From Pseudooceanicola algae (GTDB taxonomy: Bacteria; Pseudomonadota; Alphaproteobacteria; Rhodobacterales; Rhodobacteraceae): DNA of 64,000 nt. The notes beneath the pieces are model-generated. The model saw only the letters and a program-made list of their open reading frames with translations, was not told the origin of the DNA and did no database searches. The stretch covers positions 2,328,001 to 2,392,000 of the forward strand of contig NZ_CP060436.1 of NCBI RefSeq assembly GCF_003590145.2, in the 5' to 3' direction. A program made the translations under genes and the position numbers. Below, in pieces: positions 1 to 64,000 of this stretch; positions within the stretch are counted from its first letter, which is position 1, and each line of letters begins with the position of its first letter.

Positions 1-1586
1 GTGATGATCCTGTCGAGACGCTGGGACAGGGCTTCGTCGAGGTAAGGCAAGGGCTGTTCGAAGACCTCCATCAGGTCAAGTGCTTCAAGCACCCTCTCAT
101 CTGCAGAACCGGCAACGACCATTCGCCATATACCAATCCTGCCCACGGTCCGATCTTTCATGTAGGCAATCAGCCCGCCGGAGCGGAGGCGGTCAAGGCG
201 ACCTATGAGCTGATCGATACGCGAGGCTTGCCATGGCAGGTTGTAGAAGATCATGTCCTCGGCGAAGTTATGCAGGTTGAGACCTGCTTCGACAAATTCC
301 TCCATGATCAGGACAGTCGCCTCACTTTGGACGGCACCGACTACATGCACCAGATCAGTGTTGTAGCGACCACGCATGGTTGCGATGCCACCTTCAGAGA
401 GGTGCGGGAACATTTCGGACAGACGCCGTTCCAGCATGTCGACGGTGGGCGTGTCGCCCGCGACGATGATGATACGCCGCTCTGGATCTTTGTGCCAATA
501 GCCGAGCAGCACGTCGCACAGGTCGTCGAACAACGCGTTGCCGGGATTGCGCGACAGGGTGGTCTCCACCTCGTCCCGCAAGTCCTGGTGGGCCGAGAAG
601 GTTCGGTGGCGCAGCATTTCGCGTAGGCTGGATCCAGCACGGAACATCTGACGGCATTGTAGCCAAGGGGCCGACCCTATCGGATTGTCCCGACCGTCCC
701 GGCAGGCTGCATTTTGCAGTTTTATCTTCGGCACCTCTGCATCGGACGGCGCGGTACGGACAGTGTGAACCTTTCGCGTAGGCGCCATCCCTGGCCATTG
801 GCTTCGCGTCTGACGAAGGATTCGGCGATCCGCCGCGAAAGCGGTCCTGTAGGCCGCGGCGGAGAGTGTGCCGTCGGAAACGTGCGCCTGCGCCGCAGCG
901 GCGTCTTCCGACAGGAATTCCAAGGGCTCGCGGCCGAGGAGGTTGGCGATTTCCGAGCGTTCCGGTTCGATCGCACCGATGACAGCGCGGGCCCAATCGC
1001 GATTGCCCAGACGCGGCGTTGCCGTCAGCAGCAGGACATGTCTGAACCGTGGCGCGTCGCGACGCTGACGCTCCCGGCACAGACTGGAAAGGAATGCCGC
1101 GTCTTCGAGGTTCATGGCGTGGATCTCGTCCACGATCAGCATGTCATAGCCCTCCGGAGAAGGACGTGCCGGTTGCCTGCGGACCATGTCTGCTTTGATC
1201 AGGTGGACATAGCCTTCGCCATCGGGATGCTCCTGCTCTTCATCTGCGTCAGTCAGGATGGGGGCTGATATGTGGCCGCGCGCCGAAAGCTCAACCTGCC
1301 ACTGGTAGCAGATGCGTTCCGGTGCGACGATTGCCACCCTTAAAGACGGGTCCCGCCTGCGCAAGATATTAAGGATCATCAAAGCCTGCACCGTCTTACC
1401 CATGCCGACCTCATCGGCGAGAAGGTGACGGATTTCCGTGTCCGCAAGGATGCGGCGTAGGTTGGCGATCTGATGTGGGTAAGGGTCGGCCGCGACGCCG
1501 AGGGCGCCACCCATCTCCCAAGACTCAGCTGCGACGAGGCGTTCTAGGGCGTGAAAGCCCGACTGGGCAAGATGAAAGCTATTCAT
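1..1586 (-). CDS. RapA/SNF2-type DEAD-like helicase, partial (C-terminus beyond window)
   Basis: About 528 residues are visible, read on the minus strand from ATG at 1586 to the window edge without a stop; the 3' end is missing. The translation begins MNSFHLAQSGFHALERL and shows SF2/SNF2 helicase motifs in order: Walker A LADEVGMGKT at about residues 56-65, motif II DEIH near residue 150, motif III LTATP, and motif VI QLIGRLDR near the visible end. The ADEVGMGKT form is typical of RapA-like SNF2 translocases, the class that also supplies DrmD in class 1 DISARM. The start codon overlaps the stop of the 979-residue upstream gene by 4 nt (ATGA), so the two are almost certainly translationally coupled. 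The likely role is an ATP-driven DNA translocase of the defence island; the DrmD equivalence is inference. The middle, about residues 230-300, is poorly recognisable. Confidence 0.85.
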   Translation of the reverse strand, partial: MNSFHLAQSGFHALERLVAAESWEMGGALGVAADPYPHQIANLRRILADTEIRHLLADEVGMGKTVQALMILNILRRRDPSLRVAIVAPERICYQWQVELSARGHISAPILTDADEEQEHPDGEGYVHLIKADMVRRQPARPSPEGYDMLIVDEIHAMNLEDAAFLSSLCRERQRRDAPRFRHVLLLTATPRLGNRDWARAVIGAIEPERSEIANLLGREPLEFLSEDAAAAQAHVSDGTLSAAAYRTAFAADRRILRQTRSQWPGMAPTRKVHTVRTAPSDAEVPKIKLQNAACRDGRDNPIGSAPWLQCRQMFRAGSSLREMLRHRTFSAHQDLRDEVETTLSRNPGNALFDDLCDVLLGYWHKDPERRIIIVAGDTPTVDMLERRLSEMFPHLSEGGIATMRGRYNTDLVHVVGAVQSEATVLIMEEFVEAGLNLHNFAEDMIFYNLPWQASRIDQLIGRLDRLRSGGLIAYMKDRTVGRIGIWRMVVAGSADERVLEALDLMEVFEQPLPYLDEALSQRLDRII

Positions 1587-4522
1587 GTAAGGTCAACATT
1601 CGTCATAGCGCGATAGCGCAAGGCAGCGTAGCGAACGGCACGCGCGGTGGATCGGTCAGCGCCGAAGCGCAGCAATCTGCCCCGCCATTCCGGGTCATCC
1701 ATGACCCGCTCCGGCGCCAAAAAAAGGTGCAACAAGGCTCGCAGGTCGGCCGGTGTTATCCAGCGCCCGCTCCGGGACTCAACATCGAGATGGCTGGACA
1801 CCAAGGCGGCAATCAGGTCGTCCAGATGGCTGGATTCATATGGCAACCGTTCGAGGCTTTCCGCGCGCTGCGCCGGCAGCACGAGTGCGGACAACTCGGG
1901 AAGGCGCGCCGCTTCACGGGCGCGTGCCACGAGCTTTTGCCAGCTGCCATCAGCATTGCCAGCGTCGAATTCGAGCTCAGCAGCTCCATCGGACATCGCT
2001 TTCTTCGAAAGCTTCTCCCACGCATCGAGAACCGCATCGTCCATGTCGGGCCACATGTCTCCGTCGGGAATGACGACAAGGTCCGGCGCAGGCAATATTT
2101 GGCGAAAACTCTCTTCGAGATAGCCGGCGAGTTCGTACTTCTGAACGTCATCCAGCGGTGAGAAAGCTGTTGTGCCACAGACCAGATCGGCCTGCATGGC
2201 TTCGGTAACCAGCCGCCGGTGAAAGCCCGTTCCAAGTCCGCGACAGGACTTTTCCCTCTTGATCCAGAGATCACCACAGAGCGCGGCTACAAGCCTATCT
2301 TCTAGTTTTCGGCGGGCATTGGATCGAAGACCTTCTCCTACTGCTGATCCTGCCGAGGCGAGGCTCCAGCTGACATAGGCCTCAAAGCCTACGGTAAGGC
2401 CGTGTGCATAACCTTGGGTTTCCGTGACGCGCTCAACCGGATCTGCTATGGCTCTGGGGATGCTGCTGAGTAGCGTGCCGGCTTCGGGTTCCACCAGAAT
2501 GCAACTGCGTAGCGCACCGTCGCTTCCCCCGGCTGGACGGAGAAGGCCGTATCCAGATGTCAATGCTGAGGACGAGGTTGCGCCAAGCACAAACGCCGTG
2601 CTCGAGATCACGGGATCGCAGATGAGCGCCTCCAGCGTCTCTTGTCCTTCCGCTGTCCATTGTGCGCTTCGGCGATCAAATTTCCATTCTGGCTCCGGAG
2701 TCGCGAGTGACCACGCGTTTCTGTCCAGCCCATTTGCTCGGACCTCAAGACGGGCGTACATGCCACCTTTGGTCCAAAGACGGGCCACGGTCCGGATGTC
2801 GGCAAATTCGGGGCGATCAAAAGCGATCCTGACAGGCGCACTCGGCGTGAGGATGCGTACGGTACGGGATAGGCCACTACTGGAACTCAACGTGATGTCG
2901 AGGACCATGTCGTGCAGGGTGATCGGTGTTGACAGATGCAGCGCGCCAGCACCGCGCGCGATCTCTGAAAGGCCGATTCCATCAGGCTGGAGGGATAGTC
3001 TTACAGGCGCAGGCGGTTCGATATCGCGGAAAACCAAGTCGATCGGGGCAACTTTGGACGTGTCGAGCGGCGACAGTGACCAGATCCCCTCGGTCATCGG
3101 CAAAATGTGCCATCGGTCGTCTGGGAGACGGAATTCGGTACTTTCAGTCTGGTCGAGACGCTCGGCAAAGATTGTAATAGGTGTTCTCGATCGGGCCTGG
3201 ACCGGTCGTCCCGAGGCCTGGCTTACGGTGGAACCATCGTGGCGCAGGGTCAGGCCGCCCAGGAAGTCAACGAATGGTTCAGCTTCCACGTGGATGCCGT
3301 GCCGGGCCAAAACTGCATCGCCCTCCGGTGTCCCGCTGCTGAAGTGGTACAGCCCGTCCCCCCAACCATCGAGGGCCCGTCCTTCAAGAACCATCTCGTA
3401 AAAATAGATGCCCGGCGTCACCCAGTCCGTGGGTCTGAGCTGTGTTTGATATCCGTCGTCACCCTCGTCTTGGAAGAGCAATCCCGGCGCGGGAACGATG
3501 ACGCGTTCCAGCCAGGCCGGTGCCTCAATTCCGCTGATCTGCGGGCGGGGAACCTCTTCGAGCGGACGTCCGATGAAGACGGTATCACCGCAGAGGAAGC
3601 GCTCAAGGGTTGTAGAACGCGCGCCAACAGTGACCGTTGATTTTGACAAGTGAGCACCGACTCCTGACCTGACTGCTTCGAGTTCGGCGGGGGTGAGGCT
3701 TGGCCCTCTTACGGCCAAGCCACGGGCCTCCGCGTCATCAAGCAGGAGTTCGTATGTTGCCTTGGGAAGACGTTCCACGCCCTGATGCTCAGCAAGACGC
3801 CTCGCCCGGATGACGCGTTCGAGACGCTTGACCTCACTTTCCGATCTCAAGTCATTGGTCAGGCGCTGCAGGAAGCCTGCTTCCATACCCAAGTCGCCTG
3901 TTCCGCCGGTGACTAGATGGCGGATTACGGGCAGCACAAGGTCGTCATCCTGCAGCCAGGATTCCAGCCGTCGTGAACCGAAGCCACGGGCAAGCTCTTT
4001 CAGTCCCGGCAACGCCGCGTTCGTCACTTTCGGATTACCGGTTTGAATCAAGAACTCTCTAACTAGACGTGCCAGGGAGCCATGGACCTCTCGAGGAACC
4101 ATGGCATTTCGGACGGGCCATGCAATGTGAGGAAAGGCTGCCGACCAGGCATCATCCAGAGGTCGCGCGGCTCCGAACTCTATTGCACAATCCCGGAACA
4201 GATCGGAAATTTCGCTGCGTTGTGGAATTGGAATGTCGACCTTGATTGCTGACTCAACTAATGGCCAGAAATCGGTCCCTGTACCCCTGTATTCATAGCC
4301 GATCTCGGTCACGACTACGCAAAGCGACAGCGCAAATTCCTGCCATGCCCGCCTGGTGAGCTGATGTAACGCAGCACGCTGGCTGACAATGTACATCAAT
4401 TGCTCGATTGCGTCGCGATCGAGGCCGTGTTCAATCAGATATACAGCTCCGCCATCCCGCTCCCGGGACAGGTCTGAAAAAATCTGCGCCAGCAGATTCT
4501 CACTGGCAACCAAGTCATTCAT
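1583..4522 (-). CDS. Large conserved-looking protein of unknown function (979 aa), defence island
   Basis: I do not recognise a family. The protein begins MNDLVASENLLAQIF and is soluble in appearance, with no signal peptide or membrane segment. It has a helical N-terminal half (about residues 1-290), a middle part rich in beta-like segments (about 300-640), and a mixed alpha/beta C-terminal third ending in a basic stretch (YAALRYRAMTNVDLT). No Walker motif, PLD HxK motif, HNH or DEAD box was found. It is first in a two-gene minus-strand operon and overlaps the SNF2-type helicase start by 4 nt, which argues for an obligate partner or loader of that helicase. It is divergent from the UvrD-like/DrmA/DrmB operon across about 106 bp. 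The long uninterrupted frame, sensible composition and coupled downstream gene make it a real gene. Function is not assigned. Confidence 0.82.
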   Translation of the reverse strand: MNDLVASENLLAQIFSDLSRERDGGAVYLIEHGLDRDAIEQLMYIVSQRAALHQLTRRAWQEFALSLCVVVTEIGYEYRGTGTDFWPLVESAIKVDIPIPQRSEISDLFRDCAIEFGAARPLDDAWSAAFPHIAWPVRNAMVPREVHGSLARLVREFLIQTGNPKVTNAALPGLKELARGFGSRRLESWLQDDDLVLPVIRHLVTGGTGDLGMEAGFLQRLTNDLRSESEVKRLERVIRARRLAEHQGVERLPKATYELLLDDAEARGLAVRGPSLTPAELEAVRSGVGAHLSKSTVTVGARSTTLERFLCGDTVFIGRPLEEVPRPQISGIEAPAWLERVIVPAPGLLFQDEGDDGYQTQLRPTDWVTPGIYFYEMVLEGRALDGWGDGLYHFSSGTPEGDAVLARHGIHVEAEPFVDFLGGLTLRHDGSTVSQASGRPVQARSRTPITIFAERLDQTESTEFRLPDDRWHILPMTEGIWSLSPLDTSKVAPIDLVFRDIEPPAPVRLSLQPDGIGLSEIARGAGALHLSTPITLHDMVLDITLSSSSGLSRTVRILTPSAPVRIAFDRPEFADIRTVARLWTKGGMYARLEVRANGLDRNAWSLATPEPEWKFDRRSAQWTAEGQETLEALICDPVISSTAFVLGATSSSALTSGYGLLRPAGGSDGALRSCILVEPEAGTLLSSIPRAIADPVERVTETQGYAHGLTVGFEAYVSWSLASAGSAVGEGLRSNARRKLEDRLVAALCGDLWIKREKSCRGLGTGFHRRLVTEAMQADLVCGTTAFSPLDDVQKYELAGYLEESFRQILPAPDLVVIPDGDMWPDMDDAVLDAWEKLSKKAMSDGAAELEFDAGNADGSWQKLVARAREAARLPELSALVLPAQRAESLERLPYESSHLDDLIAALVSSHLDVESRSGRWITPADLRALLHLFLAPERVMDDPEWRGRLLRFGADRSTARAVRYAALRYRAMTNVDLT

Positions 4523-4628
4523 CTTTTCATTTCGTCACGCAGACGCCAATAATGGTACTACATGCTTGAAGCGGTTCGCGGTGATTTTCAATAGGCATGT
4601 CATTACTTTAGGTCGGGTACAACGTGGA
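4523..4628. promoter_or_regulatory. Divergent intergenic region between the two defence operons
   Basis: This 106-bp gap separates the start of the 979-residue gene (minus) from the preferred start of the UvrD-like gene (plus). It is AT-richer than the surrounding coding sequence and must carry both promoters if both operons are transcribed locally. I could not place convincing -35/-10 boxes or an operator palindrome. Confidence 0.35.
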
Positions 4629-6935
4629 ATGCTAAACACTGATTTCGACTCGGTGGACGCCGTCGCCCGCGGTCAAAAACTGGCCGCACAGTTGCGCAGG
4701 GATATCCATGATCTCGGGGCGGTGCCGATTTCCCGGGTAGTCGCCGGTCTACGAACATTTGCCATAGCCGAAGGCGTGTCCGAGGCGGCAGCAAAACAAT
4801 GGGCACAGGCTCTCGTGTCGGTTCTGGTGGCCTGCGGTGATCTTGGTTCCGGCAAGTCGTACGGCGAGCCGGTCTTGGTGAAACGAAGGTCGGTGTCGGT
4901 GCTGATCCAAGGGGATCGGTGCATCCTGCTTGGGGGCGATCCGTCCCAAGGCGAACCTCATGGCCTGCTGCGAACAACGGATGTGGTCCCCGCAGATGCG
5001 GTCAGTTTCCATGACAGGGTCGGCGAGCTTTCAGATGATGATGTCGCTGGTCTCTGGCAGGTCTTGGACGCAGGAGTCTGGTTGTTGGGTGGGACTTCTT
5101 CAAGCGGCGTGACACGCGTGCTTGGTCTTGCTGGCGTCGTGCCAGACCTGACGATCCCCCAGGAAACATCAGCTTGGCTCAGGGAGTATTTTCCTTTACC
5201 CCGGACGGGCGAGAATGCTGCTGATCCATCACAAGCTGCAGTCATCGACAGTTCAGCAAGTTTGCGACAGATCGTTACCGCCGGCCCGGGAAGTGGCAAG
5301 ACACATACCGCCACGGAACGGGTCATACATCTTGTGCAGCAAGGCCTGCCACCTGCCGGAATTCGCCTCATCACCTTTACTCGCGTCGCAGCTGAAGAGG
5401 TGGGGGGGCGCATCTCGCAGGCTCTTGTGGACTACTCTTATTCCGGCGGCGTCACGTGTGGTACGATTGACTCTCTCGCGTGGAACTTGGTGACTACACT
5501 TGGGGATGCCCCGTCCGGGGGACACGAGCGGATCGTTCGTGTTGCTCGAAAAGCGATTTCAGACGGCGATCAGGCGATGCTGGATCTGCTGACGGGAATT
5601 ACCCATCTGGTGATCGACGAAGCCCAGGACATCGTTGGGGAGCGACGCATGTTTTGTAGCGCTTTGATCGATGCGCTGCCAATGAACGTTGGAGTAACAA
5701 TACTGGGCGACGGGGCACAGGCGATCTACGGATCGTGGGCGGGCGACAAAGGGGGTGATGGGTCCCTGCATGCCGAGTTCAGAGGCCGCGCCGGCTGGGA
5801 AGACCGAACCCTTACGGCAAACCATCGGACAAAGTCAGACAGTCTGCGGCGTTTCTTCGCACAAGCGCGGGCGCTACTCGAAGCCAACGGTGATCCGCGT
5901 TCGACTTATCTCGAAATTCGGGAAATGCTCGAAGACGTTGCGACGGATCCGAATGTGAGCCTGACCGGACCGGTCTTTCCGTGGCGGGATGACAGTTTGA
6001 TCCTTTTCCGGGGCCGAGCTGCAACCGAGGTCGCGTCAGCCCGATTGACTCGGGCAGCCCGGACACACCGTTTGAAACTGTCGGGACAAACAACTGTTTG
6101 CGATCCGCTGGTGGGCGTGATGTGCGCGGGGCTTGCACCCGGTGCTGCTGTACGTCTTGAGCATGTGCGCCGGCGACTTGCGGACCTTCATCCCGCGCCG
6201 TTTGGTCTGACGGAAGAGGACGTGCTTTCGGACATTCAGTCCCTCGGGAATGGACCGACGGCGCGCCTTCAGGACATCGCGGAGGCTGTTGAACGGGAGC
6301 CGGTGGCGCACACGCGCGATCATGTCGGCACTGCAGGTCCGCTGCTTGGCTCCATACATGGAGCAAAGGGGCGTGAAGCATCGAACGTACTTCTCATGCT
6401 GCCTCCGGTTCCGACTGGTGATGATGTCGACTGGCAAGAGGAAACCCGCGTTCTGTTCGTAGGGGCGACGAGGGCATCGACACACCTGTATCTGGGCAGG
6501 GCGCGGCCGGGTTTGGTTCGTCCTGGAAAGAATGGAGGCAGATGGATGCGCGGAAGCGGCGGCGGCCTCCTGCTGTCCGGGTCGGAAGGGCTGAGATCGC
6601 TTGGCGGGGTGGCCCCGGCCTTGGAGGTTTGGGAGGCAGCAATCCGGCAACCCAGTTGCTCGTTCCGGCGCAGCGACACAGGTGAGGAGGCGCTATGGCA
6701 CCTCTTCACAGACAGTGGGGAGACGTTGGCTCAAGTTGATGGCCCGCTGAGTGCCGACCTCGATTACCTCGCGTCCGGTCGGGGCGGCCTCGCTGCAGGC
6801 ACAATACGCGTGGTCGGTGCAACAACCGTGGTTGACCGTCGAAACGATGGCAGGATTCAAGAGGTGACTCTGCTGCCGGTGCTTCAGGGCGTCGTGCGGG
6901 GTGCCGGGAGTAAGGACGATCAAGATGACCAGTAA
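4629..6935 (+). CDS. UvrD/Rep-like superfamily 1 helicase of the defence island
   Basis: Product of 768 aa from ATG 4629 (MLNTDFDSVDAVARGQ). The frame stays open upstream to 4389, but that part is antisense to the 979-residue gene and non-protein-like, so I reject it. SF1 motifs are clear: Walker A TAGPGSGKTHTATERV at about residues 220-235, motif II HLVIDEAQDI, GDGAQAIYGSW (motif III-like), and a C-terminal GSIHGAKGREASNVLL followed by EETRVLFVGATRAS, the canonical UvrD motif V/VI region. The first roughly 200 residues are not recognised and may be a substrate or partner module. The stop lies inside the start of the DrmA-like gene (11-nt overlap), so it heads the plus-strand operon. Probable role: ATP-dependent 3'-5' DNA unwinding during defence. 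UvrD-like proteins are not core DISARM components, which makes this placement unusual. Confidence 0.87.
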   Translation: MLNTDFDSVDAVARGQKLAAQLRRDIHDLGAVPISRVVAGLRTFAIAEGVSEAAAKQWAQALVSVLVACGDLGSGKSYGEPVLVKRRSVSVLIQGDRCILLGGDPSQGEPHGLLRTTDVVPADAVSFHDRVGELSDDDVAGLWQVLDAGVWLLGGTSSSGVTRVLGLAGVVPDLTIPQETSAWLREYFPLPRTGENAADPSQAAVIDSSASLRQIVTAGPGSGKTHTATERVIHLVQQGLPPAGIRLITFTRVAAEEVGGRISQALVDYSYSGGVTCGTIDSLAWNLVTTLGDAPSGGHERIVRVARKAISDGDQAMLDLLTGITHLVIDEAQDIVGERRMFCSALIDALPMNVGVTILGDGAQAIYGSWAGDKGGDGSLHAEFRGRAGWEDRTLTANHRTKSDSLRRFFAQARALLEANGDPRSTYLEIREMLEDVATDPNVSLTGPVFPWRDDSLILFRGRAATEVASARLTRAARTHRLKLSGQTTVCDPLVGVMCAGLAPGAAVRLEHVRRRLADLHPAPFGLTEEDVLSDIQSLGNGPTARLQDIAEAVEREPVAHTRDHVGTAGPLLGSIHGAKGREASNVLLMLPPVPTGDDVDWQEETRVLFVGATRASTHLYLGRARPGLVRPGKNGGRWMRGSGGGLLLSGSEGLRSLGGVAPALEVWEAAIRQPSCSFRRSDTGEEALWHLFTDSGETLAQVDGPLSADLDYLASGRGGLAAGTIRVVGATTVVDRRNDGRIQEVTLLPVLQGVVRGAGSKDDQDDQ

Positions 6936-9900
6936 CCCGTTGGGTGTCGCGCGCCAGCGTATGATCGAACGCCTCAGGCAGGATCTCATGGGGCCCTTGG
7001 CGGATGATGAGGTTCTGCATGACAGCCCGTCGGAGATCTACATGACGGGCATCCTGTTTGCCCAGAAGAGCCCGCAGGGCATGGGCGAGACGGAGGGCGC
7101 GGTTCTTGGTTCCGATGAGGGGGACGATGCCGCGTCCCGGGTGCCGCCGGATACTTTTCGCCCAAGTTCGGCAGGGTTGTCTTTCGCGGTTCGCCCGACG
7201 GATGGTGAAAACGTCCTTCTCAATGTGGATGTTTCGTCGGCCCGCTACGAGGCCCGACCACGTGCCACTTCCGACGATGGACGCCCGCGGTTTGATTGGG
7301 GGCGCAAACAGTTGACAGCCCGTCATTCCATCGAGCTGCCCAGTGATCGCGATGGCGAATATGATGTGCCCGGTGTTCCGGAGATGACGCTGTGGTTGCG
7401 CTCGCGCAGGCTTGGCGACCTTTACCTTGTGACTATCATTCTTCTGAACAGAAACGTAATGCCGGAGAAATCCGAGCCCGGATTACGCGACGTCGGCAAC
7501 CTGCATCAAGTTGGGTTCAGCGTCGAAGCCGATCCTGATTTCGGTCTGATCGTTCCTCGTCCGGATCCAATGCTACGGATGCCGGATGAAGATCGGGCCA
7601 CGGCCGCGCTGCTCTATCGCGACGCTCCCGATTATGGCGCTGGGCATACTTGCTCCATCCGGAGTGAGAATCTGCCAGATGGAACGGTTCGCCTTTCGAC
7701 CGAGTGGTTGCCTTCGACGCTGGTCAGATCGCCAGGGCCTCTGGGTGATCCTGAGCATTTTGGGAAACTCGTCGCGAAGAAGCTGGAGGGTGCTCTCGGC
7801 TCTGAGTGGCTTTCTGTTGCGCCTTCTGGCGATGTTTGCGCGGCGCTCGACGAGCTCTGTGCATGTTACGATCAATGGATTGCTGCTCGAGAAGCTGAGG
7901 TCAATGCGTTACCAGCCGGGCACCAGGATACGGCGCGGCGTCATATGGACGAGTGTCGCATCGCGTCAGGCAGGATGAGAGAGGGCGTGGATCTGCTTCG
8001 GAAGGACGGTCCGGAACTCTTTGCATTCCGGCTCGCCAACCGCGCGCTCTGGCAACAGAACGAATGGAAACGAAAACGGGATTCCAGGATTGGCCCACTG
8101 GTCTGGCGCCCGTTTCAGATGGCCTTCGTGCTGCTATGCATGGCTTCGGCTGGGAACCGGGACCACGATGATCGTGGCGTGATGGACCTACTTTGGTTTC
8201 CCACCGGGGGCGGCAAGACCGAAGCTTACCTGCTGTTGACGGCATACACAGTTTTCATGCGCCGTCAGCTAGGAGGACCTGAGACTGCCGGCGTCACGGT
8301 TCTGATGCGCTACACATTGCGCCTGTTGACGGCGCAGCAGTTCCAGCGGGCAGCGGCGATGATCCTTGCCTGTGATCTATTGCGGACAGGGGACAGTGAG
8401 TGCCCGGGCATCAAGATCCCTTCCTCCCTCTCGCAAGGCGCGCCGATTTCCATTGGCCTTTGGGTCGGCAGGGACACAACTCCGAACAAGATCGTTGAAA
8501 CAGAGAAGACCGGTTCGCCCGCACAGATCGAGCATTGCCCGGACTGCGGTTCACAACTCGAGTGGGATATCGCGTCCAGTGGTAACCGGATCCATGCAAC
8601 CTGCCACGGCAACGGGTGCAGTTCAGGACAAGCACGAGACCATTTTCCCTTCTGGACGGTCGACGAAGATATCTACCGCGAACTTCCAACACTGCTGCTG
8701 GGCACTGCAGACAAGTTCGTTCAGATCGTCACGAAGAAGCAAACAGGGCGCCTTTTTGGCCTTGGTGATGCCGGTCAATTGCCACCCGATTTGATCATTC
8801 AGGATGAACTTCATCTCATCTCCGGGCCATTGGGTAGTATGGCAGGCCTCTTCGAAACCGCCATCGACGCCCTATGCACCCGGGAGGGACAGCGCCCTAA
8901 AGTGATCGGTTCTACAGCCACGATCAAGCGTGCGGCGGATCAGGTGCTGAATCTCTTTGATCGATCCGTCTTGCAGTTTCCACCGCCGGGATTGCACCAT
9001 GCCAATTCAGGCTTTGCCTGTGTCGAGCAGGACAGCCCGGGACGGCTTTATCTGGGTGTGACAACAGCCGGTCGTACCGGCAGCTACATTTATCAGGCGA
9101 TCGCATCTTCGCTCCTCCAGGCTGCGGCTGATCCGTCGCTTTCCGGTGCAGAGGAGGACTATTACTGGACGCTTGTAGGCTACTTCAACTCGCTGCGCGA
9201 ACTCGGAAGCGCCTCGATCATCATGCAGGACGACGTCACGCATGGGCTCGAACTTGTATCAGCACGACGGCAAGAGCAGCCACGTCACCTTCAGCCGCCA
9301 ACTGAGCTTACAAGCAGGGTGAAGTCTGACGAGATCCGTACCAAGCTCCTAGAGTTGGATATGGTCAAAGACAGTGGCGAGGCCGCCGACGTCGTTCTGG
9401 CATCCAACATGATCTCGGTCGGTCTCGACGTCGGGCGTCTGGGCCTGATGCTGGTCAATGGCCAGCCAAAGACAATCGCCGAATATATCCAGGCAACAAG
9501 CCGCGTTGGCCGCGGTCGCGTGCCCGGGCTTGTGGTTACACTCTACAATGCGAGCAAGTCCCGTGACCGAAGCCGTTATGAGACTTTCCCGACGTGGCAC
9601 AGTGCCCTGTACCGGGATGTCGAGGCGACAGGCCTGACACCCTTTGCACCGAGGGCGCGGGACAAGGCGCTCCACGCTCCGTTTGTTGCCATGGCGCGGC
9701 ATCTGGTACCCGGCATGTTAGACACACCGGCCGCGGCGGCGGACCACGAGGCAGACCTGAAAGCACTGATCGATTTGATATGTCAGCGCATCTCCAACGT
9801 GGACTCCGGGGAGGCTGATGCCGCTCGTCGCGAGCTTGACGAGTTCTTGGAGCTTTGGCTGCGCCGTGGAGCACTGCCGCGATACTGGGCCAACTGGTCG

Positions 9901-10065
9901 GACGATGCTTTGCTGATTTCAGCGGATGCACAGGCGATATCTAATGCCGCCGGCTTCACCAAGGGCCTCGCGCGAGCCACCCCGGGAACACTGCGCACCG
10001 TCGAGCCATCGACTGAATTCGTCATCAAGGAAATGGCGCATTCAGACGCTGAGGAAATCCAATGA
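6925..10065 (+). CDS. drmA: DISARM DrmA-like / YprA-family helicase
   Basis: Product of 1046 aa from ATG 6925, preceded by AAGGA 7 nt upstream; an in-frame GTG at 6901 is less likely. SF2 helicase motifs: Walker A FPTGGGKTEAYLLLTAY near residue 425, motif II QDELHLISGPLG near residue 627, motif III GSTAT, and a C-terminal RecA lobe with SVGLDVGRLGLMLVNGQP and motif VI QATSRVGRG. Between the Walker A and DELH motifs is a zinc-ribbon-like CPDCG...CHGNGC segment (about residues 537-570). The DELHLISGPLG and IAEYIQATSRVGRG strings and the length are those of DrmA/YprA-family proteins of DISARM and related systems. The next gene is DrmB-like and overlaps by 4 nt, which strongly supports the assignment. 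It probably translocates on incoming DNA in complex with the DUF1998 partner. Which YprA clade it belongs to cannot be settled by eye. Confidence 0.9.
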   Translation: MTSNPLGVARQRMIERLRQDLMGPLADDEVLHDSPSEIYMTGILFAQKSPQGMGETEGAVLGSDEGDDAASRVPPDTFRPSSAGLSFAVRPTDGENVLLNVDVSSARYEARPRATSDDGRPRFDWGRKQLTARHSIELPSDRDGEYDVPGVPEMTLWLRSRRLGDLYLVTIILLNRNVMPEKSEPGLRDVGNLHQVGFSVEADPDFGLIVPRPDPMLRMPDEDRATAALLYRDAPDYGAGHTCSIRSENLPDGTVRLSTEWLPSTLVRSPGPLGDPEHFGKLVAKKLEGALGSEWLSVAPSGDVCAALDELCACYDQWIAAREAEVNALPAGHQDTARRHMDECRIASGRMREGVDLLRKDGPELFAFRLANRALWQQNEWKRKRDSRIGPLVWRPFQMAFVLLCMASAGNRDHDDRGVMDLLWFPTGGGKTEAYLLLTAYTVFMRRQLGGPETAGVTVLMRYTLRLLTAQQFQRAAAMILACDLLRTGDSECPGIKIPSSLSQGAPISIGLWVGRDTTPNKIVETEKTGSPAQIEHCPDCGSQLEWDIASSGNRIHATCHGNGCSSGQARDHFPFWTVDEDIYRELPTLLLGTADKFVQIVTKKQTGRLFGLGDAGQLPPDLIIQDELHLISGPLGSMAGLFETAIDALCTREGQRPKVIGSTATIKRAADQVLNLFDRSVLQFPPPGLHHANSGFACVEQDSPGRLYLGVTTAGRTGSYIYQAIASSLLQAAADPSLSGAEEDYYWTLVGYFNSLRELGSASIIMQDDVTHGLELVSARRQEQPRHLQPPTELTSRVKSDEIRTKLLELDMVKDSGEAADVVLASNMISVGLDVGRLGLMLVNGQPKTIAEYIQATSRVGRGRVPGLVVTLYNASKSRDRSRYETFPTWHSALYRDVEATGLTPFAPRARDKALHAPFVAMARHLVPGMLDTPAAAADHEADLKALIDLICQRISNVDSGEADAARRELDEFLELWLRRGALPRYWANWSDDALLISADAQAISNAAGFTKGLARATPGTLRTVEPSTEFVIKEMAHSDAEEIQ

Positions 10066-11822
10066 GCAAGAACGTCGGCAGCATTCGCCGCAGTCAGATC
10101 ATTTCGACCTTCGGTCCAGGGGCAATCGTTGATTTCCGTCTGCCGGGAAGCGGGGCGCTGCTCTCGGGGGTCATGCAGGGTTTGGAGGCCTGGGAGGCCT
10201 ACACGAAAGGTGGCTACAAACAGGATGTGGTGCGCGAACCGAGACTCGAAGCGCTCTTGGGCGTCGACCATTTCCGGGCTCCGCCGGTAGGAACTTACCT
10301 GAAGGGCGGGCAAAAAAGGGATCGCGTGCTCCCGATAGAACGGTTTCCGGATTGGCTGTCCTGTCCCGAGTGCCACGTCATCAACCGGTCGGGGCAATGG
10401 GCACCATCGCGGAACCGCGATAGCCTGCATTGTGGCCAATGCCGGGGGAAGCCTGCAGTGCTGCCTGTGCGTTTCATCGCTATTTGCGAAAAAGGGCACC
10501 TTGATGATTTTCCCTGGACTTCCTGGCTGACGCACGAGCCTGGGTGTTCCCGGCCAGTTCTGGCATTGAAGAGCGTCGGAGCAGGCATCGGAGGGCTGTT
10601 GCTGACCTGCAAATCCTGTGGTGCGGGGCGTTCCATGGCCGAAGCATTCTCACCCAAGGGTATTCCGAAGCACAAATGCGGCGGTGGCCGACCGTGGCTT
10701 GGCGGACGCCAATCGGGATGTGAGGCGGCGCCGCGGATCACGCAGCGGGGCGCGAGCAACGTCTATTTCTCAATCGAGCAGAGCGCGATAACCCTTCCCG
10801 ATTGGAAGGTGTCCTTCAGGGAGAAGATCGCCGACTTCGTCGACATGCTCGATTTTCTCGACGATGAAGACATGCGGATCGCATTCATCGCAAAGAAGAT
10901 CCTGCCGACTTGGGACGGCCCCGACACCGCCGAAGAAATCGCACGTCGCTTTAGGGAGATGAAGGAAGGCAATTCTGGAAGTGAAGGGGATCTGCGGCTG
11001 GACGAGTTCCGGATGCTGCTGACGGATACTTCTGAGTTTGACGAAAGCGCGATGATTTTGCTGAACCGCCAACAACCCGTTCCTCACACATTGTCGGGGA
11101 TGATCTCCTGGATTTCGTCGGTGGAAAGGCTTCGAGAAGTGCGTGCCCTGACCGGGTTCACGAGGCTGAAGGCGCAGGTAGCTGGCAAGCCGGATGCTGT
11201 GCCGCTGTCTCGATCAGGTCTGTCGTGGCTGCCAGCGTTAGCCTTGCATGGGGAGGGCGTATTCCTGTCGCTGGACCTGGATGCCGTGTCTGAATGGGAA
11301 AGTCGGTCGGATGTTGTCGAACATCTGGCTCATCTGATCCAGACATATGTGGATAGTGCTCGGGCCGAAGGAAAGCAGGTGGATGGCGCGCCACAGCAAC
11401 TCAACGCACGGTACATACTGATCCACACTTTGGCGCATGCGTTGATCGCGCGCCTGTCGCTCGACAGCGGGTATTCCTCGAGCGCACTGCGTGAGCGCCT
11501 TTATGTTGGACCGGAAATGGCCGGATTGCTGATCTACACCTCGACGCCGGACGCAGACGGAACAATGGGAGGGCTTTCGCGGCAAGCGCGACCGGCTCGC
11601 ATGGAGCAACTGGTGCTTCAGGCGCTGGCCGACCATGAGCTCTGCTCCGCTGATCCGCTATGCTCCGAAGGAATGGCGCGCAGCGGCTCGAACGGCAACC
11701 ACGCGGCCTGCCATAACTGCATGTTTCTTCCTGAAACCAGTTGCGAGGCGTGGAATGGCTTTCTTGACCGGAGCTTGTTGAGCGCGGGACCGCTCTCGTT
11801 CTTCAAAAGTCTGGGCGAGTGA
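10062..11822 (+). CDS. drmB: DUF1998 protein, DISARM DrmB-like
   Basis: Product of 586 aa; its ATG overlaps the drmA stop (ATGA), indicating coupling. The N-terminus (SIRRSQIISTFGPGAIVDF) is the typical opening of DrmB proteins. Cysteine clusters follow (CPECHVI, CGQCRG, CKSCGAG). The C-terminal DUF1998 part contains ILIHTLAHALIARLSLDSGYSSSALRERLYV, GLLIYTSTPDADGTMGGLS, and a terminal Cys motif HNCMFLPETSC. In characterised DISARM, DrmA and DrmB form the core complex that engages DNA and requires the methylation arm to spare host DNA. DrmC, the phospholipase-D-like third core protein, is not found in this window, although it could lie to the left. The gene ends 54 bp from the convergent EcoRII-N-like gene. 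Confidence 0.9.
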   Translation: MSKNVGSIRRSQIISTFGPGAIVDFRLPGSGALLSGVMQGLEAWEAYTKGGYKQDVVREPRLEALLGVDHFRAPPVGTYLKGGQKRDRVLPIERFPDWLSCPECHVINRSGQWAPSRNRDSLHCGQCRGKPAVLPVRFIAICEKGHLDDFPWTSWLTHEPGCSRPVLALKSVGAGIGGLLLTCKSCGAGRSMAEAFSPKGIPKHKCGGGRPWLGGRQSGCEAAPRITQRGASNVYFSIEQSAITLPDWKVSFREKIADFVDMLDFLDDEDMRIAFIAKKILPTWDGPDTAEEIARRFREMKEGNSGSEGDLRLDEFRMLLTDTSEFDESAMILLNRQQPVPHTLSGMISWISSVERLREVRALTGFTRLKAQVAGKPDAVPLSRSGLSWLPALALHGEGVFLSLDLDAVSEWESRSDVVEHLAHLIQTYVDSARAEGKQVDGAPQQLNARYILIHTLAHALIARLSLDSGYSSSALRERLYVGPEMAGLLIYTSTPDADGTMGGLSRQARPARMEQLVLQALADHELCSADPLCSEGMARSGSNGNHAACHNCMFLPETSCEAWNGFLDRSLLSAGPLSFFKSLGE

Positions 11823-11876
11823 GTAGGCCGATCCGGCAGTGACCCTCGGCCATACGGTTTTCTGGTCGGCCGGGAT

Positions 11877-12311
11877 TCAATGTACGCGGCGCCAGCCAGC
11901 AGAAATCTTGATGCGGACGGGGGATTCGTCGACCTGTTCACTGACTTCCTGCATGGCGGGTACTACGTCGATCAAGTAACGGGGCGCGCCTTCTTCCTTG
12001 GATATCTCAAATGTGTCACCTTCCCTAGCCCCTTCTGTCTTGAAGTAGTTCGTCAGGTGCGTGATCCGGTATTCGTTCCGTGTCCCCTTGGGTTTGTGCA
12101 AGCGGTTGTTGTAATAGACGTAACGCAGACGCAGTTCGCGCCCGTCCGGTGTCACGCAAGTGATCCATTCGCTCGGGTTGTATTCTTTGGGGTCCAAGGG
12201 GGGAAGGAAAGCCAGAAGCTCGTCGTCGCTTTTAGGAATGTGGATTCCGGCCATATGAGCTCCGGTTGCCCCTACATCGTTCGCAGTCAGCGGTTTGGAG
12301 AATTTCTTCAT
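11877..12311 (-). CDS. Free-standing EcoRII-N-like DNA-recognition domain protein
   Basis: Product of 144 aa starting MKKFSKPLTANDVGATGAHM. The segment LTANDVGATGAHMAGIHIPK matches the N-terminal effector-binding (B3-like) domain of restriction enzyme EcoRII, where the equivalent reads like LSANDTGATGxHQAGI. In EcoRII this domain contacts the CCWGG site and is followed by a PD-(D/E)xK nuclease of about 200 residues. Here the protein stops after the reader fold and there is no catalytic domain. It is last in the minus-strand operon; its start codon shares one base with the stop of the SNF2 helicase (TGATG). Together with the Dcm-like methylase and Vsr upstream, the most economical reading is a site-specificity subunit that senses unmethylated CCWGG and directs the helicase/nuclease partners. 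Family resemblance is seen; the role is inferred. Confidence 0.8.
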   Translation of the reverse strand: MKKFSKPLTANDVGATGAHMAGIHIPKSDDELLAFLPPLDPKEYNPSEWITCVTPDGRELRLRYVYYNNRLHKPKGTRNEYRITHLTNYFKTEGAREGDTFEISKEEGAPRYLIDVVPAMQEVSEQVDESPVRIKISAGWRRVH

Positions 12312-14131
12312 CAGGACTTTCCGTTGGGAGTCATCTGGAGTGCCCGGGTCAGATCCTCGGTGTCGCGGATCGCTAAGGGCATGGTTTCGTTCGCCAGTTC
12401 ACTTTTCCAAGTCGATCGTTCGATCATCACTTGTTCTACCGTGTCTTCGTAGAACAGACGGTAGATGGTGACTGGCACGGTCTGGCCGCGGCGGTGCGCG
12501 CGTGCGCTGGCCTGCGCTTCGAGTGCGGGGTTCCAGAGGGGCGTGAAGTGAATGACGATGGTTGCGGCGGTGATGTTCAGCCCTGCGCCTGCGGCGCGCG
12601 GATTGAGCACGAGGCAGGCCGGACCGTCAAAGGACGAGAACTTATCGACGATGGCCTGGCGATCTTCCTGGGCTGTGCTGCCGTTGATGGCGCCCCACCA
12701 CGCGGTGGGAAGGTCACGCCCGGCTTGCTCAAGAAGGTCTCCGATCCTGTTGAAGGAAGCGAAGACGATCACTTTGCGCCGGTTAGTGAATGCTTCGCGC
12801 AGAAGCGCAATGGACCGCTCCATCTTCGGAGTCATCAGCGGCGCTGCATCACTTGCAACGAGATCGGCGTCGTCGTGATCCTGCACATCGTCGCGGCTCT
12901 GCAACCATGGGTGGGCACAGAAGAGCTGCAATTGCATCGTAGCAACCAGCGCGCCGGCCACCGGATACTTCTCAAGGGTTGTCTGCCGGACCAGCTCGTA
13001 TTGCCGGGTAAGGTCCTCGTCGAGCAAAACGGGCAGGTCGACGTCGATCCGTTCTGGCAGGTCGCCTGCCACATAGGCGACCCGCCGTTTCAGGATGACT
13101 GGGTCGGTCAGCCGCGCTAGGCTTTGAGCTGCTTCCACAGTGTCTGGATATTCGACCTTGAAGACATCCTGCTCGCCGAGCATTCCGGGCACCGCCAAAT
13201 CGATCAGTGACCAGAGGTCGAGAAGGGTGTTCTCGACTGGTGTACCAGTCATAGGAATCGCGCAGCGTCTTGGAATGGTGGCCAGTGCCTGACGCCGGCT
13301 TGATTCCGGGTTCTTGACCGCTTGCGCTTCGTCAGAGATCACCCAGGACCATTCCAAGGACGACAACACAGCAATGTCGTTCACCATCGTGTCGTAGGTC
13401 GTGATGACGACGGAGGCGACCTGCAGATCACGGAAGATGCCGGCCCGATACGCGCCTCGATGCACCAGAATGGTGAGCGACGGTGCAAAGCGGCGGATCT
13501 CTCGGACCCAGTTGGCAATCAGGCTTGTCGGGCAGATGATGAGCGCGGGCGCACTGTGCGGAGGTGGATCCATCATGAGCAGTGCGATGATCTGCAGGGT
13601 TTTTCCAAGGCCCATTTCATCCGCGAGGATCAGGCCACCGGTCCGCTTGGCGGTCTGCCACATCCACTGGACGCCACGGGCCTGAAACGGAAATAGCTTC
13701 GCGTTCAGCCCGGCGATGGACATTTCAGAGCCAAGGTCATCTGCCGCAATAGTGCCAGATCGGAGTACTTCCTCATCGGCGTCGACCGCGATCAATTCGT
13801 TTGGCTCCTGCGTGAGCCTTATGCCCAAGGCAAACGGGACATCCTGTGGATCGGCACCTTCGAGGACTTCGGCAACCAGATCGGGTGCATCCTGCGGAAG
13901 AGGCCGGATCGTATTTCCATCCAGCACCCAGGCATGGCGGGCTGAAGGGGCCTCGATGAAGCTCTGCACGCCGCGAAGCGTCCGAATGCCACCCAGCCGT
14001 GCCGCAAGGCACACAGGTCCGTTGCTGATCCGGAGGGCGGGATCAAGGACCCGCTGAGAAACGCTAAAGCGGTCGCCGAATTCAGCTACAACCGCTTCAA
14101 ACGTGAAGGGCATGTCAGCCGGTGTGGTCAC
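12311..14131 (-). CDS. SNF2-family DNA helicase/translocase
   Basis: Product of 606 aa from GTG 14131, which overlaps the HNH gene stop by 4 nt (GTGA); an ATG at 14113 is the alternative. An N-terminal region of about 140 residues precedes the SNF2 core: Walker A ILADEMGLGKTLQ at about 168-180, motif Ia CPTSLIANWVREI, motif II SDEAQAVKN, motif III MTGTPVENTLLDLWSLIDL, and in the second lobe FASFNRIGDLLE, LNPRAAGAGLN and motif VI ARAHRRGQTVPVTIYRLF. This is the Rad54/SSO1653-like bacterial form, different from the RapA-like helicase at the left edge, so the island has two SNF2 types. It sits between the HNH nuclease and the EcoRII-N-like reader in one coupled operon. A motor that moves from recognised sites to the cleavage point would fit, but that is inference. 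Confidence 0.9.
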   Translation of the reverse strand: MTTPADMPFTFEAVVAEFGDRFSVSQRVLDPALRISNGPVCLAARLGGIRTLRGVQSFIEAPSARHAWVLDGNTIRPLPQDAPDLVAEVLEGADPQDVPFALGIRLTQEPNELIAVDADEEVLRSGTIAADDLGSEMSIAGLNAKLFPFQARGVQWMWQTAKRTGGLILADEMGLGKTLQIIALLMMDPPPHSAPALIICPTSLIANWVREIRRFAPSLTILVHRGAYRAGIFRDLQVASVVITTYDTMVNDIAVLSSLEWSWVISDEAQAVKNPESSRRQALATIPRRCAIPMTGTPVENTLLDLWSLIDLAVPGMLGEQDVFKVEYPDTVEAAQSLARLTDPVILKRRVAYVAGDLPERIDVDLPVLLDEDLTRQYELVRQTTLEKYPVAGALVATMQLQLFCAHPWLQSRDDVQDHDDADLVASDAAPLMTPKMERSIALLREAFTNRRKVIVFASFNRIGDLLEQAGRDLPTAWWGAINGSTAQEDRQAIVDKFSSFDGPACLVLNPRAAGAGLNITAATIVIHFTPLWNPALEAQASARAHRRGQTVPVTIYRLFYEDTVEQVMIERSTWKSELANETMPLAIRDTEDLTRALQMTPNGKS

Positions 14132-14961
14132 AAGATGCCAGCCTTGCCCATTGGATCAGCCATCAATTCGACAACTTCCTCCAGGGACCACGGTTCGGGT
14201 CGGCGTGTATGCACGGCGCGGTGACAATTCGGACAGAGAGGGGCGAGGTCGCGTGCCGGGTCATATGGGCGCGGCTCTTTCAGGAGCGAAAGCGGTTCGA
14301 GATGGTGGACCTCGATGATGCTGCCAGCCACGCCGTATGTCTCGCGCGGATCAAGCCCGCAGCAGGCGCAAACTTCGCCGTGCAACCTGATGCAAAGGAG
14401 CCGATTTCTGGGGTTACGTTCCCGGCGCCTGACCGTTGTGAACAGTTCCGCCCCTTCGTATTCGGGCTCGCCGTGGTCGTCCTCCTCGATGACGTCATAC
14501 CCGATCAGTTCGGCCATGGCGGCCATCATGGGCACGATCGTGTCGCGGCTGACCTCGGTCAGTGCGACCTCGGGGTCCCGCGGAAGGTTCCGGATGATGG
14601 CAGTCATCCGGAAATCTCCAGTGGTGATCTTCCAATCGGCCATCTCCTGTCCTTGGACTTCAACCTCCACAGAACTGTCGACGGACGCGACGAGGGCCCG
14701 CGCCAGATGGACATCCTCGGACCCGGCACCAGCGATCCGTCGCACGACCTCACCCGCAAATGCGCCAAAGCCCAGCGTAACGGCGTAACCCTTCAGGCCG
14801 TAGGGACGCATCTCGGCCACGGGACCGTACCGCTCTTCGAGGTCCGCAAACCATATCCGCAGGCCGGTCCGCGACTTCGACCCGTCAACGGCCATGCCGA
14901 TCGCAGCGCCGGTTCCGGCCTCCAGTTCTTCCCGAATGAGGGTTTGGCGGGCTGACAGCAT
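14128..14961 (-). CDS. HNH endonuclease with uncharacterised N-terminal domain
   Basis: Product of 277 aa from ATG 14961, one base after the stop of the GHKL ATPase gene; a TTG at 14976 would add five residues and overlap that gene. The C-terminal HNH module is clear: a zinc pair CACCG, the ββα-metal core SIIEVHHLEPLSLL, then LAPLCPNCHRAVHTRRPEPWS with the second zinc pair CPNC and the final His. The N-terminal roughly 190 residues (AAIGMAVDGSKSRTGLRIWFADLEERYGP...) are not assigned. Their position, in front of a nuclease in a modification-linked operon, suggests a DNA- or modified-base-reading domain as in McrA/MrcB-type enzymes. This is the most obvious effector nuclease of the island. Its stop overlaps the SNF2 start, so HNH and SNF2 are coupled. 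Confidence 0.86.
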   Translation of the reverse strand: MLSARQTLIREELEAGTGAAIGMAVDGSKSRTGLRIWFADLEERYGPVAEMRPYGLKGYAVTLGFGAFAGEVVRRIAGAGSEDVHLARALVASVDSSVEVEVQGQEMADWKITTGDFRMTAIIRNLPRDPEVALTEVSRDTIVPMMAAMAELIGYDVIEEDDHGEPEYEGAELFTTVRRRERNPRNRLLCIRLHGEVCACCGLDPRETYGVAGSIIEVHHLEPLSLLKEPRPYDPARDLAPLCPNCHRAVHTRRPEPWSLEEVVELMADPMGKAGIL

Positions 14962-14962
14962 A

Positions 14963-16591
14963 TCAGTCTTCGTCAAGCTCGGTCAGTTCCGCCGAGGTTG
15001 GGTCCGGGAGATTGCGGAGCAGCTTCTTGAGGTTGGACGAGATCTCCTCGCGAATGTCCTCGAACACAGGCTCCAGTTCCGGATCTGTGTTATTCTGCTC
15101 TGCCATCGCGAAGGCGTACAGGAGTAGGTCCATACCCTCCACGGCATATCCGCTGGCAGCAGCGCGCTGGTAGATCTTCTGGTAGAAGTCATGATGCTTG
15201 TTCAGCAGAACCCCCGGTACGTGGTCCGAAACACCTGGGCTACGGTACGCTGGCTCGAAGAGGTGCCCGCTGGTGATCGTCGTGACCGCCTCGACATAGA
15301 TCGCCTCCGGATTGACGTGCTCCTGAACGGGCACCTTGATGCGGATCTTAACACCACGCCGGTTGTTGACCTCGACGGTCTGGCTTGCCGGATCCGCGCT
15401 TGCCACTTGGGGCTTGGAGACATTCGCCGTCGCCGCGATGTTCTTGTTAGAGCTTCCGTGGTCGATCGTTGTCCTCTTGTTGGCATCGTCGCGGGTGATA
15501 CGGCGATACCGGTTGCCGGCTTCGCGGTAGACCGGTTGGAGAAGGCTGCGAAGCCCATCTTCCAGTTCCGGATGGAACAGGATCCGAGACTTCTTCACGT
15601 CGATGCGGAAGGCCTCGTCCAATTCATGAGTGAAATCGAATTCAATGCGCAGGAGCGACGTATGGGGTTCGGGTGCGCCAAATACGTCCAGCCAGCCACC
15701 ATCCTGAATGAGGCGTCCCTCGCGATAGACATAAAAGCCCTGCGCACGGTTCGAAATACGCGCGAATTGGGCTTCTTCTTCCTTTGTCATGTCGCGGCGG
15801 TGAGGCAGGATCCACGCCTTGATCCCTGCTTCCGCTTCGCTGCAGTCGGGCAGCTCGACAAGTATCCGCTGTTTCGACTCTGCGAGCACCTGATCCGAGC
15901 GGGTTGGATAGAACGGGTTCCATGCAGGCACATCGACGCCATTGATCCGGATGGCAACATGTCGTTCGCGTTCGTCACATGTGTCGAGAAACCGATGAAA
16001 GACCAGCGCGACGTGCTTGCCCAAGGTCTCGGCCAGCCGTTTGATTGCCGCCTTTTCCTTTGAACCGGGGTCGTAGTCCTTGGAAAGGATCCGATCGCAG
16101 TTTTCCCAGACGACAAGCGTCCCGGTATCCCCGCAAAGTTCCTCGAACATGTCAGCCTGATCGGACGTCACCGGATCGTCGAGCATTTCCCAGATATTCT
16201 GTGCCTCGACATGTTCTAGATCCCAAGTCAGCTTGGACAACTCTTGGTCCGCTGACTTCCTCGAAATCAGGCTGTAACGCTTGCAGACCGAACTTGAAGC
16301 CGTTTTTAGCCCCAGCCCGAACTTCCCGAGGCTCTTGGCGTCGGAACGCTTGTCGGCACCGTAGCGCATCGCATTGCGAACCTCATCGCGGGTCATGCCC
16401 TGACCATCATCACCGAAATAGACGATCTTCCGGCCGTCATGCATCAACTCGATGTTGATGTTCACCGCGTTGGCTCCGGCTGCGATCGAGTTGTCGATGA
16501 TGTCGGCTGCTGCGGTCTTGACGTTGTAACCCGTGTCACGAAGCCCGACGATGAGGCGCGCGGCATTCGGATCGTTGATGAGGTCGTTCAT
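14963..16591 (-). CDS. GHKL (MutL/MORC/Hsp90-like) ATPase
   Basis: Product of 542 aa. The Bergerat ATP fold is complete: N-box AADIIDNSIAAGA at about residues 28-40, G1 box DDGQGM at 61-66, and G2 box GKFGLGLKTAS at 89-99. An S5-like transducer region follows (DQVLAESKQRI...LPHRRDMTKEEE...YREGRLIQDGGW). GHKL ATPases of this kind occur in bacterial restriction-modification clusters related to the origin of MORC proteins, often beside SNF2 helicases, HNH and Vsr-type nucleases. It probably acts as an ATP-operated clamp that couples site recognition to nuclease activation; no mismatch-repair endonuclease motif is seen. The gene lies 12 nt after the Vsr gene and 1 nt before the HNH start. The acidic tail (ELTELDED) is unusual but harmless. 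Confidence 0.88.
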   Translation of the reverse strand: MNDLINDPNAARLIVGLRDTGYNVKTAAADIIDNSIAAGANAVNINIELMHDGRKIVYFGDDGQGMTRDEVRNAMRYGADKRSDAKSLGKFGLGLKTASSSVCKRYSLISRKSADQELSKLTWDLEHVEAQNIWEMLDDPVTSDQADMFEELCGDTGTLVVWENCDRILSKDYDPGSKEKAAIKRLAETLGKHVALVFHRFLDTCDERERHVAIRINGVDVPAWNPFYPTRSDQVLAESKQRILVELPDCSEAEAGIKAWILPHRRDMTKEEEAQFARISNRAQGFYVYREGRLIQDGGWLDVFGAPEPHTSLLRIEFDFTHELDEAFRIDVKKSRILFHPELEDGLRSLLQPVYREAGNRYRRITRDDANKRTTIDHGSSNKNIAATANVSKPQVASADPASQTVEVNNRRGVKIRIKVPVQEHVNPEAIYVEAVTTITSGHLFEPAYRSPGVSDHVPGVLLNKHHDFYQKIYQRAAASGYAVEGMDLLLYAFAMAEQNNTDPELEPVFEDIREEISSNLKKLLRNLPDPTSAELTELDED

Positions 16592-16603
16592 CTTCCTGCT
16601 CTT

Positions 16604-17074
16604 TCACTTCGGACGAGAGCCGGACTTTCCATCCAGACGTGAGAAGAAGTCCTGCTCTGAAATGCTGGCCTCTTTTTCGCGGCTCTCCAACCAATCTGCA
16701 ATCACCGATATCAGGAGATCTTCTGATACTTGGCGCGTTGCGCATTCCCATACAGTTAGGATGCGCCATCCGGACTGTGCAAGGCGTTGTAGGACCATAG
16801 CATCCCTTTCCTGGTTCCGCCCTATCTTGGCTTGCCAGAAATCAGTATTTGTCTTGGGGATGCGAAAATAATGGCACCCCTCGTGTCCGTGCCAAAAACA
16901 ACCGTGAACGAAAATCACGGTCCGGTATTTCGGCAGCACGATATCCGGCTTTCCTGGAAGTTCCTTGGTATGCAGGCGGTAGCGAAAGCCCAGACGGTGC
17001 AGTCCCTTGCGCACCATGATCTCGGGCTTGGTATCCTTGGGGCCGATCCGCGACATCATCGCGGATCGTGTCAT
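16604..17074 (-). CDS. vsr: Vsr-type very short patch repair endonuclease
   Basis: Product of 156 aa from ATG 17074 (MTRSAMMSRIGPKDTKPE). The frame extends upstream to 17257 but that part lies inside the methyltransferase gene and is not Vsr-like. Vsr hallmarks are present: MSRIGPKDTKPEIMVRKGLHRLGFRYRLH, LPGKPDIVLPKYRTVIFVHGCFWHGHEGC with the catalytic Asp and His residues, and WQAKIGRNQERD. The family nicks DNA at T:G mismatches that arise by deamination of 5-methylcytosine in Dcm sites, so it normally travels with a C5 methyltransferase, as here (10 nt downstream of it). In this operon it may simply protect methylated sites, or it may have been recruited as a nuclease; the intact active site permits both. 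Confidence 0.93.
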   Translation of the reverse strand: MTRSAMMSRIGPKDTKPEIMVRKGLHRLGFRYRLHTKELPGKPDIVLPKYRTVIFVHGCFWHGHEGCHYFRIPKTNTDFWQAKIGRNQERDAMVLQRLAQSGWRILTVWECATRQVSEDLLISVIADWLESREKEASISEQDFFSRLDGKSGSRPK

Positions 17075-17084
17075 GGGCGGCTTG

Positions 17085-18158
17085 TCAGGCACGCATCCCC
17101 CGTTTGGAGTGCAGTGCGACCGTGTTGGTGATCCAAGGGGCCATGGCTTCCGCGATGGCAATGGCAACCGGTGCGGCGACTGCGTTGCCAAACTGACGGT
17201 AGGCTTGTGTGTCAGAGACGACGATCTTCCAAGGTTGGTTCGACCCCTTTCGGTCAAACCCCATGAGCCTTGCGCATTCCCTTGGTGTCAGGCGCCGGGG
17301 CGTGCCGTGGTTCTGGGCGATCAGTATCTCGCTGCCATCCTTGTAGTAGCGGGCACTGAGCGTGCGGGCGACGTTGTGGGGCTGACACAGGCCAAATCCG
17401 AAACCATTTCCGGCTGCCTTATGCTTGGCAGCATAGTTCTGGAGGTATTTCCAAAGGTTGGGCGTGAGTGTGTATTTGTCGCCCACATTGGCCAAGGGGC
17501 CGGTAGTATAGGGTTCCTCAACCGTCTCTGAACCGTCTTGCGTGTGCAGGATGTCCGCAAGTGTCGGCGCAGGGCCTTGCGGGAGGATCACCTCGTCAAG
17601 GGAGAACGCGGCGGGCACGTCACGCCGGAAGCCGACGATAAAGATGCGCTCCCGGTGTTGCGGCACCCAGTGGCGCGCGTCGATCACCTTGTGGTCAACT
17701 TCGTATCCCAATTCATCCAAGGCGTGGAGAATGACGCGGAACGTGTTGCCTTTATCATGCGACAGGAGGTTCTTGACGTTTTCCAGAAGGAAAGCCTTCG
17801 GTTTGTGATGTCGCAGGATGCGAACCACATCAAAGAACAGTGTGCCCTGTGTCTCATCCGCGAACCCATGGGCCCGGCCCAGCGAGTTCTTCTTTGACAC
17901 CCCGGCAATGGAAAATGGCTGGCAAGGGAAACCGGCGAGCAGGACATCATGAGCGGGAATGTCACGTTCGTCGACTTTGGTGATGTCGCCGTTGATCTCG
18001 TGGCCGTCTTCAAAGTTCGCGCGGTAAGTCTCCTGCGAAAACTTGTTCCACTCGCTTGTGAATACGCAGGTTCCGCCAATCGCCTCGAAACCTATGCGCA
18101 GTCCGCCGATGCCCGCGAAGAGATCGATAAAATTGAAACCGTGTGAGACAGCGGTCAT
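17085..18158 (-). CDS. DNA (cytosine-5) methyltransferase, Dcm/M.EcoRII-like
   Basis: Product of 357 aa, first gene of the six-gene minus-strand operon. C5-MTase motifs: [17 protein letters not shown] (about 11-24), [13 protein letters not shown] with nucleophile Cys79, VI ENVKN near 126-130, [43 protein letters not shown]. The stretch [15 protein letters not shown] followed by [13 protein letters not shown] and [11 protein letters not shown] closely resembles Dcm/M.EcoRII, which methylate the inner C of CCWGG. Specificity is inferred from this resemblance plus the neighbouring Vsr and EcoRII-N-like genes. In DISARM class 2 a C5-MTase (DrmMII) marks host DNA; this gene could fill that role for the adjacent DrmA/DrmB pair. 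The short target-recognition region between motifs VIII and IX (about residues 190-270) should be compared with M.EcoRII. Confidence 0.93.
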
Positions 18159-18349
18159 GTGTGTTCTCCGGGTGATGTGCGCCTACAAACGAAAACAAGG
18201 GCCGCAAAGCACGGGCGCTACAACCCGTAGCCCATCTATGCCACGGAAAAAGTAACCGTCCAAGCTTACGATCAGGTTCACGGGCTCTTTGATGCTATGA
18301 GCACCGGAAATACTCCCGCGCGATGGTCGAGGCGACCCTACGCGAAGGA

Positions 18350-18712
18350 CGCCGCGTAGGGGTCGGCCTTCGCACGGCTCGGCTCACGCCTATCAAGCCG
18401 CTCGAGAGCTTCGACTTCTCATTTCAGCCATCCTTGCATGGCCACCGCATCATGGCACTCGCCCAGCAGGAGTTCATCAACCGCGCCGAAGTGCTGCACT
18501 TCCTCGGCCCGCCGGGCACGGGCAAGAGCCATCTGGCCACGGCTTGGGGCGCTGCCGCGGTCAAGACGGGCCGCAGCGTCTATCGCTGCACCCTGGCCGG
18601 GCTGATAGACGCGCTCGCGCAGGCCGAACGCGAAGGGCGACTCCCGGAGAAGATCCGCTTCTACGCGCGGGCTTCCCTGCTGGTCGTCGACGAGATCGGC
18701 TACCCTGCAACG
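18350..18712 (+). pseudogene. istB: Fragment of IS21-family istB helper ATPase
   Basis: About 120 residues of IstB are recognisable: TPIKPLESFDFSFQPSL, Walker A FLGPPGTGKSHLATAWG, GLIDALAQAEREGRLPEKIRFYARASLLVVDEIGY. The match ends abruptly after the Walker B/DEIGY motif and the frame continues into unrelated residues to a stop at 18760. Full-length IstB is about 250 aa, so both the N-terminal helical domain and the C-terminal half are missing. No istA and no inverted repeats are seen nearby. This is a relic marking recombination at the junction between the defence operon and the Tn7-like genes. Confidence 0.82.
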
Positions 18713-18840
18713 CACGCCGCGCGTGTCGGACCAACTGCCCCACGAACGGCGCGAGCTTGACCCTGACACGCGTTATCGCGAGTATTTTGCCACAGGCATG
18801 CTCTCAGTATAACGGCATCCTCAGACAGAAAGGGAAGCGC

Positions 18841-19068
18841 ATGATCGGTCCTTTGATCTGCATAGCTGGCATGGTGACCTGCTTCGTAGGGTCCATCCAT
18901 TGCTGGCTCGTCTACCGGGATTGTGTCCGTCGGGCCCATGTTGACCCTGAACGGGTTAAGAGGTTTGTGGAAAGTGCGCCGCTGCATCTCCTCGAGGAGT
19001 TGAAGGCGAAGCGCCCGGTCTGTCGGTGCTGCGGTGCGCCACTCAGGCTGCAAGGCGAGCAATCGTGA
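18841..19068 (+). CDS. Small putative membrane protein with CxxCC-type tail
   Basis: A 75-residue frame beginning MIGPLICIAGMVTCF, preceded by AAAGGGA at a reasonable distance (8-10 nt). Residues about 3-25 form one hydrophobic helix (PLICIAGMVTCFVGSIHCWLVY). The C-terminal part is polar with VCRCCGAPLR, a possible half zinc site. I recognise no family. It lies alone between the istB relic and the AAA+ gene. Ribosome-binding site and composition support a gene, but no homology argument can be made by eye. Confidence 0.45.
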   Translation: MIGPLICIAGMVTCFVGSIHCWLVYRDCVRRAHVDPERVKRFVESAPLHLLEELKAKRPVCRCCGAPLRLQGEQS

Positions 19069-19550
19069 AGGTTCTTCCTACCTGGCCAGGCGAGGGACCA
19101 ATGGCATCGTTGATCAATCATTCATGGGCGGCATGCCGAACGGTCCCTACGGGACCTACAGCCTCGGTCAAGTTTGCAGCAGCGCGGCAATAAAAATTAG
19201 TGGGCCGCATGGCTCATGCTCTTGGCGATGAGCGGACGTTTACCGGAGCACCTGCCGGTCAGTCGGCCTCGTATTTGCGAAAAACAATAATCCATTTTCC
19301 TTCCTAGTATCAGTAACTTAGAATCACTTGCGGTGATTTGAGCGCTATGGCATGGGCTCACCGGATAATCGTCCACTCCCGATGGAATGGTGCGTCCCTC
19401 CCATGTCTGACCTCAGCGAGTGCCCGATGATACCTGCGCTACATACCCTTAGCTGACACTGATTTCTTCCTGGCCGGCCAACCTCCGGCTCAGAGAGATG
19501 TTCGGCGCACAGCGAACTCAACCTTCCCTCCAATCCGAGGCTCTGCCCGC
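19069..19550. other. 482-bp non-coding stretch upstream of the AAA+ gene
   Basis: No convincing gene or RNA is visible. The segment around 19270-19340 is AT-rich (AAAAACAATAATCC) and could hold the promoter of the AAA+ gene. No copy of the 13-bp repeat found downstream of tnsC was recognised here. Confidence 0.4.
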
Positions 19551-20696
19551 ATGACCGCCGTCATGGCGGCTGGCGGAGCTATGACGAAAGCCCCATCCAT
19601 GCCCAAAATTCGCTTCATCCTGAGCAAACAGCCCGATCCGGCATTCGACGAGGCCGCGATCATCAAGCGTCTCACGGAATTCTATACCGACTTGCAGGAC
19701 AAGCGGCAGATTTCCGAAGGCATCCCCCAGGAAAAGCGCGCTGCCCACAATGAACTATGGCAATATCCGCAGAATGAGCTCCCGAAATCGCTCGAGATCC
19801 GGATCAGGCGGTGGGCGCAGAAGATCCACCGCCGCCATTTGAAGGAAGTCGAGCCAACGCGTTTGTCCAGAGAAGACCGTGCCATGCTTGAAGGCTGTCG
19901 CGACGGCGTCGAGATATTCGACCTGCGCTCTGCGCATCATATCGACGAGATCGCCGCGGCGCTTCATGCGGAATTTCCCTGGGTCTCGGAAGCGACAACA
20001 CATGTCTGGCGCAGCCTTCATCATAATCGTGCAAGTGACAGGCCTGGCGCCCGATTTTCGCCGGTTCTTCTCGATGGCCCGCCGGGCATCGGCAAAAGCG
20101 CATGGGCAAAGCGTCTTGCGCAGCTGTTGGAAACGCCGGATATGACCCTGGATGCAACCGGCGAGAATGCCAGCTTCGGGCTTGTAGGCAACCAACGCGG
20201 CTGGGCAAATGCCGGCCCCGGCAGGCTGATTAGCCTGATGCTGATGCGGCAAGTTGCAAATCCGCTCGTCATCATCGACGAGTTTGAGAAATCTGGCTCG
20301 CCCATGTCCGACAAGGGCCGGTCCTTCAGCCTGCCGAATTCCCTTCTACCGCTGCTCGAAGACCTGACAGCAAGCCGGTGGACCTGCCCCTATTTCCAGA
20401 ACCAATTCGATATGTCTTTCATCAACTGGGTCTTCACCTCCAATAGCCAGCACGGCCTGCCGGAACCGCTCCTGTCACGGATCCGCGTCGTCAGCGTACC
20501 GTCTCCCACCCAGGAACAGATCAATGGGCTCGTCCTGCGTGAGGCCGCAGAGCGGCAGCTCTCCACCCTCATCGCAGCAGCCATCACGACCGCGCTGGCT
20601 GAAGCGTTCGAGGCAGGCCATCAGATCAATATCCGGACCGTCAAACGGATGCTGGACCTTGGCTCGGATCAGCAGAATAGACCAGTCCTCCACTGA
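19551..20696 (+). CDS. Lon-like AAA+ ATPase associated with Tn7-like genes
   Basis: Product of 381 aa if started at ATG 19551; in-frame ATGs at 19563, 19581 and 19599 are alternatives and none has a clear ribosome-binding site. The N-terminal roughly 165 residues are charged and helical, possibly coiled coil (RIRRWAQKIHRRHLKEVEPTRLSREDRAML). A Lon/AAA_5-like core follows: Walker A LLDGPPGIGKSAWAKRL at about 174-190, Walker B LVIIDEFEKSGSP near 237-249, sensor-1 WVFTSNSQHGLPEPLLSRIRVV with the Arg finger. No protease Ser-Lys dyad is present, since the protein ends soon after the lid. It is upstream of tnsA in the same orientation, separated by about 320 bp. It is not TnsC, which is separately encoded at 24080. 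A regulatory, target-choice or remodelling role in transposition is possible but unproven; a cargo gene is the alternative. Confidence 0.75.
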   Translation: MTAVMAAGGAMTKAPSMPKIRFILSKQPDPAFDEAAIIKRLTEFYTDLQDKRQISEGIPQEKRAAHNELWQYPQNELPKSLEIRIRRWAQKIHRRHLKEVEPTRLSREDRAMLEGCRDGVEIFDLRSAHHIDEIAAALHAEFPWVSEATTHVWRSLHHNRASDRPGARFSPVLLDGPPGIGKSAWAKRLAQLLETPDMTLDATGENASFGLVGNQRGWANAGPGRLISLMLMRQVANPLVIIDEFEKSGSPMSDKGRSFSLPNSLLPLLEDLTASRWTCPYFQNQFDMSFINWVFTSNSQHGLPEPLLSRIRVVSVPSPTQEQINGLVLREAAERQLSTLIAAAITTALAEAFEAGHQINIRTVKRMLDLGSDQQNRPVLH

Positions 20697-21015
20697 CTGG
20701 CCTTGGGCGCACCTCTGATTCTCCATTAACATTCAGTGGGTTGAGCTAGTTTTCCACATGTTCCCAAGCTGAGAATGCCTTTTTCGATTGGGATTTTCAC
20801 GAACTTCCCAGAAAATAGGAGCATGGCCAAGCCGATCATCATCAGGCGGGCCTGTTCAGAATTTCGCCCAAGACGGGCACCAGAAGCAGAGGTCCTGCAG
20901 CATCATCACGTCTGTCACGCTACCGATGGCGGTTGAGCGTGGCAAGAGTGGCATGGCCTCTTGAAAAGAAACAAAAATGCACCCGGCGCAACGCTGTTCC
21001 GGGAACGGAGAAGTC
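20697..21015. other. Intergenic region upstream of tnsA
   Basis: About 320 bp with no supportable gene. It contains an AT-rich part (20730-20820) that may hold the tnsABC promoter. The tnsA ribosome-binding site GGAGAAG lies just before ATG 21016. Confidence 0.4.
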
Positions 21016-21768
21016 ATGTCTGCCGATCAGATTATCGATCATGACAGCTGGAACTACTCGCCAGCCAAACTGCCCAGGCAGTCCAAAATTGAGCTTGGTC
21101 GGATTCACGGTATCCTGCCCTTCGATGGGGTCCGCAATCCTGGCTTCAGGAGCTCCACCTCGCATCGGGTGTGGATGACCTACCGGACTGCAGCCAATGA
21201 TTTCAAACGCAAGGTCGGCATTGCCGAGAGCGCAGCTGAGGCGGCGGTGGCTCATGAATTTTTGCTGTCGCCCAATCTGCATGATCTGCATTTTCAGCCA
21301 TTGTCTGTGCATTACAGGGATGAGCAGAGCAAGCGACGGACCTACACGCACGACATACTTGCGACATTTGTCGACGGGCGGCGCGCGCTCATCTTTGTCC
21401 GTAACTCCGACAGCCTGCAAAAGCCCCGAACGTGGCGCGAGATTGAAGCAATTACGGCTGCAACGCCCCGGGGCGCGGCAGATAGCATGATGATCGTCGA
21501 TGCTGGCCGCTTTTCACGTCAGCGGCGGGAGAACCTTTTCCGCCTGCATGAAGCCATTCAGTTTCTGGATCCAGAGGTCGACGACATGGTGCTCTGGACC
21601 GCGCGAAACCATCGCTCGCTCTGGCTGATGCGTGATCTTTTTCCGCTGCTCGACTTGCCGCAGAAGGTCGTCTTCAAATCTTGCTACCGCCTGATCGCGC
21701 GGGGTGCGCTGAGCGCAAACCTTGACCACGTCATCGCGGAATGGTCACGCGTCGAGGTTGCATCATGA
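21016..21768 (+). CDS. tnsA: TnsA-like transposon endonuclease subunit
   Basis: Product of 250 aa from ATG 21016, preceded by GGAGAAG; an upstream in-frame ATG at 20977 lacks this signal. The order tnsA-tnsB-tnsC and the fold signature support the call: GIAESAAEAAVAHEFLLSPNLHDLHFQPLSVHY (conserved Glu near 71/75), RRTYTHDILATFVDGRRALIFVRNSD (Asp113 of the HDI motif), then a winged-helix-like C-terminus with helix RNHRSLWLMRDLF. TnsA cuts the 5' ends of Tn7-like elements, allowing cut-and-paste transposition. The usual catalytic V-K after the second strand reads FVRN here, a divergence from the PD-(D/E)xK consensus. The stop overlaps the tnsB start (ATGA). Confidence 0.78.
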   Translation: MSADQIIDHDSWNYSPAKLPRQSKIELGRIHGILPFDGVRNPGFRSSTSHRVWMTYRTAANDFKRKVGIAESAAEAAVAHEFLLSPNLHDLHFQPLSVHYRDEQSKRRTYTHDILATFVDGRRALIFVRNSDSLQKPRTWREIEAITAATPRGAADSMMIVDAGRFSRQRRENLFRLHEAIQFLDPEVDDMVLWTARNHRSLWLMRDLFPLLDLPQKVVFKSCYRLIARGALSANLDHVIAEWSRVEVAS

Positions 21769-24038
21769 CAATCGCGCCACGCTACAACTTCGAAGCCGGA
21801 ACCGAAATTGCCGTCCAGGGGCGCGACCTCGTGCTCCACAAGGTCGGTGCGCAAGGCTATGAGCTGGCGGACCCGACGGGCGGCCAGATGCATATCCTTG
21901 GGTTCTCGTCCTTCGTCGAAATGATGAAATCCGGCGCCGTGACTTTCGCCCCTTCGCAGCTTTTGCCAGAGGGGAGTGCCAAGCTGAGGTTGGGTGGCCT
22001 GAGCGTTGCGGCTCAACTCTCAGATGAGCAACAGACGTATGGCCGGTTCCACTACGCGATATGCAGAGCGATCGACGAGCTCTATCTGCACCGGACCATT
22101 GTCGAGGGCGAAAAGGGCTTCCGGATTTCCATCGGCGCCTTGAACGACCCCGCGAACAGGAAGTTTTTGCGTCCACTCGTCGAAGCCTTTTTCGGCGAGC
22201 GTGTGCGTCTTGATGCGGCCACGTTGAAAGGCGGCCAGCAGAAGAGCTGGTTTCTCTACAAAGGGCGGACACTCAAGAAATACTACGGGATCTACCAGGG
22301 TCTCCAGGACGGTGATGATGTCATCGCCGGGTTGGCAACACTTGACCACTTGAAAGGCAACGAGACGCCACGTCTGCCCTTGCGTCTGAAAGACCTCATG
22401 ACAGAGGCTTGGGAGGAGATCGGTCTGGATCTCAAGGCCCCATCGGTGGCGAACGTGCATGGCTACCTTGCAGCGCTGCTCAACAGGGAAAACCGGCAGC
22501 GGGCGCTCAACGATCTCCCCGCGCTCCCGGTCCCATCCCATCAATCCGTTCTTCGTCACCGCAAGGAGCTGCTCACGCCGATCGAATACATGGTCGCGAC
22601 CAAGGGCGAGCGCTATGCGCGCAACAAGCGCGGACGCGGCAGTTCGGACGTGCGCGCCCTCATGATCGGCGAATTCTGTGAGATGGACGAATGTCGGGCG
22701 TCCCTGATTACATCGGCCAAGGCCAAAGGCTATTGGCATACGCTCTCTGAAGATCTGAAGACGGCCATGGAATGGGCGGATGAGGAGATCCGTAGTCGCC
22801 TCAGCATCCTGGTGATGATCGATATCGCAACACGAATGCCGTTGGCCTGGGTTGTCAGTGACCAGCCAAAAGCCGAAGCCACGATGCAGCTGCTGCGGAT
22901 GGCAACGCGCGACAAGACCCGCGAAAGGCGCATCTACGGTTGTGAGGGCGAGGCTATGCCTGCCATGGGGCTCGGCATGGTGCGCAATGACAATGGTACC
23001 GGCCTGAGGAACGCCGAGGTCAAGTCCGCGCTCATGGGGATCGCATCAGCGAATACCGATGTGCGGACCCACGCCTCCGCCGACAAGCCGTATGTCGAGC
23101 GGATGTTCGGCACCACCGAGTCCGTCTTGCTGAAACTGCTTCACGGCTACACGGGTCGCAAAGCAGGAGAGCTGCCCGGATATGACGCCAAGAAATCAGG
23201 CGTGCTGGATATCGACCTCCTCTATGAAATCCTGACCAAGTTTTTCATCGATGAATACCCGTCCCTGAAACACATGGGTGTCGGGATTGGGGGGCGCCGA
23301 CCTGCAGAGGTATTCAAAGAACTAAATGAGACCCGGGAAACATTTCGTCTTCTGGATGAAGATCTCCGTCGCGTCCACTTGGGCTGGCCATTCAAGTTGC
23401 AACCCAACGATGAGGGTGTGCGTGTGCTTGAAGGCCTCTTCTATTCGTCAGACGAGTTCCAGACCGCCCGCGAGCAACACAAGGGCAAGGTCACCGTGTA
23501 TATCGATCCGGACGATCTGAGCTTTGCAACCGCAGTGATCCCGCGTGATCCAGAGCCATACAGGCTGGCACTACAGACGACCGTCTTCGCCGACCTGACC
23601 GTGTCCGAATTCCTGGAGCTGATGATGCAGTACCGGCGCGAAAACCCCGAGCTGACGAGGCTCTACGAAGACCGTATCGCAAAGGTACGCCTTGAGAGAC
23701 ATGAGCAGCTCAAGAAGCTCGGGGTCGAGCGGCGGCTGCCCAAAAGCTATGTCAGCCGCGACGAAGCCCGCAAGAAGGCCAAGAGCCTGTTTGCCTCATC
23801 TCGGCTGGTCACCACGCAGGTGCCGATTGACACGGTCGCCCCCGGCACCCTGGCCAGCGCAACCTCGGGCCCTGGGATCCTGCCGCTGGGCGATGCAGTT
23901 CTCATCGACCACGAGCCTGCGGAGCCGACCTCTGCGCCAGCAATACCAGCCAGGAAATCGAAGCCCAAGGCGGAAAATCCGCCTTTGGAAAACCCTGTCA
24001 GGCTCGGCCGCCCCGCCCAGAAGGGCGAACTCTTGTAA
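21765..24038 (+). CDS. tnsB: TnsB-like DDE transposase
   Basis: Product of 757 aa from ATG 21765, which overlaps the tnsA stop by 4 nt. N-terminal DNA-binding helical domains (about 1-290) precede an RNase H-fold integrase core: first Asp in GEFCEMDECR (about D308), second in RNDNGTGLRN (about D409), Glu in KPYVERMFG (about E445), a D-35-E spacing. The Mu-transposase-type beta-barrel (about 510-600; PFKLQPNDEGVRVLEGLFYSS, VTVYIDPDDLSFATAV) follows. The C-terminus after about 660 is low-complexity, Pro/Ala-rich, likely a flexible TnsC-contacting tail as in TnsB. The enzyme binds the element ends, cuts the 3' strands and joins them to target DNA. All three catalytic acids are present, so it looks functional. 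Confidence 0.93.
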   Translation: MTIAPRYNFEAGTEIAVQGRDLVLHKVGAQGYELADPTGGQMHILGFSSFVEMMKSGAVTFAPSQLLPEGSAKLRLGGLSVAAQLSDEQQTYGRFHYAICRAIDELYLHRTIVEGEKGFRISIGALNDPANRKFLRPLVEAFFGERVRLDAATLKGGQQKSWFLYKGRTLKKYYGIYQGLQDGDDVIAGLATLDHLKGNETPRLPLRLKDLMTEAWEEIGLDLKAPSVANVHGYLAALLNRENRQRALNDLPALPVPSHQSVLRHRKELLTPIEYMVATKGERYARNKRGRGSSDVRALMIGEFCEMDECRASLITSAKAKGYWHTLSEDLKTAMEWADEEIRSRLSILVMIDIATRMPLAWVVSDQPKAEATMQLLRMATRDKTRERRIYGCEGEAMPAMGLGMVRNDNGTGLRNAEVKSALMGIASANTDVRTHASADKPYVERMFGTTESVLLKLLHGYTGRKAGELPGYDAKKSGVLDIDLLYEILTKFFIDEYPSLKHMGVGIGGRRPAEVFKELNETRETFRLLDEDLRRVHLGWPFKLQPNDEGVRVLEGLFYSSDEFQTAREQHKGKVTVYIDPDDLSFATAVIPRDPEPYRLALQTTVFADLTVSEFLELMMQYRRENPELTRLYEDRIAKVRLERHEQLKKLGVERRLPKSYVSRDEARKKAKSLFASSRLVTTQVPIDTVAPGTLASATSGPGILPLGDAVLIDHEPAEPTSAPAIPARKSKPKAENPPLENPVRLGRPAQKGELL

Positions 24039-24079
24039 CTACCGCCATCTCAACGACGTCCAGCAATTCAAGGATACCC

Positions 24080-25054
24080 ATGGGTTTCATCGACCAGAAC
24101 CGCGTCAACGCATCGGTTGCTCTGCAGCGCGGCCATTATACTTTTCCGCGTGCGGCAAAGCTCCGCGAAGCTTTTGAGAACTGCCTGCACGACTATTACG
24201 TCAAAGCCTCGATCGGCGGGCATTTCGAAGCACGTGGCTTGTTGGTGACGGGAGAATCCCGCGTTGGCAAAACCTCCGAAACCGTCCGGCTTGTGGAGGA
24301 ATTCAACGCCAGCATGACGGAAATGCCCAACGGGAAGGTTGGCAAGATTATCTACTGCAAGCTGGATGGGTCGATCAGCTGGAAGGATCTGGGTCACAAG
24401 ACTCTTGAGGCACTCGGTTACCCCGCGAACCCCCGGCGCACCCAAGGAGAACTCTGGAACATGGTTCGCCACCAGTGCCGCGAACAGGGCGTCATCGGCC
24501 TCTACTACGACGAATGCCAGCACGCCTTCACCTCCGGCAAAACGTCCAACGAGAAGCTCCTCGACCGTTTCAAAGCACTGATGAAGGACTCGGATTGGCA
24601 GTTGATGCTCATCTTGTCAGGCGTCCCGGTTCTGGCCAGTCATGTAAACGCCGAAGAGCAAATCGCCCATCTCCTCTCCCACATTCATTTCGATAAGATC
24701 AATCTCGGCAGCTTCGCGGATCCTGCAAGAGATCCGGACATGCTCGAACTGAACAAGCTCGTCTACACCTACTCCGAGCGCGCTGTTATCGATGTCGACG
24801 ACCTTGTTGATGTCGATTTTCTGCAGCGCCTTGATTTTGCCTGCGCCTCCAGGTGGGGCCTTGTCATCGAGCTGCTGATCCGCGCCTTCGGGCTGTGCAG
24901 ACTTCATGGCCAGAAGACAGGCACGGTCAAAATCTTCTCCGAGGCCTATGCCCAGAACTCCCGCCTGCCTCAGGGCCTCTGCCCCTTCACCGCGCCAGGC
25001 TATCGCGACATGATCGACGGCGACAAACTCATGGAGATGGTGCTGGACGAATAG
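24080..25054 (+). CDS. tnsC: TnsC/TniB-like AAA+ transposition regulator
   Basis: Product of 324 aa from ATG 24080 with AAGGA a few bases upstream, 41 nt after tnsB. Walker A LVTGESRVGKTSETVRL at about 55-71, Walker B IGLYYDECQHAF near 143-154, sensor 1 LMLILSGVPVL, typical of TnsC/TniB ATPases that polymerise on target DNA and recruit the transposase. The length is short relative to Tn7 TnsC (about 555 aa) and nearer to the TniB/TnsC of Tn5053-like and simpler Tn7-like elements. No TniQ/TnsD-type target protein follows: the next 1 kb holds repeats and non-coding sequence. The gene reads towards the presumed element end. Confidence 0.9.
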   Translation: MGFIDQNRVNASVALQRGHYTFPRAAKLREAFENCLHDYYVKASIGGHFEARGLLVTGESRVGKTSETVRLVEEFNASMTEMPNGKVGKIIYCKLDGSISWKDLGHKTLEALGYPANPRRTQGELWNMVRHQCREQGVIGLYYDECQHAFTSGKTSNEKLLDRFKALMKDSDWQLMLILSGVPVLASHVNAEEQIAHLLSHIHFDKINLGSFADPARDPDMLELNKLVYTYSERAVIDVDDLVDVDFLQRLDFACASRWGLVIELLIRAFGLCRLHGQKTGTVKIFSEAYAQNSRLPQGLCPFTAPGYRDMIDGDKLMEMVLDE

Positions 25055-25120
25055 CGGCTGGCCATTACCGGTATGGACGTTTCAGGGCTCGCATCGCGGG
25101 CTCTCTTTTTTTCCGCAGCC

Positions 25121-25394
25121 GTGCATGCTTATGTGTTGTCTGTGCATGCTTATGCCTTGCAGCGCCATGGGGTGATTCTCAAACCGCTGGAATCTATGGT
25201 GAATTTACCAAGCGCATCGACCCCGAATCATCTGGGTGTGCAAGCTTATGGTACATTTGCAACCTGCCACCTGCCACCTGTTGTAGATGTGGCATAAGAA
25301 TGCGCAAAATGGCATTTTTCCATGCACACCATGTCCAGCGGTTCTTGAGAGACCTCTCGAGATTATCCTTGAGCATATGATACATAAGCTTATC
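25121..25394. repeat. Cluster of 13-bp repeats, probable TnsB-binding transposon end
   Basis: GTGCATGCTTATG occurs exactly at 25121-25133 and 25142-25154, 21 bp apart. A one-mismatch copy GTGCAAGCTTATG is at 25238-25250. Inverted, more degenerate copies are CATAAGAATGCGC at 25293-25305 and CATAAGCTTATC at 25383-25394. Arrays of 20-22 bp TnsB sites at this spacing are characteristic of Tn7-like ends. The position directly after tnsC fits. Confidence 0.6.
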
Positions 25395-25395
25395 C

Positions 25396-26082
25396 AGATG
25401 ATGTGAGCCCTCATGAGCGTCGGGTGGGTGAAACGCCGCCCCCGACCTCTCTGCGACGGTTGGCGCGCGGGGCTGCGTTGTGGGGGCTTTGTTGCGCAAC
25501 TCGGCTGGGGGGCAAACTTCCCCTTACCCGAACAGACTCATCCTGCTGTCTTTGGAATGGGTTTGCCAGGGCCCGTGGGTGTCAAAGACGGAGACGAGCC
25601 CGCAGGCATCCCCTTACACGCATGACAGTTGCGACACTGTTTTCAGGCGGGAACGGCCATACCAAAACTCTTCGCAAACCGGGAAAACTGGATGACCTTC
25701 ATGCAACCCGCGCATTGCGCGGGATTTTTGATGCCATGCCCGGAAGTAAAATTCCTCAGGAAAAAGTTCAATATCAGAAGTCTCTTGCCCATACCTATGG
25801 TTTCCTGCGCAAGGCTCTTCTTCTCTCTCTAAGATTGCTCTCTCCAAGTTTCTTGCGTTTGTGGGGAAAAACAGAACCTGGAAGATTGCGGAAGAGCGTG
25901 CTTTGCGTGTGCTTCTCCTTGTTCTGACTCCCGAGCCCCGATCAAAGCAACCAGAACAGCCCGGCGGGTCCTTTTGCGCCGTCGTTGCGGTCGGCCACTC
26001 TGGCCATGTCCAACCCTTCATGGTAACCATCAGGCCCACATCAGGAACGGTCGCAACGGCGGCCCGATCGGAGACGCCTGAC
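25396..26082. other. Intergenic stretch between transposon end and kdsD
   Basis: About 690 bp without a convincing gene. It holds a hairpin terminator at 25707-25729 and a short sequence near 25488-25500 (GGCTTTGTTGCGCAAC) resembling the terminal repeat of IS5-family elements, with no transposase. Open frames through it have poor composition. Confidence 0.45.
25707..25729 (+). terminator. Intrinsic terminator without an obvious upstream gene
   Basis: Perfect 7-bp stem CCCGCGC / GCGCGGG with a 3-nt loop, followed by ATTTTTG on the plus strand. No gene directly precedes it, so it may end an unrecognised small transcript, tnsC readthrough, or a gene lost at the insertion junction. Confidence 0.7.
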
Positions 26083-27072
26083 ATGCCGCGCAAGGCCGAA
26101 CCTCTGGACAATTCACTGCCCTCGGAAACCATGCTCGCCACGGCGCGGGGCGTGTTGCAGACCGAAGCCGACGCGCTGGCGCACCTTGCCGCCAATCTGC
26201 CACCGGATTTCGCCGCTGCGGTACGTCGTATCCTGACGGCCAAGGGGCGCGTCATCGTCTCGGGCATCGGCAAATCAGGCCATATCGGGCGCAAGATCGC
26301 CGCCACCCTGGCCTCGACCGGGACGCCGGCGCAATTCGTTCACCCCGCCGAAGCCAGCCATGGCGACCTTGGCATGGTGACGCCTGCCGACATCTGCCTG
26401 CTGATCTCGAATTCCGGCGAAACCACCGAACTGCGTGATCTGGTTTACCATGCGCAACGGTTCTCGATCCCGCTGATCGGGATTTCGTCGCGCGACGGCA
26501 GCACGCTGATGCAGGCCGCCGATTACCGGCTGACCCTGCCCAACCTGCCCGAGGCCTGTTCCATCGGCATGGCACCAACGACCTCGACCACGCTGACGCT
26601 TGGCCTTGGCGATGCACTGGCCGTGGCGCTGATGGAAGAGCGACACTTCCTGCCCGAAGATTTCCGCATCTATCACCCCGGCGGCAAGCTGGGCGCCCAG
26701 ATGACCCGCGTCGGGGACCTGATGCACAAGGGCGCGGACCTGCCGGTGCTGGAAACCGACAGCGGCATGAACGACGTTCTGCTGACCATGACCGCGCGGG
26801 GCTTCGGCATTGCCGGGCTGACCCGTGACGGGCTGCTTGCCGGGGTCATCACCGACGGGGATCTGCGGCGCAACATGGACGGGCTGATGCAGCGCACCGC
26901 GATGGATGTCGCCAACAAGAGCCCGATCACGGTGGGCCCCGACATGCTGGCCCCCGAGGCCCTGGCCGTGCTGAACGACCGCAAGATCAGCGCGCTGCTG
27001 GTCGTGGATGATGACAAGCGCCCGCTGGGTGTGCTCCATATCCATGACCTGCTGCGCGCCGGCGTGATGTAG
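26083..27072 (+). CDS. kdsD: Arabinose-5-phosphate isomerase (KpsF/GutQ family)
   Basis: Product of 329 aa from ATG 26083, preceded by GGAG at a good distance; upstream extension to 25861 is not protein-like. An N-terminal SIS domain (GRVIVSGIGKSGHIGRKIAATLASTGTPAQFVHPAEASHGDLGM) is followed by a pair of CBS domains (about 205-329; VGDLMHKGADLPVLETDSGMNDVLLTM...). It converts D-ribulose-5-phosphate to D-arabinose-5-phosphate, the first step of KDO synthesis. It is followed 18 bp later by kdsB and then kdsA, giving three of the four steps to CMP-KDO (the KDO-8-P phosphatase is not here). Given the adjacent kps genes it may serve capsule as well as lipopolysaccharide. Confidence 0.95.
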   Translation: MPRKAEPLDNSLPSETMLATARGVLQTEADALAHLAANLPPDFAAAVRRILTAKGRVIVSGIGKSGHIGRKIAATLASTGTPAQFVHPAEASHGDLGMVTPADICLLISNSGETTELRDLVYHAQRFSIPLIGISSRDGSTLMQAADYRLTLPNLPEACSIGMAPTTSTTLTLGLGDALAVALMEERHFLPEDFRIYHPGGKLGAQMTRVGDLMHKGADLPVLETDSGMNDVLLTMTARGFGIAGLTRDGLLAGVITDGDLRRNMDGLMQRTAMDVANKSPITVGPDMLAPEALAVLNDRKISALLVVDDDKRPLGVLHIHDLLRAGVM

Positions 27073-27090
27073 ATAGCTTTCCGGAGTATC

Positions 27091-27894
27091 ATGAAAACCG
27101 TCATCTTCATTCCTGCCCGCTATGCCTCGACCCGCTATCCGGGCAAGCCCCTGGCCGTGCTGACCCTGCCCGATGGCAGCCGCAAGAGCCTGATCCAGAT
27201 GAGCTGGGAAGCCGCGCAGTCGATCACTGGCGTCGATGCAGTCTATGTCGCCACCGATGACGACCGCATCGCCGAAGCCGCGCGCGCCTTCGGGGCCGAG
27301 GTCGTCATGACCTCGCCCGATTGCGCCAATGGCACCGAACGCTGCGCCGATGCGCTGGCGAACAGCGGGATCGAGGCCGACCTGGTCGTCAACTTCCAGG
27401 GCGATGCGCCGCTGACCCCGCCCTGGTTCGTCGAGGACCTGATCGCCGCAATGAAGGCCGACCCGGCCATCCCCATGGCCACGCCGGTGCTGCGTTGCGA
27501 CGCCGAAACTTATGCCAATTTCCTTGAAGATCGTCGCAACGGCCGGGTCGGCGGCACGACGGCCGTCTTTGGCACACAGGGCAATGCGCTTTATTTCTCG
27601 AAGGAAGTCATCCCCTTCGTCGATCCCGAAAAGATGCCCGACCCGGTGCCCGTCTTCCATCACGTAGGCGTCTATGCCTACCGGCCCGATGCGCTGGCGG
27701 GGTATGTCGCCCAGGCGGCAACGCCGCTGGAACTGCTGGAAGGGTTGGAACAACTGCGGTTCCTCGAGACCGGCGTGCCCGTGCGCTGCGTCGAGGTCGA
27801 AGGCCGCGGCCGGGTCTTCTGGGAACTCAACAACCCCGCGGATGTGCCGCGGATCGAAACCGCCCTGCGCAAACTGGAGGCCGCCGTCAAATGA
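27091..27894 (+). CDS. kdsB: 3-deoxy-manno-octulosonate cytidylyltransferase (CMP-KDO synthetase)
   Basis: Product of 267 aa. The nucleotidyltransferase N-terminus [19 protein letters not shown] carries the CTP-binding signature, followed by [39 protein letters not shown] and [11 protein letters not shown] (metal-binding Asp), all typical of KdsB/KpsU. The C-terminal [17 protein letters not shown] and [16 protein letters not shown] are family hallmarks. The enzyme activates KDO with CTP before transfer to lipid A or a capsule anchor. The stop overlaps the kdsA start by 4 nt. Confidence 0.96.
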
Positions 27895-28727
27895 GCAAGA
27901 TCGTCACTGTCCGGGATATCGCCATCGGCGGGACCGAGCCCTTCGCACTGATCGCTGGTCCCTGCCAGCTGGAAAGTCTGGATCACGCGCGGATGATGGC
28001 GGAAAAGATCGCCGAGGCCTGCGCCCCGACGGGGACGAAGTTCATCTTCAAGTCCAGCTACGACAAGGCGAACCGGTCGTCTATTTCGACGACCCGGGGC
28101 CTTGGCATGGACGAAGGCCTGTTGATCCTGTCGAAGATCCGCGACGAATTTGACGTGCCGGTGCTGACGGATGTGCATGATGCCTATCAATGTGCCTCCG
28201 TGGGCGAGGCGGTCGATGTGCTGCAGATCCCGGCCTTCCTGTGCCGGCAGACTGATCTGCTGCTCGCGGCGGGTGAAACCGGACGTGCGATCAACGTCAA
28301 GAAAGGCCAGTTTCTGGCGCCCTGGGACATGGGTAATGTTGCCTCCAAGATCGCGTCGACCGGAAACGAGAACATCCTGCTTTGCGACCGTGGCACCAGT
28401 TTCGGCTACAATACTCTGGTCACCGATTTCAGGGGCCTGCCGACCATGGCGCGCACGGGCTACCCGGTGGTCTTCGACGCCACCCATTCGGTCCAGCAGC
28501 CCGGCGGGCAGGGTGCGACATCCGGCGGGCAACGTGAATTCGCGCCGGTCCTCGCCCGTGCGGCGGTCGCGGTGGGTGTTTCGGCGCTGTTCATCGAGAC
28601 CCATGAAGACCCAGACAACGCGCCCTCCGATGGGCCCAACATGATTCCGATCGAGCAGATGCAGGCACTGATCAGCCAGTTGCGCGCTTATGACGATCTG
28701 ACCAAAAGCTCGGGTCTGATGGGCTGA
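27891..28727 (+). CDS. kdsA: 3-deoxy-8-phosphooctulonate synthase (KDO-8-P synthase)
   Basis: Product of 278 aa, start overlapping the kdsB stop (ATGA). The (β/α)8 barrel signatures are present: [80 protein letters not shown] and [13 protein letters not shown]. It condenses arabinose-5-phosphate with phosphoenolpyruvate, using the product of kdsD. It is the last gene of the kdsD-kdsB-kdsA operon; the convergent kpsT ends 58 bp away. Confidence 0.97.
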
Positions 28728-28785
28728 ACCGCCCAGCAAGGGCGTCCTGCGCCTTCGCCTTTTGCCATGAAAGGGCTGCCGCCGA

Positions 28786-29448
28786 TCAGGCGGCGGTCGA
28801 CATCACCCGCTGATGATGCGCGATGGCTTCGTCGAGGTCCTCGTAAAGCGTCAGGTCACCGTTTTCCAACACCGCGCCCATGTCGCAAAGCTCCTTCACC
28901 TGGATCATCGAATGGCTGACGACGATGGCCCCCGCGTCCTCCATCCGGGTGCGGAAGACGCAGGCGCTCTTTGCGCGAAAGGCGGCATCACCGACAGATG
29001 TCACCTCGTCCACCAGGTAGGTGTCAAAGCGTAGCCCCATCGACACACCGAAAGCCAAGCGTGACCGCATGCCCGCCGAATAGGTCGAGACGGGCAGGCG
29101 AAAATGATCGCCGAGCGCGGCGAAATCTTCAACAAAATCGACCAGAGCGCGACTGTCGGCGCCATAGATCCGTGCCACGAAGCGGGCGTTCTGCACCCCG
29201 CTCAGATGCGGATGAAAGGACCCCGCGAAACCCACCGGCCAGGAAATCGTCCCGGAAGAGACAACGCGCCCCGCCGTCGGCTCCATCGTTCCCGCGATGA
29301 TCTTCAGCAGCGTTGATTTGCCCGCTCCGTTTCGCCCAAGAAGCGCGACAGCCCGCCCGGATGGAAAGGTCGCATTGATCCCCTTGGCGACCAGCTTGCG
29401 CTTGCCACGGCGGCGAAAATCCATCGACAGGTTTTCCAGCCTTATCAT
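28786..29448 (-). CDS. kpsT: Capsular polysaccharide export ABC transporter ATP-binding protein
   Basis: Product of 220 aa. Walker A ALLGRNGAGKSTLLKIIAG, a KpsT-type signature STYSAGMRSRLAFGVSMGLRFDTYLVDEVTSVGD and the H-loop VVSHSMIQV are present. This is the short ATPase that pairs with KpsM in group 2 capsule-type export. Its start overlaps the kpsE stop by one base (TGATG), so kpsE-kpsT are coupled on the minus strand while the permease gene kpsM is divergent. Confidence 0.95.
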   Translation of the reverse strand: MIRLENLSMDFRRRGKRKLVAKGINATFPSGRAVALLGRNGAGKSTLLKIIAGTMEPTAGRVVSSGTISWPVGFAGSFHPHLSGVQNARFVARIYGADSRALVDFVEDFAALGDHFRLPVSTYSAGMRSRLAFGVSMGLRFDTYLVDEVTSVGDAAFRAKSACVFRTRMEDAGAIVVSHSMIQVKELCDMGAVLENGDLTLYEDLDEAIAHHQRVMSTAA

Positions 29449-30746
29449 CAGTGTCTGTCCTTCAGCGCATAGGTTGTCACGGCCAGGACAAGCCAGGTCA
29501 GCGACAGGAAGATCGCGCCGAAGATCAACAATGTCCCGCGCTCGGGGTAACGCGAACTTTGCGCGATGGTCGGCTGGATATAGGGGGCGAGATAGCGGCT
29601 TTTGCGTCGTGCTTCGGCCTGCGCCAGGTCGAAAGCCGCCAGAGCGGAGGTATAGCTTTCCTCGGCAAACTTGCGATCCACAACCAACGCTTCGTATTGA
29701 CCCATGACTTCGGATAACAGGGTGGGATTGCCCTGCCCGTCCATGCCCAGTTTCGAGCGCTCGGCAGCGATGCGGCGGCTGATTGTCTCGATCCGAAGGC
29801 TGGCCTGGGCAATCCGCGGGTCATTCGACCGGGTGGTTTTGGCAAGAACATCCGCGTCGATCAGGGCGGTAGCCAGTTGTGCCTGCAGCTCACCCAACAG
29901 ACCCGCCTGCGCAGCGACATCCGTTTCCGGATCGACAAGCTGATTCCGGTTACGGAATTCGGTCACGTCGCGGCGCGCGGCGCGCAGCCGCTCTCGGGCC
30001 ATCTCCAGATCCTCGCGCGCGGATCGGATCGTGTCCTCCTGGGCGATGTCACTGAGCGTGTTGATTAATTCCGAGCTCTTTTGCAACAGAAGCGTCGCGA
30101 CGCTTTGCGCCTCCTGAGGGTCAAAGGCCAGAACGCGCACCTCGATCAACTGGGTCCCTGTGTCATAGCGAATGCGCACCATGCGCTGCCAGTATTCCAC
30201 CAGATCCTCGATCGTGCCTTCGGCATCATAGGCAAAGACCGGATCACTGTCGGAGGCGCGCCAGTCATGGCCCGGGCGGGACCAGATTCGCCCAAGGTCG
30301 AGCTCAGCCGCCATCTGTTGCACAAGGTCCTGACTGTGCAGGTATTCATAAAGAATATCCGTGTCGTTGCTGCCAGAGCCGGAGAAATCGGTAATCCCAC
30401 CCAAAAGGCTGATGGCCGGGCTCTGATCTTCGGCGCGAACCGAGAACCCCAGGGTCGAGGCGTATTGATCCGCTGCGCGTTCCCAAAGATACCAGCCCGC
30501 GATGGCGAGGGGAGCGATCACAGTCACCAGAAAACTGAGCAGCAGTAAAACATGCCGACCGCGCAGACGACCAGGCGGAGCCGGGGCCGCCACCGGGCCC
30601 GCGAAGATCCGAGTCTCCGGCGCAGGCGCAACAGCAGGTGGTGGCGCAGAAACGGGCCGGTGACCTGGTGCCGCCGGCCCTCGGGAGGGAGGAGACGCCT
30701 GGGGAATTGGCTGCGCCGGCAAGGGTTTTCGAATTTGCTGGGTCAC
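29448..30746 (-). CDS. kpsE: Capsule polysaccharide export inner-membrane protein KpsE-like
   Basis: Product of 432 aa from GTG 30746 (reads VTQQIRKPLPAQP); the open frame extends to 30938 but that part lies across the divergent kpsM start and is unlikely. A cytoplasmic Pro/Ala-rich tail of about 75 residues precedes TM1 (HVLLLLSFLVTVIAPLAIAGWYLW). A long periplasmic region with predicted coiled coil (about 230-370; SAREDLEMARERLRAARRDVTEF..., RIETISRRIAAERSKL) follows, then C-terminal TM2 (TLLIFGAIFLSLTWLVLAVTTYAL). This is the polysaccharide co-polymerase-3 layout of KpsE/CtrB/WcbD. It links the KpsMT transporter to the outer-membrane KpsD channel, which is not in the window. The Pro-rich extension is longer than in enterobacterial KpsE. 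Confidence 0.88.
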   Translation of the reverse strand: MTQQIRKPLPAQPIPQASPPSRGPAAPGHRPVSAPPPAVAPAPETRIFAGPVAAPAPPGRLRGRHVLLLLSFLVTVIAPLAIAGWYLWERAADQYASTLGFSVRAEDQSPAISLLGGITDFSGSGSNDTDILYEYLHSQDLVQQMAAELDLGRIWSRPGHDWRASDSDPVFAYDAEGTIEDLVEYWQRMVRIRYDTGTQLIEVRVLAFDPQEAQSVATLLLQKSSELINTLSDIAQEDTIRSAREDLEMARERLRAARRDVTEFRNRNQLVDPETDVAAQAGLLGELQAQLATALIDADVLAKTTRSNDPRIAQASLRIETISRRIAAERSKLGMDGQGNPTLLSEVMGQYEALVVDRKFAEESYTSALAAFDLAQAEARRKSRYLAPYIQPTIAQSSRYPERGTLLIFGAIFLSLTWLVLAVTTYALKDRH

Positions 30747-30848
30747 TGTCCACTTGGCAATTTGTTCACTGTTCTCGCCCAAGACTACGGCGGACAGGAT
30801 CACAAATCGTAAAGACAGAGCCGCGCCTGGAACCGGAAGCAAACCAAA

Positions 30849-31697
30849 ATGGCGGAACCTCTGGCAAGGCGCCGTCGAAAGGCAGACAGAACCATGGCCA
30901 GCATCGGTAGACCGGGGGTCCGGGAACGTCGCCGCCACCGCACCGGCATCCGCACCATAGGGGCGCTGATCCTGCGCGAGATGGCGACCAGTTACGGACG
31001 TTCGCCAGGCGGATATCTCTGGGCCATCGCCGAACCGGTGGCTGGCATCGCGCTACTGACTGCCGTGTTCTCGGTCGGTTTCCGCGCCCCGGCGCTCGGC
31101 GTCAGTTTCCCACTATTCTATGCCTCGGGGATGCTGCCATTTCTGCTATTCACCCATCTTTCGGGACGGATCGCACAAAGCATCGACTTCTCGCGCCCCT
31201 TGCTCGCCTATCCGGCAGTCACCTGGCTGGACGCCATCATCGCCCGCTTCCTGCTGAACCTGATCACCCAACTCATGGTCGGGCAGTTGATTTTTGGAGG
31301 TATCCTTCTGTTATTCCAAACCCGCGCCATCGTGGATTTGGGCGCGATCTTGCAGGCCTATGCACTGGCGGGTTTCCTGGGGCTTGGCGTAGGGGTGATG
31401 AATTGCCTGTTACAGGGGCTGTTCCCGGTCTGGATCCATGCCTGGTCGATCTTCATGCGACCCATGTTCCTGATCTCGACAATCTTCTTCACTTTCGAAA
31501 GCGTGCCGCAGCCCTGGCGTGACATGCTTTGGTACAATCCCGCGGTCCATTTCATCGGGATCCTGCGGCGCGGTTTTTACCCCGGCTATGACGCGGCTTT
31601 TGCAAGCCCGACTTACGTGATGGGTGTCAGCCTCGGGCTCCTGGCCCTGGGAATGCTGTTCCTGAGCCGGTTGCACCGAAGGATCCTCAACCGGTAA
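30849..31697 (+). CDS. kpsM: Capsular polysaccharide export ABC transporter permease
   Basis: Product of 282 aa from ATG 30849, with GGAAG about 12 nt upstream; ATG 30894 is an alternative start. An ABC-2 type permease with about six membrane segments: GYLWAIAEPVAGIALLTAVFSVGF, FYASGMLPFLLFTHL, NLITQLMVGQLIFGGILLLF, LQAYALAGFLGLGVGVMNCLL, PMFLISTIFFTFESVP, YVMGVSLGLLALGMLFL. The loop RDMLWYNPAVHFIGILRRGFYPGYDA is typical of KpsM. It forms the export pore with KpsT. It is transcribed divergently from kpsE-kpsT across about 100 bp. Confidence 0.93.
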   Translation: MAEPLARRRRKADRTMASIGRPGVRERRRHRTGIRTIGALILREMATSYGRSPGGYLWAIAEPVAGIALLTAVFSVGFRAPALGVSFPLFYASGMLPFLLFTHLSGRIAQSIDFSRPLLAYPAVTWLDAIIARFLLNLITQLMVGQLIFGGILLLFQTRAIVDLGAILQAYALAGFLGLGVGVMNCLLQGLFPVWIHAWSIFMRPMFLISTIFFTFESVPQPWRDMLWYNPAVHFIGILRRGFYPGYDAAFASPTYVMGVSLGLLALGMLFLSRLHRRILNR

Positions 31698-31742
31698 AGG
31701 CTTGCGGGCAGTGGCCTTTGGCCAGGCTGCCCGCGTGGATCT

Positions 31743-32909
31743 TCAAAACCAGCGACCGATCTTGAGCTTGCCGCCGTCAATACTGGTCACCGTGCCGGTA
31801 AAGCTTGCCGGGTTGGTCGAAATCGCGGCATTGCCGTTGGTGCAGAACTGCGTGCCATCCGCCCAACGGATGTATTCACCGTGCCCGTTGGAGCCGCTTT
31901 CCACCACGGCGCCGGTTACCGCCCCCTCAGTCTGCGACACCGTCCCCACGATCGAGGCCTGGGTGAACATTTCGACCCAAGGCAACCAGCCACCACCCGA
32001 ATACCCCCGGCACCAGACCCGCTGACCGTCCTCGGCAACATAGACCTGACGGGCCGAAGAATCGCCGCCCCGCATCACCATCAGGCTGGCGCCCGAAGGA
32101 TCGGCCTCGGGGCAATTGCTGCCCGCGGCAGTGAAGCTGTAAAAGCCCGCCGCCTCGCAGAGATCCGCATCATCTGATGGCGCAGCAAGGCCATCGCCGC
32201 TGTCGCCCAACCCGAAGGCCCCGACAGTCAGCACCCGGCCGGGGGTGTCATCGCCCCCATGGGACTGGATCGCCTCGCCGCTCAGGCTGCCGTCGGCCGG
32301 ATCGATGACCAACGCGGTGGTCCAGCTGCTGCCATCAGGAGAGACCTTCACCGAAATTTCGTCACTGCCGCTCAGCCCCATTTCCGCGCGACCACTCCAG
32401 TTGCTCTGGTAGAGCAGGCTTGCCGTTTCACCGGTGGCGGCCTTGTTGATCTTCAACTGATGGCCGTTGCCTGCATGGCTCAGCAGGGTCGCGGGAGCAG
32501 AAACACTCAGCCGGTTGATACTATCGGCGCTGGCACTGATCCCAAGCTCCGCCAGGTGCAGCGGCAGGTCAGAGGCATCCTTCCAGGCGCCGTCGCGCCA
32601 GATGATCTCGCAGTCTTCACCCAGCAGCCAGGCGCGCCAGCCGGGTTTCGGTGTCTGAAAAACCCAAGACCCGGTGTCATAGGTGGCAATCGCGTTGTCT
32701 TGCCCGACCCAGTCCTCAGCTGCCCCGGCGCCGACAACGTGGCGGTCCCCTTCGGCCGGGCTGACCGGCGGGATCGCAAGACTGCGGTCAAGAACCGTCA
32801 ACTGCACCAAAGTATCGAGCAGTTGCAGCGCTTCGTTATGGGTCACATGCTTTTGCGCCTGCGAGGGCAGGATATAGGGCAGCGACAGGATTGCGGATGT
32901 ATCCGGCAT
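31743..32909 (-). CDS. DUF2793 domain protein
   Basis: Product of 388 aa from ATG 32909, preceded by GGAGAGG; the frame extends upstream to 33005 without support. The N-terminal DUF2793 signature is clear: LSLPYILPSQAQKHVTHNEALQLLDTLVQL, with WLLGEDCEIIWRDGAW further on. The C-terminal 180 residues are Gly/Ser/Asp-rich and beta-prone (VYVAEDGQRVWCRGYSGGGWLPW, GSNGHGEYIRWADGTQFCTNG), resembling phage tail-fibre/receptor-binding repeats. DUF2793 proteins are common in Rhodobacterales, often near gene-transfer-agent or phage-tail genes, but no other phage genes lie here. It sits between kpsM and the rhamnose genes, so it may bind or modify the surface polysaccharide; this is inference. Confidence 0.8.
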   Translation of the reverse strand: MPDTSAILSLPYILPSQAQKHVTHNEALQLLDTLVQLTVLDRSLAIPPVSPAEGDRHVVGAGAAEDWVGQDNAIATYDTGSWVFQTPKPGWRAWLLGEDCEIIWRDGAWKDASDLPLHLAELGISASADSINRLSVSAPATLLSHAGNGHQLKINKAATGETASLLYQSNWSGRAEMGLSGSDEISVKVSPDGSSWTTALVIDPADGSLSGEAIQSHGGDDTPGRVLTVGAFGLGDSGDGLAAPSDDADLCEAAGFYSFTAAGSNCPEADPSGASLMVMRGGDSSARQVYVAEDGQRVWCRGYSGGGWLPWVEMFTQASIVGTVSQTEGAVTGAVVESGSNGHGEYIRWADGTQFCTNGNAAISTNPASFTGTVTSIDGGKLKIGRWF

Positions 32910-32991
32910 GAAACCTCTCCAGAATGGGTATATGCCCCGGACGCTAGAGAGGTGCCGTAAACTTCCCCTGACACCACCGTGACGATGGGTT

Positions 32992-33870
32992 TCAGGCCTG
33001 TTCAATCAGGGCGTTCAGGTAACCGCCATAGGCGTTCTTGCCGAACATCCCAGCCCTTTGCAGCAGGGCGATGTCGTCGATCCAACCCTGCTCATGGGCA
33101 ATCTCATCCGGGCTGCCGATCTGCTGGCCCTGGCGTTCCGACAGGGTGCGGACGAAATTTCCTGCGTCCAGAAGGCTGGAATGGGTCCCGGTATCGAGCC
33201 AGGCGTAGCCCCGCCCCATCTGTTCGACCCGCAGATCCCCGTCCTCCAGATAGCTGTCGAGGACCGACACGATTTCCAACTCTCCGCGAGCCGACGGTGT
33301 GACGGCCCGGGCGCGGTCGGGGGCGGACCCATCCAGAAAGTACAACCCGGTCACCGCATATGGGGACGGCGCGACATCCGGTTTCTCGACGATCCGCCGC
33401 ACGGTGCCATCAACCGCGAAATCCACCACGCCATAGCGTTCCGGGTCGGCAACACGATAGCCGAAGACGGTACCGCCCGCATTGCTGGTGTCCGCCGACT
33501 GCAGCAGAGCGGGCAGCCCGTGACCAAAGAACAAGTTGTCGCCGAGGACCATTGCGCTCGGCGCGCCATCAAGGAACTCCTCGGCCAGCAGATAGGCCTG
33601 TGCCAGACCTTCGGGTTTGGGCTGAACGATATAGGTGAACTTCAACCCCCATTGAGCACCATCCGAGAGCAAGCGCCGGAACTGCGCCTGATCCTCGGGG
33701 GTGGTGATGACCGCGATCTCGCGTATTCCCGACAGCATCAGCACCGAAAGTGGATAATAGATCATCGGCTTGTCGAACACCGGCAGCAGTTGCTTCGAGA
33801 CCGCCATGGTGATCGGGTAAAGCCGGGTGCCCGACCCGCCAGCGAGGATGATACCCTTGCGCATCTTCAT
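32992..33870 (-). CDS. rfbA: Glucose-1-phosphate thymidylyltransferase
   Basis: Product of 292 aa. Signature GIILAGGSGTRLYPITMAVSKQLLPVFDKPMIYYPLSVLM at the N-terminus, followed by VLGDNLFFGHGL, VFGYRVADPERYGVV, EKPDVAPSPYAVTGLYFLD and YAWLDTGTHSSLLDA, all diagnostic of RmlA. It makes dTDP-glucose, the first step to dTDP-L-rhamnose. It is last in the minus-strand order rfbC-rfbB-rfbD-rfbA; its start overlaps the rfbD stop by 4 nt. Confidence 0.97.
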   Translation of the reverse strand: MKMRKGIILAGGSGTRLYPITMAVSKQLLPVFDKPMIYYPLSVLMLSGIREIAVITTPEDQAQFRRLLSDGAQWGLKFTYIVQPKPEGLAQAYLLAEEFLDGAPSAMVLGDNLFFGHGLPALLQSADTSNAGGTVFGYRVADPERYGVVDFAVDGTVRRIVEKPDVAPSPYAVTGLYFLDGSAPDRARAVTPSARGELEIVSVLDSYLEDGDLRVEQMGRGYAWLDTGTHSSLLDAGNFVRTLSERQGQQIGSPDEIAHEQGWIDDIALLQRAGMFGKNAYGGYLNALIEQA

Positions 33871-34718
33871 GTCGTCACACCTTCCATTTCGGCCAGAACC
33901 TTATCGAGCCCTGCCTTCCAATCTGGCGCCCGGAGGCCGAAATCTTCGGCAATCTTGCGGCAATCCAGACGAGAGTTCAGCGGTCGCGCCGCCGGCGTTG
34001 GATAGCCCGACGATGCGATCCCCGTAACCGAGACCTGTCGCCCCGTCCTCGCGAAGACCTCGCGTGCGAAACCGGCCCAACTGGTCGGCGGCTGACCGGA
34101 AAAATGGTAAAGCCCACCGGGATGCCCCCCCACCATGGCCCGGCCGATGCACATCAGTGCGCGGGCGATATCCGCTGCGGGGGTCGGCCCGCCGATCTGG
34201 TCCTCGACCACCTGCAGTTCCGCCCGGGTATCGGACAGGCGCAAGATGGTCCGGACGAAATTCTGACCATGAGCCGAAAACACCCAGGAGGTGCGCAGGA
34301 TTCCCCAACGACCAGCGGCGGCAATCACCGCCTCTTCGCCCTCCAGCTTGCTGTGGCCATAGGTGTTGATCGGCTTGCAGCGCGCGGTTTCGCGTCGCGC
34401 TGCGCGGCCTGAACCATCAAAGACATAGTCGCTCGAGACATGCAGGAAAGGCCGCCCCAGGGCGGCGCAGGCTCGCGCCATTTCCCCCGGCGCTTCGCCG
34501 TTGATACGCTGCGCCAGCCTGACCTCGGCTTCGGCCTTGTCGACGGCCGTGAAGGCCGCGGCGTTGATAACCAGATCGGGCTCCGCCTCGGCAATGGCCC
34601 GGGCACAGGCACCGGGGACGGACAGGTCGGCAACGGAGCGGTCCAGCGCCAGGACATGCGGCATCTTTGTCAATTCGCGGCCCACCTGGCCATTCTTTCC
34701 GAAAACCAGAATTTTCAT
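33867..34718 (-). CDS. rfbD: dTDP-4-dehydrorhamnose reductase
   Basis: Product of 283 aa from ATG 34718; longer frames overlap rfbB and lack support. The SDR nucleotide-binding motif is [14 protein letters not shown], with [16 protein letters not shown] and the catalytic YxxxK in [14 protein letters not shown]. This enzyme performs the last step to dTDP-L-rhamnose with NAD(P)H. Both ends overlap neighbours (rfbB upstream by 4 nt, rfbA downstream by 4 nt), so translation is coupled through the cluster. Confidence 0.96.
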
Positions 34719-35752
34719 GCGACCCCCAGACGGACTCCGACCCCATCGCGGACCTGAAGCGCCCGCCACCAGTCTTCGTTTTCAAGATACCAGCGCAAGG
34801 TGCGACCGATGCCCTCGGTCAGGGTGACGGACGGCTGCCATCCCAGTTCCTCGCGGATCCGGGTGGCGTCGATCGCATAGCGCAGGTCATGGCCCGGCCG
34901 ATCTGTGACAAAGCGGATCTGGTCGCCATAGGGCGCGGCTGCCGGTCGCAACCCGTCGAGCGTCGAGCAGATCATCCGCACCAGATCGATGTTGCGGGCC
35001 TCGGCATTGCCCCCGATGGCGTATGTCCGCCCCGGCGCGCCCCGCGTCAGTACCGCCAGCAGCGCCTCGGCATGATCTTCGACATAGAGCCAGTCGCGAA
35101 CGTTCTCACCAGCGCCGTAGATCGGGATCTCTTCCCCCGCGAGGGCCTTCAGGATCACCACCGGAATCAGCTTTTCCGGGAAGTGGAACGGCCCGTAATT
35201 ATTGGAACAATTCGACAGGACGACCGGCAGGCCATAAGTCGCATGCCAAGCCCGAACCAGGTGGTCCGAAGCCGCCTTGGAGGCCGAATAGGGGCTGTTT
35301 GGCGCATAAGGCGTGGCCTCGTTGAAAAATCCGGTTGGGCCGAGAGAGCCAAAGACCTCGTCCGTCGAGACGTGATGAAACCGGAATCCCTCGGGCCGTC
35401 CCCGCTGCTGCCAGTAGGCCCGGGCGGCCTCCAGCAGGACCATGGTGCCCGTGACATTGGTGTCGACGAAGGCCCCCGGTGAATCGATTGAGCGGTCCAC
35501 ATGGGTTTCGGCAGCCAGGTGCATGATTGCATCCGGCTGATGGCGGGTCAGGATCCGGGTCATCGCGGCGGCGTCCCGAATATCCGCGTGCTCGAAAGCA
35601 TAGGCTGGATGTCCCGCGACCTGCGCGACATTGCCAAGGCAGGCGGCATAGGTCAGCGCATCCAGGTTCACCACCTCATGCCCCCGCGCGATGGCCAGCC
35701 GGACGACGGCCGAGCCGATGAAACCGACACCGCCGGTGACGAGGATCTTCAT
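34715..35752 (-). CDS. rfbB: dTDP-glucose 4,6-dehydratase
   Basis: Product of 345 aa. Extended-SDR motifs: [45 protein letters not shown], the active site [15 protein letters not shown], and [17 protein letters not shown], all typical of RmlB. It catalyses the second step of the rhamnose pathway. Start overlaps the rfbC stop by 4 nt (ATGA). Confidence 0.97.
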
Positions 35753-36306
35753 GACCCGCCCTCCATATCAAACGGGCTCTCGACCTGCTGCCAGGTCGGT
35801 GCGGCGGCGTCCTTGTTCGACAGCACCGGCTCGCCGACGCCCCAATCGATGTCCAGACTGTCCCAATGCACCGCGCCATCCGCTTCTGGCGCATAGTGAT
35901 CGGTACACTTGTAGACGATTTCGGTCGCATCCTCGCGGGTGACGAAACCATGCAGAAAGCCCGGCGGGATCCACAGTTGGTGACCATTGTCAAAACTCAG
36001 ATCGACCCCGACCCATTGCCCGAACCGGGGCGAGCCCTTGCGGAAATCAACCGCCACATCGAACAGCCGCCCGCGCCCGCAACGCACCAGCTTGCCCTGC
36101 GCATGTGGCGGGGCCTGGTAGTGCAATCCTCGCAAGGTGCCGGCCTGGCTGGAAAGTGAATGATTGTCCTGCACGAAATCGATATCGAGCCCGGCATCGC
36201 GCATGGTCCGCCGGTTCCAGCTTTCGCTGAAAAAGCCGCGCTCATCCCCGAACCGCTTCGGAGTGAGAAGCAGCACTTCGGGCAAACGGGTTGCAGTCAC
36301 ATCCAT
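35749..36306 (-). CDS. rfbC: dTDP-4-dehydrorhamnose 3,5-epimerase
   Basis: Product of 185 aa, a cupin-fold RmlC. Signatures: [68 protein letters not shown] (catalytic His in RGLHYQ) and [33 protein letters not shown]. It is the first gene of the rfbCBDA operon, so the promoter should lie in the 347-bp gap that follows on the plus strand. Confidence 0.97.
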
Positions 36307-36653
36307 CTGTCAGCCTTCTGGCCTTGCGCCGTCAGCGCGTTTTCATCGCATCCGGTCGAAACCGGGGACCGCCATTTCGCAGGACCAGATCCTAGCCCTC
36401 ACCGTGAGTATCCGGGAAAGGTTTAATTTTTCCCTTCTTCGGCTCTTTTCGAATCGGGCCGACCGGGGCAATGCGGCGGTCTCGACGCCATCCGACGCCC
36501 GATCCTGACGGATTTCGCTTCTGGAATTGCAAATTGGAGACACTTTCCCGCGATTCCGGGGGCCCAAGGGAACCAGGACGAAACCCGCACTGTTTAAAAA
36601 GGCGCGCGCCTGAAACAATGGCTCAGCGATTCCTTTCTGCCAGGAGGACTTCC
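36307..36653. other. Divergent intergenic region rfbC / L,D-transpeptidase
   Basis: A 347-bp gap with no supportable gene. It must carry the divergent promoters. The AGGAGG ribosome-binding site of the transpeptidase is at about 36641-36647. No riboswitch or terminator was recognised. Confidence 0.4.
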
Positions 36654-37220
36654 ATGACGAACCGCCGCCAATTCCTTGCGACCGCTGCTGCTGCCGCCGC
36701 TTTTGCGCCAAGCCTTGCTGCCGCCGCCGAAACGCCGCCGATCTTTCTGCCCCAATCGGTCAGCTTTTCGCCGGAATATCAGCCCGGAGAGATCGTGATT
36801 CTGCCGCGATCCTATTTCCTTTACCATGTCACCGCGCCCGGCGTGGCGACACGCTACGGGATCTCTGTCGCGCGGCCGGGCCTCGGATTCACCGGGACGG
36901 CTGTCATCAAGCGCAAGGTGGAATGGCCCACCTGGCGTCCGACCCAGGACATGATCGAACGGGATCCGTCCCATTACGGCAGGTTCGAAGGCAACAACGA
37001 TCGCATGGAAGGCGGGCCGGGCAACCCGCTCGGCGCGCGAGCGATGTACCTCTACCAAGGCGACAAGGACACCTACATCCGCATTCACGGCACGACCGAG
37101 CCGCAGTCGATCGGGCACAATGCCTCGTCCGGCTGCTTCCGGATGGTGAATGAACACGTGATGGCACTCTATGAAAACGTGCCCCTCGGCAGCAAGGTCA
37201 CGGTGCTTCAGTCCGCCTGA
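36654..37220 (+). CDS. L,D-transpeptidase (YkuD family), Tat-exported
   Basis: Product of 188 aa from ATG 36654, behind AGGAGG. The N-terminus MTNRRQFLATAAAAAAFAPSLAAAA is a Tat-type signal (RRQFL) ending at an AxA site. The mature part is a YkuD domain: GVATRYGISVARPG, GARAMYLYQGDKDTYIRIHGTTEP and the catalytic motif IGHNASSGCFRM, with the His and nucleophilic Cys in place. Such enzymes form 3-3 crosslinks in peptidoglycan or attach proteins to it. Short and without an LysM or peptidoglycan-binding domain, as is common in Rhodobacterales. Confidence 0.93.
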   Translation: MTNRRQFLATAAAAAAFAPSLAAAAETPPIFLPQSVSFSPEYQPGEIVILPRSYFLYHVTAPGVATRYGISVARPGLGFTGTAVIKRKVEWPTWRPTQDMIERDPSHYGRFEGNNDRMEGGPGNPLGARAMYLYQGDKDTYIRIHGTTEPQSIGHNASSGCFRMVNEHVMALYENVPLGSKVTVLQSA

Positions 37221-37260
37221 CCGCTGCCTCCGGGCGCCAAGGCCTGCTCAGGTCCTTGCC

Positions 37261-37734
37261 TCAGGGCTTTGGCGCAACCGACCCGATCCAGGACATGATC
37301 GCCGGCGCCTTCTGTGCGCCGGCCTGGCGTTTGCGCTCTCGCCCGCCCGCGAAGGCGATCATCGTGGGGATGCCCCGGATCCCGTAACTGGCGCTGGCGC
37401 GGGGATGGGCCTCTGTATCGATCTTGACGAGCCGGGCGCGCCCCCTGAGCCCCGCCGCCGCCCTTGAAAACTCAGGCGCCATCGTCCGGCAGGGACCGCA
37501 CCAGGGCGCCCAGAAATCCACCACAAGCGGCAGATCGTCATTGCGCGCGGCCTTCTGCAGGATGGCGAGGTCGATCTCGACCGGTTTGGCAGGCATCAGG
37601 GCCGCCCCGCAGGTGCCACATTTGGGCCCTTCTGCCAGTCGGGCGACGGGCACCCTGTTGACCTGGCCACAGTCGAAACAGGTCAGCTTGCTACCGTTCG
37701 ATGCGGGTTTGGCGCTGCGCTTGTCCGTGTCCAT
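37261..37734 (-). CDS. trxC: Thioredoxin 2 (zinc-containing, TrxC)
   Basis: Product of 157 aa from ATG 37734, with GGGAG 8 nt upstream; ATG 37740 is too close to that site. An N-terminal zinc ribbon (LTCFDCGQVNRVP...KCGTCGAAL) precedes a thioredoxin domain with the redox motif FWAPWCGPCRTMAPE and the cis-Pro loop GIRGIPTMIAFAGG. This two-part architecture is that of TrxC, a cytoplasmic disulfide reductase used under oxidative stress. It is convergent with the transpeptidase gene, 40 bp away. Confidence 0.94.
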   Translation of the reverse strand: MDTDKRSAKPASNGSKLTCFDCGQVNRVPVARLAEGPKCGTCGAALMPAKPVEIDLAILQKAARNDDLPLVVDFWAPWCGPCRTMAPEFSRAAAGLRGRARLVKIDTEAHPRASASYGIRGIPTMIAFAGGRERKRQAGAQKAPAIMSWIGSVAPKP

Positions 37735-37851
37735 CGGCATTCTCCCTTGCATGGGGTTTCTTACAGGATCCCCTCGGGGCATCACAAGCTGCGCAGCGGC
37801 TGGGAACCGGCGGCCTTCACGCGCGTTGTTTCCTGCCTTACCGGACCCTTT

Positions 37852-38739
37852 ATGCTGACCCGCCTGATTTCCGCCATTGCCTTGCTGCTGTGCCTTGGTG
37901 CCTGTTCCTCCCTTCCGGGAGCGGACAAGGCAGGCGCCTTCCCCTTATTGGAAAACGGCAAGGCGAAGCCCGGCGTCGCCCGCCTGATCGTGGTCATTCC
38001 CGGAGCCTTCGAATCCACGGATATCTTCGCGCCGATCCTCGACTGGGACCTGCCCGACACGGCTGTCGTCGCCTACCGCTTTCCCGGCATGGACGGGCTG
38101 CCCGCAGATCACCGGGTGGATATCGACGGCTCGGCCCGGTTGATCGCCGATTACGTCAACGACATCGCCCCACGGGACACCTATCTCGTCGGCTTCTCCA
38201 CCGGCGGTCCCATTGCCATCGAGACCGCAGAGCGCCTTGACCACCCGGCCCGCGCGCTGGCGCTGATCTCTTCGGCGGCTGGCGCGCCTTCGGCACTGCT
38301 TGCTTCTGCGCGCGGCGCAGTGGACATGGCCGAGGCCATGCTGCGCAGCCATTCCACCGATCCCCAGGACACGCTGACCGAGAATTATCGCACCCTGCTT
38401 TATGGTCGGGACCACTACGGCGACAGTGCCGCGGCGGCGAAAAGCGAAACCGAGGCGGAAGGCGTGCGCGCCACCATGGTGCGTCCGTCGCTGCGCCTGA
38501 CCATGGCGCATTCAGCCAGCCTGATGACCTGGGTACCTGACCCCGACACCGACCTTGCCCCGGCGCGGGTCGGCTTTTTCCACGGCGCCGGGGATCCGGT
38601 CTTTCCCTTGCCCGCGACACAGCGTTTCGCCGGCCAGATCCACGCGCAGAAGGTCTATACCTATCCAGGCCAGGGTCATTTGCTTTACGAAACCTCGTCA
38701 CGTGTCTTCGATGACATCCGACGCTTTTTTGGACTTTAG
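37852..38739 (+). CDS. Alpha/beta-hydrolase lipoprotein
   Basis: Product of 295 aa from ATG 37852 (MLTRLISAIALLLCLGACSSLPG), a lipoprotein signal with lipobox LGAC; the longer upstream frame is antisense to trxC. An alpha/beta-hydrolase core is seen: VVIPGAFESTDIFAP, the nucleophile elbow TYLVGFSTGGPIAIETAE (GFSTG), an acid loop near FFHGAGDPVFPLPATQ, and the catalytic His in YPGQGHLLYE. A membrane-anchored periplasmic esterase or lipase is likely; substrate unknown. Confidence 0.83.
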   Translation: MLTRLISAIALLLCLGACSSLPGADKAGAFPLLENGKAKPGVARLIVVIPGAFESTDIFAPILDWDLPDTAVVAYRFPGMDGLPADHRVDIDGSARLIADYVNDIAPRDTYLVGFSTGGPIAIETAERLDHPARALALISSAAGAPSALLASARGAVDMAEAMLRSHSTDPQDTLTENYRTLLYGRDHYGDSAAAAKSETEAEGVRATMVRPSLRLTMAHSASLMTWVPDPDTDLAPARVGFFHGAGDPVFPLPATQRFAGQIHAQKVYTYPGQGHLLYETSSRVFDDIRRFFGL

Positions 38740-38975
38740 GACGGGCCCAGGCCACAGGCCTTTCCACGCGCACCAGGCAGGCCCAACATGCCTTGGGCGG
38801 TTCTGTTAACGATCCTGGTGTTAACACTTGCTTAACGTACGACTTGGGATCATTCTGGTCGGGCATCGCTACAGCTATCGACGCTCCCTTCCGCAGAGGG
38901 ACGCAATTTCGACACGCCACAAGCCGCGCCGGGCTGCCGCATGATGCGGGCAGTGTTTCGCTTTGGGGAGGCGCC

Positions 38976-39182
38976 ATGAATTCTGGTGTCGTCAAATGGT
39001 ATAACACCATGAAAGGCTACGGCTTTATTGCAGCCGAAGGTCGCCAGAAGGATATCTTCGTGCATATCTCGGCGCTCGAACGCTCCGGGCTGACCAGCCT
39101 TGCCGACAATCAGCGCGTGCGATTCGAAATCAAGGAAGGCCGCGATGGCCGGGAATCCGCGATCAACCTGCAGGTTGAGTGA
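38976..39182 (+). CDS. Cold-shock domain protein
   Basis: Product of 68 aa from ATG 38976 with GGGGAGG upstream. A single CSD: GVVKWYNTMKGYGFIAAEGRQKDIFVHISALERSG contains RNP1 (KGYGFI) and RNP2 (DIFVHI), and the domain ends in FEIKEGRDGRESAINLQ. It is a small RNA/DNA chaperone of the CspA family. The leader of more than 200 bp upstream (38740-38975) is long, as is usual for csp genes. Confidence 0.95.
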   Translation: MNSGVVKWYNTMKGYGFIAAEGRQKDIFVHISALERSGLTSLADNQRVRFEIKEGRDGRESAINLQVE

Positions 39183-39200
39183 CCCGCAGGTCCGAACCGC

Positions 39201-39866
39201 CTATTGCTGCGGCGCGGGACTGCGCGCCTCTACCCGATCCAGAAGCTCCAGAACCGATGGGCCAAGCGCGGCGACGATCCGCGTGACGCCTGCGGCATTG
39301 GGGTGGATGCCATCCGCCTGGATCAGGTCCCGTGACACCATCGGCCCCGCCTCGTCGTCGCCCGAACTCATGATCGGGGCCAGGTAGCTCGGCACGAAGA
39401 CCGTGTCGTAGTTTTCTGCCAGATCGGGGTAGATCGCATCGAAGTCGGCTTTGTACTCCGCGCCGTAATTCGTCGCCGCCTGCATGCCCGCCAGCAGCAT
39501 CGGCAGATCCCGTGCCGCGCCGGCCTGAAGGATAGCGTCCAGATTGCTGCGGGTCAGGGCGGGGTCGGTGCCCCGCAGCAGGTCATTGCCGCCAAGGATG
39601 ACCATCATCGCATCGACATCCGGCGTCAGGGACCAGTCGATCCGTGCCAGCGCCCCGGACGTCGTGTCGCCCGAGACCCCTGCGTTGATGATCGTGACCT
39701 CGCGCCCCTCTGCCGCCAGCCACCCCTGCAATTGCGGTACCAGACCGTCGCCCTGCTGCAGGCCATAGCCCTGGGTCAGGCTGTCGCCGAAGGCCAGCAG
39801 CGTGACCGGATCGGCCTGCGCACCTGCCGCCCCGGCCATCCAGACACTTAACATTGTCGCGATCAC
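39201..39866 (-). CDS. tesA: GDSL-family arylesterase/lysophospholipase (TesA-like)
   Basis: Product of 221 aa from GTG 39866, with AGGGGG upstream; an ATG at 39929 would overlap the divergent ABC gene start and has no ribosome-binding site. A signal-like N-terminus (VIATMLSVWMAGAAGAQA) precedes an SGNH hydrolase: block I LAFGDSLTQGYG with Ser, block II Gly in INAGVSGDTTSG, block III VILGGNDLL, and block V QADGIHPNAAG with Asp and His. It hydrolyses aryl esters and acyl-thioesters in the periplasm. Divergence from an ABC exporter gene is a conserved arrangement (tesA-ybbA) also seen in E. coli. Confidence 0.92.
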   Translation of the reverse strand: MIATMLSVWMAGAAGAQADPVTLLAFGDSLTQGYGLQQGDGLVPQLQGWLAAEGREVTIINAGVSGDTTSGALARIDWSLTPDVDAMMVILGGNDLLRGTDPALTRSNLDAILQAGAARDLPMLLAGMQAATNYGAEYKADFDAIYPDLAENYDTVFVPSYLAPIMSSGDDEAGPMVSRDLIQADGIHPNAAGVTRIVAALGPSVLELLDRVEARSPAPQQ

Positions 39867-39927
39867 CTTGCCGCGCCCCCTGCTGTGCCCATATCCAAGG
39901 AAGACACGGCAGGAGTTCTTCGCCCTC

Positions 39928-40635
39928 ATGACAACATCAGTGATGACCCTCACCGGGGCGCGCCTTGCCCTTGATGGCAATGCCGGGCGGGTCGATATCC
40001 TGCATGGAATCGACCTTACAGTGGAAAAGGGAGAGACTCTGGGGCTCATCGGGCCATCGGGGTCGGGCAAATCGTCTCTCCTCATGCTCATGGGCGGTCT
40101 CGAACGCGCCACAGGCGGGCGGGTCGAGGTACTGGGCCGCGACATCACCAACCTGTCGGAAGACGCGCTGGCCCGGTTCCGTAGGGAACATATGGGGGTG
40201 GTGTTCCAAAGCTTCCACCTTATTCCCACCATGACGGCGCTTGAAAATGTTGCGACTCCGCTGGAACTGGCCGGGCAGGAGGATGCCTTCGCCCGTGCGC
40301 AGGCGGAACTGGAGGCCGTCGGCCTGGCCCACCGGGCCGATCATTACCCCGCTCAGATGTCGGGCGGCGAACAGCAGCGGGTGGCGCTGGCCCGTGCTTC
40401 TGCGCCGCGCCCCGCGATCCTGCTGGCGGATGAACCGACGGGCAACCTCGACGGTGCCAATGGCGATCAGATCATGGAGCTGCTGTTTTCCCTGCGCGAC
40501 CGCCACGGCGCGACGCTGATCATGGTCACCCATGCGCCGGCACTGGCCGCGCGCTGTTCGCGGGTGATCCGTCTGCGCGACGGGCGCCTTGATGCCGCCG
40601 ATCCCGTTGAGGCCGGCGAAAGGCACGCCGGGTGA
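39928..40635 (+). CDS. ybbA: LolD/YbbA-like ABC transporter ATP-binding protein
   Basis: Product of 235 aa; start ATG 39928 chosen (GGAG upstream), ATG 39943 possible. Walker [19 protein letters not shown], the Q-loop [16 protein letters not shown], signature [14 protein letters not shown] and Walker [13 protein letters not shown] identify a MacB/LolD-class ATPase. It overlaps the FtsX-like permease gene by 4 nt and is divergent from tesA, as in E. coli ybbA/ybbP/tesA. It powers a mechanotransmission-type exporter; the cargo is unknown. Confidence 0.94.
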
Positions 40636-43166
40636 GCGCGCCGGACCCGACCCGCCAGTTCCGCCTTGCTCTGCGCCTTGCCGGACGAGAGTTGCGCGGC
40701 GGGCTGTCAGGGTTCCGTATCCTGATCGCCTGCCTGGCGCTTGGCGTGGCCGCCATCGCCGGCGTCGGCTCGGTCCGCTCCGCGATCGAGGCCGGGCTGG
40801 CCGATGAAGGCGCCGCGATGCTGGGCGGGGATGCCGAGATGTCGCTGACCTACCGCTTTGCCACCGCCGAAGAACGCGACTGGATTGCCGCGCGCAGCAG
40901 CGCGATGTCCGAGATTGCGGATTTCCGGTCCATGGCCTCGGTCGGGGATGACCGCACCCTGACGCAGATCAAGGCCGTGGATGACGCCTATCCGCTGGTG
41001 GGCACCATCGGCCTGTCACCGGATATCCCGCTGGAGGTGGCGCTTGACGGGCGGGATGGAACGCCCGGTGTGGTGATGGAACCCGTGCTGATCGACCGGC
41101 TTGGCCTCAGCCCCGGCGACATGGTCCGGTTGGGCGGGGAAGATTTCGTTCTGATGGCCGCCCTTGAAAGGGAGCCGGATGCCAATGCCTCGGGCTTTTC
41201 CCTTGGCCCGCGCAGTATCCTGCGGCGCAGGGCGCTGGAGGGCACCGCCCTGCTGGCGCCCGGCACCCTGTTCGACAGCCGCTACCGCGTGCTGCTGCCC
41301 CCTGCAACGGACCTCGAAGCGCTGGAACAGGGCGCAAGGGCCCGCTTTGCCGATAGCGGTCTGCGCTGGCGGGACAGCCGCAATGGCGCGCCCGGCATCG
41401 CCGCCTTTGTCGAACGGCTTGGGGCCTTCCTGATCCTTGTCGGGCTGTCTGGCATGGCTGTGGGCGGCGTCGGCGTATCCGCCGCGATCCGCAGCTACCT
41501 TGCAGGCAAGGTGCAGGTGATTGCCACGCTGCGGACCCTTGGCGCGGAACGGCGGGTGATCTTCCTGACCTATTTCCTGCAGATCGGGGCGCTTGCCGGG
41601 GCGGGCATCGCCATCGGGCTGATCCTGGGCGCGGTGATCCCGCTGCTGCTGGCCCCGCTGATAGCGGCGCGGCTGCCCATCCCCGCCGATTTCGGCATCT
41701 ACCCCCGCGCGCTTGCCGAAGCCGCGCTATATGGCGGGCTGACGGCGTTGATCTTTACGCTCTGGCCACTTGCGCGGGTCCAGAACATTCGCGCCGCGGC
41801 GCTCTTTCGGGATGAAGGGCGCAGTTCCCGGCTGCCCCCCCGCCCCTTCGCACTGGCGATCCTCGGGCTGGTGGCGCTGCTGGTTGCTGTGGCAACATTG
41901 CTGTCGGCCTCCGCCCGCCTGACCCTTTGGACGGCGGTGGGGATCGGGGCTGCGCTGTTGCTGCTGGCGCTGGCCGCTGTCGGCATCGGCTGGCTGGCGC
42001 GCCGCCTGCGCCCCCTGTCGCGTGGGCGCGCGCCTTTGCATTGGGCGCTGGCGGCGATCTCCGGTCCGCGCAACGAAGCCGCCGCTGTCGTGCTGTCGCT
42101 CGGCCTTGGCCTGTCGGTGCTGGCCGCAATCGGACAGATCGACGGCAACATGCGCCGGGCAATCCAACAGGATCTGCCGGATCGCGCGCCCTCCTATTTC
42201 GTGGTCGACATCCAGCCCGACCAGATCGGCCCACTGCTGGACCGGGCAGAGCCCGACCCGGGCGTGTCCCGCGTCGAGCGGGCGCCGATGCTGCGCGGAG
42301 TAATCACCGCGATCAATGGCCTGCCCGCCCGCGAGGTCGGCGGCGACCACTGGGTGCTGCGCGGGGATCGCGGGGTTTCCTATGCCGACGCGCTGCCCGA
42401 TGACACGGTCCTTACGGCCGGTAGCTGGTGGGGCGCGGGATATGACGGCCCGCCCCAGATCAGCTTTGCCGCCGAGGAAGCTGCCGAGATCGGGTTGGAG
42501 CTGGGCGACCACCTGACGGTCAACGTGCTGGGCCGCGATATCGAGGCCGAGGTCACCTCTTTCCGCGAGGTCGATTTTTCCACCGCGGGCATGGGGTTCA
42601 TCCTGCTGATGAACCAATCCGCGCTGGAGGGTGCGCCACATAGCTGGCTCGCCACGATATATGCGACCCCCGACGCCGAGGCCCCCCTGATGCGCGATCT
42701 TGGCCGCGCCTTTCCGAATGTGACCGCCATCCGGGTGCGCGATGCCATCGACCGGGTGACCGAACTGCTGGAAGGGATCGCCGCCGCGACATCCTACGGG
42801 GCGTTGGCAACGCTGCTGACCGGGTTCCTGGTGCTGATCGGTGCGGCTCTGTCGGGCGAACGGGACCGTGTCTACGAAGCCGCCGTGCTGAAGACCCTTG
42901 GGGCGACACGCGGGCAGATCCTGCGCAGCCTGGCCCTGCGCTCCGGTCTGCTGGGGGCCGGAGCGGGGATGATTGCCCTGGCCGCCGGGATCACCGGCGG
43001 TTGGGCTGTCTGCCATTTCGTCTTTGAGACCGGGTATACGGTGATCTGGTCGAACGCTCTGGCCATCGTGCTGGGGGGCCTGCTGGCCAACCTGCTGGCC
43101 GGGCTGGCCTTTGCCTGGCGACCCCTGGCCGCGCGTCCCGCGCAGGTGTTGCGCGGACGGGAATGA
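40632..43166 (+). CDS. ybbP: FtsX-like ABC permease (YbbP type)
   Basis: Product of 844 aa from GTG 40632, overlapping ybbA by 4 nt. The topology is that of YbbP: TM1 near 23-45 (FRILIACLALGVAAIAGVG), a large periplasmic domain (about 50-250), a TM bundle (about 260-480, including VGLSGMAVGGVGVSAAIRSYL and AILGLVALLVAVATLL), a second periplasmic domain (about 510-700), and a C-terminal TM group (LLTGFLVLIGAALSGERDRVYEAAVLKTLGATRGQIL). Duplicated FtsX permease halves are seen. Together with YbbA it probably handles lipophilic or lipoprotein-like substrates at the inner membrane. Confidence 0.93.
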   Translation: MSAPDPTRQFRLALRLAGRELRGGLSGFRILIACLALGVAAIAGVGSVRSAIEAGLADEGAAMLGGDAEMSLTYRFATAEERDWIAARSSAMSEIADFRSMASVGDDRTLTQIKAVDDAYPLVGTIGLSPDIPLEVALDGRDGTPGVVMEPVLIDRLGLSPGDMVRLGGEDFVLMAALEREPDANASGFSLGPRSILRRRALEGTALLAPGTLFDSRYRVLLPPATDLEALEQGARARFADSGLRWRDSRNGAPGIAAFVERLGAFLILVGLSGMAVGGVGVSAAIRSYLAGKVQVIATLRTLGAERRVIFLTYFLQIGALAGAGIAIGLILGAVIPLLLAPLIAARLPIPADFGIYPRALAEAALYGGLTALIFTLWPLARVQNIRAAALFRDEGRSSRLPPRPFALAILGLVALLVAVATLLSASARLTLWTAVGIGAALLLLALAAVGIGWLARRLRPLSRGRAPLHWALAAISGPRNEAAAVVLSLGLGLSVLAAIGQIDGNMRRAIQQDLPDRAPSYFVVDIQPDQIGPLLDRAEPDPGVSRVERAPMLRGVITAINGLPAREVGGDHWVLRGDRGVSYADALPDDTVLTAGSWWGAGYDGPPQISFAAEEAAEIGLELGDHLTVNVLGRDIEAEVTSFREVDFSTAGMGFILLMNQSALEGAPHSWLATIYATPDAEAPLMRDLGRAFPNVTAIRVRDAIDRVTELLEGIAAATSYGALATLLTGFLVLIGAALSGERDRVYEAAVLKTLGATRGQILRSLALRSGLLGAGAGMIALAAGITGGWAVCHFVFETGYTVIWSNALAIVLGGLLANLLAGLAFAWRPLAARPAQVLRGRE

Positions 43167-43173
43167 TAGCTGG

Positions 43174-43240
43174 GGGCTCTGCCCCCGCCGCGCGTTGCGC
43201 GTCTCCCCCGGAGTATTGTCCGGCCAGATGATGAAGAGCC
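43174..43240. repeat. Intergenic palindromic element with GGGGGCTCTGCCCCC stem
   Basis: The sequence GGGGGCTCTGCCCCC is a 6-bp perfect stem, followed by CGCGTTGCGCG and by CCCCCGGAGTATTGTCCGGCCAGATGA. Elements of this shape occur repeatedly between convergent genes in Rhodobacteraceae; only one copy was noticed in this window. It lies between the convergent ybbP and gcvP ends and may also act as a transcription end. Confidence 0.5.
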
Positions 43241-43327
43241 GGGGCAATTGGCACCACGGTTCAGCGCGCGGCTGTTGGAAGGCGGCAAGGGGCGCGACCG
43301 CAAGGGCCGCGCCACCAGATACCATGA

Positions 43328-46180
43328 TTATTCCGCAGCCTCGGCGTAGTCGCTCATCGGCGGGCAGGTGCAGGTCAGGTTGCGGTCGCCCCAGACGTTG
43401 TCGACCCGGTTCACCGGCGGCCAGTACTTGTCCACCCGGAAGGCACCGGGGGGGAAGCAGCCCTGTTCGCGGGGGTAGTCCCGGTTCCAGTCTGCAGCCA
43501 CCAGGTCCTCGACCGTATGGGGCGCGAAGTGCAAGGGCGAGGCATCGGCGGTAGTGCTGCCGTCCTCGACCGAAGCGATCTCGGCGCGGATTGCCAGCAT
43601 GGCGTCGCAGAAGCGGTCCAACTCGGCGCGCGTTTCGCTTTCCGTTGGTTCGACCATCAGCGTCCCGGCGATGGGGAAGGACATGGTGGGCGCGTGGAAC
43701 CCGCAGTCGATCAAGCGCTTGGCAATGTCATCCACGGTGACGCCCAGGTCCGCGAAAGGCCGGGTGTCGAGGATGCATTCATGCGCCACGCGGCCCTGCG
43801 GTCCCTTGTAGAGCACCTCATAGGCGCCCTTCAGGCGTGCTGCGATGTAGTTTGCGTTCAGGATCGCCACCCGCGTCGCCTGGGTCAGGCCTTCGCCGCC
43901 CATGAGCAGGCAGTAGGCCCAGGAGATCGGCAGGATCGAGGGCGAGCCATAGGGGGCTGCTGCCACCGCGCCGGACCCACCCGTCGCCACATGGCCTGGA
44001 AGATGTTCGGCCAGGTGCGCCCCGACACCGATCGGGCCCATGCCGGGGCCGCCGCCGCCATGGGGGATGCAGAAGGTCTTGTGCAGGTTCAGGTGGCTGA
44101 CGTCGCCGCCGATGTCGCCGGGACGCGCCAGGCCGACCATGGCATTCATGTTCGCGCCGTCGATATAGACCTGTCCACCGTGATCATGGGTGATCTTGCA
44201 GACCTCGCGCACGGTTTCTTCGAAGACGCCGTGGGTAGAGGGGTAGGTGATCATGCAAGCGGCCAGATCGTCCGCGTACTTCTGGGCCTTTTCAAGGAAA
44301 TCACCCAGGTCGATGTCGCCGTTGTCGCGCGCCTTGACAGGCACGACCTTCCAGCCCGCCATCTGCGCCGAGGCCGGGTTGGTGCCATGGGCCGAGGTCG
44401 GGATCAGGCAGATATTGCGATGCCCTTCGCCGCGCGCCTTGTGGTAGTTGCGGATCGTCAGCAAGCCGGCGAATTCGCCCTGCGCGCCCGAATTGGGCTG
44501 CATCGAGAAGGCGTCGTACCCAGTGATGTCGCAGAGCTTGGCCGACAGGTCCGTCAGCAGTTGCCCATAGCCCGCCGCCTGATCTGCCGGGCAGAAGGGG
44601 TGCAGCGCCGAGAATTCCGGCCAGGAAATCGGCTCCATCTCGACCGCCGCGTTCAGCTTCATCGTGCAGGAGCCGAGCGGGATCATCGCACGATCCAGTG
44701 CCAGATCCCGGTCCGCGAGCCGGCGCATGTAGCGCATCATCTCGGTTTCGGCCCTGTTCATGTGGAAGATCTCATGCGTCAGATAGGACGTCTGACGGGC
44801 AAGATCGTCGGGGATCAGGTAGTCATAGGGGCCTTCGCTGGCCGCACCAGGCAGCGACAGCCCGAAGGCCCGCCAGACCGCCTCGATTGTCTGGGGTCGG
44901 GTGCATTCGTCCAGCGTGATGCCCACCTTGGTCGTGCCGACGCGGCGCAGGTTCAGCCCTTCGTCGAGGGCGGATTTCATCACCGCCGATTGCAGCGCGC
45001 CGACCTCGACGTGGATGGTGTCGAAATAGGCCTTCGGCCCGACCTCGAATCCGGCGTCCTGCAGTCCCTTGGCCAGACGTACCGTCTTGCGGTGGATGCG
45101 CTGAGAGATCCCTTTCAGCCCATCGGGGCCGTGGAAGACCGCATACATCGAGGCCATGACCGCCAGCAGGGCCTGCGCTGTGCAGACATTGCTGGTCGCC
45201 TTTTCGCGGCGGATATGCTGTTCGCGGGTCTGCAACGCCAGGCGATAGGCCCGGTTGCCGCGCGCGTCGATCGAGACGCCGACGATCCGCCCCGGCATCG
45301 AGCGCTTATAGGCATCGCGGCAGGCCATGTAGGCCGCATGAGGCCCCCCGTAGCCAAGCGGCACGCCGAACCGCTGGGTCGAGCCCACGGCGATATCCGC
45401 CCCCATCGCGCCCGGCTCCTTCAGGATGCACAGTGCCATCGGGTCGGCGATCACCACGCCGAGGGCCTTGGCGGCGTGCAACGCCTCCATCTGGGCGGTG
45501 AAATCGGTCAGCCCGCCATGGGTGCCGGGGTACTGGAAGACCGCGCCAAAGACCGTATCAGCCTGCAGATCCCCCGGCGCGCCAAGAATGATCTCGATAC
45601 CCAACGGTTCGGCCCGCGTGCGGATCACGTCGATGTTCTGCGGGTGGCAGTTTTCATCGACGAAGAACGCCTTTGCCTTGGATTTGGCGACGCGCTGCGC
45701 CATGGTCATCGCCTCGGCGGCAGCCGTGGATTCATCCAGCAGCGAGGCATTGGCGATGTCGAGACCGGTCAGGTCGCAGATCATCGTCTGGTAGTTCAGC
45801 AGTGCCTCTAGCCGCCCCTGCGAAATCTCGGGTTGATAAGGCGTGTAGGCCGTATACCAGGCGGGGTTTTCCAGGATGTTGCGCTTGATCGCCGGGGGGG
45901 TGATCGTGTCGTGATAACCCTGCCCGATCAGCGAGGTCAGCACCGTGTTCTTGCCCGCCACCCCGCGCATGAACTTCAGCAGATCGGCCTCGGACAGCGC
46001 CGGGCCGAAATCCAGCGCCGCGTCCTGACGGATCTGGCGCGGCACGGTCTGACCGATCAGCGTTTCAAGATCCTCGACGCCGATGACACCCAGCATCTCT
46101 TCCATCTCGCTTGGCGAGGGGCCGATGTGGCGGCGGTTGGCGAAATCGTAGGGGCGGTAGTCTGTCGGGGTGAAAACCAT
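43328..46180 (-). CDS. gcvP: Glycine dehydrogenase (aminomethyl-transferring), P-protein
   Basis: Product of 950 aa from ATG 46180, preceded by GAAAGG; a TTG five codons earlier is less likely. The N-terminal [20 protein letters not shown], the repeated PLP-enzyme domains, and the PLP-lysine segment [24 protein letters not shown] are diagnostic of single-chain P-protein. It decarboxylates glycine and passes the aminomethyl group to lipoyl-GcvH. It is last of gcvT-gcvH-gcvP on the minus strand, 139 bp after gcvH, and under the glycine riboswitch ahead of gcvT. Confidence 0.97.
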
Positions 46181-46319
46181 GTCGGCCTTTCGCAAGAAGC
46201 GGTTCGCGGAAACTGGCGAATTTCGGGGGTGGCGGGCGGTCTGTTGCGCCCGCGCTTCCCAAGTCGGACCCGGCAGGGCGGCGCGTCACACTGGCCGCGT
46301 CCCCTGCCGGTGTCGTCGA

Positions 46320-46679
46320 TCAGGCGATGAACTTGTTGTAAGCAGCTTCGTCCATCAGGTCGTCCATCTGGCCGGGCTCGGCCGGCTTGATCTTGAAGAA
46401 CCAGGCCTCGCCCATCGGATCGTCATTGACCTTGGAGGGCTCGTTCACCAGCATTTCGTTCACTTCGACGATCTCACCGTCGATCGGAGCTAGGATATCG
46501 CTGGCCGCCTTGACGCTTTCGATCACCACGACTTCATCGTCCTTGGACACCTCGGTGCCCACGTCGGGCAGTTCCACAAAGACGATGTCGCCAAGCTGTT
46601 CGGCGGCGTGTTCGGTGATCCCGACCACGACGATATCGTCTTCTTCACGGAGCCATTCATGTTCTTCGGTAAATTTCAT
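46320..46679 (-). CDS. gcvH: Glycine cleavage system H protein
   Basis: Product of 119 aa from ATG 46679 ([10 protein letters not shown]), with AGGGAA upstream. The lipoyl domain has [16 protein letters not shown] with lipoylated Lys57, and [28 protein letters not shown] at the C-terminus. It shuttles the aminomethyl group between P, T and L proteins. Upstream readings of the same frame run into gcvT and are not supported. Confidence 0.97.
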
Positions 46680-46710
46680 CTTAGCGATTCCCTGTCTGTC
46701 GCGTCGTCTG

Positions 46711-47835
46711 TCAGCGTTTGAAGTTGGCAGGAATGAAGGGCAGGCTGTCAACGCGCAGCGGTGCGCGCTTGCCACGCAGCTCTGCCTCCAGCAGCGTGCC
46801 CGGCGTGGCCTGGGCGACAGGCACATAGCCCATGGCGACCGGTGCCTGCAGGCTGGGCCCGAAGGCACCCGAGGTCACTTGGCCGATCTGTGCATCCCCT
46901 TCGAAGATCTGCACGCCTTCGCGCATCGGGGCGCGGCCCTCGGGGCGCAGGCCGACACGCAATCGGGCCGGACCACTGGCGATTTCCTCGAGGATCCGCT
47001 CGGCGCCCGGAAAGCCGCCCGCGCGGGCGCCCCCGGTGCGGCGGGCCTTCTGGATCGACCAGTTCAGCGCCGCTTCGGACGGCGTCGTGTCGGTGGTGAT
47101 GTCATGGCTGTAAAGGCACAGCCCCGCCTCCAGCCGCAGGCTGTCGCGGGCGCCAAGACCGATGGGCGAAACGCCCTCCTGGGCAAGCAAGGCGCGGGCC
47201 AGTGCCTCGGCGCGGTCAGCCTCGACCGAAATCTCGTATCCGTCTTCGCCGGTATAGCCAGAGCGTGAAACCCAGACCTCGGCCCCGTCGATGGCGATCA
47301 CAGCGACGTCCATGAAGCGCATCCCGGCCACCTGGGGGGCCAGTGCGGCCAGCGCGGCCTCGGCGCCGGGGCCCTGAAGGGCCAGCAGACAGCGGTCTGT
47401 CACTTCTTCTACGCGGATGCCGGGCAGGCTGTCCTGCATATGGGCAATGTCGGCGGCCTTGCAGGCGGCGTTGACCACCACGAACAGGTGATCGCCACGA
47501 TTGGCGAACATCAGGTCATCCAGAATGCCCCCATCCGGCGCGGTCAGCAGACCGTAGCGCTGGCGACCCGGCGCAAGGCCCAGGACGGCGGCGGGGATCA
47601 GGCTTTCCAGCGCCAGGGCCAGGGTATCGGGATCGGCGCCGCTGATCAGCACCTGCCCCATGTGGCTGACGTCGAACAGACCGGCGGCTGCGCGCGTATG
47701 CAGGTGTTCCTTCATCACGCCCATCGGGTATTGCACCGGCATTTCATAGCCCGCAAAGGGCACCATCTTGCCGCCCAGCTCTTCGTGCAGGGCTTTCAGC
47801 GGCAATGGCAGCAGGGCATCGGTCGTTTCGCTCAT
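46711..47835 (-). CDS. gcvT: Aminomethyltransferase, T protein of glycine cleavage
   Basis: Product of 374 aa from ATG 47835, behind GGAGAG. Signatures: [68 protein letters not shown], and [20 protein letters not shown], which bind folate and the H-protein arm. It releases ammonia and forms methylene-tetrahydrofolate. First gene of the gcv operon, directly downstream of a tandem glycine riboswitch. Confidence 0.97.
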
Positions 47836-47910
47836 CCGTCTCTCCTGGCCTGTGCCCTGACGGAAGCGTCCGGGCATCGTGAACGCGGCCGCAATGGCCC
47901 ACGTGGCGAT

Positions 47911-48070
47911 GCCCCCTCTGTTCTTTGGCCTGAGATCGCTATCCCTTCGGCGGACCCATGCCGGGCCTCTCTCCAGAGTTTTCGTGCCGACCGGTCCTGA
48001 AGCCTGAGAGTTTCCGGGGCGGTTGCTCCTTCGGCACCGGCGCTTGGCCGGTTCTCCCGTGTCGGTGGAA
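47911..48070 (-). ncRNA. Tandem glycine riboswitch upstream of gcvT
   Basis: On the minus strand two glycine aptamers are seen in series. The first (about 48000-48070) contains GGGAGAACC, GCCGAAGGAGCAA and AACTCTCAGG. The second (about 47911-47990) contains CTGGAGAGAG, GCCGAAGGGATAG and ATCTCAGGCCAAAGAACAGAGGG, the classic end of the motif. It sits about 75 nt ahead of the gcvT start and should turn on the operon when glycine is plentiful. Confidence 0.93.
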
Positions 48071-48126
48071 TCTGGATAGCCAAGCCCCCGGCGTGGCGCA
48101 AGCCCCTTGCGGCCCGTGGTCCAGCT

Positions 48127-48576
48127 TTATCGCCCGGCGCAGGCGAAAGGGGTCATCAGATCGGCAAGGGCAGCGTTCTCGCAGACCAGATCCGCCAGCG
48201 TCACCTTGTCGAGCGAGGCATAGAAGGCTTCGGTCGCTACGGCGATTGCGTTGCGCAACCGACAGGCCTTGACCAGCGGGCAGGTATTGTCGGCATCGGC
48301 AAAGCATTCGGCGATCGGAACCGGGGATTCCACGGCGCGAAAGACCTCACCGACCTGGATTTCCTCCATCGGCCGACCAAGGCTCATGCCGCCATGGCGG
48401 CCCCGGTGGGTCGTCAGAAAGCCAAGCTGCGCCAATCGGTTGATCACCTGCGCCAGATGGTTTTCCGAGGTGTTGCAGCGTTCCGCGATCTCGCTCTTGG
48501 TGACTAGGCGATCCTTGTTCACCGCGCAGTACATCAGCACCCGCATCGAGATATTGGTCCGTTTGGTCAGCCTCAT
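48127..48576 (-). CDS. Rrf2-family iron-sulfur transcription regulator (RirA/NsrR-like)
   Basis: Product of 149 aa. A winged-helix N-terminus (LVTKSEIAERCNTSENHLAQVINRLAQLGFLTTHRGRHGGMSLGRP) and a [Fe-S] ligand set Cys91, Cys99 and Cys105 (ECFADADNTCPLVKAC) define the family. The C-x7-C-x5-C spacing is that of the rhizobial iron regulator RirA, whereas the helix ENHLAQVINRLAQLGFL and tail TLADLVCENAAL resemble NsrR, the nitric-oxide sensor. The call is therefore left open. It is upstream of the gcv riboswitch on the same strand and divergent from the cyclotransferase-like gene. Confidence 0.9.
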   Translation of the reverse strand: MRLTKRTNISMRVLMYCAVNKDRLVTKSEIAERCNTSENHLAQVINRLAQLGFLTTHRGRHGGMSLGRPMEEIQVGEVFRAVESPVPIAECFADADNTCPLVKACRLRNAIAVATEAFYASLDKVTLADLVCENAALADLMTPFACAGR

Positions 48577-48733
48577 CCGTCACCCTTTCTGGCCTCCTGG
48601 CCTGCCGGACCCCAGACACGTGGCAGGGGCCCGGCCAACCGCGCCCCGCCATCCCACGACCCCGATGCTTCGGGTCCTGCCGTGTTGCAGGGCTGGCCTC
48701 CTCCGGTCATAGTCTGACCGGGCAGGTCCCAAG

Positions 48734-49336
48734 ATGTATTTGACCTGCATCAACTGGAGCGTGAATTTGCACCCTCAAGACCCTTTTTTCTTTGGCTATG
48801 GCAGCCTCGTGAACCGCAGAACCCATGTCTATGGACAGGCAAGGCCCGCCAGGGCCCAAGGGTGGCGGCGGATTTGGCGGCATACGGCCCTGCGTCCTGT
48901 CGCGATCCTGACGGCCATTCCTGCCCCCGAGACCGAGATCGAAGGCCTGGTGGCAGCAGTCCCCGGCGCCGACTGGGCCGCGCTGGATGCGCGCGAATGC
49001 GATTACGACCGGGTGCTGACCTTCGACATCGCCCATGGGCTGACCCCGCCGCCCGAGGTCGCGATCTATACCATCCCGGAAACCAAGCATCCCCGCGCCG
49101 CAGAGCCCACCGTCATCCTGCTGAGCTATCTCGACGTGGTGGTGCAGGGCTATCTGGATGAGTTCGGCGAAGCCGGGGTAGACCGGTTCTTTGCCACCAC
49201 CGATGGCTGGGACGCCCCGATCCTGAACGACCGCGCCGCGCCGACCTATCCACGGGCGCAATTGCTGGCCCCGACGGAAACCGGGCTGGTGGATCACTAC
49301 CTGAAGGCTCTGGGCAGCGAGGTCAGGCAGGGCTGA
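48734..49336 (+). CDS. Gamma-glutamylcyclotransferase-like (AIG2/GGCT fold) protein
   Basis: Product of up to 200 aa if started at ATG 48734; a TTG at 48767 has a better-spaced GGAG and would begin just before the conserved core. The fold signature PFFFGYGSLVNRRTH is near the N-terminus, followed by EIEGLVAAVPGADWAALDARECDYDRV, with a plausible catalytic Glu. GGCT-like proteins release 5-oxoproline from gamma-glutamyl amides or act on glutathione. Substrate here is not known. It is followed by a strong hairpin shared with the convergent gltX. Confidence 0.8.
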   Translation: MYLTCINWSVNLHPQDPFFFGYGSLVNRRTHVYGQARPARAQGWRRIWRHTALRPVAILTAIPAPETEIEGLVAAVPGADWAALDARECDYDRVLTFDIAHGLTPPPEVAIYTIPETKHPRAAEPTVILLSYLDVVVQGYLDEFGEAGVDRFFATTDGWDAPILNDRAAPTYPRAQLLAPTETGLVDHYLKALGSEVRQG

Positions 49337-49346
49337 AGACCCGAAT

Positions 49347-49386
49347 GCAAAAAGGCCGCGGAGACATCCATCGCCGCGGCCTTTTC
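49347..49386. terminator. Bidirectional intrinsic terminator between GGCT-like gene and gltX
   Basis: A GC-rich stem GGCCGCGG / CCGCGGCC with a loop of about 13 nt, flanked by AAAAA on the left and TTTT on the right, so it works on both strands. It ends both convergent genes. Confidence 0.88.
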
Positions 49387-49406
49387 AATGTCTGTTCATG
49401 GGCGGA

Positions 49407-50744
49407 TCAGGCGCCCGGCTTCGCCTTGATGACCTGCAGCAGCGGCAGGACCTGGGCCATGTCCGGCCCATGGGCCTGCCCGGTCAGCGCCTTGCGCAGC
49501 GGCATGAACAACCCCCGGCCCTTGCGGCCCGTGGCGGCCTTGACCTCGGTCGTCCACCTGCCCCAGCTTTCGGCATCCAGCGGCCCTTCGGGCAGCAGCG
49601 CCATGGCTTCGGCGACGAAATCGCGGTCTTCGTCCTCGATCACCGGCTCGGCGCCTTCCGAGAACATCTCCCACCAGGCGTCGACGTCATCCATCACGGT
49701 GATATTGTCGCGCACCACCATCCAGAAGGACTCGGCCTGATCGGCGGGCACACCGGCGGCAAGCACGCGGTCCTCGACGGCCGCCAGAGGGCGGTTCTGA
49801 AGAATATGGGCCGTCAGGGGGAACAGGTCGGCTTCGTCGAACTTGGTCGGGGCCGAGCTGAACTGAGACAAGTCGAAGCCTTCGGCGATCTCGTCGATGG
49901 TCTCGCGCAGCTCGACCGGCTGGCTGGACCCGAGGCGCGCCATCAGCGACAGCAGGGCCATGGGTTCAACGCCGCGCGCGCGCAGGTCGCGGATCGACAG
50001 CACGCCAAGACGCTTGGACAGGGCTTCGCCCTGCGGGCCGGTCAGCAGCGAATGGTGACCGAAGGAGGGCACGGCCCCGCCGAGCGCCTCGATGATCTGG
50101 ATCTGGGTCGCGGTATTGGTCACGTGGTCGGACCCGCGCACGACATGGGACACGCCCATCTCGGTATCGTCGACGACCGAAGCGAGGGTGTAAAGCACCT
50201 GCTTGTCCGCCCGGATCAGCACCGGGTCCGAAACCGAGGCCGCGTCGATCGAGATGTCGCCAAGGATACCATCGGCCCATTCGATACGCTGCTGGTCCAG
50301 CTTGAAACGCCAGACCCCTTCGCCGCGCTCGGCGCGCAGGGCGGCCCTTTCGTCGTCCGACAGCGCAAGGGCGGCGCGGTCATAAACCGGCGGCTTGCCC
50401 ATGTTGAGCTGCTTCTTGCGCTTGAGGTCCAGTTCGACCGGGGTCTCGAAAGCCTCATAGAACCGGCCCATGTCGCGCAGTTGGTCCGCCGCGGCGGCAT
50501 AGCGGTCAAGGCGCTGCGACTGGCGTTCGATCCGGTCCCAGGTCAGGCCCAGCCATTCCAGGTCTTCCTTGATCGCATCGACGTATTCTTCCTTCGACCG
50601 GACCGGGTCGGTGTCGTCGATCCGCAGGATGAAGGTCCCCCCCGCCTTGCGGGCCACAAGGAAGTTGAACAGCGCGGTACGCAGGTTGCCGACATGGATA
50701 TAGCCGGTCGGGCTGGGGGCGAAACGGGTGACGGTGGCGGACAT
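49407..50744 (-). CDS. gltX: Glutamate--tRNA ligase
   Basis: Product of 445 aa from ATG 50744 (MSATVTRFAPSPTGYIHVGNLRTALFN); upstream GTG/ATG readings overlap the metallopeptidase. The class I HIGH-like motif is PTGYIHVGN and the KMSKS loop reads EALSKRLG. It charges tRNA-Glu. Rhodobacterales commonly have two gltX-type genes, so this could be the second, tRNA-Gln-misacylating type; the anticodon-binding part would decide. Confidence 0.94.
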   Translation of the reverse strand: MSATVTRFAPSPTGYIHVGNLRTALFNFLVARKAGGTFILRIDDTDPVRSKEEYVDAIKEDLEWLGLTWDRIERQSQRLDRYAAAADQLRDMGRFYEAFETPVELDLKRKKQLNMGKPPVYDRAALALSDDERAALRAERGEGVWRFKLDQQRIEWADGILGDISIDAASVSDPVLIRADKQVLYTLASVVDDTEMGVSHVVRGSDHVTNTATQIQIIEALGGAVPSFGHHSLLTGPQGEALSKRLGVLSIRDLRARGVEPMALLSLMARLGSSQPVELRETIDEIAEGFDLSQFSSAPTKFDEADLFPLTAHILQNRPLAAVEDRVLAAGVPADQAESFWMVVRDNITVMDDVDAWWEMFSEGAEPVIEDEDRDFVAEAMALLPEGPLDAESWGRWTTEVKAATGRKGRGLFMPLRKALTGQAHGPDMAQVLPLLQVIKAKPGA

Positions 50745-50773
50745 GTGCAAATCTCCTGTTGCCGCGCCACTTG

Positions 50774-51847
50774 TCACATGGCGGGGCCTTTGTCCAGAAA
50801 TCCGCCGCCGCCAGGCTTTGCGGCACGGCGCACGACAAGGTCGATGAACTCCAGCTTGCCGGCCACAGCCGGGTTGATGACGCCGGTCGCGAAGTCAAGC
50901 ATCCCCATCTCGCGGTTCAGTTCGTTCAGCACCAGCCCAAGGGCGCGATAACGGCGCAGCATCTCGTCCACCGAAGGGATCTGCTGACGCGGCACCAGAC
51001 CCAGTTCCTCGGCCGTGTCGACCACCGAAGCGATGTCGAGGTAAAGCGCCCAGGTCTCGGCCCAGTCTTCCCAGGGGTGCATCGTGGCATAGGCGCTGAT
51101 GTAGCTTTCTTCCCAGTTCGCCGGGGCGCCTTCGTTGTAGTGGCGTTCAAGCGCCTCGCTGTAGGTCGGGTTCTCGTGATCCCCGAACAGCGCCTTGAAC
51201 TGCGTCTCGCATTGACCCCGGACCAGAAGATCCCAGTAGTAATGCCCGACTTCGTGGCGGAAATGCCCGATCAGGGTGCGGTGCGCCTCGCCCATATCGA
51301 CGCGGATCTGCTCGCGTTCGGCCGGGTCGGCTTCCTGGATGTTGATGGTGATCAGCCCATCGGCATGGCCGGTATAGACGCGCTCTTCTTCCCCCGCCTT
51401 GCGCCACAGCTTGTCATCCAGCGGATCGCCCATGAAGGCAAAGCTGAGTGGCGGTTCGGTGCCCGCGCCGAAAGGCAGCCCCAGCCGGTCGAGCGCATAG
51501 ATAAGGCGGCGCTTGGCGGCCTCGAGTCGGGCCCAGCGTTCGCGGTTGCCATCGACGCTCATGTCCGGGACCGTTTCGTTCAGCGCACAGCAATCGCAAA
51601 ACGGGCCGCCGCCTTCCGGGATGGTACGGTTGCAGACGCCTTCGGTCGCGTAATTCTGGCACAGGGTCACCAGATGGCGGCTGCCATCCCCCAAAGGGTC
51701 GCCGAGACAGCGGAACTTGCCACCTTCGGGTTCCAGTGCGGTGATCGCCGCGCAGCCCTGGCACCAGCCGACATCCCGTCCGCACTGGGTGCATTTAGTA
51801 TTGTCGAAATATAGTCGGTTGCCACAGGCACAGCTGTAAAGTCGCAT
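50774..51847 (-). CDS. Putative zinc-binding metallopeptidase with zinc-ribbon N-terminus
   Basis: Product of 357 aa. N-terminal zinc ribbons (YSCACGNRLYFDNTKCTQCGRDVGWCQGC) are followed by more Cys (GGPFCDCC) and then the protease-like motif IGHFRHEVGHYYWD, an HExxH-type site (HEVGH). The long conserved middle (FAFMGDPLDDKLW...HADGLITINIQEADPAEREQIRVDMGEAHRTLIG) matches the DUF2248/zinc-peptidase family common in alphaproteobacteria. Biological substrate unknown; cytoplasmic by lack of signal peptide. Confidence 0.88.
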   Translation of the reverse strand: MRLYSCACGNRLYFDNTKCTQCGRDVGWCQGCAAITALEPEGGKFRCLGDPLGDGSRHLVTLCQNYATEGVCNRTIPEGGGPFCDCCALNETVPDMSVDGNRERWARLEAAKRRLIYALDRLGLPFGAGTEPPLSFAFMGDPLDDKLWRKAGEEERVYTGHADGLITINIQEADPAEREQIRVDMGEAHRTLIGHFRHEVGHYYWDLLVRGQCETQFKALFGDHENPTYSEALERHYNEGAPANWEESYISAYATMHPWEDWAETWALYLDIASVVDTAEELGLVPRQQIPSVDEMLRRYRALGLVLNELNREMGMLDFATGVINPAVAGKLEFIDLVVRRAAKPGGGGFLDKGPAM

Positions 51848-52095
51848 GGATCCTCCATTCGGCGCCGGGACCTACGCACGAGGCCCCATTGCGGTTCCCC
51901 GCCCGGATGCGGGAAAGCCGGGTATTTCTTGTCAAAGGCGTCGTGCTCGGCCCGGATCAACCCTCTCGCGCCGCCGCCGGGTTCTCCGTGCTGCGGCACG
52001 CCATGCTGGTCCCACGAAGGGTCACGAGGCGGATATGCCCTCAGCCTACGCGGCCCCGGCCTGCGCGGAAATCCCCATATTGCCCGATCGGGGCG

Positions 52096-52686
52096 TCAGA
52101 CGGATATCACCTCGGCCTCGGTCACGATCAGGTCCAGCCGCTGGTCCGTCGGTTCCAGCGGCAGGTCTGCGGCCTCCTGCGCGGCGTAGGCATAGCCGAT
52201 GGCCAGCACGGGCCGCCGCGCGCGCAGGGCCTCCAGCGTGCGATCATAAAAGCCCCCGCCGTAGCCCAGCCGGTTCCCCGCACGGTCGAAGGCAACCAGC
52301 GGCACGATCAGGATCTCGGGCTCCATCCAGTCGAGCGTCGCGGGAATGGATGCACCGAAGGGACCCGTCTGCATGGCGCAATCGGGCTCCCAAAGGGCAA
52401 AGCGCAACGGCTTGCCCGCCGCTTCGATGATCGGCACGCCGACAGGCCCATGGGCGGCGGATTCCTCCATTGCGGGCAAGGGTGGGATTTCGGTCCGGAT
52501 CGGGATGTAACCGGCCAGCGGCACGCCGCGATAGCCTGCCAGCACCGACGACAGCACCCCGGCCCGGCCCGGTCCGGCCGCGGCATGGGCCAGCTTGCGC
52601 CGATCAAAGGCCGCGCGACGGGCCGCCGCCTTGGCCTCGGCGAGCAAGAGGTCTTCGGTCGGGGCAGGCGAACCGGGCTGCGTCAA
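52096..52686 (-). CDS. 5-formyltetrahydrofolate cyclo-ligase
   Basis: Product of 196 aa from TTG 52686, which overlaps the mgtE stop by 4 nt (TTGA); the longer open frame is antisense-like sequence within mgtE. Family motifs: EAKAAARRAAFDRRKLAH, LAGYIPIRTEIPPLPAM, EPEILIVPLVAFDRAGNRLGYGGGFYDRTL (the GYGGGFYDR signature) and VLAIGYAYAAQE. It converts 5-formyl-THF to methenyl-THF with ATP. A weak TTG start coupled to mgtE implies low, dependent expression. Confidence 0.93.
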   Translation of the reverse strand: MTQPGSPAPTEDLLLAEAKAAARRAAFDRRKLAHAAAGPGRAGVLSSVLAGYRGVPLAGYIPIRTEIPPLPAMEESAAHGPVGVPIIEAAGKPLRFALWEPDCAMQTGPFGASIPATLDWMEPEILIVPLVAFDRAGNRLGYGGGFYDRTLEALRARRPVLAIGYAYAAQEAADLPLEPTDQRLDLIVTEAEVISV

Positions 52687-54134
52687 ATCAGCACCAGCCC
52701 TGCCAGCCCAAGGAAGGCAAAGAAGCCGACCACATCGGTCACCGTGGTGACGAAAGTGCCCGAAGCCAGCGCCGGATCGACCTTCAGCCGGTCCAGCACC
52801 ACCGGGACCATCGTCCCGGCCAGCCCCGCGACCAGCATGTTGATGACCATGGCGGCCGCGATCACCGCGCCCAGCCGCCAATCGCCGAACCAGATCAGAC
52901 CGATGATCCCCATGACCACCGCGAAGGCCGCACCATTGGTCAGCCCCACCAGCGCCTCGCGACGGATCACCCGCCAGACGTTGCTGCCGGTAAGGTCCCT
53001 GGTGGCGATGGCACGCACGGCGACGGTCAGGCTTTGCGTTCCCGCATTGCCGCCCATGGAGGCGACGATCGGCATAAGCACGGCCAGCGCCACGAAGCGG
53101 GAAATGGTGCCCTCGAACATCGCGATGACCATGGAGGCGAGGATCGCCGTGCCGAGGTTCACCGCCAGCCAGGGCAGGCGCTGCTTGATGGTTTCGGTAA
53201 AGCGGTCGTTCAGGCTGCCTTCGCCGACACCGGCAAGGCGCAGGATGTCTTCTTCGTGTTCCTCATCCAGGACGATCATCGCATCATCGATGGTGATGAC
53301 ACCGACCAGCCGGTCATCTTCATCGACCACAGGGGCCGAGATCAGGTGATACTGGTTGAAGGCATAGGCCACGTCGCCTTCGTCCTGCATCGCCGGAATG
53401 GTGCGAAACGAGGGCTCGGTGATCTCGGACAGGGCCAGACGGCGCGGGCTGGCCATCAGGCGGCCCAGGGTGACATGGCCAATGGGCTTCATCCGGGGAT
53501 CGACCAGGATGACGTGATAGAACTGGTCCGGCAGGTCGTCGCGTTCGCGCATGAAATCGATGGCCTGCCCCACCGTCCACAACTCGGGCACCGCGACGAC
53601 TTCGCGTTGCATCAGACGGCCGGCGGATTCCTCGGGGAAGGTCAGCGCCTGCTGGACCGCCACCCGGTCGCTGTCTTCCAGCGCGTCGAGGATCGCCTCC
53701 TGCTGGGGCTCTTCCAGGTATTCGACCAGATCGACGACGTCATCCGAGTCCATCTCCCGAACGGCGTCCTTCAGCACGTCCGGGGTCAGCAGAGAGATCA
53801 CTTCCTCGCGGATCGATTCATCGAGTTCCGACAGGATCTCGCCGTCGAATTCCTTGCCGTAGAGATCAATCAGCCGGCGCCGGTCATAGGCGTTGACCTG
53901 TTCCAGAACGTCGGCGATGTCGGCGGCGTGCAGCGGTTCCAGCAGCTCGACCAGCTGTTCGCGATTGCCTGCATCGACCGAGAACAGGATCGCAGCGACG
54001 GTGCGCCGGTCAAGCGAATAGCTTTCTTCGTTCTCGACACCCTCTTCGGCGGGAGCAGGGCTGTGTTCGGGATCCTGGCCCGACCCGTTTCGGGGTCCCG
54101 GTCTGGTCTCGATGTCCTGCTCGTTTTCGGTCAT
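52683..54134 (-). CDS. mgtE: Magnesium transporter MgtE
   Basis: Product of 483 aa from ATG 54134, preceded by AGGAAAGG. A cytosolic N domain (ADIADVLEQVNAYDRRRLIDLY), two CBS domains (about 150-275; PIGHVTLGRLMASPRRLALSEI, APVVDEDDRLVGVITIDDAM), then five C-terminal TM helices starting near 300, with the Mg-pore segment ALAVLMPIVASMGGNAGTQSLTVAVRA. A Mg2+-gated channel for magnesium uptake. Divergent from guanine deaminase across about 156 bp. Confidence 0.96.
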   Translation of the reverse strand: MTENEQDIETRPGPRNGSGQDPEHSPAPAEEGVENEESYSLDRRTVAAILFSVDAGNREQLVELLEPLHAADIADVLEQVNAYDRRRLIDLYGKEFDGEILSELDESIREEVISLLTPDVLKDAVREMDSDDVVDLVEYLEEPQQEAILDALEDSDRVAVQQALTFPEESAGRLMQREVVAVPELWTVGQAIDFMRERDDLPDQFYHVILVDPRMKPIGHVTLGRLMASPRRLALSEITEPSFRTIPAMQDEGDVAYAFNQYHLISAPVVDEDDRLVGVITIDDAMIVLDEEHEEDILRLAGVGEGSLNDRFTETIKQRLPWLAVNLGTAILASMVIAMFEGTISRFVALAVLMPIVASMGGNAGTQSLTVAVRAIATRDLTGSNVWRVIRREALVGLTNGAAFAVVMGIIGLIWFGDWRLGAVIAAAMVINMLVAGLAGTMVPVVLDRLKVDPALASGTFVTTVTDVVGFFAFLGLAGLVLI

Positions 54135-54290
54135 GGGCAGCCCTTTCCTGATCACAGAAAGCTTAGTGCGGCACGGGGTCGGGAAACAATGCCGCAGATG
54201 GAATTTACCCCCCGGATGAGCGCAGATAATGTGAACGGCGGGAAAAGCGAATCCATCCGGGATTTACCCAAGTTGCGAGGGTGCGAAAAG

Positions 54291-55589
54291 ATGGCCGAAA
54301 CGATCCTGATGAAAGGCCAGCTTGTCGACTTTACCGGCGACCCTTTCGCGGCCCCTCTCGCGGAATGCACCCGGATCGAAGCACACGGTGCCCTGGTGAT
54401 CCGGGGCGGGCAGATCCTGGACCGGGGCCCGGTGGACCGGATCACGGCGGCCTATCCGCGGGCCCGCGTGGTCGACTACGGACAGGGCCTGATCCTGCCC
54501 GGCTTCATCGACGCCCATGTGCATTTCCCCCAGACCGCGATGATCGCCAGCTGGGGCAAGCGGCTGATCGACTGGCTGAACACCTATACCTTCCCCGAGG
54601 AAACGCGCTTTGCCGATCCCGACTACGCCGCCGAGATCGCCGCGCGGTACCTTGACCTGACCACCGCCAACGGCACCACCTCGATGGTCAGTTTCTGCAC
54701 CATCCACCCCGCCGGCGTAGAAGCCTTCTTTGCCGAGGCCGCCAGGCGTGGGCAGCGGGTCGTGGGCGGGCGTACCTGCATGGATCGCAACAGCCCCGAC
54801 GGGCTGCGCGACACGGCCCAAAGCGCCTATGACGAAAGCCGCGCGTTGCTGGAAAAATGGCATGGGCAGGAACGGATATCCTATGCCATCACGCCGCGCT
54901 TTTCGCCCACATCGACGCCCGACCAACTGGCCGCGCTCGGGGCGCTCTGGGCAGAACATCCCGATTGCCTGATGCAGACCCACCTGTCGGAACAGACCGA
55001 TGAAATCGACTGGGTCCGCTCGCTTTACCCGCAGGCGCGCGATTACCTTGATACCTATGAACAGCACGGGCTTCTGGGGGCCAACGGGCTATACGGCCAC
55101 GCGATCCACCTTGAGCCGCGCGAAATCGATCGCCTGCGCGAGGTCGGCGCGGCAGTGGTGCATTGTCCGACCTCGAATACCTTCATCGGCTCGGGCCTGT
55201 TCGACATGGCCGGGCTGAAGGCCCAAGGGCTGCGGGTGGGCCTGGCGACGGATACCGGGGGTGGGTCGAACTTCTCGATGCTGCGCACCATGGCGGCGGC
55301 CTATGAAGTCGGTCAGTTGCGCGGCGTGGCGCTGCATCCTGCACAGCTTCTGTGGCTGGCGACCGCCGGCAGCGCAGGCGCCATCGGCATGGCCGACCGG
55401 ATCGGCACCTTGGCACCGGGCAGCGAAGCGGATATCACCGTGCTCGACCTCGGCTCGACCCCTGCAATCGCGCAGCGGTCCGCCCGCGCCGGGGACCTGT
55501 GGGAAGCACTGTTCCCGACCATCATGATGGGCGACGACCGCGCCGTGCAGGCGGTCTGGATCGCCGGTCGCCAGGCCATCGGTGCCTGA
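54291..55589 (+). CDS. guaD: Guanine deaminase
   Basis: Product of 432 aa from ATG 54291 (MAETILMKGQLVDFTGDPF); the much longer open frame to the left is antisense to mgtE and rejected. Amidohydrolase signatures: PGFIDAHVHFPQTAMI (metal HxH), LMQTHLSEQTDEIDWV, GHAIHLEPREIDRL, AVVHCPTSNTFIGSGLF, and LATDTGGGSNFSML (metal Asp). These match guanine deaminase, which converts guanine to xanthine. It is followed closely by a channel-like gene and a convergent 8-oxoguanine deaminase-like gene. Confidence 0.95.
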   Translation: MAETILMKGQLVDFTGDPFAAPLAECTRIEAHGALVIRGGQILDRGPVDRITAAYPRARVVDYGQGLILPGFIDAHVHFPQTAMIASWGKRLIDWLNTYTFPEETRFADPDYAAEIAARYLDLTTANGTTSMVSFCTIHPAGVEAFFAEAARRGQRVVGGRTCMDRNSPDGLRDTAQSAYDESRALLEKWHGQERISYAITPRFSPTSTPDQLAALGALWAEHPDCLMQTHLSEQTDEIDWVRSLYPQARDYLDTYEQHGLLGANGLYGHAIHLEPREIDRLREVGAAVVHCPTSNTFIGSGLFDMAGLKAQGLRVGLATDTGGGSNFSMLRTMAAAYEVGQLRGVALHPAQLLWLATAGSAGAIGMADRIGTLAPGSEADITVLDLGSTPAIAQRSARAGDLWEALFPTIMMGDDRAVQAVWIAGRQAIGA

Positions 55590-55613
55590 CGGCCAGCCAA
55601 GGAAATGAATGAT

Positions 55614-56075
55614 ATGCTACCGGTATTCGTCGTCGGATTCGTCATGGTCACCGGGTCCATGGTGGTCTCGGTCCTGTCTTTCTTCGGGCTGGAATCCTGG
55701 CTTGCCCGGTCGCTTCCCTGGTTCACCCGCGCGCCCCATGCCCCACGTCTGATCGCAATGATGTCGGCCACCATCGCCGTGTCCCTGGCCATGGTGATCT
55801 TCAACGTCTGGGCCTGGGCCTGGTGCTACAAGGCGCTCGGGATCTTCGACAATATCAGCGATGCGCTGTACTTCTCGATCGTCGCCTTCACCACGCTGGG
55901 TCTGAACGACATCGCCATGCCGCAGGAATGGCGCCTGTTGGGCGGCATCACCGCGGTCAACGGCTTCATCTATATCGGCATGATCTCGGCCATGATCCTG
56001 GACATGGTGCGCCGGGTACGTCTGGCACAGGATGCCGCGGCCAAGGCCGCCGCGAAACCGGCCTTGCCGACCTGA
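55614..56075 (+). CDS. Ion-channel-like membrane protein (two-TM pore domain)
   Basis: Product of 153 aa; ATG 55614 has GGAAA at better spacing than ATG 55605. It has TM1 (VFVVGFVMVTGSMVVSVLSFF), TM2 (LIAMMSATIAVSLAMVIFNVWAWAWCYKALG), a pore-loop-like helix (ISDALYFSIVAFTTLGLND) and a last TM (LLGGITAVNGFIYIGMISAMIL). The loop position equals the potassium-channel selectivity filter, but the sequence is TLGLND instead of TVGYGD. The family is Ion_trans_2-like; conductance is unknown. 24 bp after guaD, same strand. Confidence 0.78.
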   Translation: MLPVFVVGFVMVTGSMVVSVLSFFGLESWLARSLPWFTRAPHAPRLIAMMSATIAVSLAMVIFNVWAWAWCYKALGIFDNISDALYFSIVAFTTLGLNDIAMPQEWRLLGGITAVNGFIYIGMISAMILDMVRRVRLAQDAAAKAAAKPALPT

Positions 56076-56082
56076 GCGCGCG

Positions 56083-57423
56083 CTATCCCGCCAGGGCCTG
56101 CGCCCGGCGGTTCTGTTCCTCGATCAGCAGCGGCAGGTCGAGATGCGGCATCTGGCCGTCGCGCACAACCTGGCGGCCTTCGACCAGCAGGTGCTTGACC
56201 TTCATCGGTCCGGCCAGAAGCAAAGCGGCGGGGTCCCAACTGCCGGCGCATTCGATGCCGGTGACATCCCAGATCGCGATATCGGCGCGCTTGCCGGGGC
56301 TGAGGCGACCACAGTCGAAGCGGTTCAGCACATCGGCGCCGCCACGGGTGGCGATCTCCAATGCCTCGCGGGCGCTCATGGCGTCGGCGCCCCGGCTGAC
56401 GCGTTGCAACAGCAGGGACTGGCGCGCCTCGGCGATCAGGTTGCCGGCGTCATTGCTGGCCGACCCGTCGACGCCCAGACCCACCTGCACGCCCGCATCC
56501 CGCATCGCACGCACCGGCGCGATGCCCGAGCCGAGGCGACAATTCGAACAGGGGCAATGGGCGACGCCGGTGCCGCTGCGGGCAAACAGCGAAATCTCCT
56601 GCGGATCAAGCTTCACGCAATGGGCATGCCAGACGTCATCCCCGGTCCAGCCGAGATCCTCGGCATATTGTCCCGGACGACACCCGAACCTGGCCTGCGA
56701 ATAGGCGATATCCTCATCGTTTTCAGCCAGGTGAGTGTGCAGCATCACCCGCTTGTCCCGCGCCAGCAGGGCCGCGTCGCGCATCAACTCGCGGCTGACC
56801 GAGAAGGGCGAACAAGGCGCGATCCCGACCCGGACCATCGCCCCGTCGGACGGGTCGTGGAAGGCGTCGATGACGCGAATGCAATCTTCAAGGATCGCCG
56901 CTTCGCTTTCCACAAGGCTGTCGGGGGGCAAGCCGCCAAGGCTTTCGCCGATCGACATGGCCCCGCGCGTCGGATGGAAGCGCAAACCGACCCGCGCGGC
57001 GGCCTCGATCGTGTCCTCCAGCCGGGATCCGTTGGGATAGAGATAGAGATGATCCGAGCTCATCGAACAGCCCGACAGTGCCAGTTCCGCCAGCCCGATC
57101 ACGGCCGAGATATGCATTTCGGCCGGACCGAAGCGCGCCCAGATCGGATAAAGTGTCTTCAACCAGCCGAACAGCAGCGCATCCTGCCCGCCGGGCACGG
57201 CGCGCGTCAGGGTCTGGTAGAGATGGTGATGGGTGTTCACCAGACCCGGCGTCACGATGCAGCCACGGGCATCGATCACCTCGGCATTCTGGACATCAAG
57301 ACGGGGGCCGATGGTGCGGATCACCCCGCCAGCGACAAGGATATCAGCCCCGAAAAGTTCGGTCCGCTGATCGTCCATCGTCAGGATGTGATCCGCGCCG
57401 CGGATCAGCTGAGGCTTGTCCAT
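56083..57423 (-). CDS. 8-oxoguanine deaminase / amidohydrolase
   Basis: Product of 446 aa. Signatures: PGLVNTHHHLYQTLTRAVPGGQDALLFGWLKTLYPIW, VMLHTHLAENDEDIAYS, HAHCVKLDPQEISLFARSGTGVAHCPCSNCRLGSGIAPV, and VGLGVDGSASNDAGNLI, all metal-site motifs of the TrzN/8-oxoguanine-deaminase branch of the ATZ/TRZ amidohydrolases. It probably removes the oxidised base 8-oxoguanine. Convergent with the channel-like gene and located 3 bp downstream of the phosphatase gene on the same strand. Confidence 0.9.
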   Translation of the reverse strand: MDKPQLIRGADHILTMDDQRTELFGADILVAGGVIRTIGPRLDVQNAEVIDARGCIVTPGLVNTHHHLYQTLTRAVPGGQDALLFGWLKTLYPIWARFGPAEMHISAVIGLAELALSGCSMSSDHLYLYPNGSRLEDTIEAAARVGLRFHPTRGAMSIGESLGGLPPDSLVESEAAILEDCIRVIDAFHDPSDGAMVRVGIAPCSPFSVSRELMRDAALLARDKRVMLHTHLAENDEDIAYSQARFGCRPGQYAEDLGWTGDDVWHAHCVKLDPQEISLFARSGTGVAHCPCSNCRLGSGIAPVRAMRDAGVQVGLGVDGSASNDAGNLIAEARQSLLLQRVSRGADAMSAREALEIATRGGADVLNRFDCGRLSPGKRADIAIWDVTGIECAGSWDPAALLLAGPMKVKHLLVEGRQVVRDGQMPHLDLPLLIEEQNRRAQALAG

Positions 57424-57426
57424 ATG

Positions 57427-58230
57427 TCACATCTTTGACATCGCCCCGAGAATGTCCAGTGCCGCTTTGTGAAGCGACCTGTTGGCGGCGGCCAGGACGC
57501 GGCCCCCCTGCAGGGCCGGACCACCCTGCCAGTCGGTGACGACGCCGCCCGCGGCCTCGATCACCCCGATCGGCCCCTGAATATCGTAGGAGTTGAGTCC
57601 GCATTCGACCACCAGATCAACCTGACCGGAGGCCAAAAGCGCATAGGCATAACAATCCATCCCATATCGGGTCAGCTTGACGCAGGCCGAGACCGCTTCG
57701 AAGGCGACGCGGTCTTCGGGCGTGCCAACTTCCGGGAAGGTTGTGAAAAGGACGGCCTCCGACAGGGTCGTCCGGGCGCTGACAGTCAGTTGCGACTGGC
57801 CCCTTGGCCCACGCATTTGCGCCGTACCGAAACCACCCCAGAAACGTTCGCCGATATAGGGCTGGTCGATCATGCCCATATGCACACGGGCAGAATCACT
57901 TAGCCCGATCAACACGCCCCAGGTCGGTGTGCCGCTGACAAATCCCCGCGTCCCGTCGATCGGGTCGAGCACCCAGGTCAACCCGCTGCTTCCGGGGGTC
58001 GCGCCGAATTCCTCACCCAGGATGGCGTCCTGAGGGCGGCGGCGCGCCAGGATGTCCCGCATCGCCTGTTCCGCCGCGCGGTCGGCTTCGGTCACCGGGT
58101 CATATCCACCCGCCAGCTTGTTGTCTTCGGACAGGTCGGGCTGACGGAAGAAAGGCAAGATGGCCGAGCCTGCGGCATCGGCCATCTCATGTGCTGTGTC
58201 GAGTATTTCGCGTTGCTGCGCGTCCATCAT
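57427..58230 (-). CDS. hisN: Inositol-monophosphatase-family phosphatase (histidinol-phosphatase-like)
   Basis: Product of 267 aa from ATG 58230 (MMDAQQREILDTAHEMADAAG), with AGGGG just upstream; ATG 58227 is equally possible. The Li+-sensitive phosphatase motifs are present: DPVTEADRAAEQAMRDIL, ILGEEFG, WVLDPIDGTRGFVSG, and the C-terminal YDIQGPIGVIEAAGGVVTDWQGG, which coordinate two Mg ions. Best match by memory is HisN, the IMPase-type histidinol-phosphate phosphatase of alphaproteobacteria; inositol or CysQ substrates cannot be excluded. Confidence 0.88.
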   Translation of the reverse strand: MMDAQQREILDTAHEMADAAGSAILPFFRQPDLSEDNKLAGGYDPVTEADRAAEQAMRDILARRRPQDAILGEEFGATPGSSGLTWVLDPIDGTRGFVSGTPTWGVLIGLSDSARVHMGMIDQPYIGERFWGGFGTAQMRGPRGQSQLTVSARTTLSEAVLFTTFPEVGTPEDRVAFEAVSACVKLTRYGMDCYAYALLASGQVDLVVECGLNSYDIQGPIGVIEAAGGVVTDWQGGPALQGGRVLAAANRSLHKAALDILGAMSKM

Positions 58231-58343
58231 GCCCCCTGCCCGGCCTCGCCGGATCCTTGCGACCGGTCTGTCCGGGCGCCCTGGACGGCAATGCAAATGG
58301 CACTCGCCGTCCGGGACAGGGCTAACGCGCCCCGCGGGTCAAC

Positions 58344-58712
58344 TCAAGCGACGTCGCTCAGCACGCGGGCCAGATCAAACAGGCGGCGGCGCTGGTTTTC
58401 CGGGATCGCGTAATAGGACCGGATGAGGTCAAGCGCTTCCTTGTCACCCATCACATCGCCCGGCACGTTGCCTGCGGAATGCGCGGATGTTTCAGCTTCG
58501 ATGCCTTCGAAGAAGAAGCTGACCGGCACGTCGAGCGCATCGGCGATATCCCAGAGGCGGGAAGCGCTGACACGGTTTGCACCGGTTTCGTATTTCTGGA
58601 TCTGCTGGAATTTAATTCCGACACGCTCTGCCAGTTGCTGCTGGGTCATTCCGACCAGCCAACGGCGATGTCGCACACGTTTGCCAACGTGCACATCTAC
58701 AGGATGAGTCAT
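58344..58712 (-). CDS. XRE-family helix-turn-helix regulator
   Basis: Product of 122 aa. An HTH_3 domain (about 10-65): GKRVRHRRWLVGMTQQQLAERVGIKFQQIQKYETGANRVSASRLWDIADALDVPVSFFFEG. The C-terminal part (about 70-122) ends in DLIRSYYAIPENQRRRLFDLARVL, a conserved tail in Rhodobacterales. A common single-copy regulator next to IMPase genes in this group; target unknown. An intrinsic terminator on the same strand lies about 40 bp ahead of its start codon. Confidence 0.94.
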   Translation of the reverse strand: MTHPVDVHVGKRVRHRRWLVGMTQQQLAERVGIKFQQIQKYETGANRVSASRLWDIADALDVPVSFFFEGIEAETSAHSAGNVPGDVMGDKEALDLIRSYYAIPENQRRRLFDLARVLSDVA

Positions 58713-59056
58713 TCGCGGCTCCTAAGGTGACCTGACAACGCGCCATGCGCAAAAAAGCCGCTCGGCGGCTTATTCAGGTCTGGGTTGCATTTGATGCGCC
58801 GCACATCCCTACAGCGCGTCCTGATCGTAACAGCTTTACATACGTAAGCAAGTTTTAGGCTCCCGAAAGAGCTGACTAACGATGTGGTTAACTCAATTGA
58901 CAGAAGAGCCGCAAGGGAATTTGACTTCACAAGCTTATCACGTTGTTGCAACAAATTCCGCGATGCAGCATTGTTTTGGAGTGACCCGATGCGATCCCGT
59001 GGAGGTGGCAAAGTGAACTATCTGACGAATTTCATTGAACAATGGTGCCGGCTCCC
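58713..59056. other. Divergent intergenic region XRE regulator / quinone oxidoreductase
   Basis: 344 bp without a protein gene. It is markedly AT-rich (58830-58990, for example TTACATACGTAAGCAAG and TTGTTGCAACAA) and contains the minus-strand terminator at 58751-58771. It could hold a small RNA or an attenuated leader as well as promoters. Confidence 0.45.
58751..58771 (-). terminator. Intrinsic terminator ahead of the XRE gene
   Basis: On the minus strand: AAGCCGC / GCGGCTT stem with a 3-nt loop followed by TTTTTT-type run. It ends a transcript that starts further right on the minus strand, where no protein gene is present before the oppositely oriented quinone oxidoreductase. Confidence 0.7.
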
Positions 59057-60013
59057 ATGAAGGCGCTGCGATGTAACGCGGCTGAAACCGCACCCGCACT
59101 GGAAGAGATGAACGTACCCGTTCCGGCCGCCGGGGAAATCCTGCTGGAAATTGAGGCATGTGCGTTGAATTTCGCGGATCTGTTGATGCTGAAAGGAACG
59201 TATCAGGATACGCCGCCCTTGCCCTTCACCCCGGGAATGGAGGCCGCAGGCCGCATTTCCGCCGTCGGAGAGGGAGTCGCCCTGCACCCCGGCCAGCGAG
59301 TCGCGGTTTTCGGCGGCGCGGGCGGGCTGGCCGAGATGGGAGTCTTCGCGGCGTCGCGCGCAGTGCCTTTGCCCGATGACATGCCCTCCGATATCGCGGC
59401 GGCGATGCAGGTCGCCTATGGCACCAGCCATATCGCGCTGACCCATCGTGCCCGGCTGCAACCGGGCGAAACCCTCGTCGTGCTGGGGGCCACGGGCGGC
59501 GTCGGCACCACGGCGACGGAAATCGGCCGCATTCTGGGGGCGAAGGTCATCGGGGTGGCTGCGGGCGCCGACAAGAAGGACGCCGTGCTCGCCGCCGGGG
59601 CGCATCATTTCCTCGACAGCGAAACCTGCGACCTGCGCACCGAGATCAAGGCGCTCGGCGGTGCGGATGTGGTTTACGACCCCGTGGGCGGCGACCTGTT
59701 CAAGGCCGCCTTCCGCGCCTGCAATCCCGAGGCCAGGATCGTCCTGATCGGCTTTGCCAGCGGCACCCTGCCCGAGTTCCGGCCCAATCACATGCTGGTC
59801 AAGAACATCGACATCCTGGGCTTTTACTGGTCGCCCTATTTCACCCTGCGCCCCGAACTGGCCCGCGACAGCCTTGCCACCCTGATGGACTGGTACCGCG
59901 CAGGCCGCATCCATCCCCGGATCAGCCACCATTTCCCGCTGGACCGCGCCATGGAAGGGTTCGAGACCCTGCGCCGCCGTCAGGCAACGGGCAAGGTCGT
60001 CATCACCATGTAA
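59057..60013 (+). CDS. NADPH:quinone oxidoreductase (zinc-independent MDR family)
   Basis: Product of 318 aa from ATG 59057 (MKALRCNAAETAPALEEM). MDR core: PFTPGMEAAGRISAVGEGV, the QOR signature and the nucleotide-binding TLVVLGATGGVGTTATEIGRILGAKVIGVAAGADK, with HFLDSETCDLRTEIKALGGADVVYDPVGGDLF. No catalytic or structural zinc Cys set is present, consistent with zeta-crystallin-type quinone reductases. Probably reduces quinones or activated aldehydes/ketones with NADPH. Convergent with the LysR gene. Confidence 0.92.
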   Translation: MKALRCNAAETAPALEEMNVPVPAAGEILLEIEACALNFADLLMLKGTYQDTPPLPFTPGMEAAGRISAVGEGVALHPGQRVAVFGGAGGLAEMGVFAASRAVPLPDDMPSDIAAAMQVAYGTSHIALTHRARLQPGETLVVLGATGGVGTTATEIGRILGAKVIGVAAGADKKDAVLAAGAHHFLDSETCDLRTEIKALGGADVVYDPVGGDLFKAAFRACNPEARIVLIGFASGTLPEFRPNHMLVKNIDILGFYWSPYFTLRPELARDSLATLMDWYRAGRIHPRISHHFPLDRAMEGFETLRRRQATGKVVITM

Positions 60014-60058
60014 CGCCGGTTCTGCCGGGATCAGCCAGCTCGTTTCAACCTGCCCGGC

Positions 60059-60943
60059 TCAGGCCACGTCCCGTTGCGGCATGGCCGTCGGCAGGTCGCC
60101 CGCGTAGCCACGCCGCAGCAGTTCCGCCACCCGCCGCGCGACCTCGGGCGAGGACCGGTCCTGAACATACATCGATATGCGCTGCATCCCGAGATCGGGC
60201 AGCGCCCCGCCATGCTGGACCTCGCACAATTGCGCCGGGGCGGTGCCCTCGATCATCGTGGTCAGCGCCAGATCGGCCGAGACGGTGGCCTCGACCGTGC
60301 GATCCGAAAAGGTATCGACGGCGTTTTCCCAATCCATGCCGACAGCTTCCAGCGCGCCGATGGACAGCGGGCGGAACAGGCAACTGCGCCCCGAGGCATA
60401 CCGCAGGGGCCGTTGCCGCCAGGCAGAACCACCCGGCGCGCCGATCCAGCAAAGGGGCCTTTCGTCCAAAACCTCGGCCCGCGCATCCGGAGAGGCCTCT
60501 GTGGTCAGGATGATGTCGATCTCGCCCCGGTCGAACTGCTCTTTCAGACTGTTGGTATAGTCCGAGGTCAACTGCACCTTCATGCGCGGAAACTCCGCCG
60601 CGAATTGCTGCAGGACCCGCGGCACCACCGGGTAGACGATATCATGCGGGACCCCGAGGACGATCTCGCCTTCGAATTTCTTGCTGGTCAGCCGCGCCAT
60701 GGCCTCGTCGTTCATTTCCACGATGCGGCGCGCATAGCCCAGCAGCTGATCGCCGGCGGCCGTCAGCGCGACGCGCCGGTTGCTCCGATCCAACAGCGCG
60801 ATCCCCAGCATGTCTTCGAGGCGTTTCAGCTGCATCGACACTGCAGATTGTGTGAAGTTCAGCATCCCCGCCGCTTTCGTCACACCGCCGTGGTCGGCAA
60901 CCGCTACGAAGCTGCGCAAGGAGGTCATGTCCAGGTTCCTCAT
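60059..60943 (-). CDS. LysR-family transcriptional regulator
   Basis: Product of 294 aa from ATG 60943 (MRNLDMTSLRSFVAVADHGGVTKAAGMLNFTQSAVSMQLKRLEDMLG), with GGAG upstream. The winged-HTH and the substrate-binding domain (FEGEIVLGVPHDIVYPVVPRVLQQFAAEFPRMKVQL) are complete. Divergent from the DUF1127 gene; likely regulates it or the quinone oxidoreductase. Effector unknown. Confidence 0.94.
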   Translation of the reverse strand: MRNLDMTSLRSFVAVADHGGVTKAAGMLNFTQSAVSMQLKRLEDMLGIALLDRSNRRVALTAAGDQLLGYARRIVEMNDEAMARLTSKKFEGEIVLGVPHDIVYPVVPRVLQQFAAEFPRMKVQLTSDYTNSLKEQFDRGEIDIILTTEASPDARAEVLDERPLCWIGAPGGSAWRQRPLRYASGRSCLFRPLSIGALEAVGMDWENAVDTFSDRTVEATVSADLALTTMIEGTAPAQLCEVQHGGALPDLGMQRISMYVQDRSSPEVARRVAELLRRGYAGDLPTAMPQRDVA

Positions 60944-61069
60944 TGCATCAATCTCCTTGATGTAAAACTTCAGAAACATTCATTTTCAATATTCACCACA
61001 GCACGGCATACACATCAATAGAAATTATCGACCAAACGAATCTCATCACCAATATGAAAGGAACGTCCG

Positions 61070-61282
61070 ATGAGCTACTCCATGATTGCCCGCGCCCCGG
61101 CACAAGAACGGTCGCTGCGCGTTCCGCTCAGCCGCCTCATGATGATGATCGGTATCAAGCGCGAACGTCAGGCGCTCGGATCCCTCGACCCGGCCCTGCT
61201 GCGTGACATCGGGATCAGTCCCGAAGACGCTCAGCGCGAAGCGCGCCGCCCCGCCTGGGACGCCCCGAACCGCTGGTTCTGA
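61070..61282 (+). CDS. DUF1127 small protein
   Basis: Product of 70 aa behind AAAGGAACG. The DUF1127 signature is partial: LSRLMMMIGIKRERQALGSLDPALLRDIGISPEDAQREARRP. Small Arg-rich DUF1127 proteins of alphaproteobacteria influence phosphate/carbon responses and RNA turnover in some species. Only 54 residues of this family's typical core are covered, which is normal for short members. Confidence 0.9.
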   Translation: MSYSMIARAPAQERSLRVPLSRLMMMIGIKRERQALGSLDPALLRDIGISPEDAQREARRPAWDAPNRWF

Positions 61283-61612
61283 TGCCACCGGGCCAACCGG
61301 CCCGACCAGGCCGCCAATCTGGCGCCAGCCACCTGATCTAACTGCTGCAACATCTCCCCGTGACCCCGGCATTGTCGCGATGCCGGGGGAACAGCGGCCC
61401 TCGGGCCGTCTGCCCCGCAAACTGCCCAGGCGTTTCACGCTGCCACGGGCCGGTTAGCGGGGCTTTTTTGTCGCCTTCTGTCAAATCCACGCGAAATTGA
61501 AAGGTTCGGCGCACATCTTGCGCGTGAAAATCTTGAAATATGGCCCGCGCTAACCGATATTCAACAAGAACCCTCCCAATGGAGGGAACAGGGATTTAAT
61601 TCGGAGGCTTGA
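61283..61612. other. Intergenic region DUF1127 / Bax inhibitor gene
   Basis: 330 bp with no gene. A hairpin CCCCGGCAT / ATGCCGGGG at 61364-61388 without a T-run and a GC-rich stretch ending in GCTTTTTTG near 61470 may end the DUF1127 transcript. The Bax-inhibitor promoter should be in the last 100 bp. Confidence 0.4.
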
Positions 61613-62350
61613 ATGGCTGAATTCAACACGATGCGCACTGCGGCCGGCACACGGACCGCTGCGATCGACGAAGGGCTTCGCGCCCATATGAACAAGGTGT
61701 ATGGCACCATGTCCGTGGGCATGCTGCTGACCTTCCTTGTTGCATGGGCCGTCGGCACAACGCCCGAGGTTTTCGCGATCTTCCGCAACCCGCAAACGAT
61801 GCAACCGAACCTGTTCGGCTGGATCCTGATGTTCGCACCGCTGATCATGGTCTTCGCTTTCGGCGCGGCGATCAACCGCCTGTCGGCCGCCGGCGCGCAG
61901 CTGTTCTTCTACGTTTTCGCTGCCGTCATGGGCGCGTCGCTCAGCTGGATCTTCATCGCCTATACCGGCGTTTCCATTGCTCAGGTCTTCCTGATCACCG
62001 CCATCGCCTTCGCCGGTCTGTCGCTTTACGGCTACACCACCAAGAAGGACATCTCGGGCTGGGGCGCCTTCCTGATCATGGGCGTGATCGGCCTGCTGAT
62101 CGCTTCGGTCGTGAACATCTTCATGGCCAGCCCGGCACTGCAATTCGCGATTTCGGCCATCGGCGTGCTGATCTTTGCCGGTCTGACTGCCTATGACACC
62201 CAGCGGATCAAGACCACCTACCTGCAAATGGCCCATACCGGTGACAAGGAATGGCTGGGCAAGGCCGCGATCATGGGGGCTCTGTCGCTCTACATGGACT
62301 TCATCAACATGTTCATGTTCATGCTGCAATTCTTCGGCAACCGTAATTAA
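61613..62350 (+). CDS. Bax inhibitor-1/YccA-family membrane protein
   Basis: Product of 245 aa with a GGAGG-like site upstream. Seven hydrophobic helices are seen, from VYGTMSVGMLLTFLVAWAVG to DFINMFMFMLQFFGNRN; the family motif is AGLTAYDTQRIKTTYLQM. BI-1/YccA proteins are pH-sensitive calcium leak or protease-regulating membrane proteins (YccA modulates FtsH). A strong terminator follows. Confidence 0.95.
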   Translation: MAEFNTMRTAAGTRTAAIDEGLRAHMNKVYGTMSVGMLLTFLVAWAVGTTPEVFAIFRNPQTMQPNLFGWILMFAPLIMVFAFGAAINRLSAAGAQLFFYVFAAVMGASLSWIFIAYTGVSIAQVFLITAIAFAGLSLYGYTTKKDISGWGAFLIMGVIGLLIASVVNIFMASPALQFAISAIGVLIFAGLTAYDTQRIKTTYLQMAHTGDKEWLGKAAIMGALSLYMDFINMFMFMLQFFGNRN

Positions 62351-62378
62351 TCTTCTGATCGCCGACTGACACGGATCA

Positions 62379-62414
62379 ACCCCGCCGAGCCACTGGTTCG
62401 GCGGGGTTTTTTGT
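62379..62414 (+). terminator. Intrinsic terminator of the BI-1 gene
   Basis: Stem AACCCCGCCGA / TCGGCGGGGTT with a short loop (GCCACTGGT), then TTTTTTG on the plus strand. Confidence 0.92.
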
Positions 62415-62588
62415 TGTCCGGCAGAAGGAAGAGCCCTTGCCCCCCGCCCGCGCCCTGTCTGGGTGGCGGCGCCGCGGAAGGGAACATGTCGCATCCGAAA
62501 GCGGCAAAGGACGCGCGTGCAAAGCGGCAAGGGGAAGCAACGCCCGTATGTCGCGCGGCCCCCTGCAGGGCCGCGCGATCAACAGGTC

Positions 62589-63833
62589 TCAGTCGAAACC
62601 AAGCATGGAGCGCGTTGTATCGGCAAGCTCTTCGATGGTGGCGCGCGGATCCGCACCATCGACGATTTCCAGCAGGTCAGCAGCGATCACATCCGTCACC
62701 GCGACGCCTTCCGCGCCGGGGTAGGCATACCAGGGGCCTGCATAGCGGGCGACCTGGGCATGGGCGACGCGGGCGTTGGGGTTCGTTTCGTAGAAGGCAC
62801 CAAGGTAGCTTTCATCCTCGACAACCAGCGCATTGGTGGGCGCGTAGCCGGTGGTTTCAACGATGATCTTCTGCGCTTCGGGGCTGGTGACGAAGGCGAT
62901 GTAATCCCAGGCCGCCTGCTGCTTTTCAGCGTCGTCCGTCAGCATCACGATGCCCGACCCGCCGGTGGGCAGGTAGACCTCTTCGTCCGGGGCGACGATC
63001 GGCATCGGCTTCACCGTCACCTCGAACCGGTCCCCCGCCCCTTCGGAGAAGCGGGTCATCAAGGACGAGCTTTCGAACATGATGCCCAGTGTCCCGGCGG
63101 GAAAGGCCTGCCGCGCGTCGTCTTCGCTCATGGTGGACATGCCGCCTTCGACGGCAAAACGGCTATATAGCGACGCCGCCGCAATACCTGCCTCGCTGTC
63201 GAATGTGATCTCGGTTTCCTCCGCATTCATCGGCCGCCCACCATGGGCGCCGAGAAGCGACTGGAACCGCCAGTCATGAGGCGAGATCCAGACGCCTTCG
63301 GTGGTGGCGTCCAGGGCGTCGATCTTTGCGGCCAGGTCGATGATGCCGTCGTAGTCGGTGGGGAAGTCCTCCATCGAGCCGCCGGCGCGGGCGACCAGGT
63401 CCGGGTTGACATAGGCCACCAGCGTCGAAGCCGAGGTGCCCAAGGCATATTGGTTCCCCTCGAAGGTTCCTAGCGACAGAAGCGCGCCGGTATAGCCCAT
63501 GGCCTCCGGGTCTTCCGGCAGGAAGTCGTCCATCGGCTGGGCCAGGTCGCGGGCCTCGAGCACGCGCCAAAGGTTCAGGCCAACCCAGGCCACATCGGGC
63601 GCGGTGCCAGCGACGGATTCACGCAGCAGGCGCTGAACGCCGTCGCCATAGCCTTCGGCCGGACCGTCCAGTTCGATGGTGATATCCGGATTGGCGGCCA
63701 TGAAGGCTTCGGCCAGTGCCGCCTGCGTATCGGCCCAGATGGTCGGAATGGCGTAATGGACACGCAGGTTGGTGTCGGCGGATGCGGGCACGGCAGCCAG
63801 TGCCAGACCAATTGCGAGAAGTGGACGTTTCAT
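62589..63833 (-). CDS. Sugar ABC transporter substrate-binding protein
   Basis: Product of 414 aa. Sec signal MKRPLLAIGLALAAVPASA, then a type 1 periplasmic sugar-binding fold of the MalE/UgpB group: NPDITIELDGPAEGYGDGVQRLL, DVAWVGLNLWRVLEARDLAQPMDDFL, LPTGGSGIVMLTDDAEKQQAAWDYIAFVTSPEAQK. The following partial gene is a carbohydrate permease. Likely substrate is a sugar, polyol or glycerol-3-phosphate-type compound; not resolvable here. Confidence 0.93.
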   Translation of the reverse strand: MKRPLLAIGLALAAVPASADTNLRVHYAIPTIWADTQAALAEAFMAANPDITIELDGPAEGYGDGVQRLLRESVAGTAPDVAWVGLNLWRVLEARDLAQPMDDFLPEDPEAMGYTGALLSLGTFEGNQYALGTSASTLVAYVNPDLVARAGGSMEDFPTDYDGIIDLAAKIDALDATTEGVWISPHDWRFQSLLGAHGGRPMNAEETEITFDSEAGIAAASLYSRFAVEGGMSTMSEDDARQAFPAGTLGIMFESSSLMTRFSEGAGDRFEVTVKPMPIVAPDEEVYLPTGGSGIVMLTDDAEKQQAAWDYIAFVTSPEAQKIIVETTGYAPTNALVVEDESYLGAFYETNPNARVAHAQVARYAGPWYAYPGAEGVAVTDVIAADLLEIVDGADPRATIEELADTTRSMLGFD

Positions 63834-63924
63834 GTCTGTCTCCTAGGGTATCGGGTCATTTGTGAGAGGAAGAGGGGTTGGAACGGGCGGTGCGCCGCCT
63901 CTTGCTTTGTTGTGCGATGCGGGC

Positions 63925-64000
63925 TCATCCCTTGAGCCCGGTATTGGCCAGACCTTGGGTGAACCGGCGCTGACTGAGCAGGAAGGCCAGCACCAGCGGC
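63925..64000 (-). CDS. Sugar ABC transporter permease, partial (C-terminus only)
   Basis: Only the last 24 codons and stop are in the window, ending LAFLLSQRRFTQGLANTGLKG, the typical C-terminus of MalG/UgpE-like permeases (binding-protein-dependent inner membrane component). It precedes the substrate-binding protein gene on the minus strand by about 90 bp; the rest of the transporter lies to the right of the window. Confidence 0.8.
   Translation of the reverse strand, partial: PLVLAFLLSQRRFTQGLANTGLKG

Follow-up and report, generated by a model that had tools for sequence, protein, structure and literature searches.

A DISARM-like helicase core joined to a MORC/paraMORC-type restriction–modification operon in a conserved block carried by a Tn7-like transposon

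Class 1 DISARM systems comprise DrmD, DrmMI, DrmA, DrmB and DrmC, and class 2 systems carry DrmMII. DISARM is described as methylating CCWGG (PMC5957327, PMC11676413). In one account, DrmAB binds 5′-overhang DNA, m5C DNA lowers its ATPase and a structure-based mode of discrimination is likewise proposed; the same account describes DrmC, a PLD nuclease, as non-essential and often missing (PMC9142583). For self/non-self discrimination by DISARM-type systems, structure-based and methylation-based models coexist. ARMADA, as portrayed in PMC12458937, brings YprA-family, BrxH/RapA-like SNF2 and GajB-like UvrD helicases together in one locus, with a fused YprA–DUF1998 protein whose C-terminal nuclease is Vsr-like, together with a PglX-like methylase. 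MORC/paraMORC-type restriction–modification (R–M) operons were described in 2008 (Iyer; PMC2292703), where their components are given as a GHKL ATPase, a SWI2/SNF2 helicase, HNH or EcoRII-like nucleases, a cytosine methylase, Vsr and a VP1/RAV-type DNA-binding domain. Here we describe a locus of Pseudooceanicola algae whose two halves each belong to a known kind, module A being a DISARM-like YprA-helicase core and module B a MORC/paraMORC-type R–M operon, in a combination for which no description was found in the literature searched.

The locus lies at the start of the window, the 64,000-nt stretch of DNA that was analysed. An earlier note on this DNA had proposed three transcription units, two minus and one plus, and all eleven genes were confirmed on those strands. 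Unit 1 (−) consists of a 930-aa SNF2/RapA-type helicase that is DpdE/DrmD/BrxH-like (1..1586), with its 3′ part extending 1.2 kb past the window edge (L002:1794-4586), and a 979-aa protein without a recognised family, P0001 (1583..4522). Unit 2 (+) encodes a UvrD/GajB-like helicase (4629..6935; the frame is open from 4389 and the start is a guess), a DrmA-like YprA-family helicase (6901..10065) and DrmB, with its DUF1998/MZB Zn domain (10062..11822). Units 1 and 2 constitute module A and contain no methylase. Unit 3 (−), or module B, is convergent with unit 2 and encodes a stand-alone EcoRII-N domain predicted to read CCWGG (11877..12311), an SNF2 helicase (12311..14131), an HNH endonuclease (14128..14976), a GHKL ATPase of the MORC/paraMORC- and MzaB-like kind (14963..16591), a Vsr endonuclease (16604..17074) and a Dcm-type cytosine-C5 methyltransferase (17085..18158). 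The vsr frame is open to 17257, and the shorter start was taken because an annotated relative in L011 has 153 aa.

HMM searches, which the earlier note had advised, gave family-level matches for all proteins except P0001. Its claim of clear DrmA and DrmB homologues was borne out: DrmB scored 465 bits against the NCBI DrmB_fam cut-off of 240 and 37.7 bits for the Pfam MZB domain (cut-off 24.2), and both proteins matched their solved counterparts in 7s9v (E = 1.8e-73 for DrmB; E = 4.9e-126 for DrmA, with homology over most of its length). DrmA, at 810 bits, is below the NCBI DISARM DrmA cut-off of 950, and fell in a clade separate from three class 1 DrmA proteins in a tree whose DISARM sequences were all of class 1. 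Pfam cut-offs were passed by the UvrD, SNF2, HNH, GHKL (HATPase_c_3), Vsr, C5-methylase and EcoRII-N proteins. P0001 had no Pfam, NCBIfam or PADLOC family, and 16 aligned relatives had none in common. Its predicted model has helical N and C parts and a beta-rich middle, is mediocre (pLDDT 69.8, pTM 0.37) and matched no PDB fold at E <= 0.001; we therefore claim no fold. P0001 itself was matched in 4 of the 385 genomes of a class-level sample.

Dcm contains the K-12 Dcm recognition region by sequence comparison and scored 443 bits against the PADLOC DrmMII model versus 501 for the type II methyltransferase model. This recognition region is presumed to specify CCWGG. Module A resembles DISARM in having homologues of the 7s9v DrmA and DrmB, an SNF2 helicase and a nearby C5 methylase whose recognition region is of the CCWGG type; the reported DISARM motif is likewise CCWGG. 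Unlike DISARM, it has a UvrD helicase and P0001, its methylase is outside the module and variable, its DrmA is under the DISARM cut-off and apart from the class 1 proteins (class 2 DrmA being outside the comparison), and no DrmC was seen. Among the PADLOC (up to 25 per protein), Pfam and NCBIfam matches listed for the eleven proteins there was no DrmC or PLD model, in line with the earlier report of its absence from the window; the helicase part of the SNF2 protein weakly matched PLD-helicase models.

In most relatives of module A, a NERD-helicase gene follows drmB. In the sequence examined, none of the 12 loci in the window's clade had it, and in the other A clade it occurred wherever the place after drmB was readable, except in L045. 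The Dcm operon does not simply stand in place of DrmC: the window's clade is without the NERD gene whether that operon is present or absent: L018, L019, L020 and L021, which have no B adjoining A in the sequence examined, are also without it. Replacement of a missing DrmC or NERD nuclease by B was rejected as a general rule on the same grounds.

Other known systems match the locus in part. Module A has the three helicase types of ARMADA in one locus; unlike ARMADA, DrmA and DrmB are separate genes and no PglX model was among the matches listed, and membership was set aside. Five Druantia type I-like loci (L009, L014, L039, L043 and L044) carry the same P0001/SNF2 pair, but differ in their fused DruE-like helicase (PADLOC DruE1, 1528 bits in L009), in their NERD, DruD-like and DruA-like genes and in having no C5-methylase or Vsr match in the flanks searched. 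Module B combines a GHKL ATPase, an SFII helicase, a nuclease, a methylase and Vsr, and so corresponds to the MORC/paraMORC R–M operons by named components rather than by exact gene set or order, its GHKL protein, P0008, being assigned to the MORC/paraMORC kind as a whole. Its GHKL protein also resembles MzaB, but at 198 bits is far under the cut-off of 850, and with no other Mza model among the matches listed, MZA was rejected. Dpd was likewise considered and set aside after the PADLOC, Pfam and NCBIfam searches.

The neighbourhood of module A was compared across 31 loci: the window, 28 of 31 homology-search loci and plasmids L007 and L008. Besides the five Druantia-like loci, we dropped L013 (a near-copy of L008 with broken frames), CP053207 (same search numbers as L008), L004 and L005 (incomplete loci of the DruA type), L006 (a match both weak and partial) and L139 (another A locus, in genome G617, whose 16.4-kb contig was too short for an assessment). 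Within about 6 kb of the nearest A gene, with distances read off maps by hand, a C5 methylase was found in 22 of the 31 loci, counting L016, where Dcm is beyond the available flank. These methylases occur on both sides of A and in at least five arrangements: module B; Dcm–Vsr–EcoRII (L020 via contig L101, L041 and L042); Dcm–Vsr–MvaI/BcnI (L008, L021, L030 and L038); a large methyltransferase with Vsr; and methyltransferase/McrC-like/Vsr. Large methylases, for which CCWGG is not assignable from the recognition region, adjoin A in L026-L028, L032 and L034. Vsr accompanied the methylase in 20 of these 22 loci, its place lying beyond the available sequence in L016 and L027. The DrmA piece on L101 complements that of L020, and the two contigs were kept unjoined; the sequence at neither contig end carries on the DrmA gene, as if it had been interrupted, and the DrmA of L020 may be broken.

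No C5 methylase was found within about 6 kb of A in L019, L029, L031, L036 and L045, and L018, L033, L037 and L040 are truncated at contig boundaries. L036 has a Dcm–Vsr–MvaI set ∼23 kb away, and L031 and L045 have only weak methylase-like matches at ∼25 kb. L019 carries A on a 3.49-Mb contig of a finished-looking 3.5-Mb genome; its C5 methylase is 1.24 Mb away, 45% identical overall and has a different recognition region. Several partner modules point to CCWGG; given the different recognition regions in L019 and the large methylases, this motif is not supported for every partner methylase. Among hand-picked related loci outside these counts, a C5 methylase is near DrmA in L111, L112 and L114, and none is annotated next to DrmA in L113 and L118.

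A Dcm-like match with at least 60% identity in its best matching segment was present in 10/10 genomes of the window's A clade (L016 not included), against a family background of 38/295; for the second A clade, the count of genomes with a Dcm-like match was just 10 of 17. As a control, the Druantia-like loci gave a C5-methylase or Vsr match in 0/5 with extended flanks and a large-methylase query added (scope ending before the far left of L009, across the record start). In an HsdR control, compared by eye for Dcm-like genes only, 13 genomes had an HsdR match as well as a Dcm-like gene, and none of the pairs listed for them was within 20 kb; one pair, in G661, was at 32 kb, and one further G579 match fell outside the listed pairs.

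Modules A and B form a collinear 19.5-kb block in eight genomes of four lineages, the lineages having no flank in common; here it spans about genome C1:2326787-2346333, of which 1..18333 is in the window. Nucleotide identity to the window is 95.8% in L015 and ∼82% in L017, L022, L023 and L024. The block of L016 is readable only from inside the HNH gene on, and L025 has a 1.9-kb gap inside the P0001 gene; all other available copies are uninterrupted over ∼18% nucleotide divergence. Identities of A and B co-vary (r = 0.96 over 28 pairs of the eight genomes, which are not independent), and the eight blocks descend from one fusion. Module B is also found by itself: the same six genes are present in L010 (with Dcm on the other strand) and L011, and no A match accompanied them on a complete P. 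putida plasmid or in 31.6 kb from a Fuscovulum plasmid. Among 295 genomes of the family, the B-type GHKL occurred in five and the P0001 family in five, and both only in the window's genome; four of the five genomes with the B-type GHKL plus Dcm had no P0001 match. The five P0001 matches represent four A loci (G000, G535, G617 and G652) and one Druantia-like locus (G513). By coordinates, G535 is the genome of L019, G652 that of L030, and contig 2 of G516 is the L011 plasmid. Co-occurrence of the two operons, by which the earlier note had wished to be judged, is therefore rare in general and firm in one lineage. Its view of one multi-gene system, or two that cooperate, is supported in part, by inheritance of the two halves as one block; a single unknown eleven-gene system was rejected, because B occurs without A and A has other partners.

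We give even chances to a reading in which this is a two-module anti-phage block whose DISARM-like module A obtains its m5C self mark from a neighbouring module that can be exchanged and that became permanent in this lineage. In relatives the core is kept and the methylation modules are swapped, which suggests a core that relies on whatever adjoins it for its ‘self’ mark. Judging from the protein families, A would be a DISARM-like DNA-helicase defence without its own methylase. Dcm would mark host CCWGG with m5C, Vsr would repair the T:G mismatches left by m5C deamination, EcoRII-N would find unmarked CCWGG sites, and GHKL, SNF2 and HNH would loop DNA, move along it and cut. DrmA–DrmB may engage phage DNA that is single-stranded or has an exposed 5′ end, and be triggered when m5C is missing, A's self signal being the m5C of the adjoining methylase. 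If A does read this mark, one modification would shield the host from both modules, and A and B would have become a fixed travelling unit. CCWGG as the shared mark, an earlier suggestion, is plausible given the K-12-like recognition region and the C5 methylase near most DrmA/DrmB relatives. A broader proposal, which we advance tentatively, is that a DISARM-like defence of this kind parasitises the mark of any adjoining restriction system, be it CCWGG-specific or another that makes m5C. Such a pairing would then be self-reinforcing: with A present the host could not lose the methylase, A would thereby hold its partner where it is, and restriction and helicase defence would merge over evolution into a single system sharing one self mark.

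There is a substantial chance, though below even, that A and B are instead two self-sufficient systems travelling together, with A reading DNA structure, B performing ordinary CCWGG restriction with its own methylase and each helping its carrier. The two plasmids and the four family genomes that have B genes without A fit this well, as do A loci without B (L019 even without any linked methylase) and an account of defence genes as common cargo of Tn7-like elements (PMC8649781). It sits less easily with the recurrence of C5 methylases beside A in several arrangements, their absence from the flanks searched in all five Druantia-like loci, and the HsdR control, in which the closest listed pair was at 32 kb. 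Crowding in defence islands, where C5 methylase–Vsr pairs would be common, could have produced a chance fusion that hitch-hiked on mobile elements to eight genomes; the descent of all blocks from one event agrees with this, and some flanking genes resemble what we take, by eye, to be transposase, integrase or relaxase genes. Such crowding is very improbable given the variety of methylase arrangements on both sides of A, the Druantia-like control and a block unbroken across its divergence in every available copy but L025.

Vsr, rather than methylation, might also be the link. Its nicks, together with UvrD and the MutL-like GHKL protein, would feed 5′ ends to DrmA–DrmB, a short-patch repair turned to defence. 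The 20 loci with Vsr beside the methylase, the presence of UvrD and a MutL/MORC-like ATPase in the block and the reported 5′-overhang binding of DrmAB (PMC9142583) lend this some appeal; we consider it unlikely by a wide measure, as Vsr accompanies Dcm anyway (K-12 dcm–vsr) and no partner module other than B carries the GHKL gene. Borrowing of the m5C mark by A lends itself to experiment: a constant helicase core with several methylase architectures is a natural experiment, and cores could be moved between partners to probe m5C reading.

The locus also illustrates how distinct defence systems can come together as larger units on transposons: the island is the cargo of a 28.8-kb Tn7-like transposon (genome C1:2324425-2353261) that the first description had missed. 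Beyond the Dcm gene are an IstB-like gene that may be left over from an IS within the carrier (18323..18760, +), and an AAA ATPase with a Lon-like ATPase domain, also found in L015 (19551..20696, +). They are followed by a TnsA-like endonuclease (20977..21768, +; below the Pfam cut-off), a TnsB-like transposase between TnsA and TnsC (21741..24038, +; weak PADLOC TnsB match) and a TnsC/TniB-like ATPase that passes its Pfam cut-off (24080..25054, +), as does the carrier's TniQ. The element ends in 24-bp inverted repeats, the right one at 25238..25261 and the left one at genome C1:2324425-2324448, where a tRNA-Arg gene lies 18 bp away. ACCTG, as part of a short repeated tract, flanks the element at either end. 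The element has TnsA, TnsB, TnsC, TniQ, terminal inverted repeats and a target duplication, as a Tn7-like transposon does.

The eleven genes in three transcription units described in an earlier note on this DNA were borne out, and all are cargo between the ends of a 28.8-kb Tn7-like transposon (genome C1:2324425-2353261, whole-contig coordinates), inside which the window begins. The element ends in 24-bp inverted repeats with ACCTG flanking outside at both, and carries TniQ at its left end, where a tRNA-Arg(tct) gene lies 18 bp away, and TnsA, TnsB and TnsC at its right end. A related element in Salipiger mangrovisoli (L015) has its corresponding end likewise beside a tRNA-Arg(tct) gene and is flanked by GGACTGAA outside both ends. 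Window positions 25259-25341, at and just outside the right transposon end, and C1:2324403-2324485 at the left end are 74% alike when read in the same direction, possibly a relict of an earlier insertion.

Five of the genes form module A, a DISARM-like core in which the SNF2 helicase and 979-aa protein genes are divergent from UvrD-DrmA-DrmB. DrmB scored above the NCBI family cut-off and DrmA under NCBI's DISARM cut-off; each aligned with the solved DrmA and DrmB structures. In a tree of 21 DrmA proteins, 13 A-type proteins and that of Rhizobium rhizogenes formed one group (14 rows, 100/100) apart from class 1 DISARM DrmA, represented by three proteins (DISARM was sampled from class 1 only, and a long-branch warning applies). 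The 979-aa protein gave no family match in profile searches or through its aligned relatives. A scan of GTDB genomes identified 31 loci with relatives: in 11, at 67-95% identity, no NERD gene follows DrmB (counting Roseicyclus L020 by reading through a second contig, L101), 17, at 25-34% identity, mostly have one, and three are Druantia-like. The Roseicyclus locus is broken within DrmA over these two contigs, with DrmA continuing at neither contig end, and may have been interrupted by an insertion. Druantia-like loci with the 979-aa protein, and SNF2 where the flank allows, were seen at L009, L014, L039, L043 and L044, and also at L004, L005 and L141. Beside the 979-aa protein, such loci hold fused DruE-like helicase, NERD, DruD-like and DruA-like genes. 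Therefore, the 979-aa/SNF2 pair seems common to DISARM-like and Druantia-like systems.

The remaining six genes (Dcm, Vsr, GHKL, HNH, SNF2 and EcoRII-N) form module B. Modules A and B are joined in one collinear block, which begins ~110-175 bp before Dcm and ends with the SNF2 gene, in eight genomes: the window's, L015, L017, L022-L025 and, over the part covered, L016. These eight blocks represent four lineages (window/L015; L017/L024; L016/L023/L025; L022), between which the block is 81-85% identical, and the two modules diverge in step (r = 0.96 over 28 non-independent pairs). Among the seven genomes compared (L016 left out), flank matches >150 bp occurred only within lineages, namely the transposon for the window and L015, 427 bp for L017 and L024, and 4.7 kb on one side and 1.3 kb on the other for L023 and L025. 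A and B have thus been lastingly inherited together amid changing surroundings, though from a single fusion. Most of the 979-aa gene is lost in L025. In L023 and L025 the block adjoins Tni/Tns-like genes (flanks L094 and L097; in L094 the matches are TniQ-like and TnsC-like, at 23-26%) and may have changed carriers. In Marivita (L024; L096), similar-looking transposase genes, judged by eye, flank the block on both sides.

Elsewhere, all six B genes are grouped on one plasmid from Pseudomonas putida, with Dcm on the opposite strand, and on one from Fuscovulum; no A matches were found in the whole record of the former or the 31.6 kb covered of the latter. Full-length GHKL relatives (at least 60%) were present in 5 of 295 family genomes, and in every case a Dcm-like gene lay no more than 1 kb away; this B-type count is based on GHKL plus the Dcm-like gene, and one of the five is, by its coordinates, the same Fuscovulum plasmid. 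The 979-aa family was also found in five of the 295 (at an A locus in four and at a Druantia-like locus in one), and among the five GHKL genomes only the window's has both. As operons of this type were described in a 2008 paper (PMC2292703), module B is of a known kind and, given its occurrence without A and this single overlap, generally independent of A. On a Rhizobium plasmid (L012) the B genes are rearranged: SNF2, EcoRII-N, GHKL and HNH are oriented towards a set made up of a type II enzyme, Vsr and Dcm.

A C5 methylase lies within ~6 kb at 22 of 31 A loci (the window, 28 scan loci and plasmids L007 and L008). It belongs to module B at eight (window, L015, L016, where Dcm lies beyond the covered flank, L017 and L022-L025), to Dcm-Vsr-EcoRII with an EcoRII-C match at three (L020 via L101, L041, L042), to Dcm-Vsr-MvaI/BcnI at four (L008, L021, L030, L038) and to Dcm-Vsr, classed on these two genes, at L035. 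A large methylase accompanies Vsr at four loci (L026, L028, L032, L034) and has only its end in view at L027, and L007 has a methylase, a McrC-like gene and Vsr. No C5 methylase was found within ~6 kb at L019, L029, L031, L036 or L045, and four loci (L018, L033, L037, L040) are too incomplete to score. Among the aligned Dcm proteins, those of the window and of L008, L010, L011, L018, L020, L021, L030, L036, L038, L041 and L042 have the recognition region of K-12 Dcm, which we take to be CCWGG-specific; it is absent in alignment from the L019 methylase and the large methylases.

Dcm-like matches occurred in all 10 genomes with the window's A clade (L016 excluded), 10 of 17 with the other A clade, one of three Druantia-like genomes and 38 of 295 family genomes, which include A-bearing ones. 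With operon flanks extended at least 10 kb on both sides (to the record's end on the left of L009) and the large methylase also used as a query, 0/5 Druantia-like loci (L009, L014, L039, L043, L044) had a C5-methylase or Vsr match. Among the pairs listed for the 13 family genomes with both, no Dcm-like gene lay within 20 kb of HsdR; a weak pair in one genome (G661) is 32 kb apart. All of these comparisons are small, and their loci are related to each other.

We infer that module A would read m5C deposited by the neighbouring methylase, and that this mark would also serve module B in ordinary CCWGG restriction. This proposal builds on passages reporting that DISARM itself methylates CCWGG (PMC5957327, PMC11676413), and that DrmAB, which binds ssDNA and 5′-overhang DNA, has a lower ATPase rate on m5C DNA, with a conserved DrmA valine as the proposed methylation sensor (PMC9142583). 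Near its C-terminus, each of the 21 DrmA proteins in the tree carries a similar (L/M)RxV motif that may contain this valine. The strongest evidence against m5C reading is L019, where A stands alone and the methylase is distant and different; the four other A loci without a methylase nearby also argue against it.

The components of both modules are of known kinds. A literature search within certain open licences found no description of this gene set, or of differing methylase modules around a DISARM-like core. Bell 2024/2025 (PMC11090510, PMC12458937) contain passages on uncharacterised DISARM-like classes and on a DISARM-like/McrBC association, which may cover part of the present combination. 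Separately, DISARM-like DrmA-DrmB genes lie near a C5 methylase in L007/L110, L111, L112 and L114; UvrD adjoins DrmA in L007, L111 and L112, and a DUF2357 (McrC-like) gene and Vsr come next in the same stretch in L110, L111 and L114.
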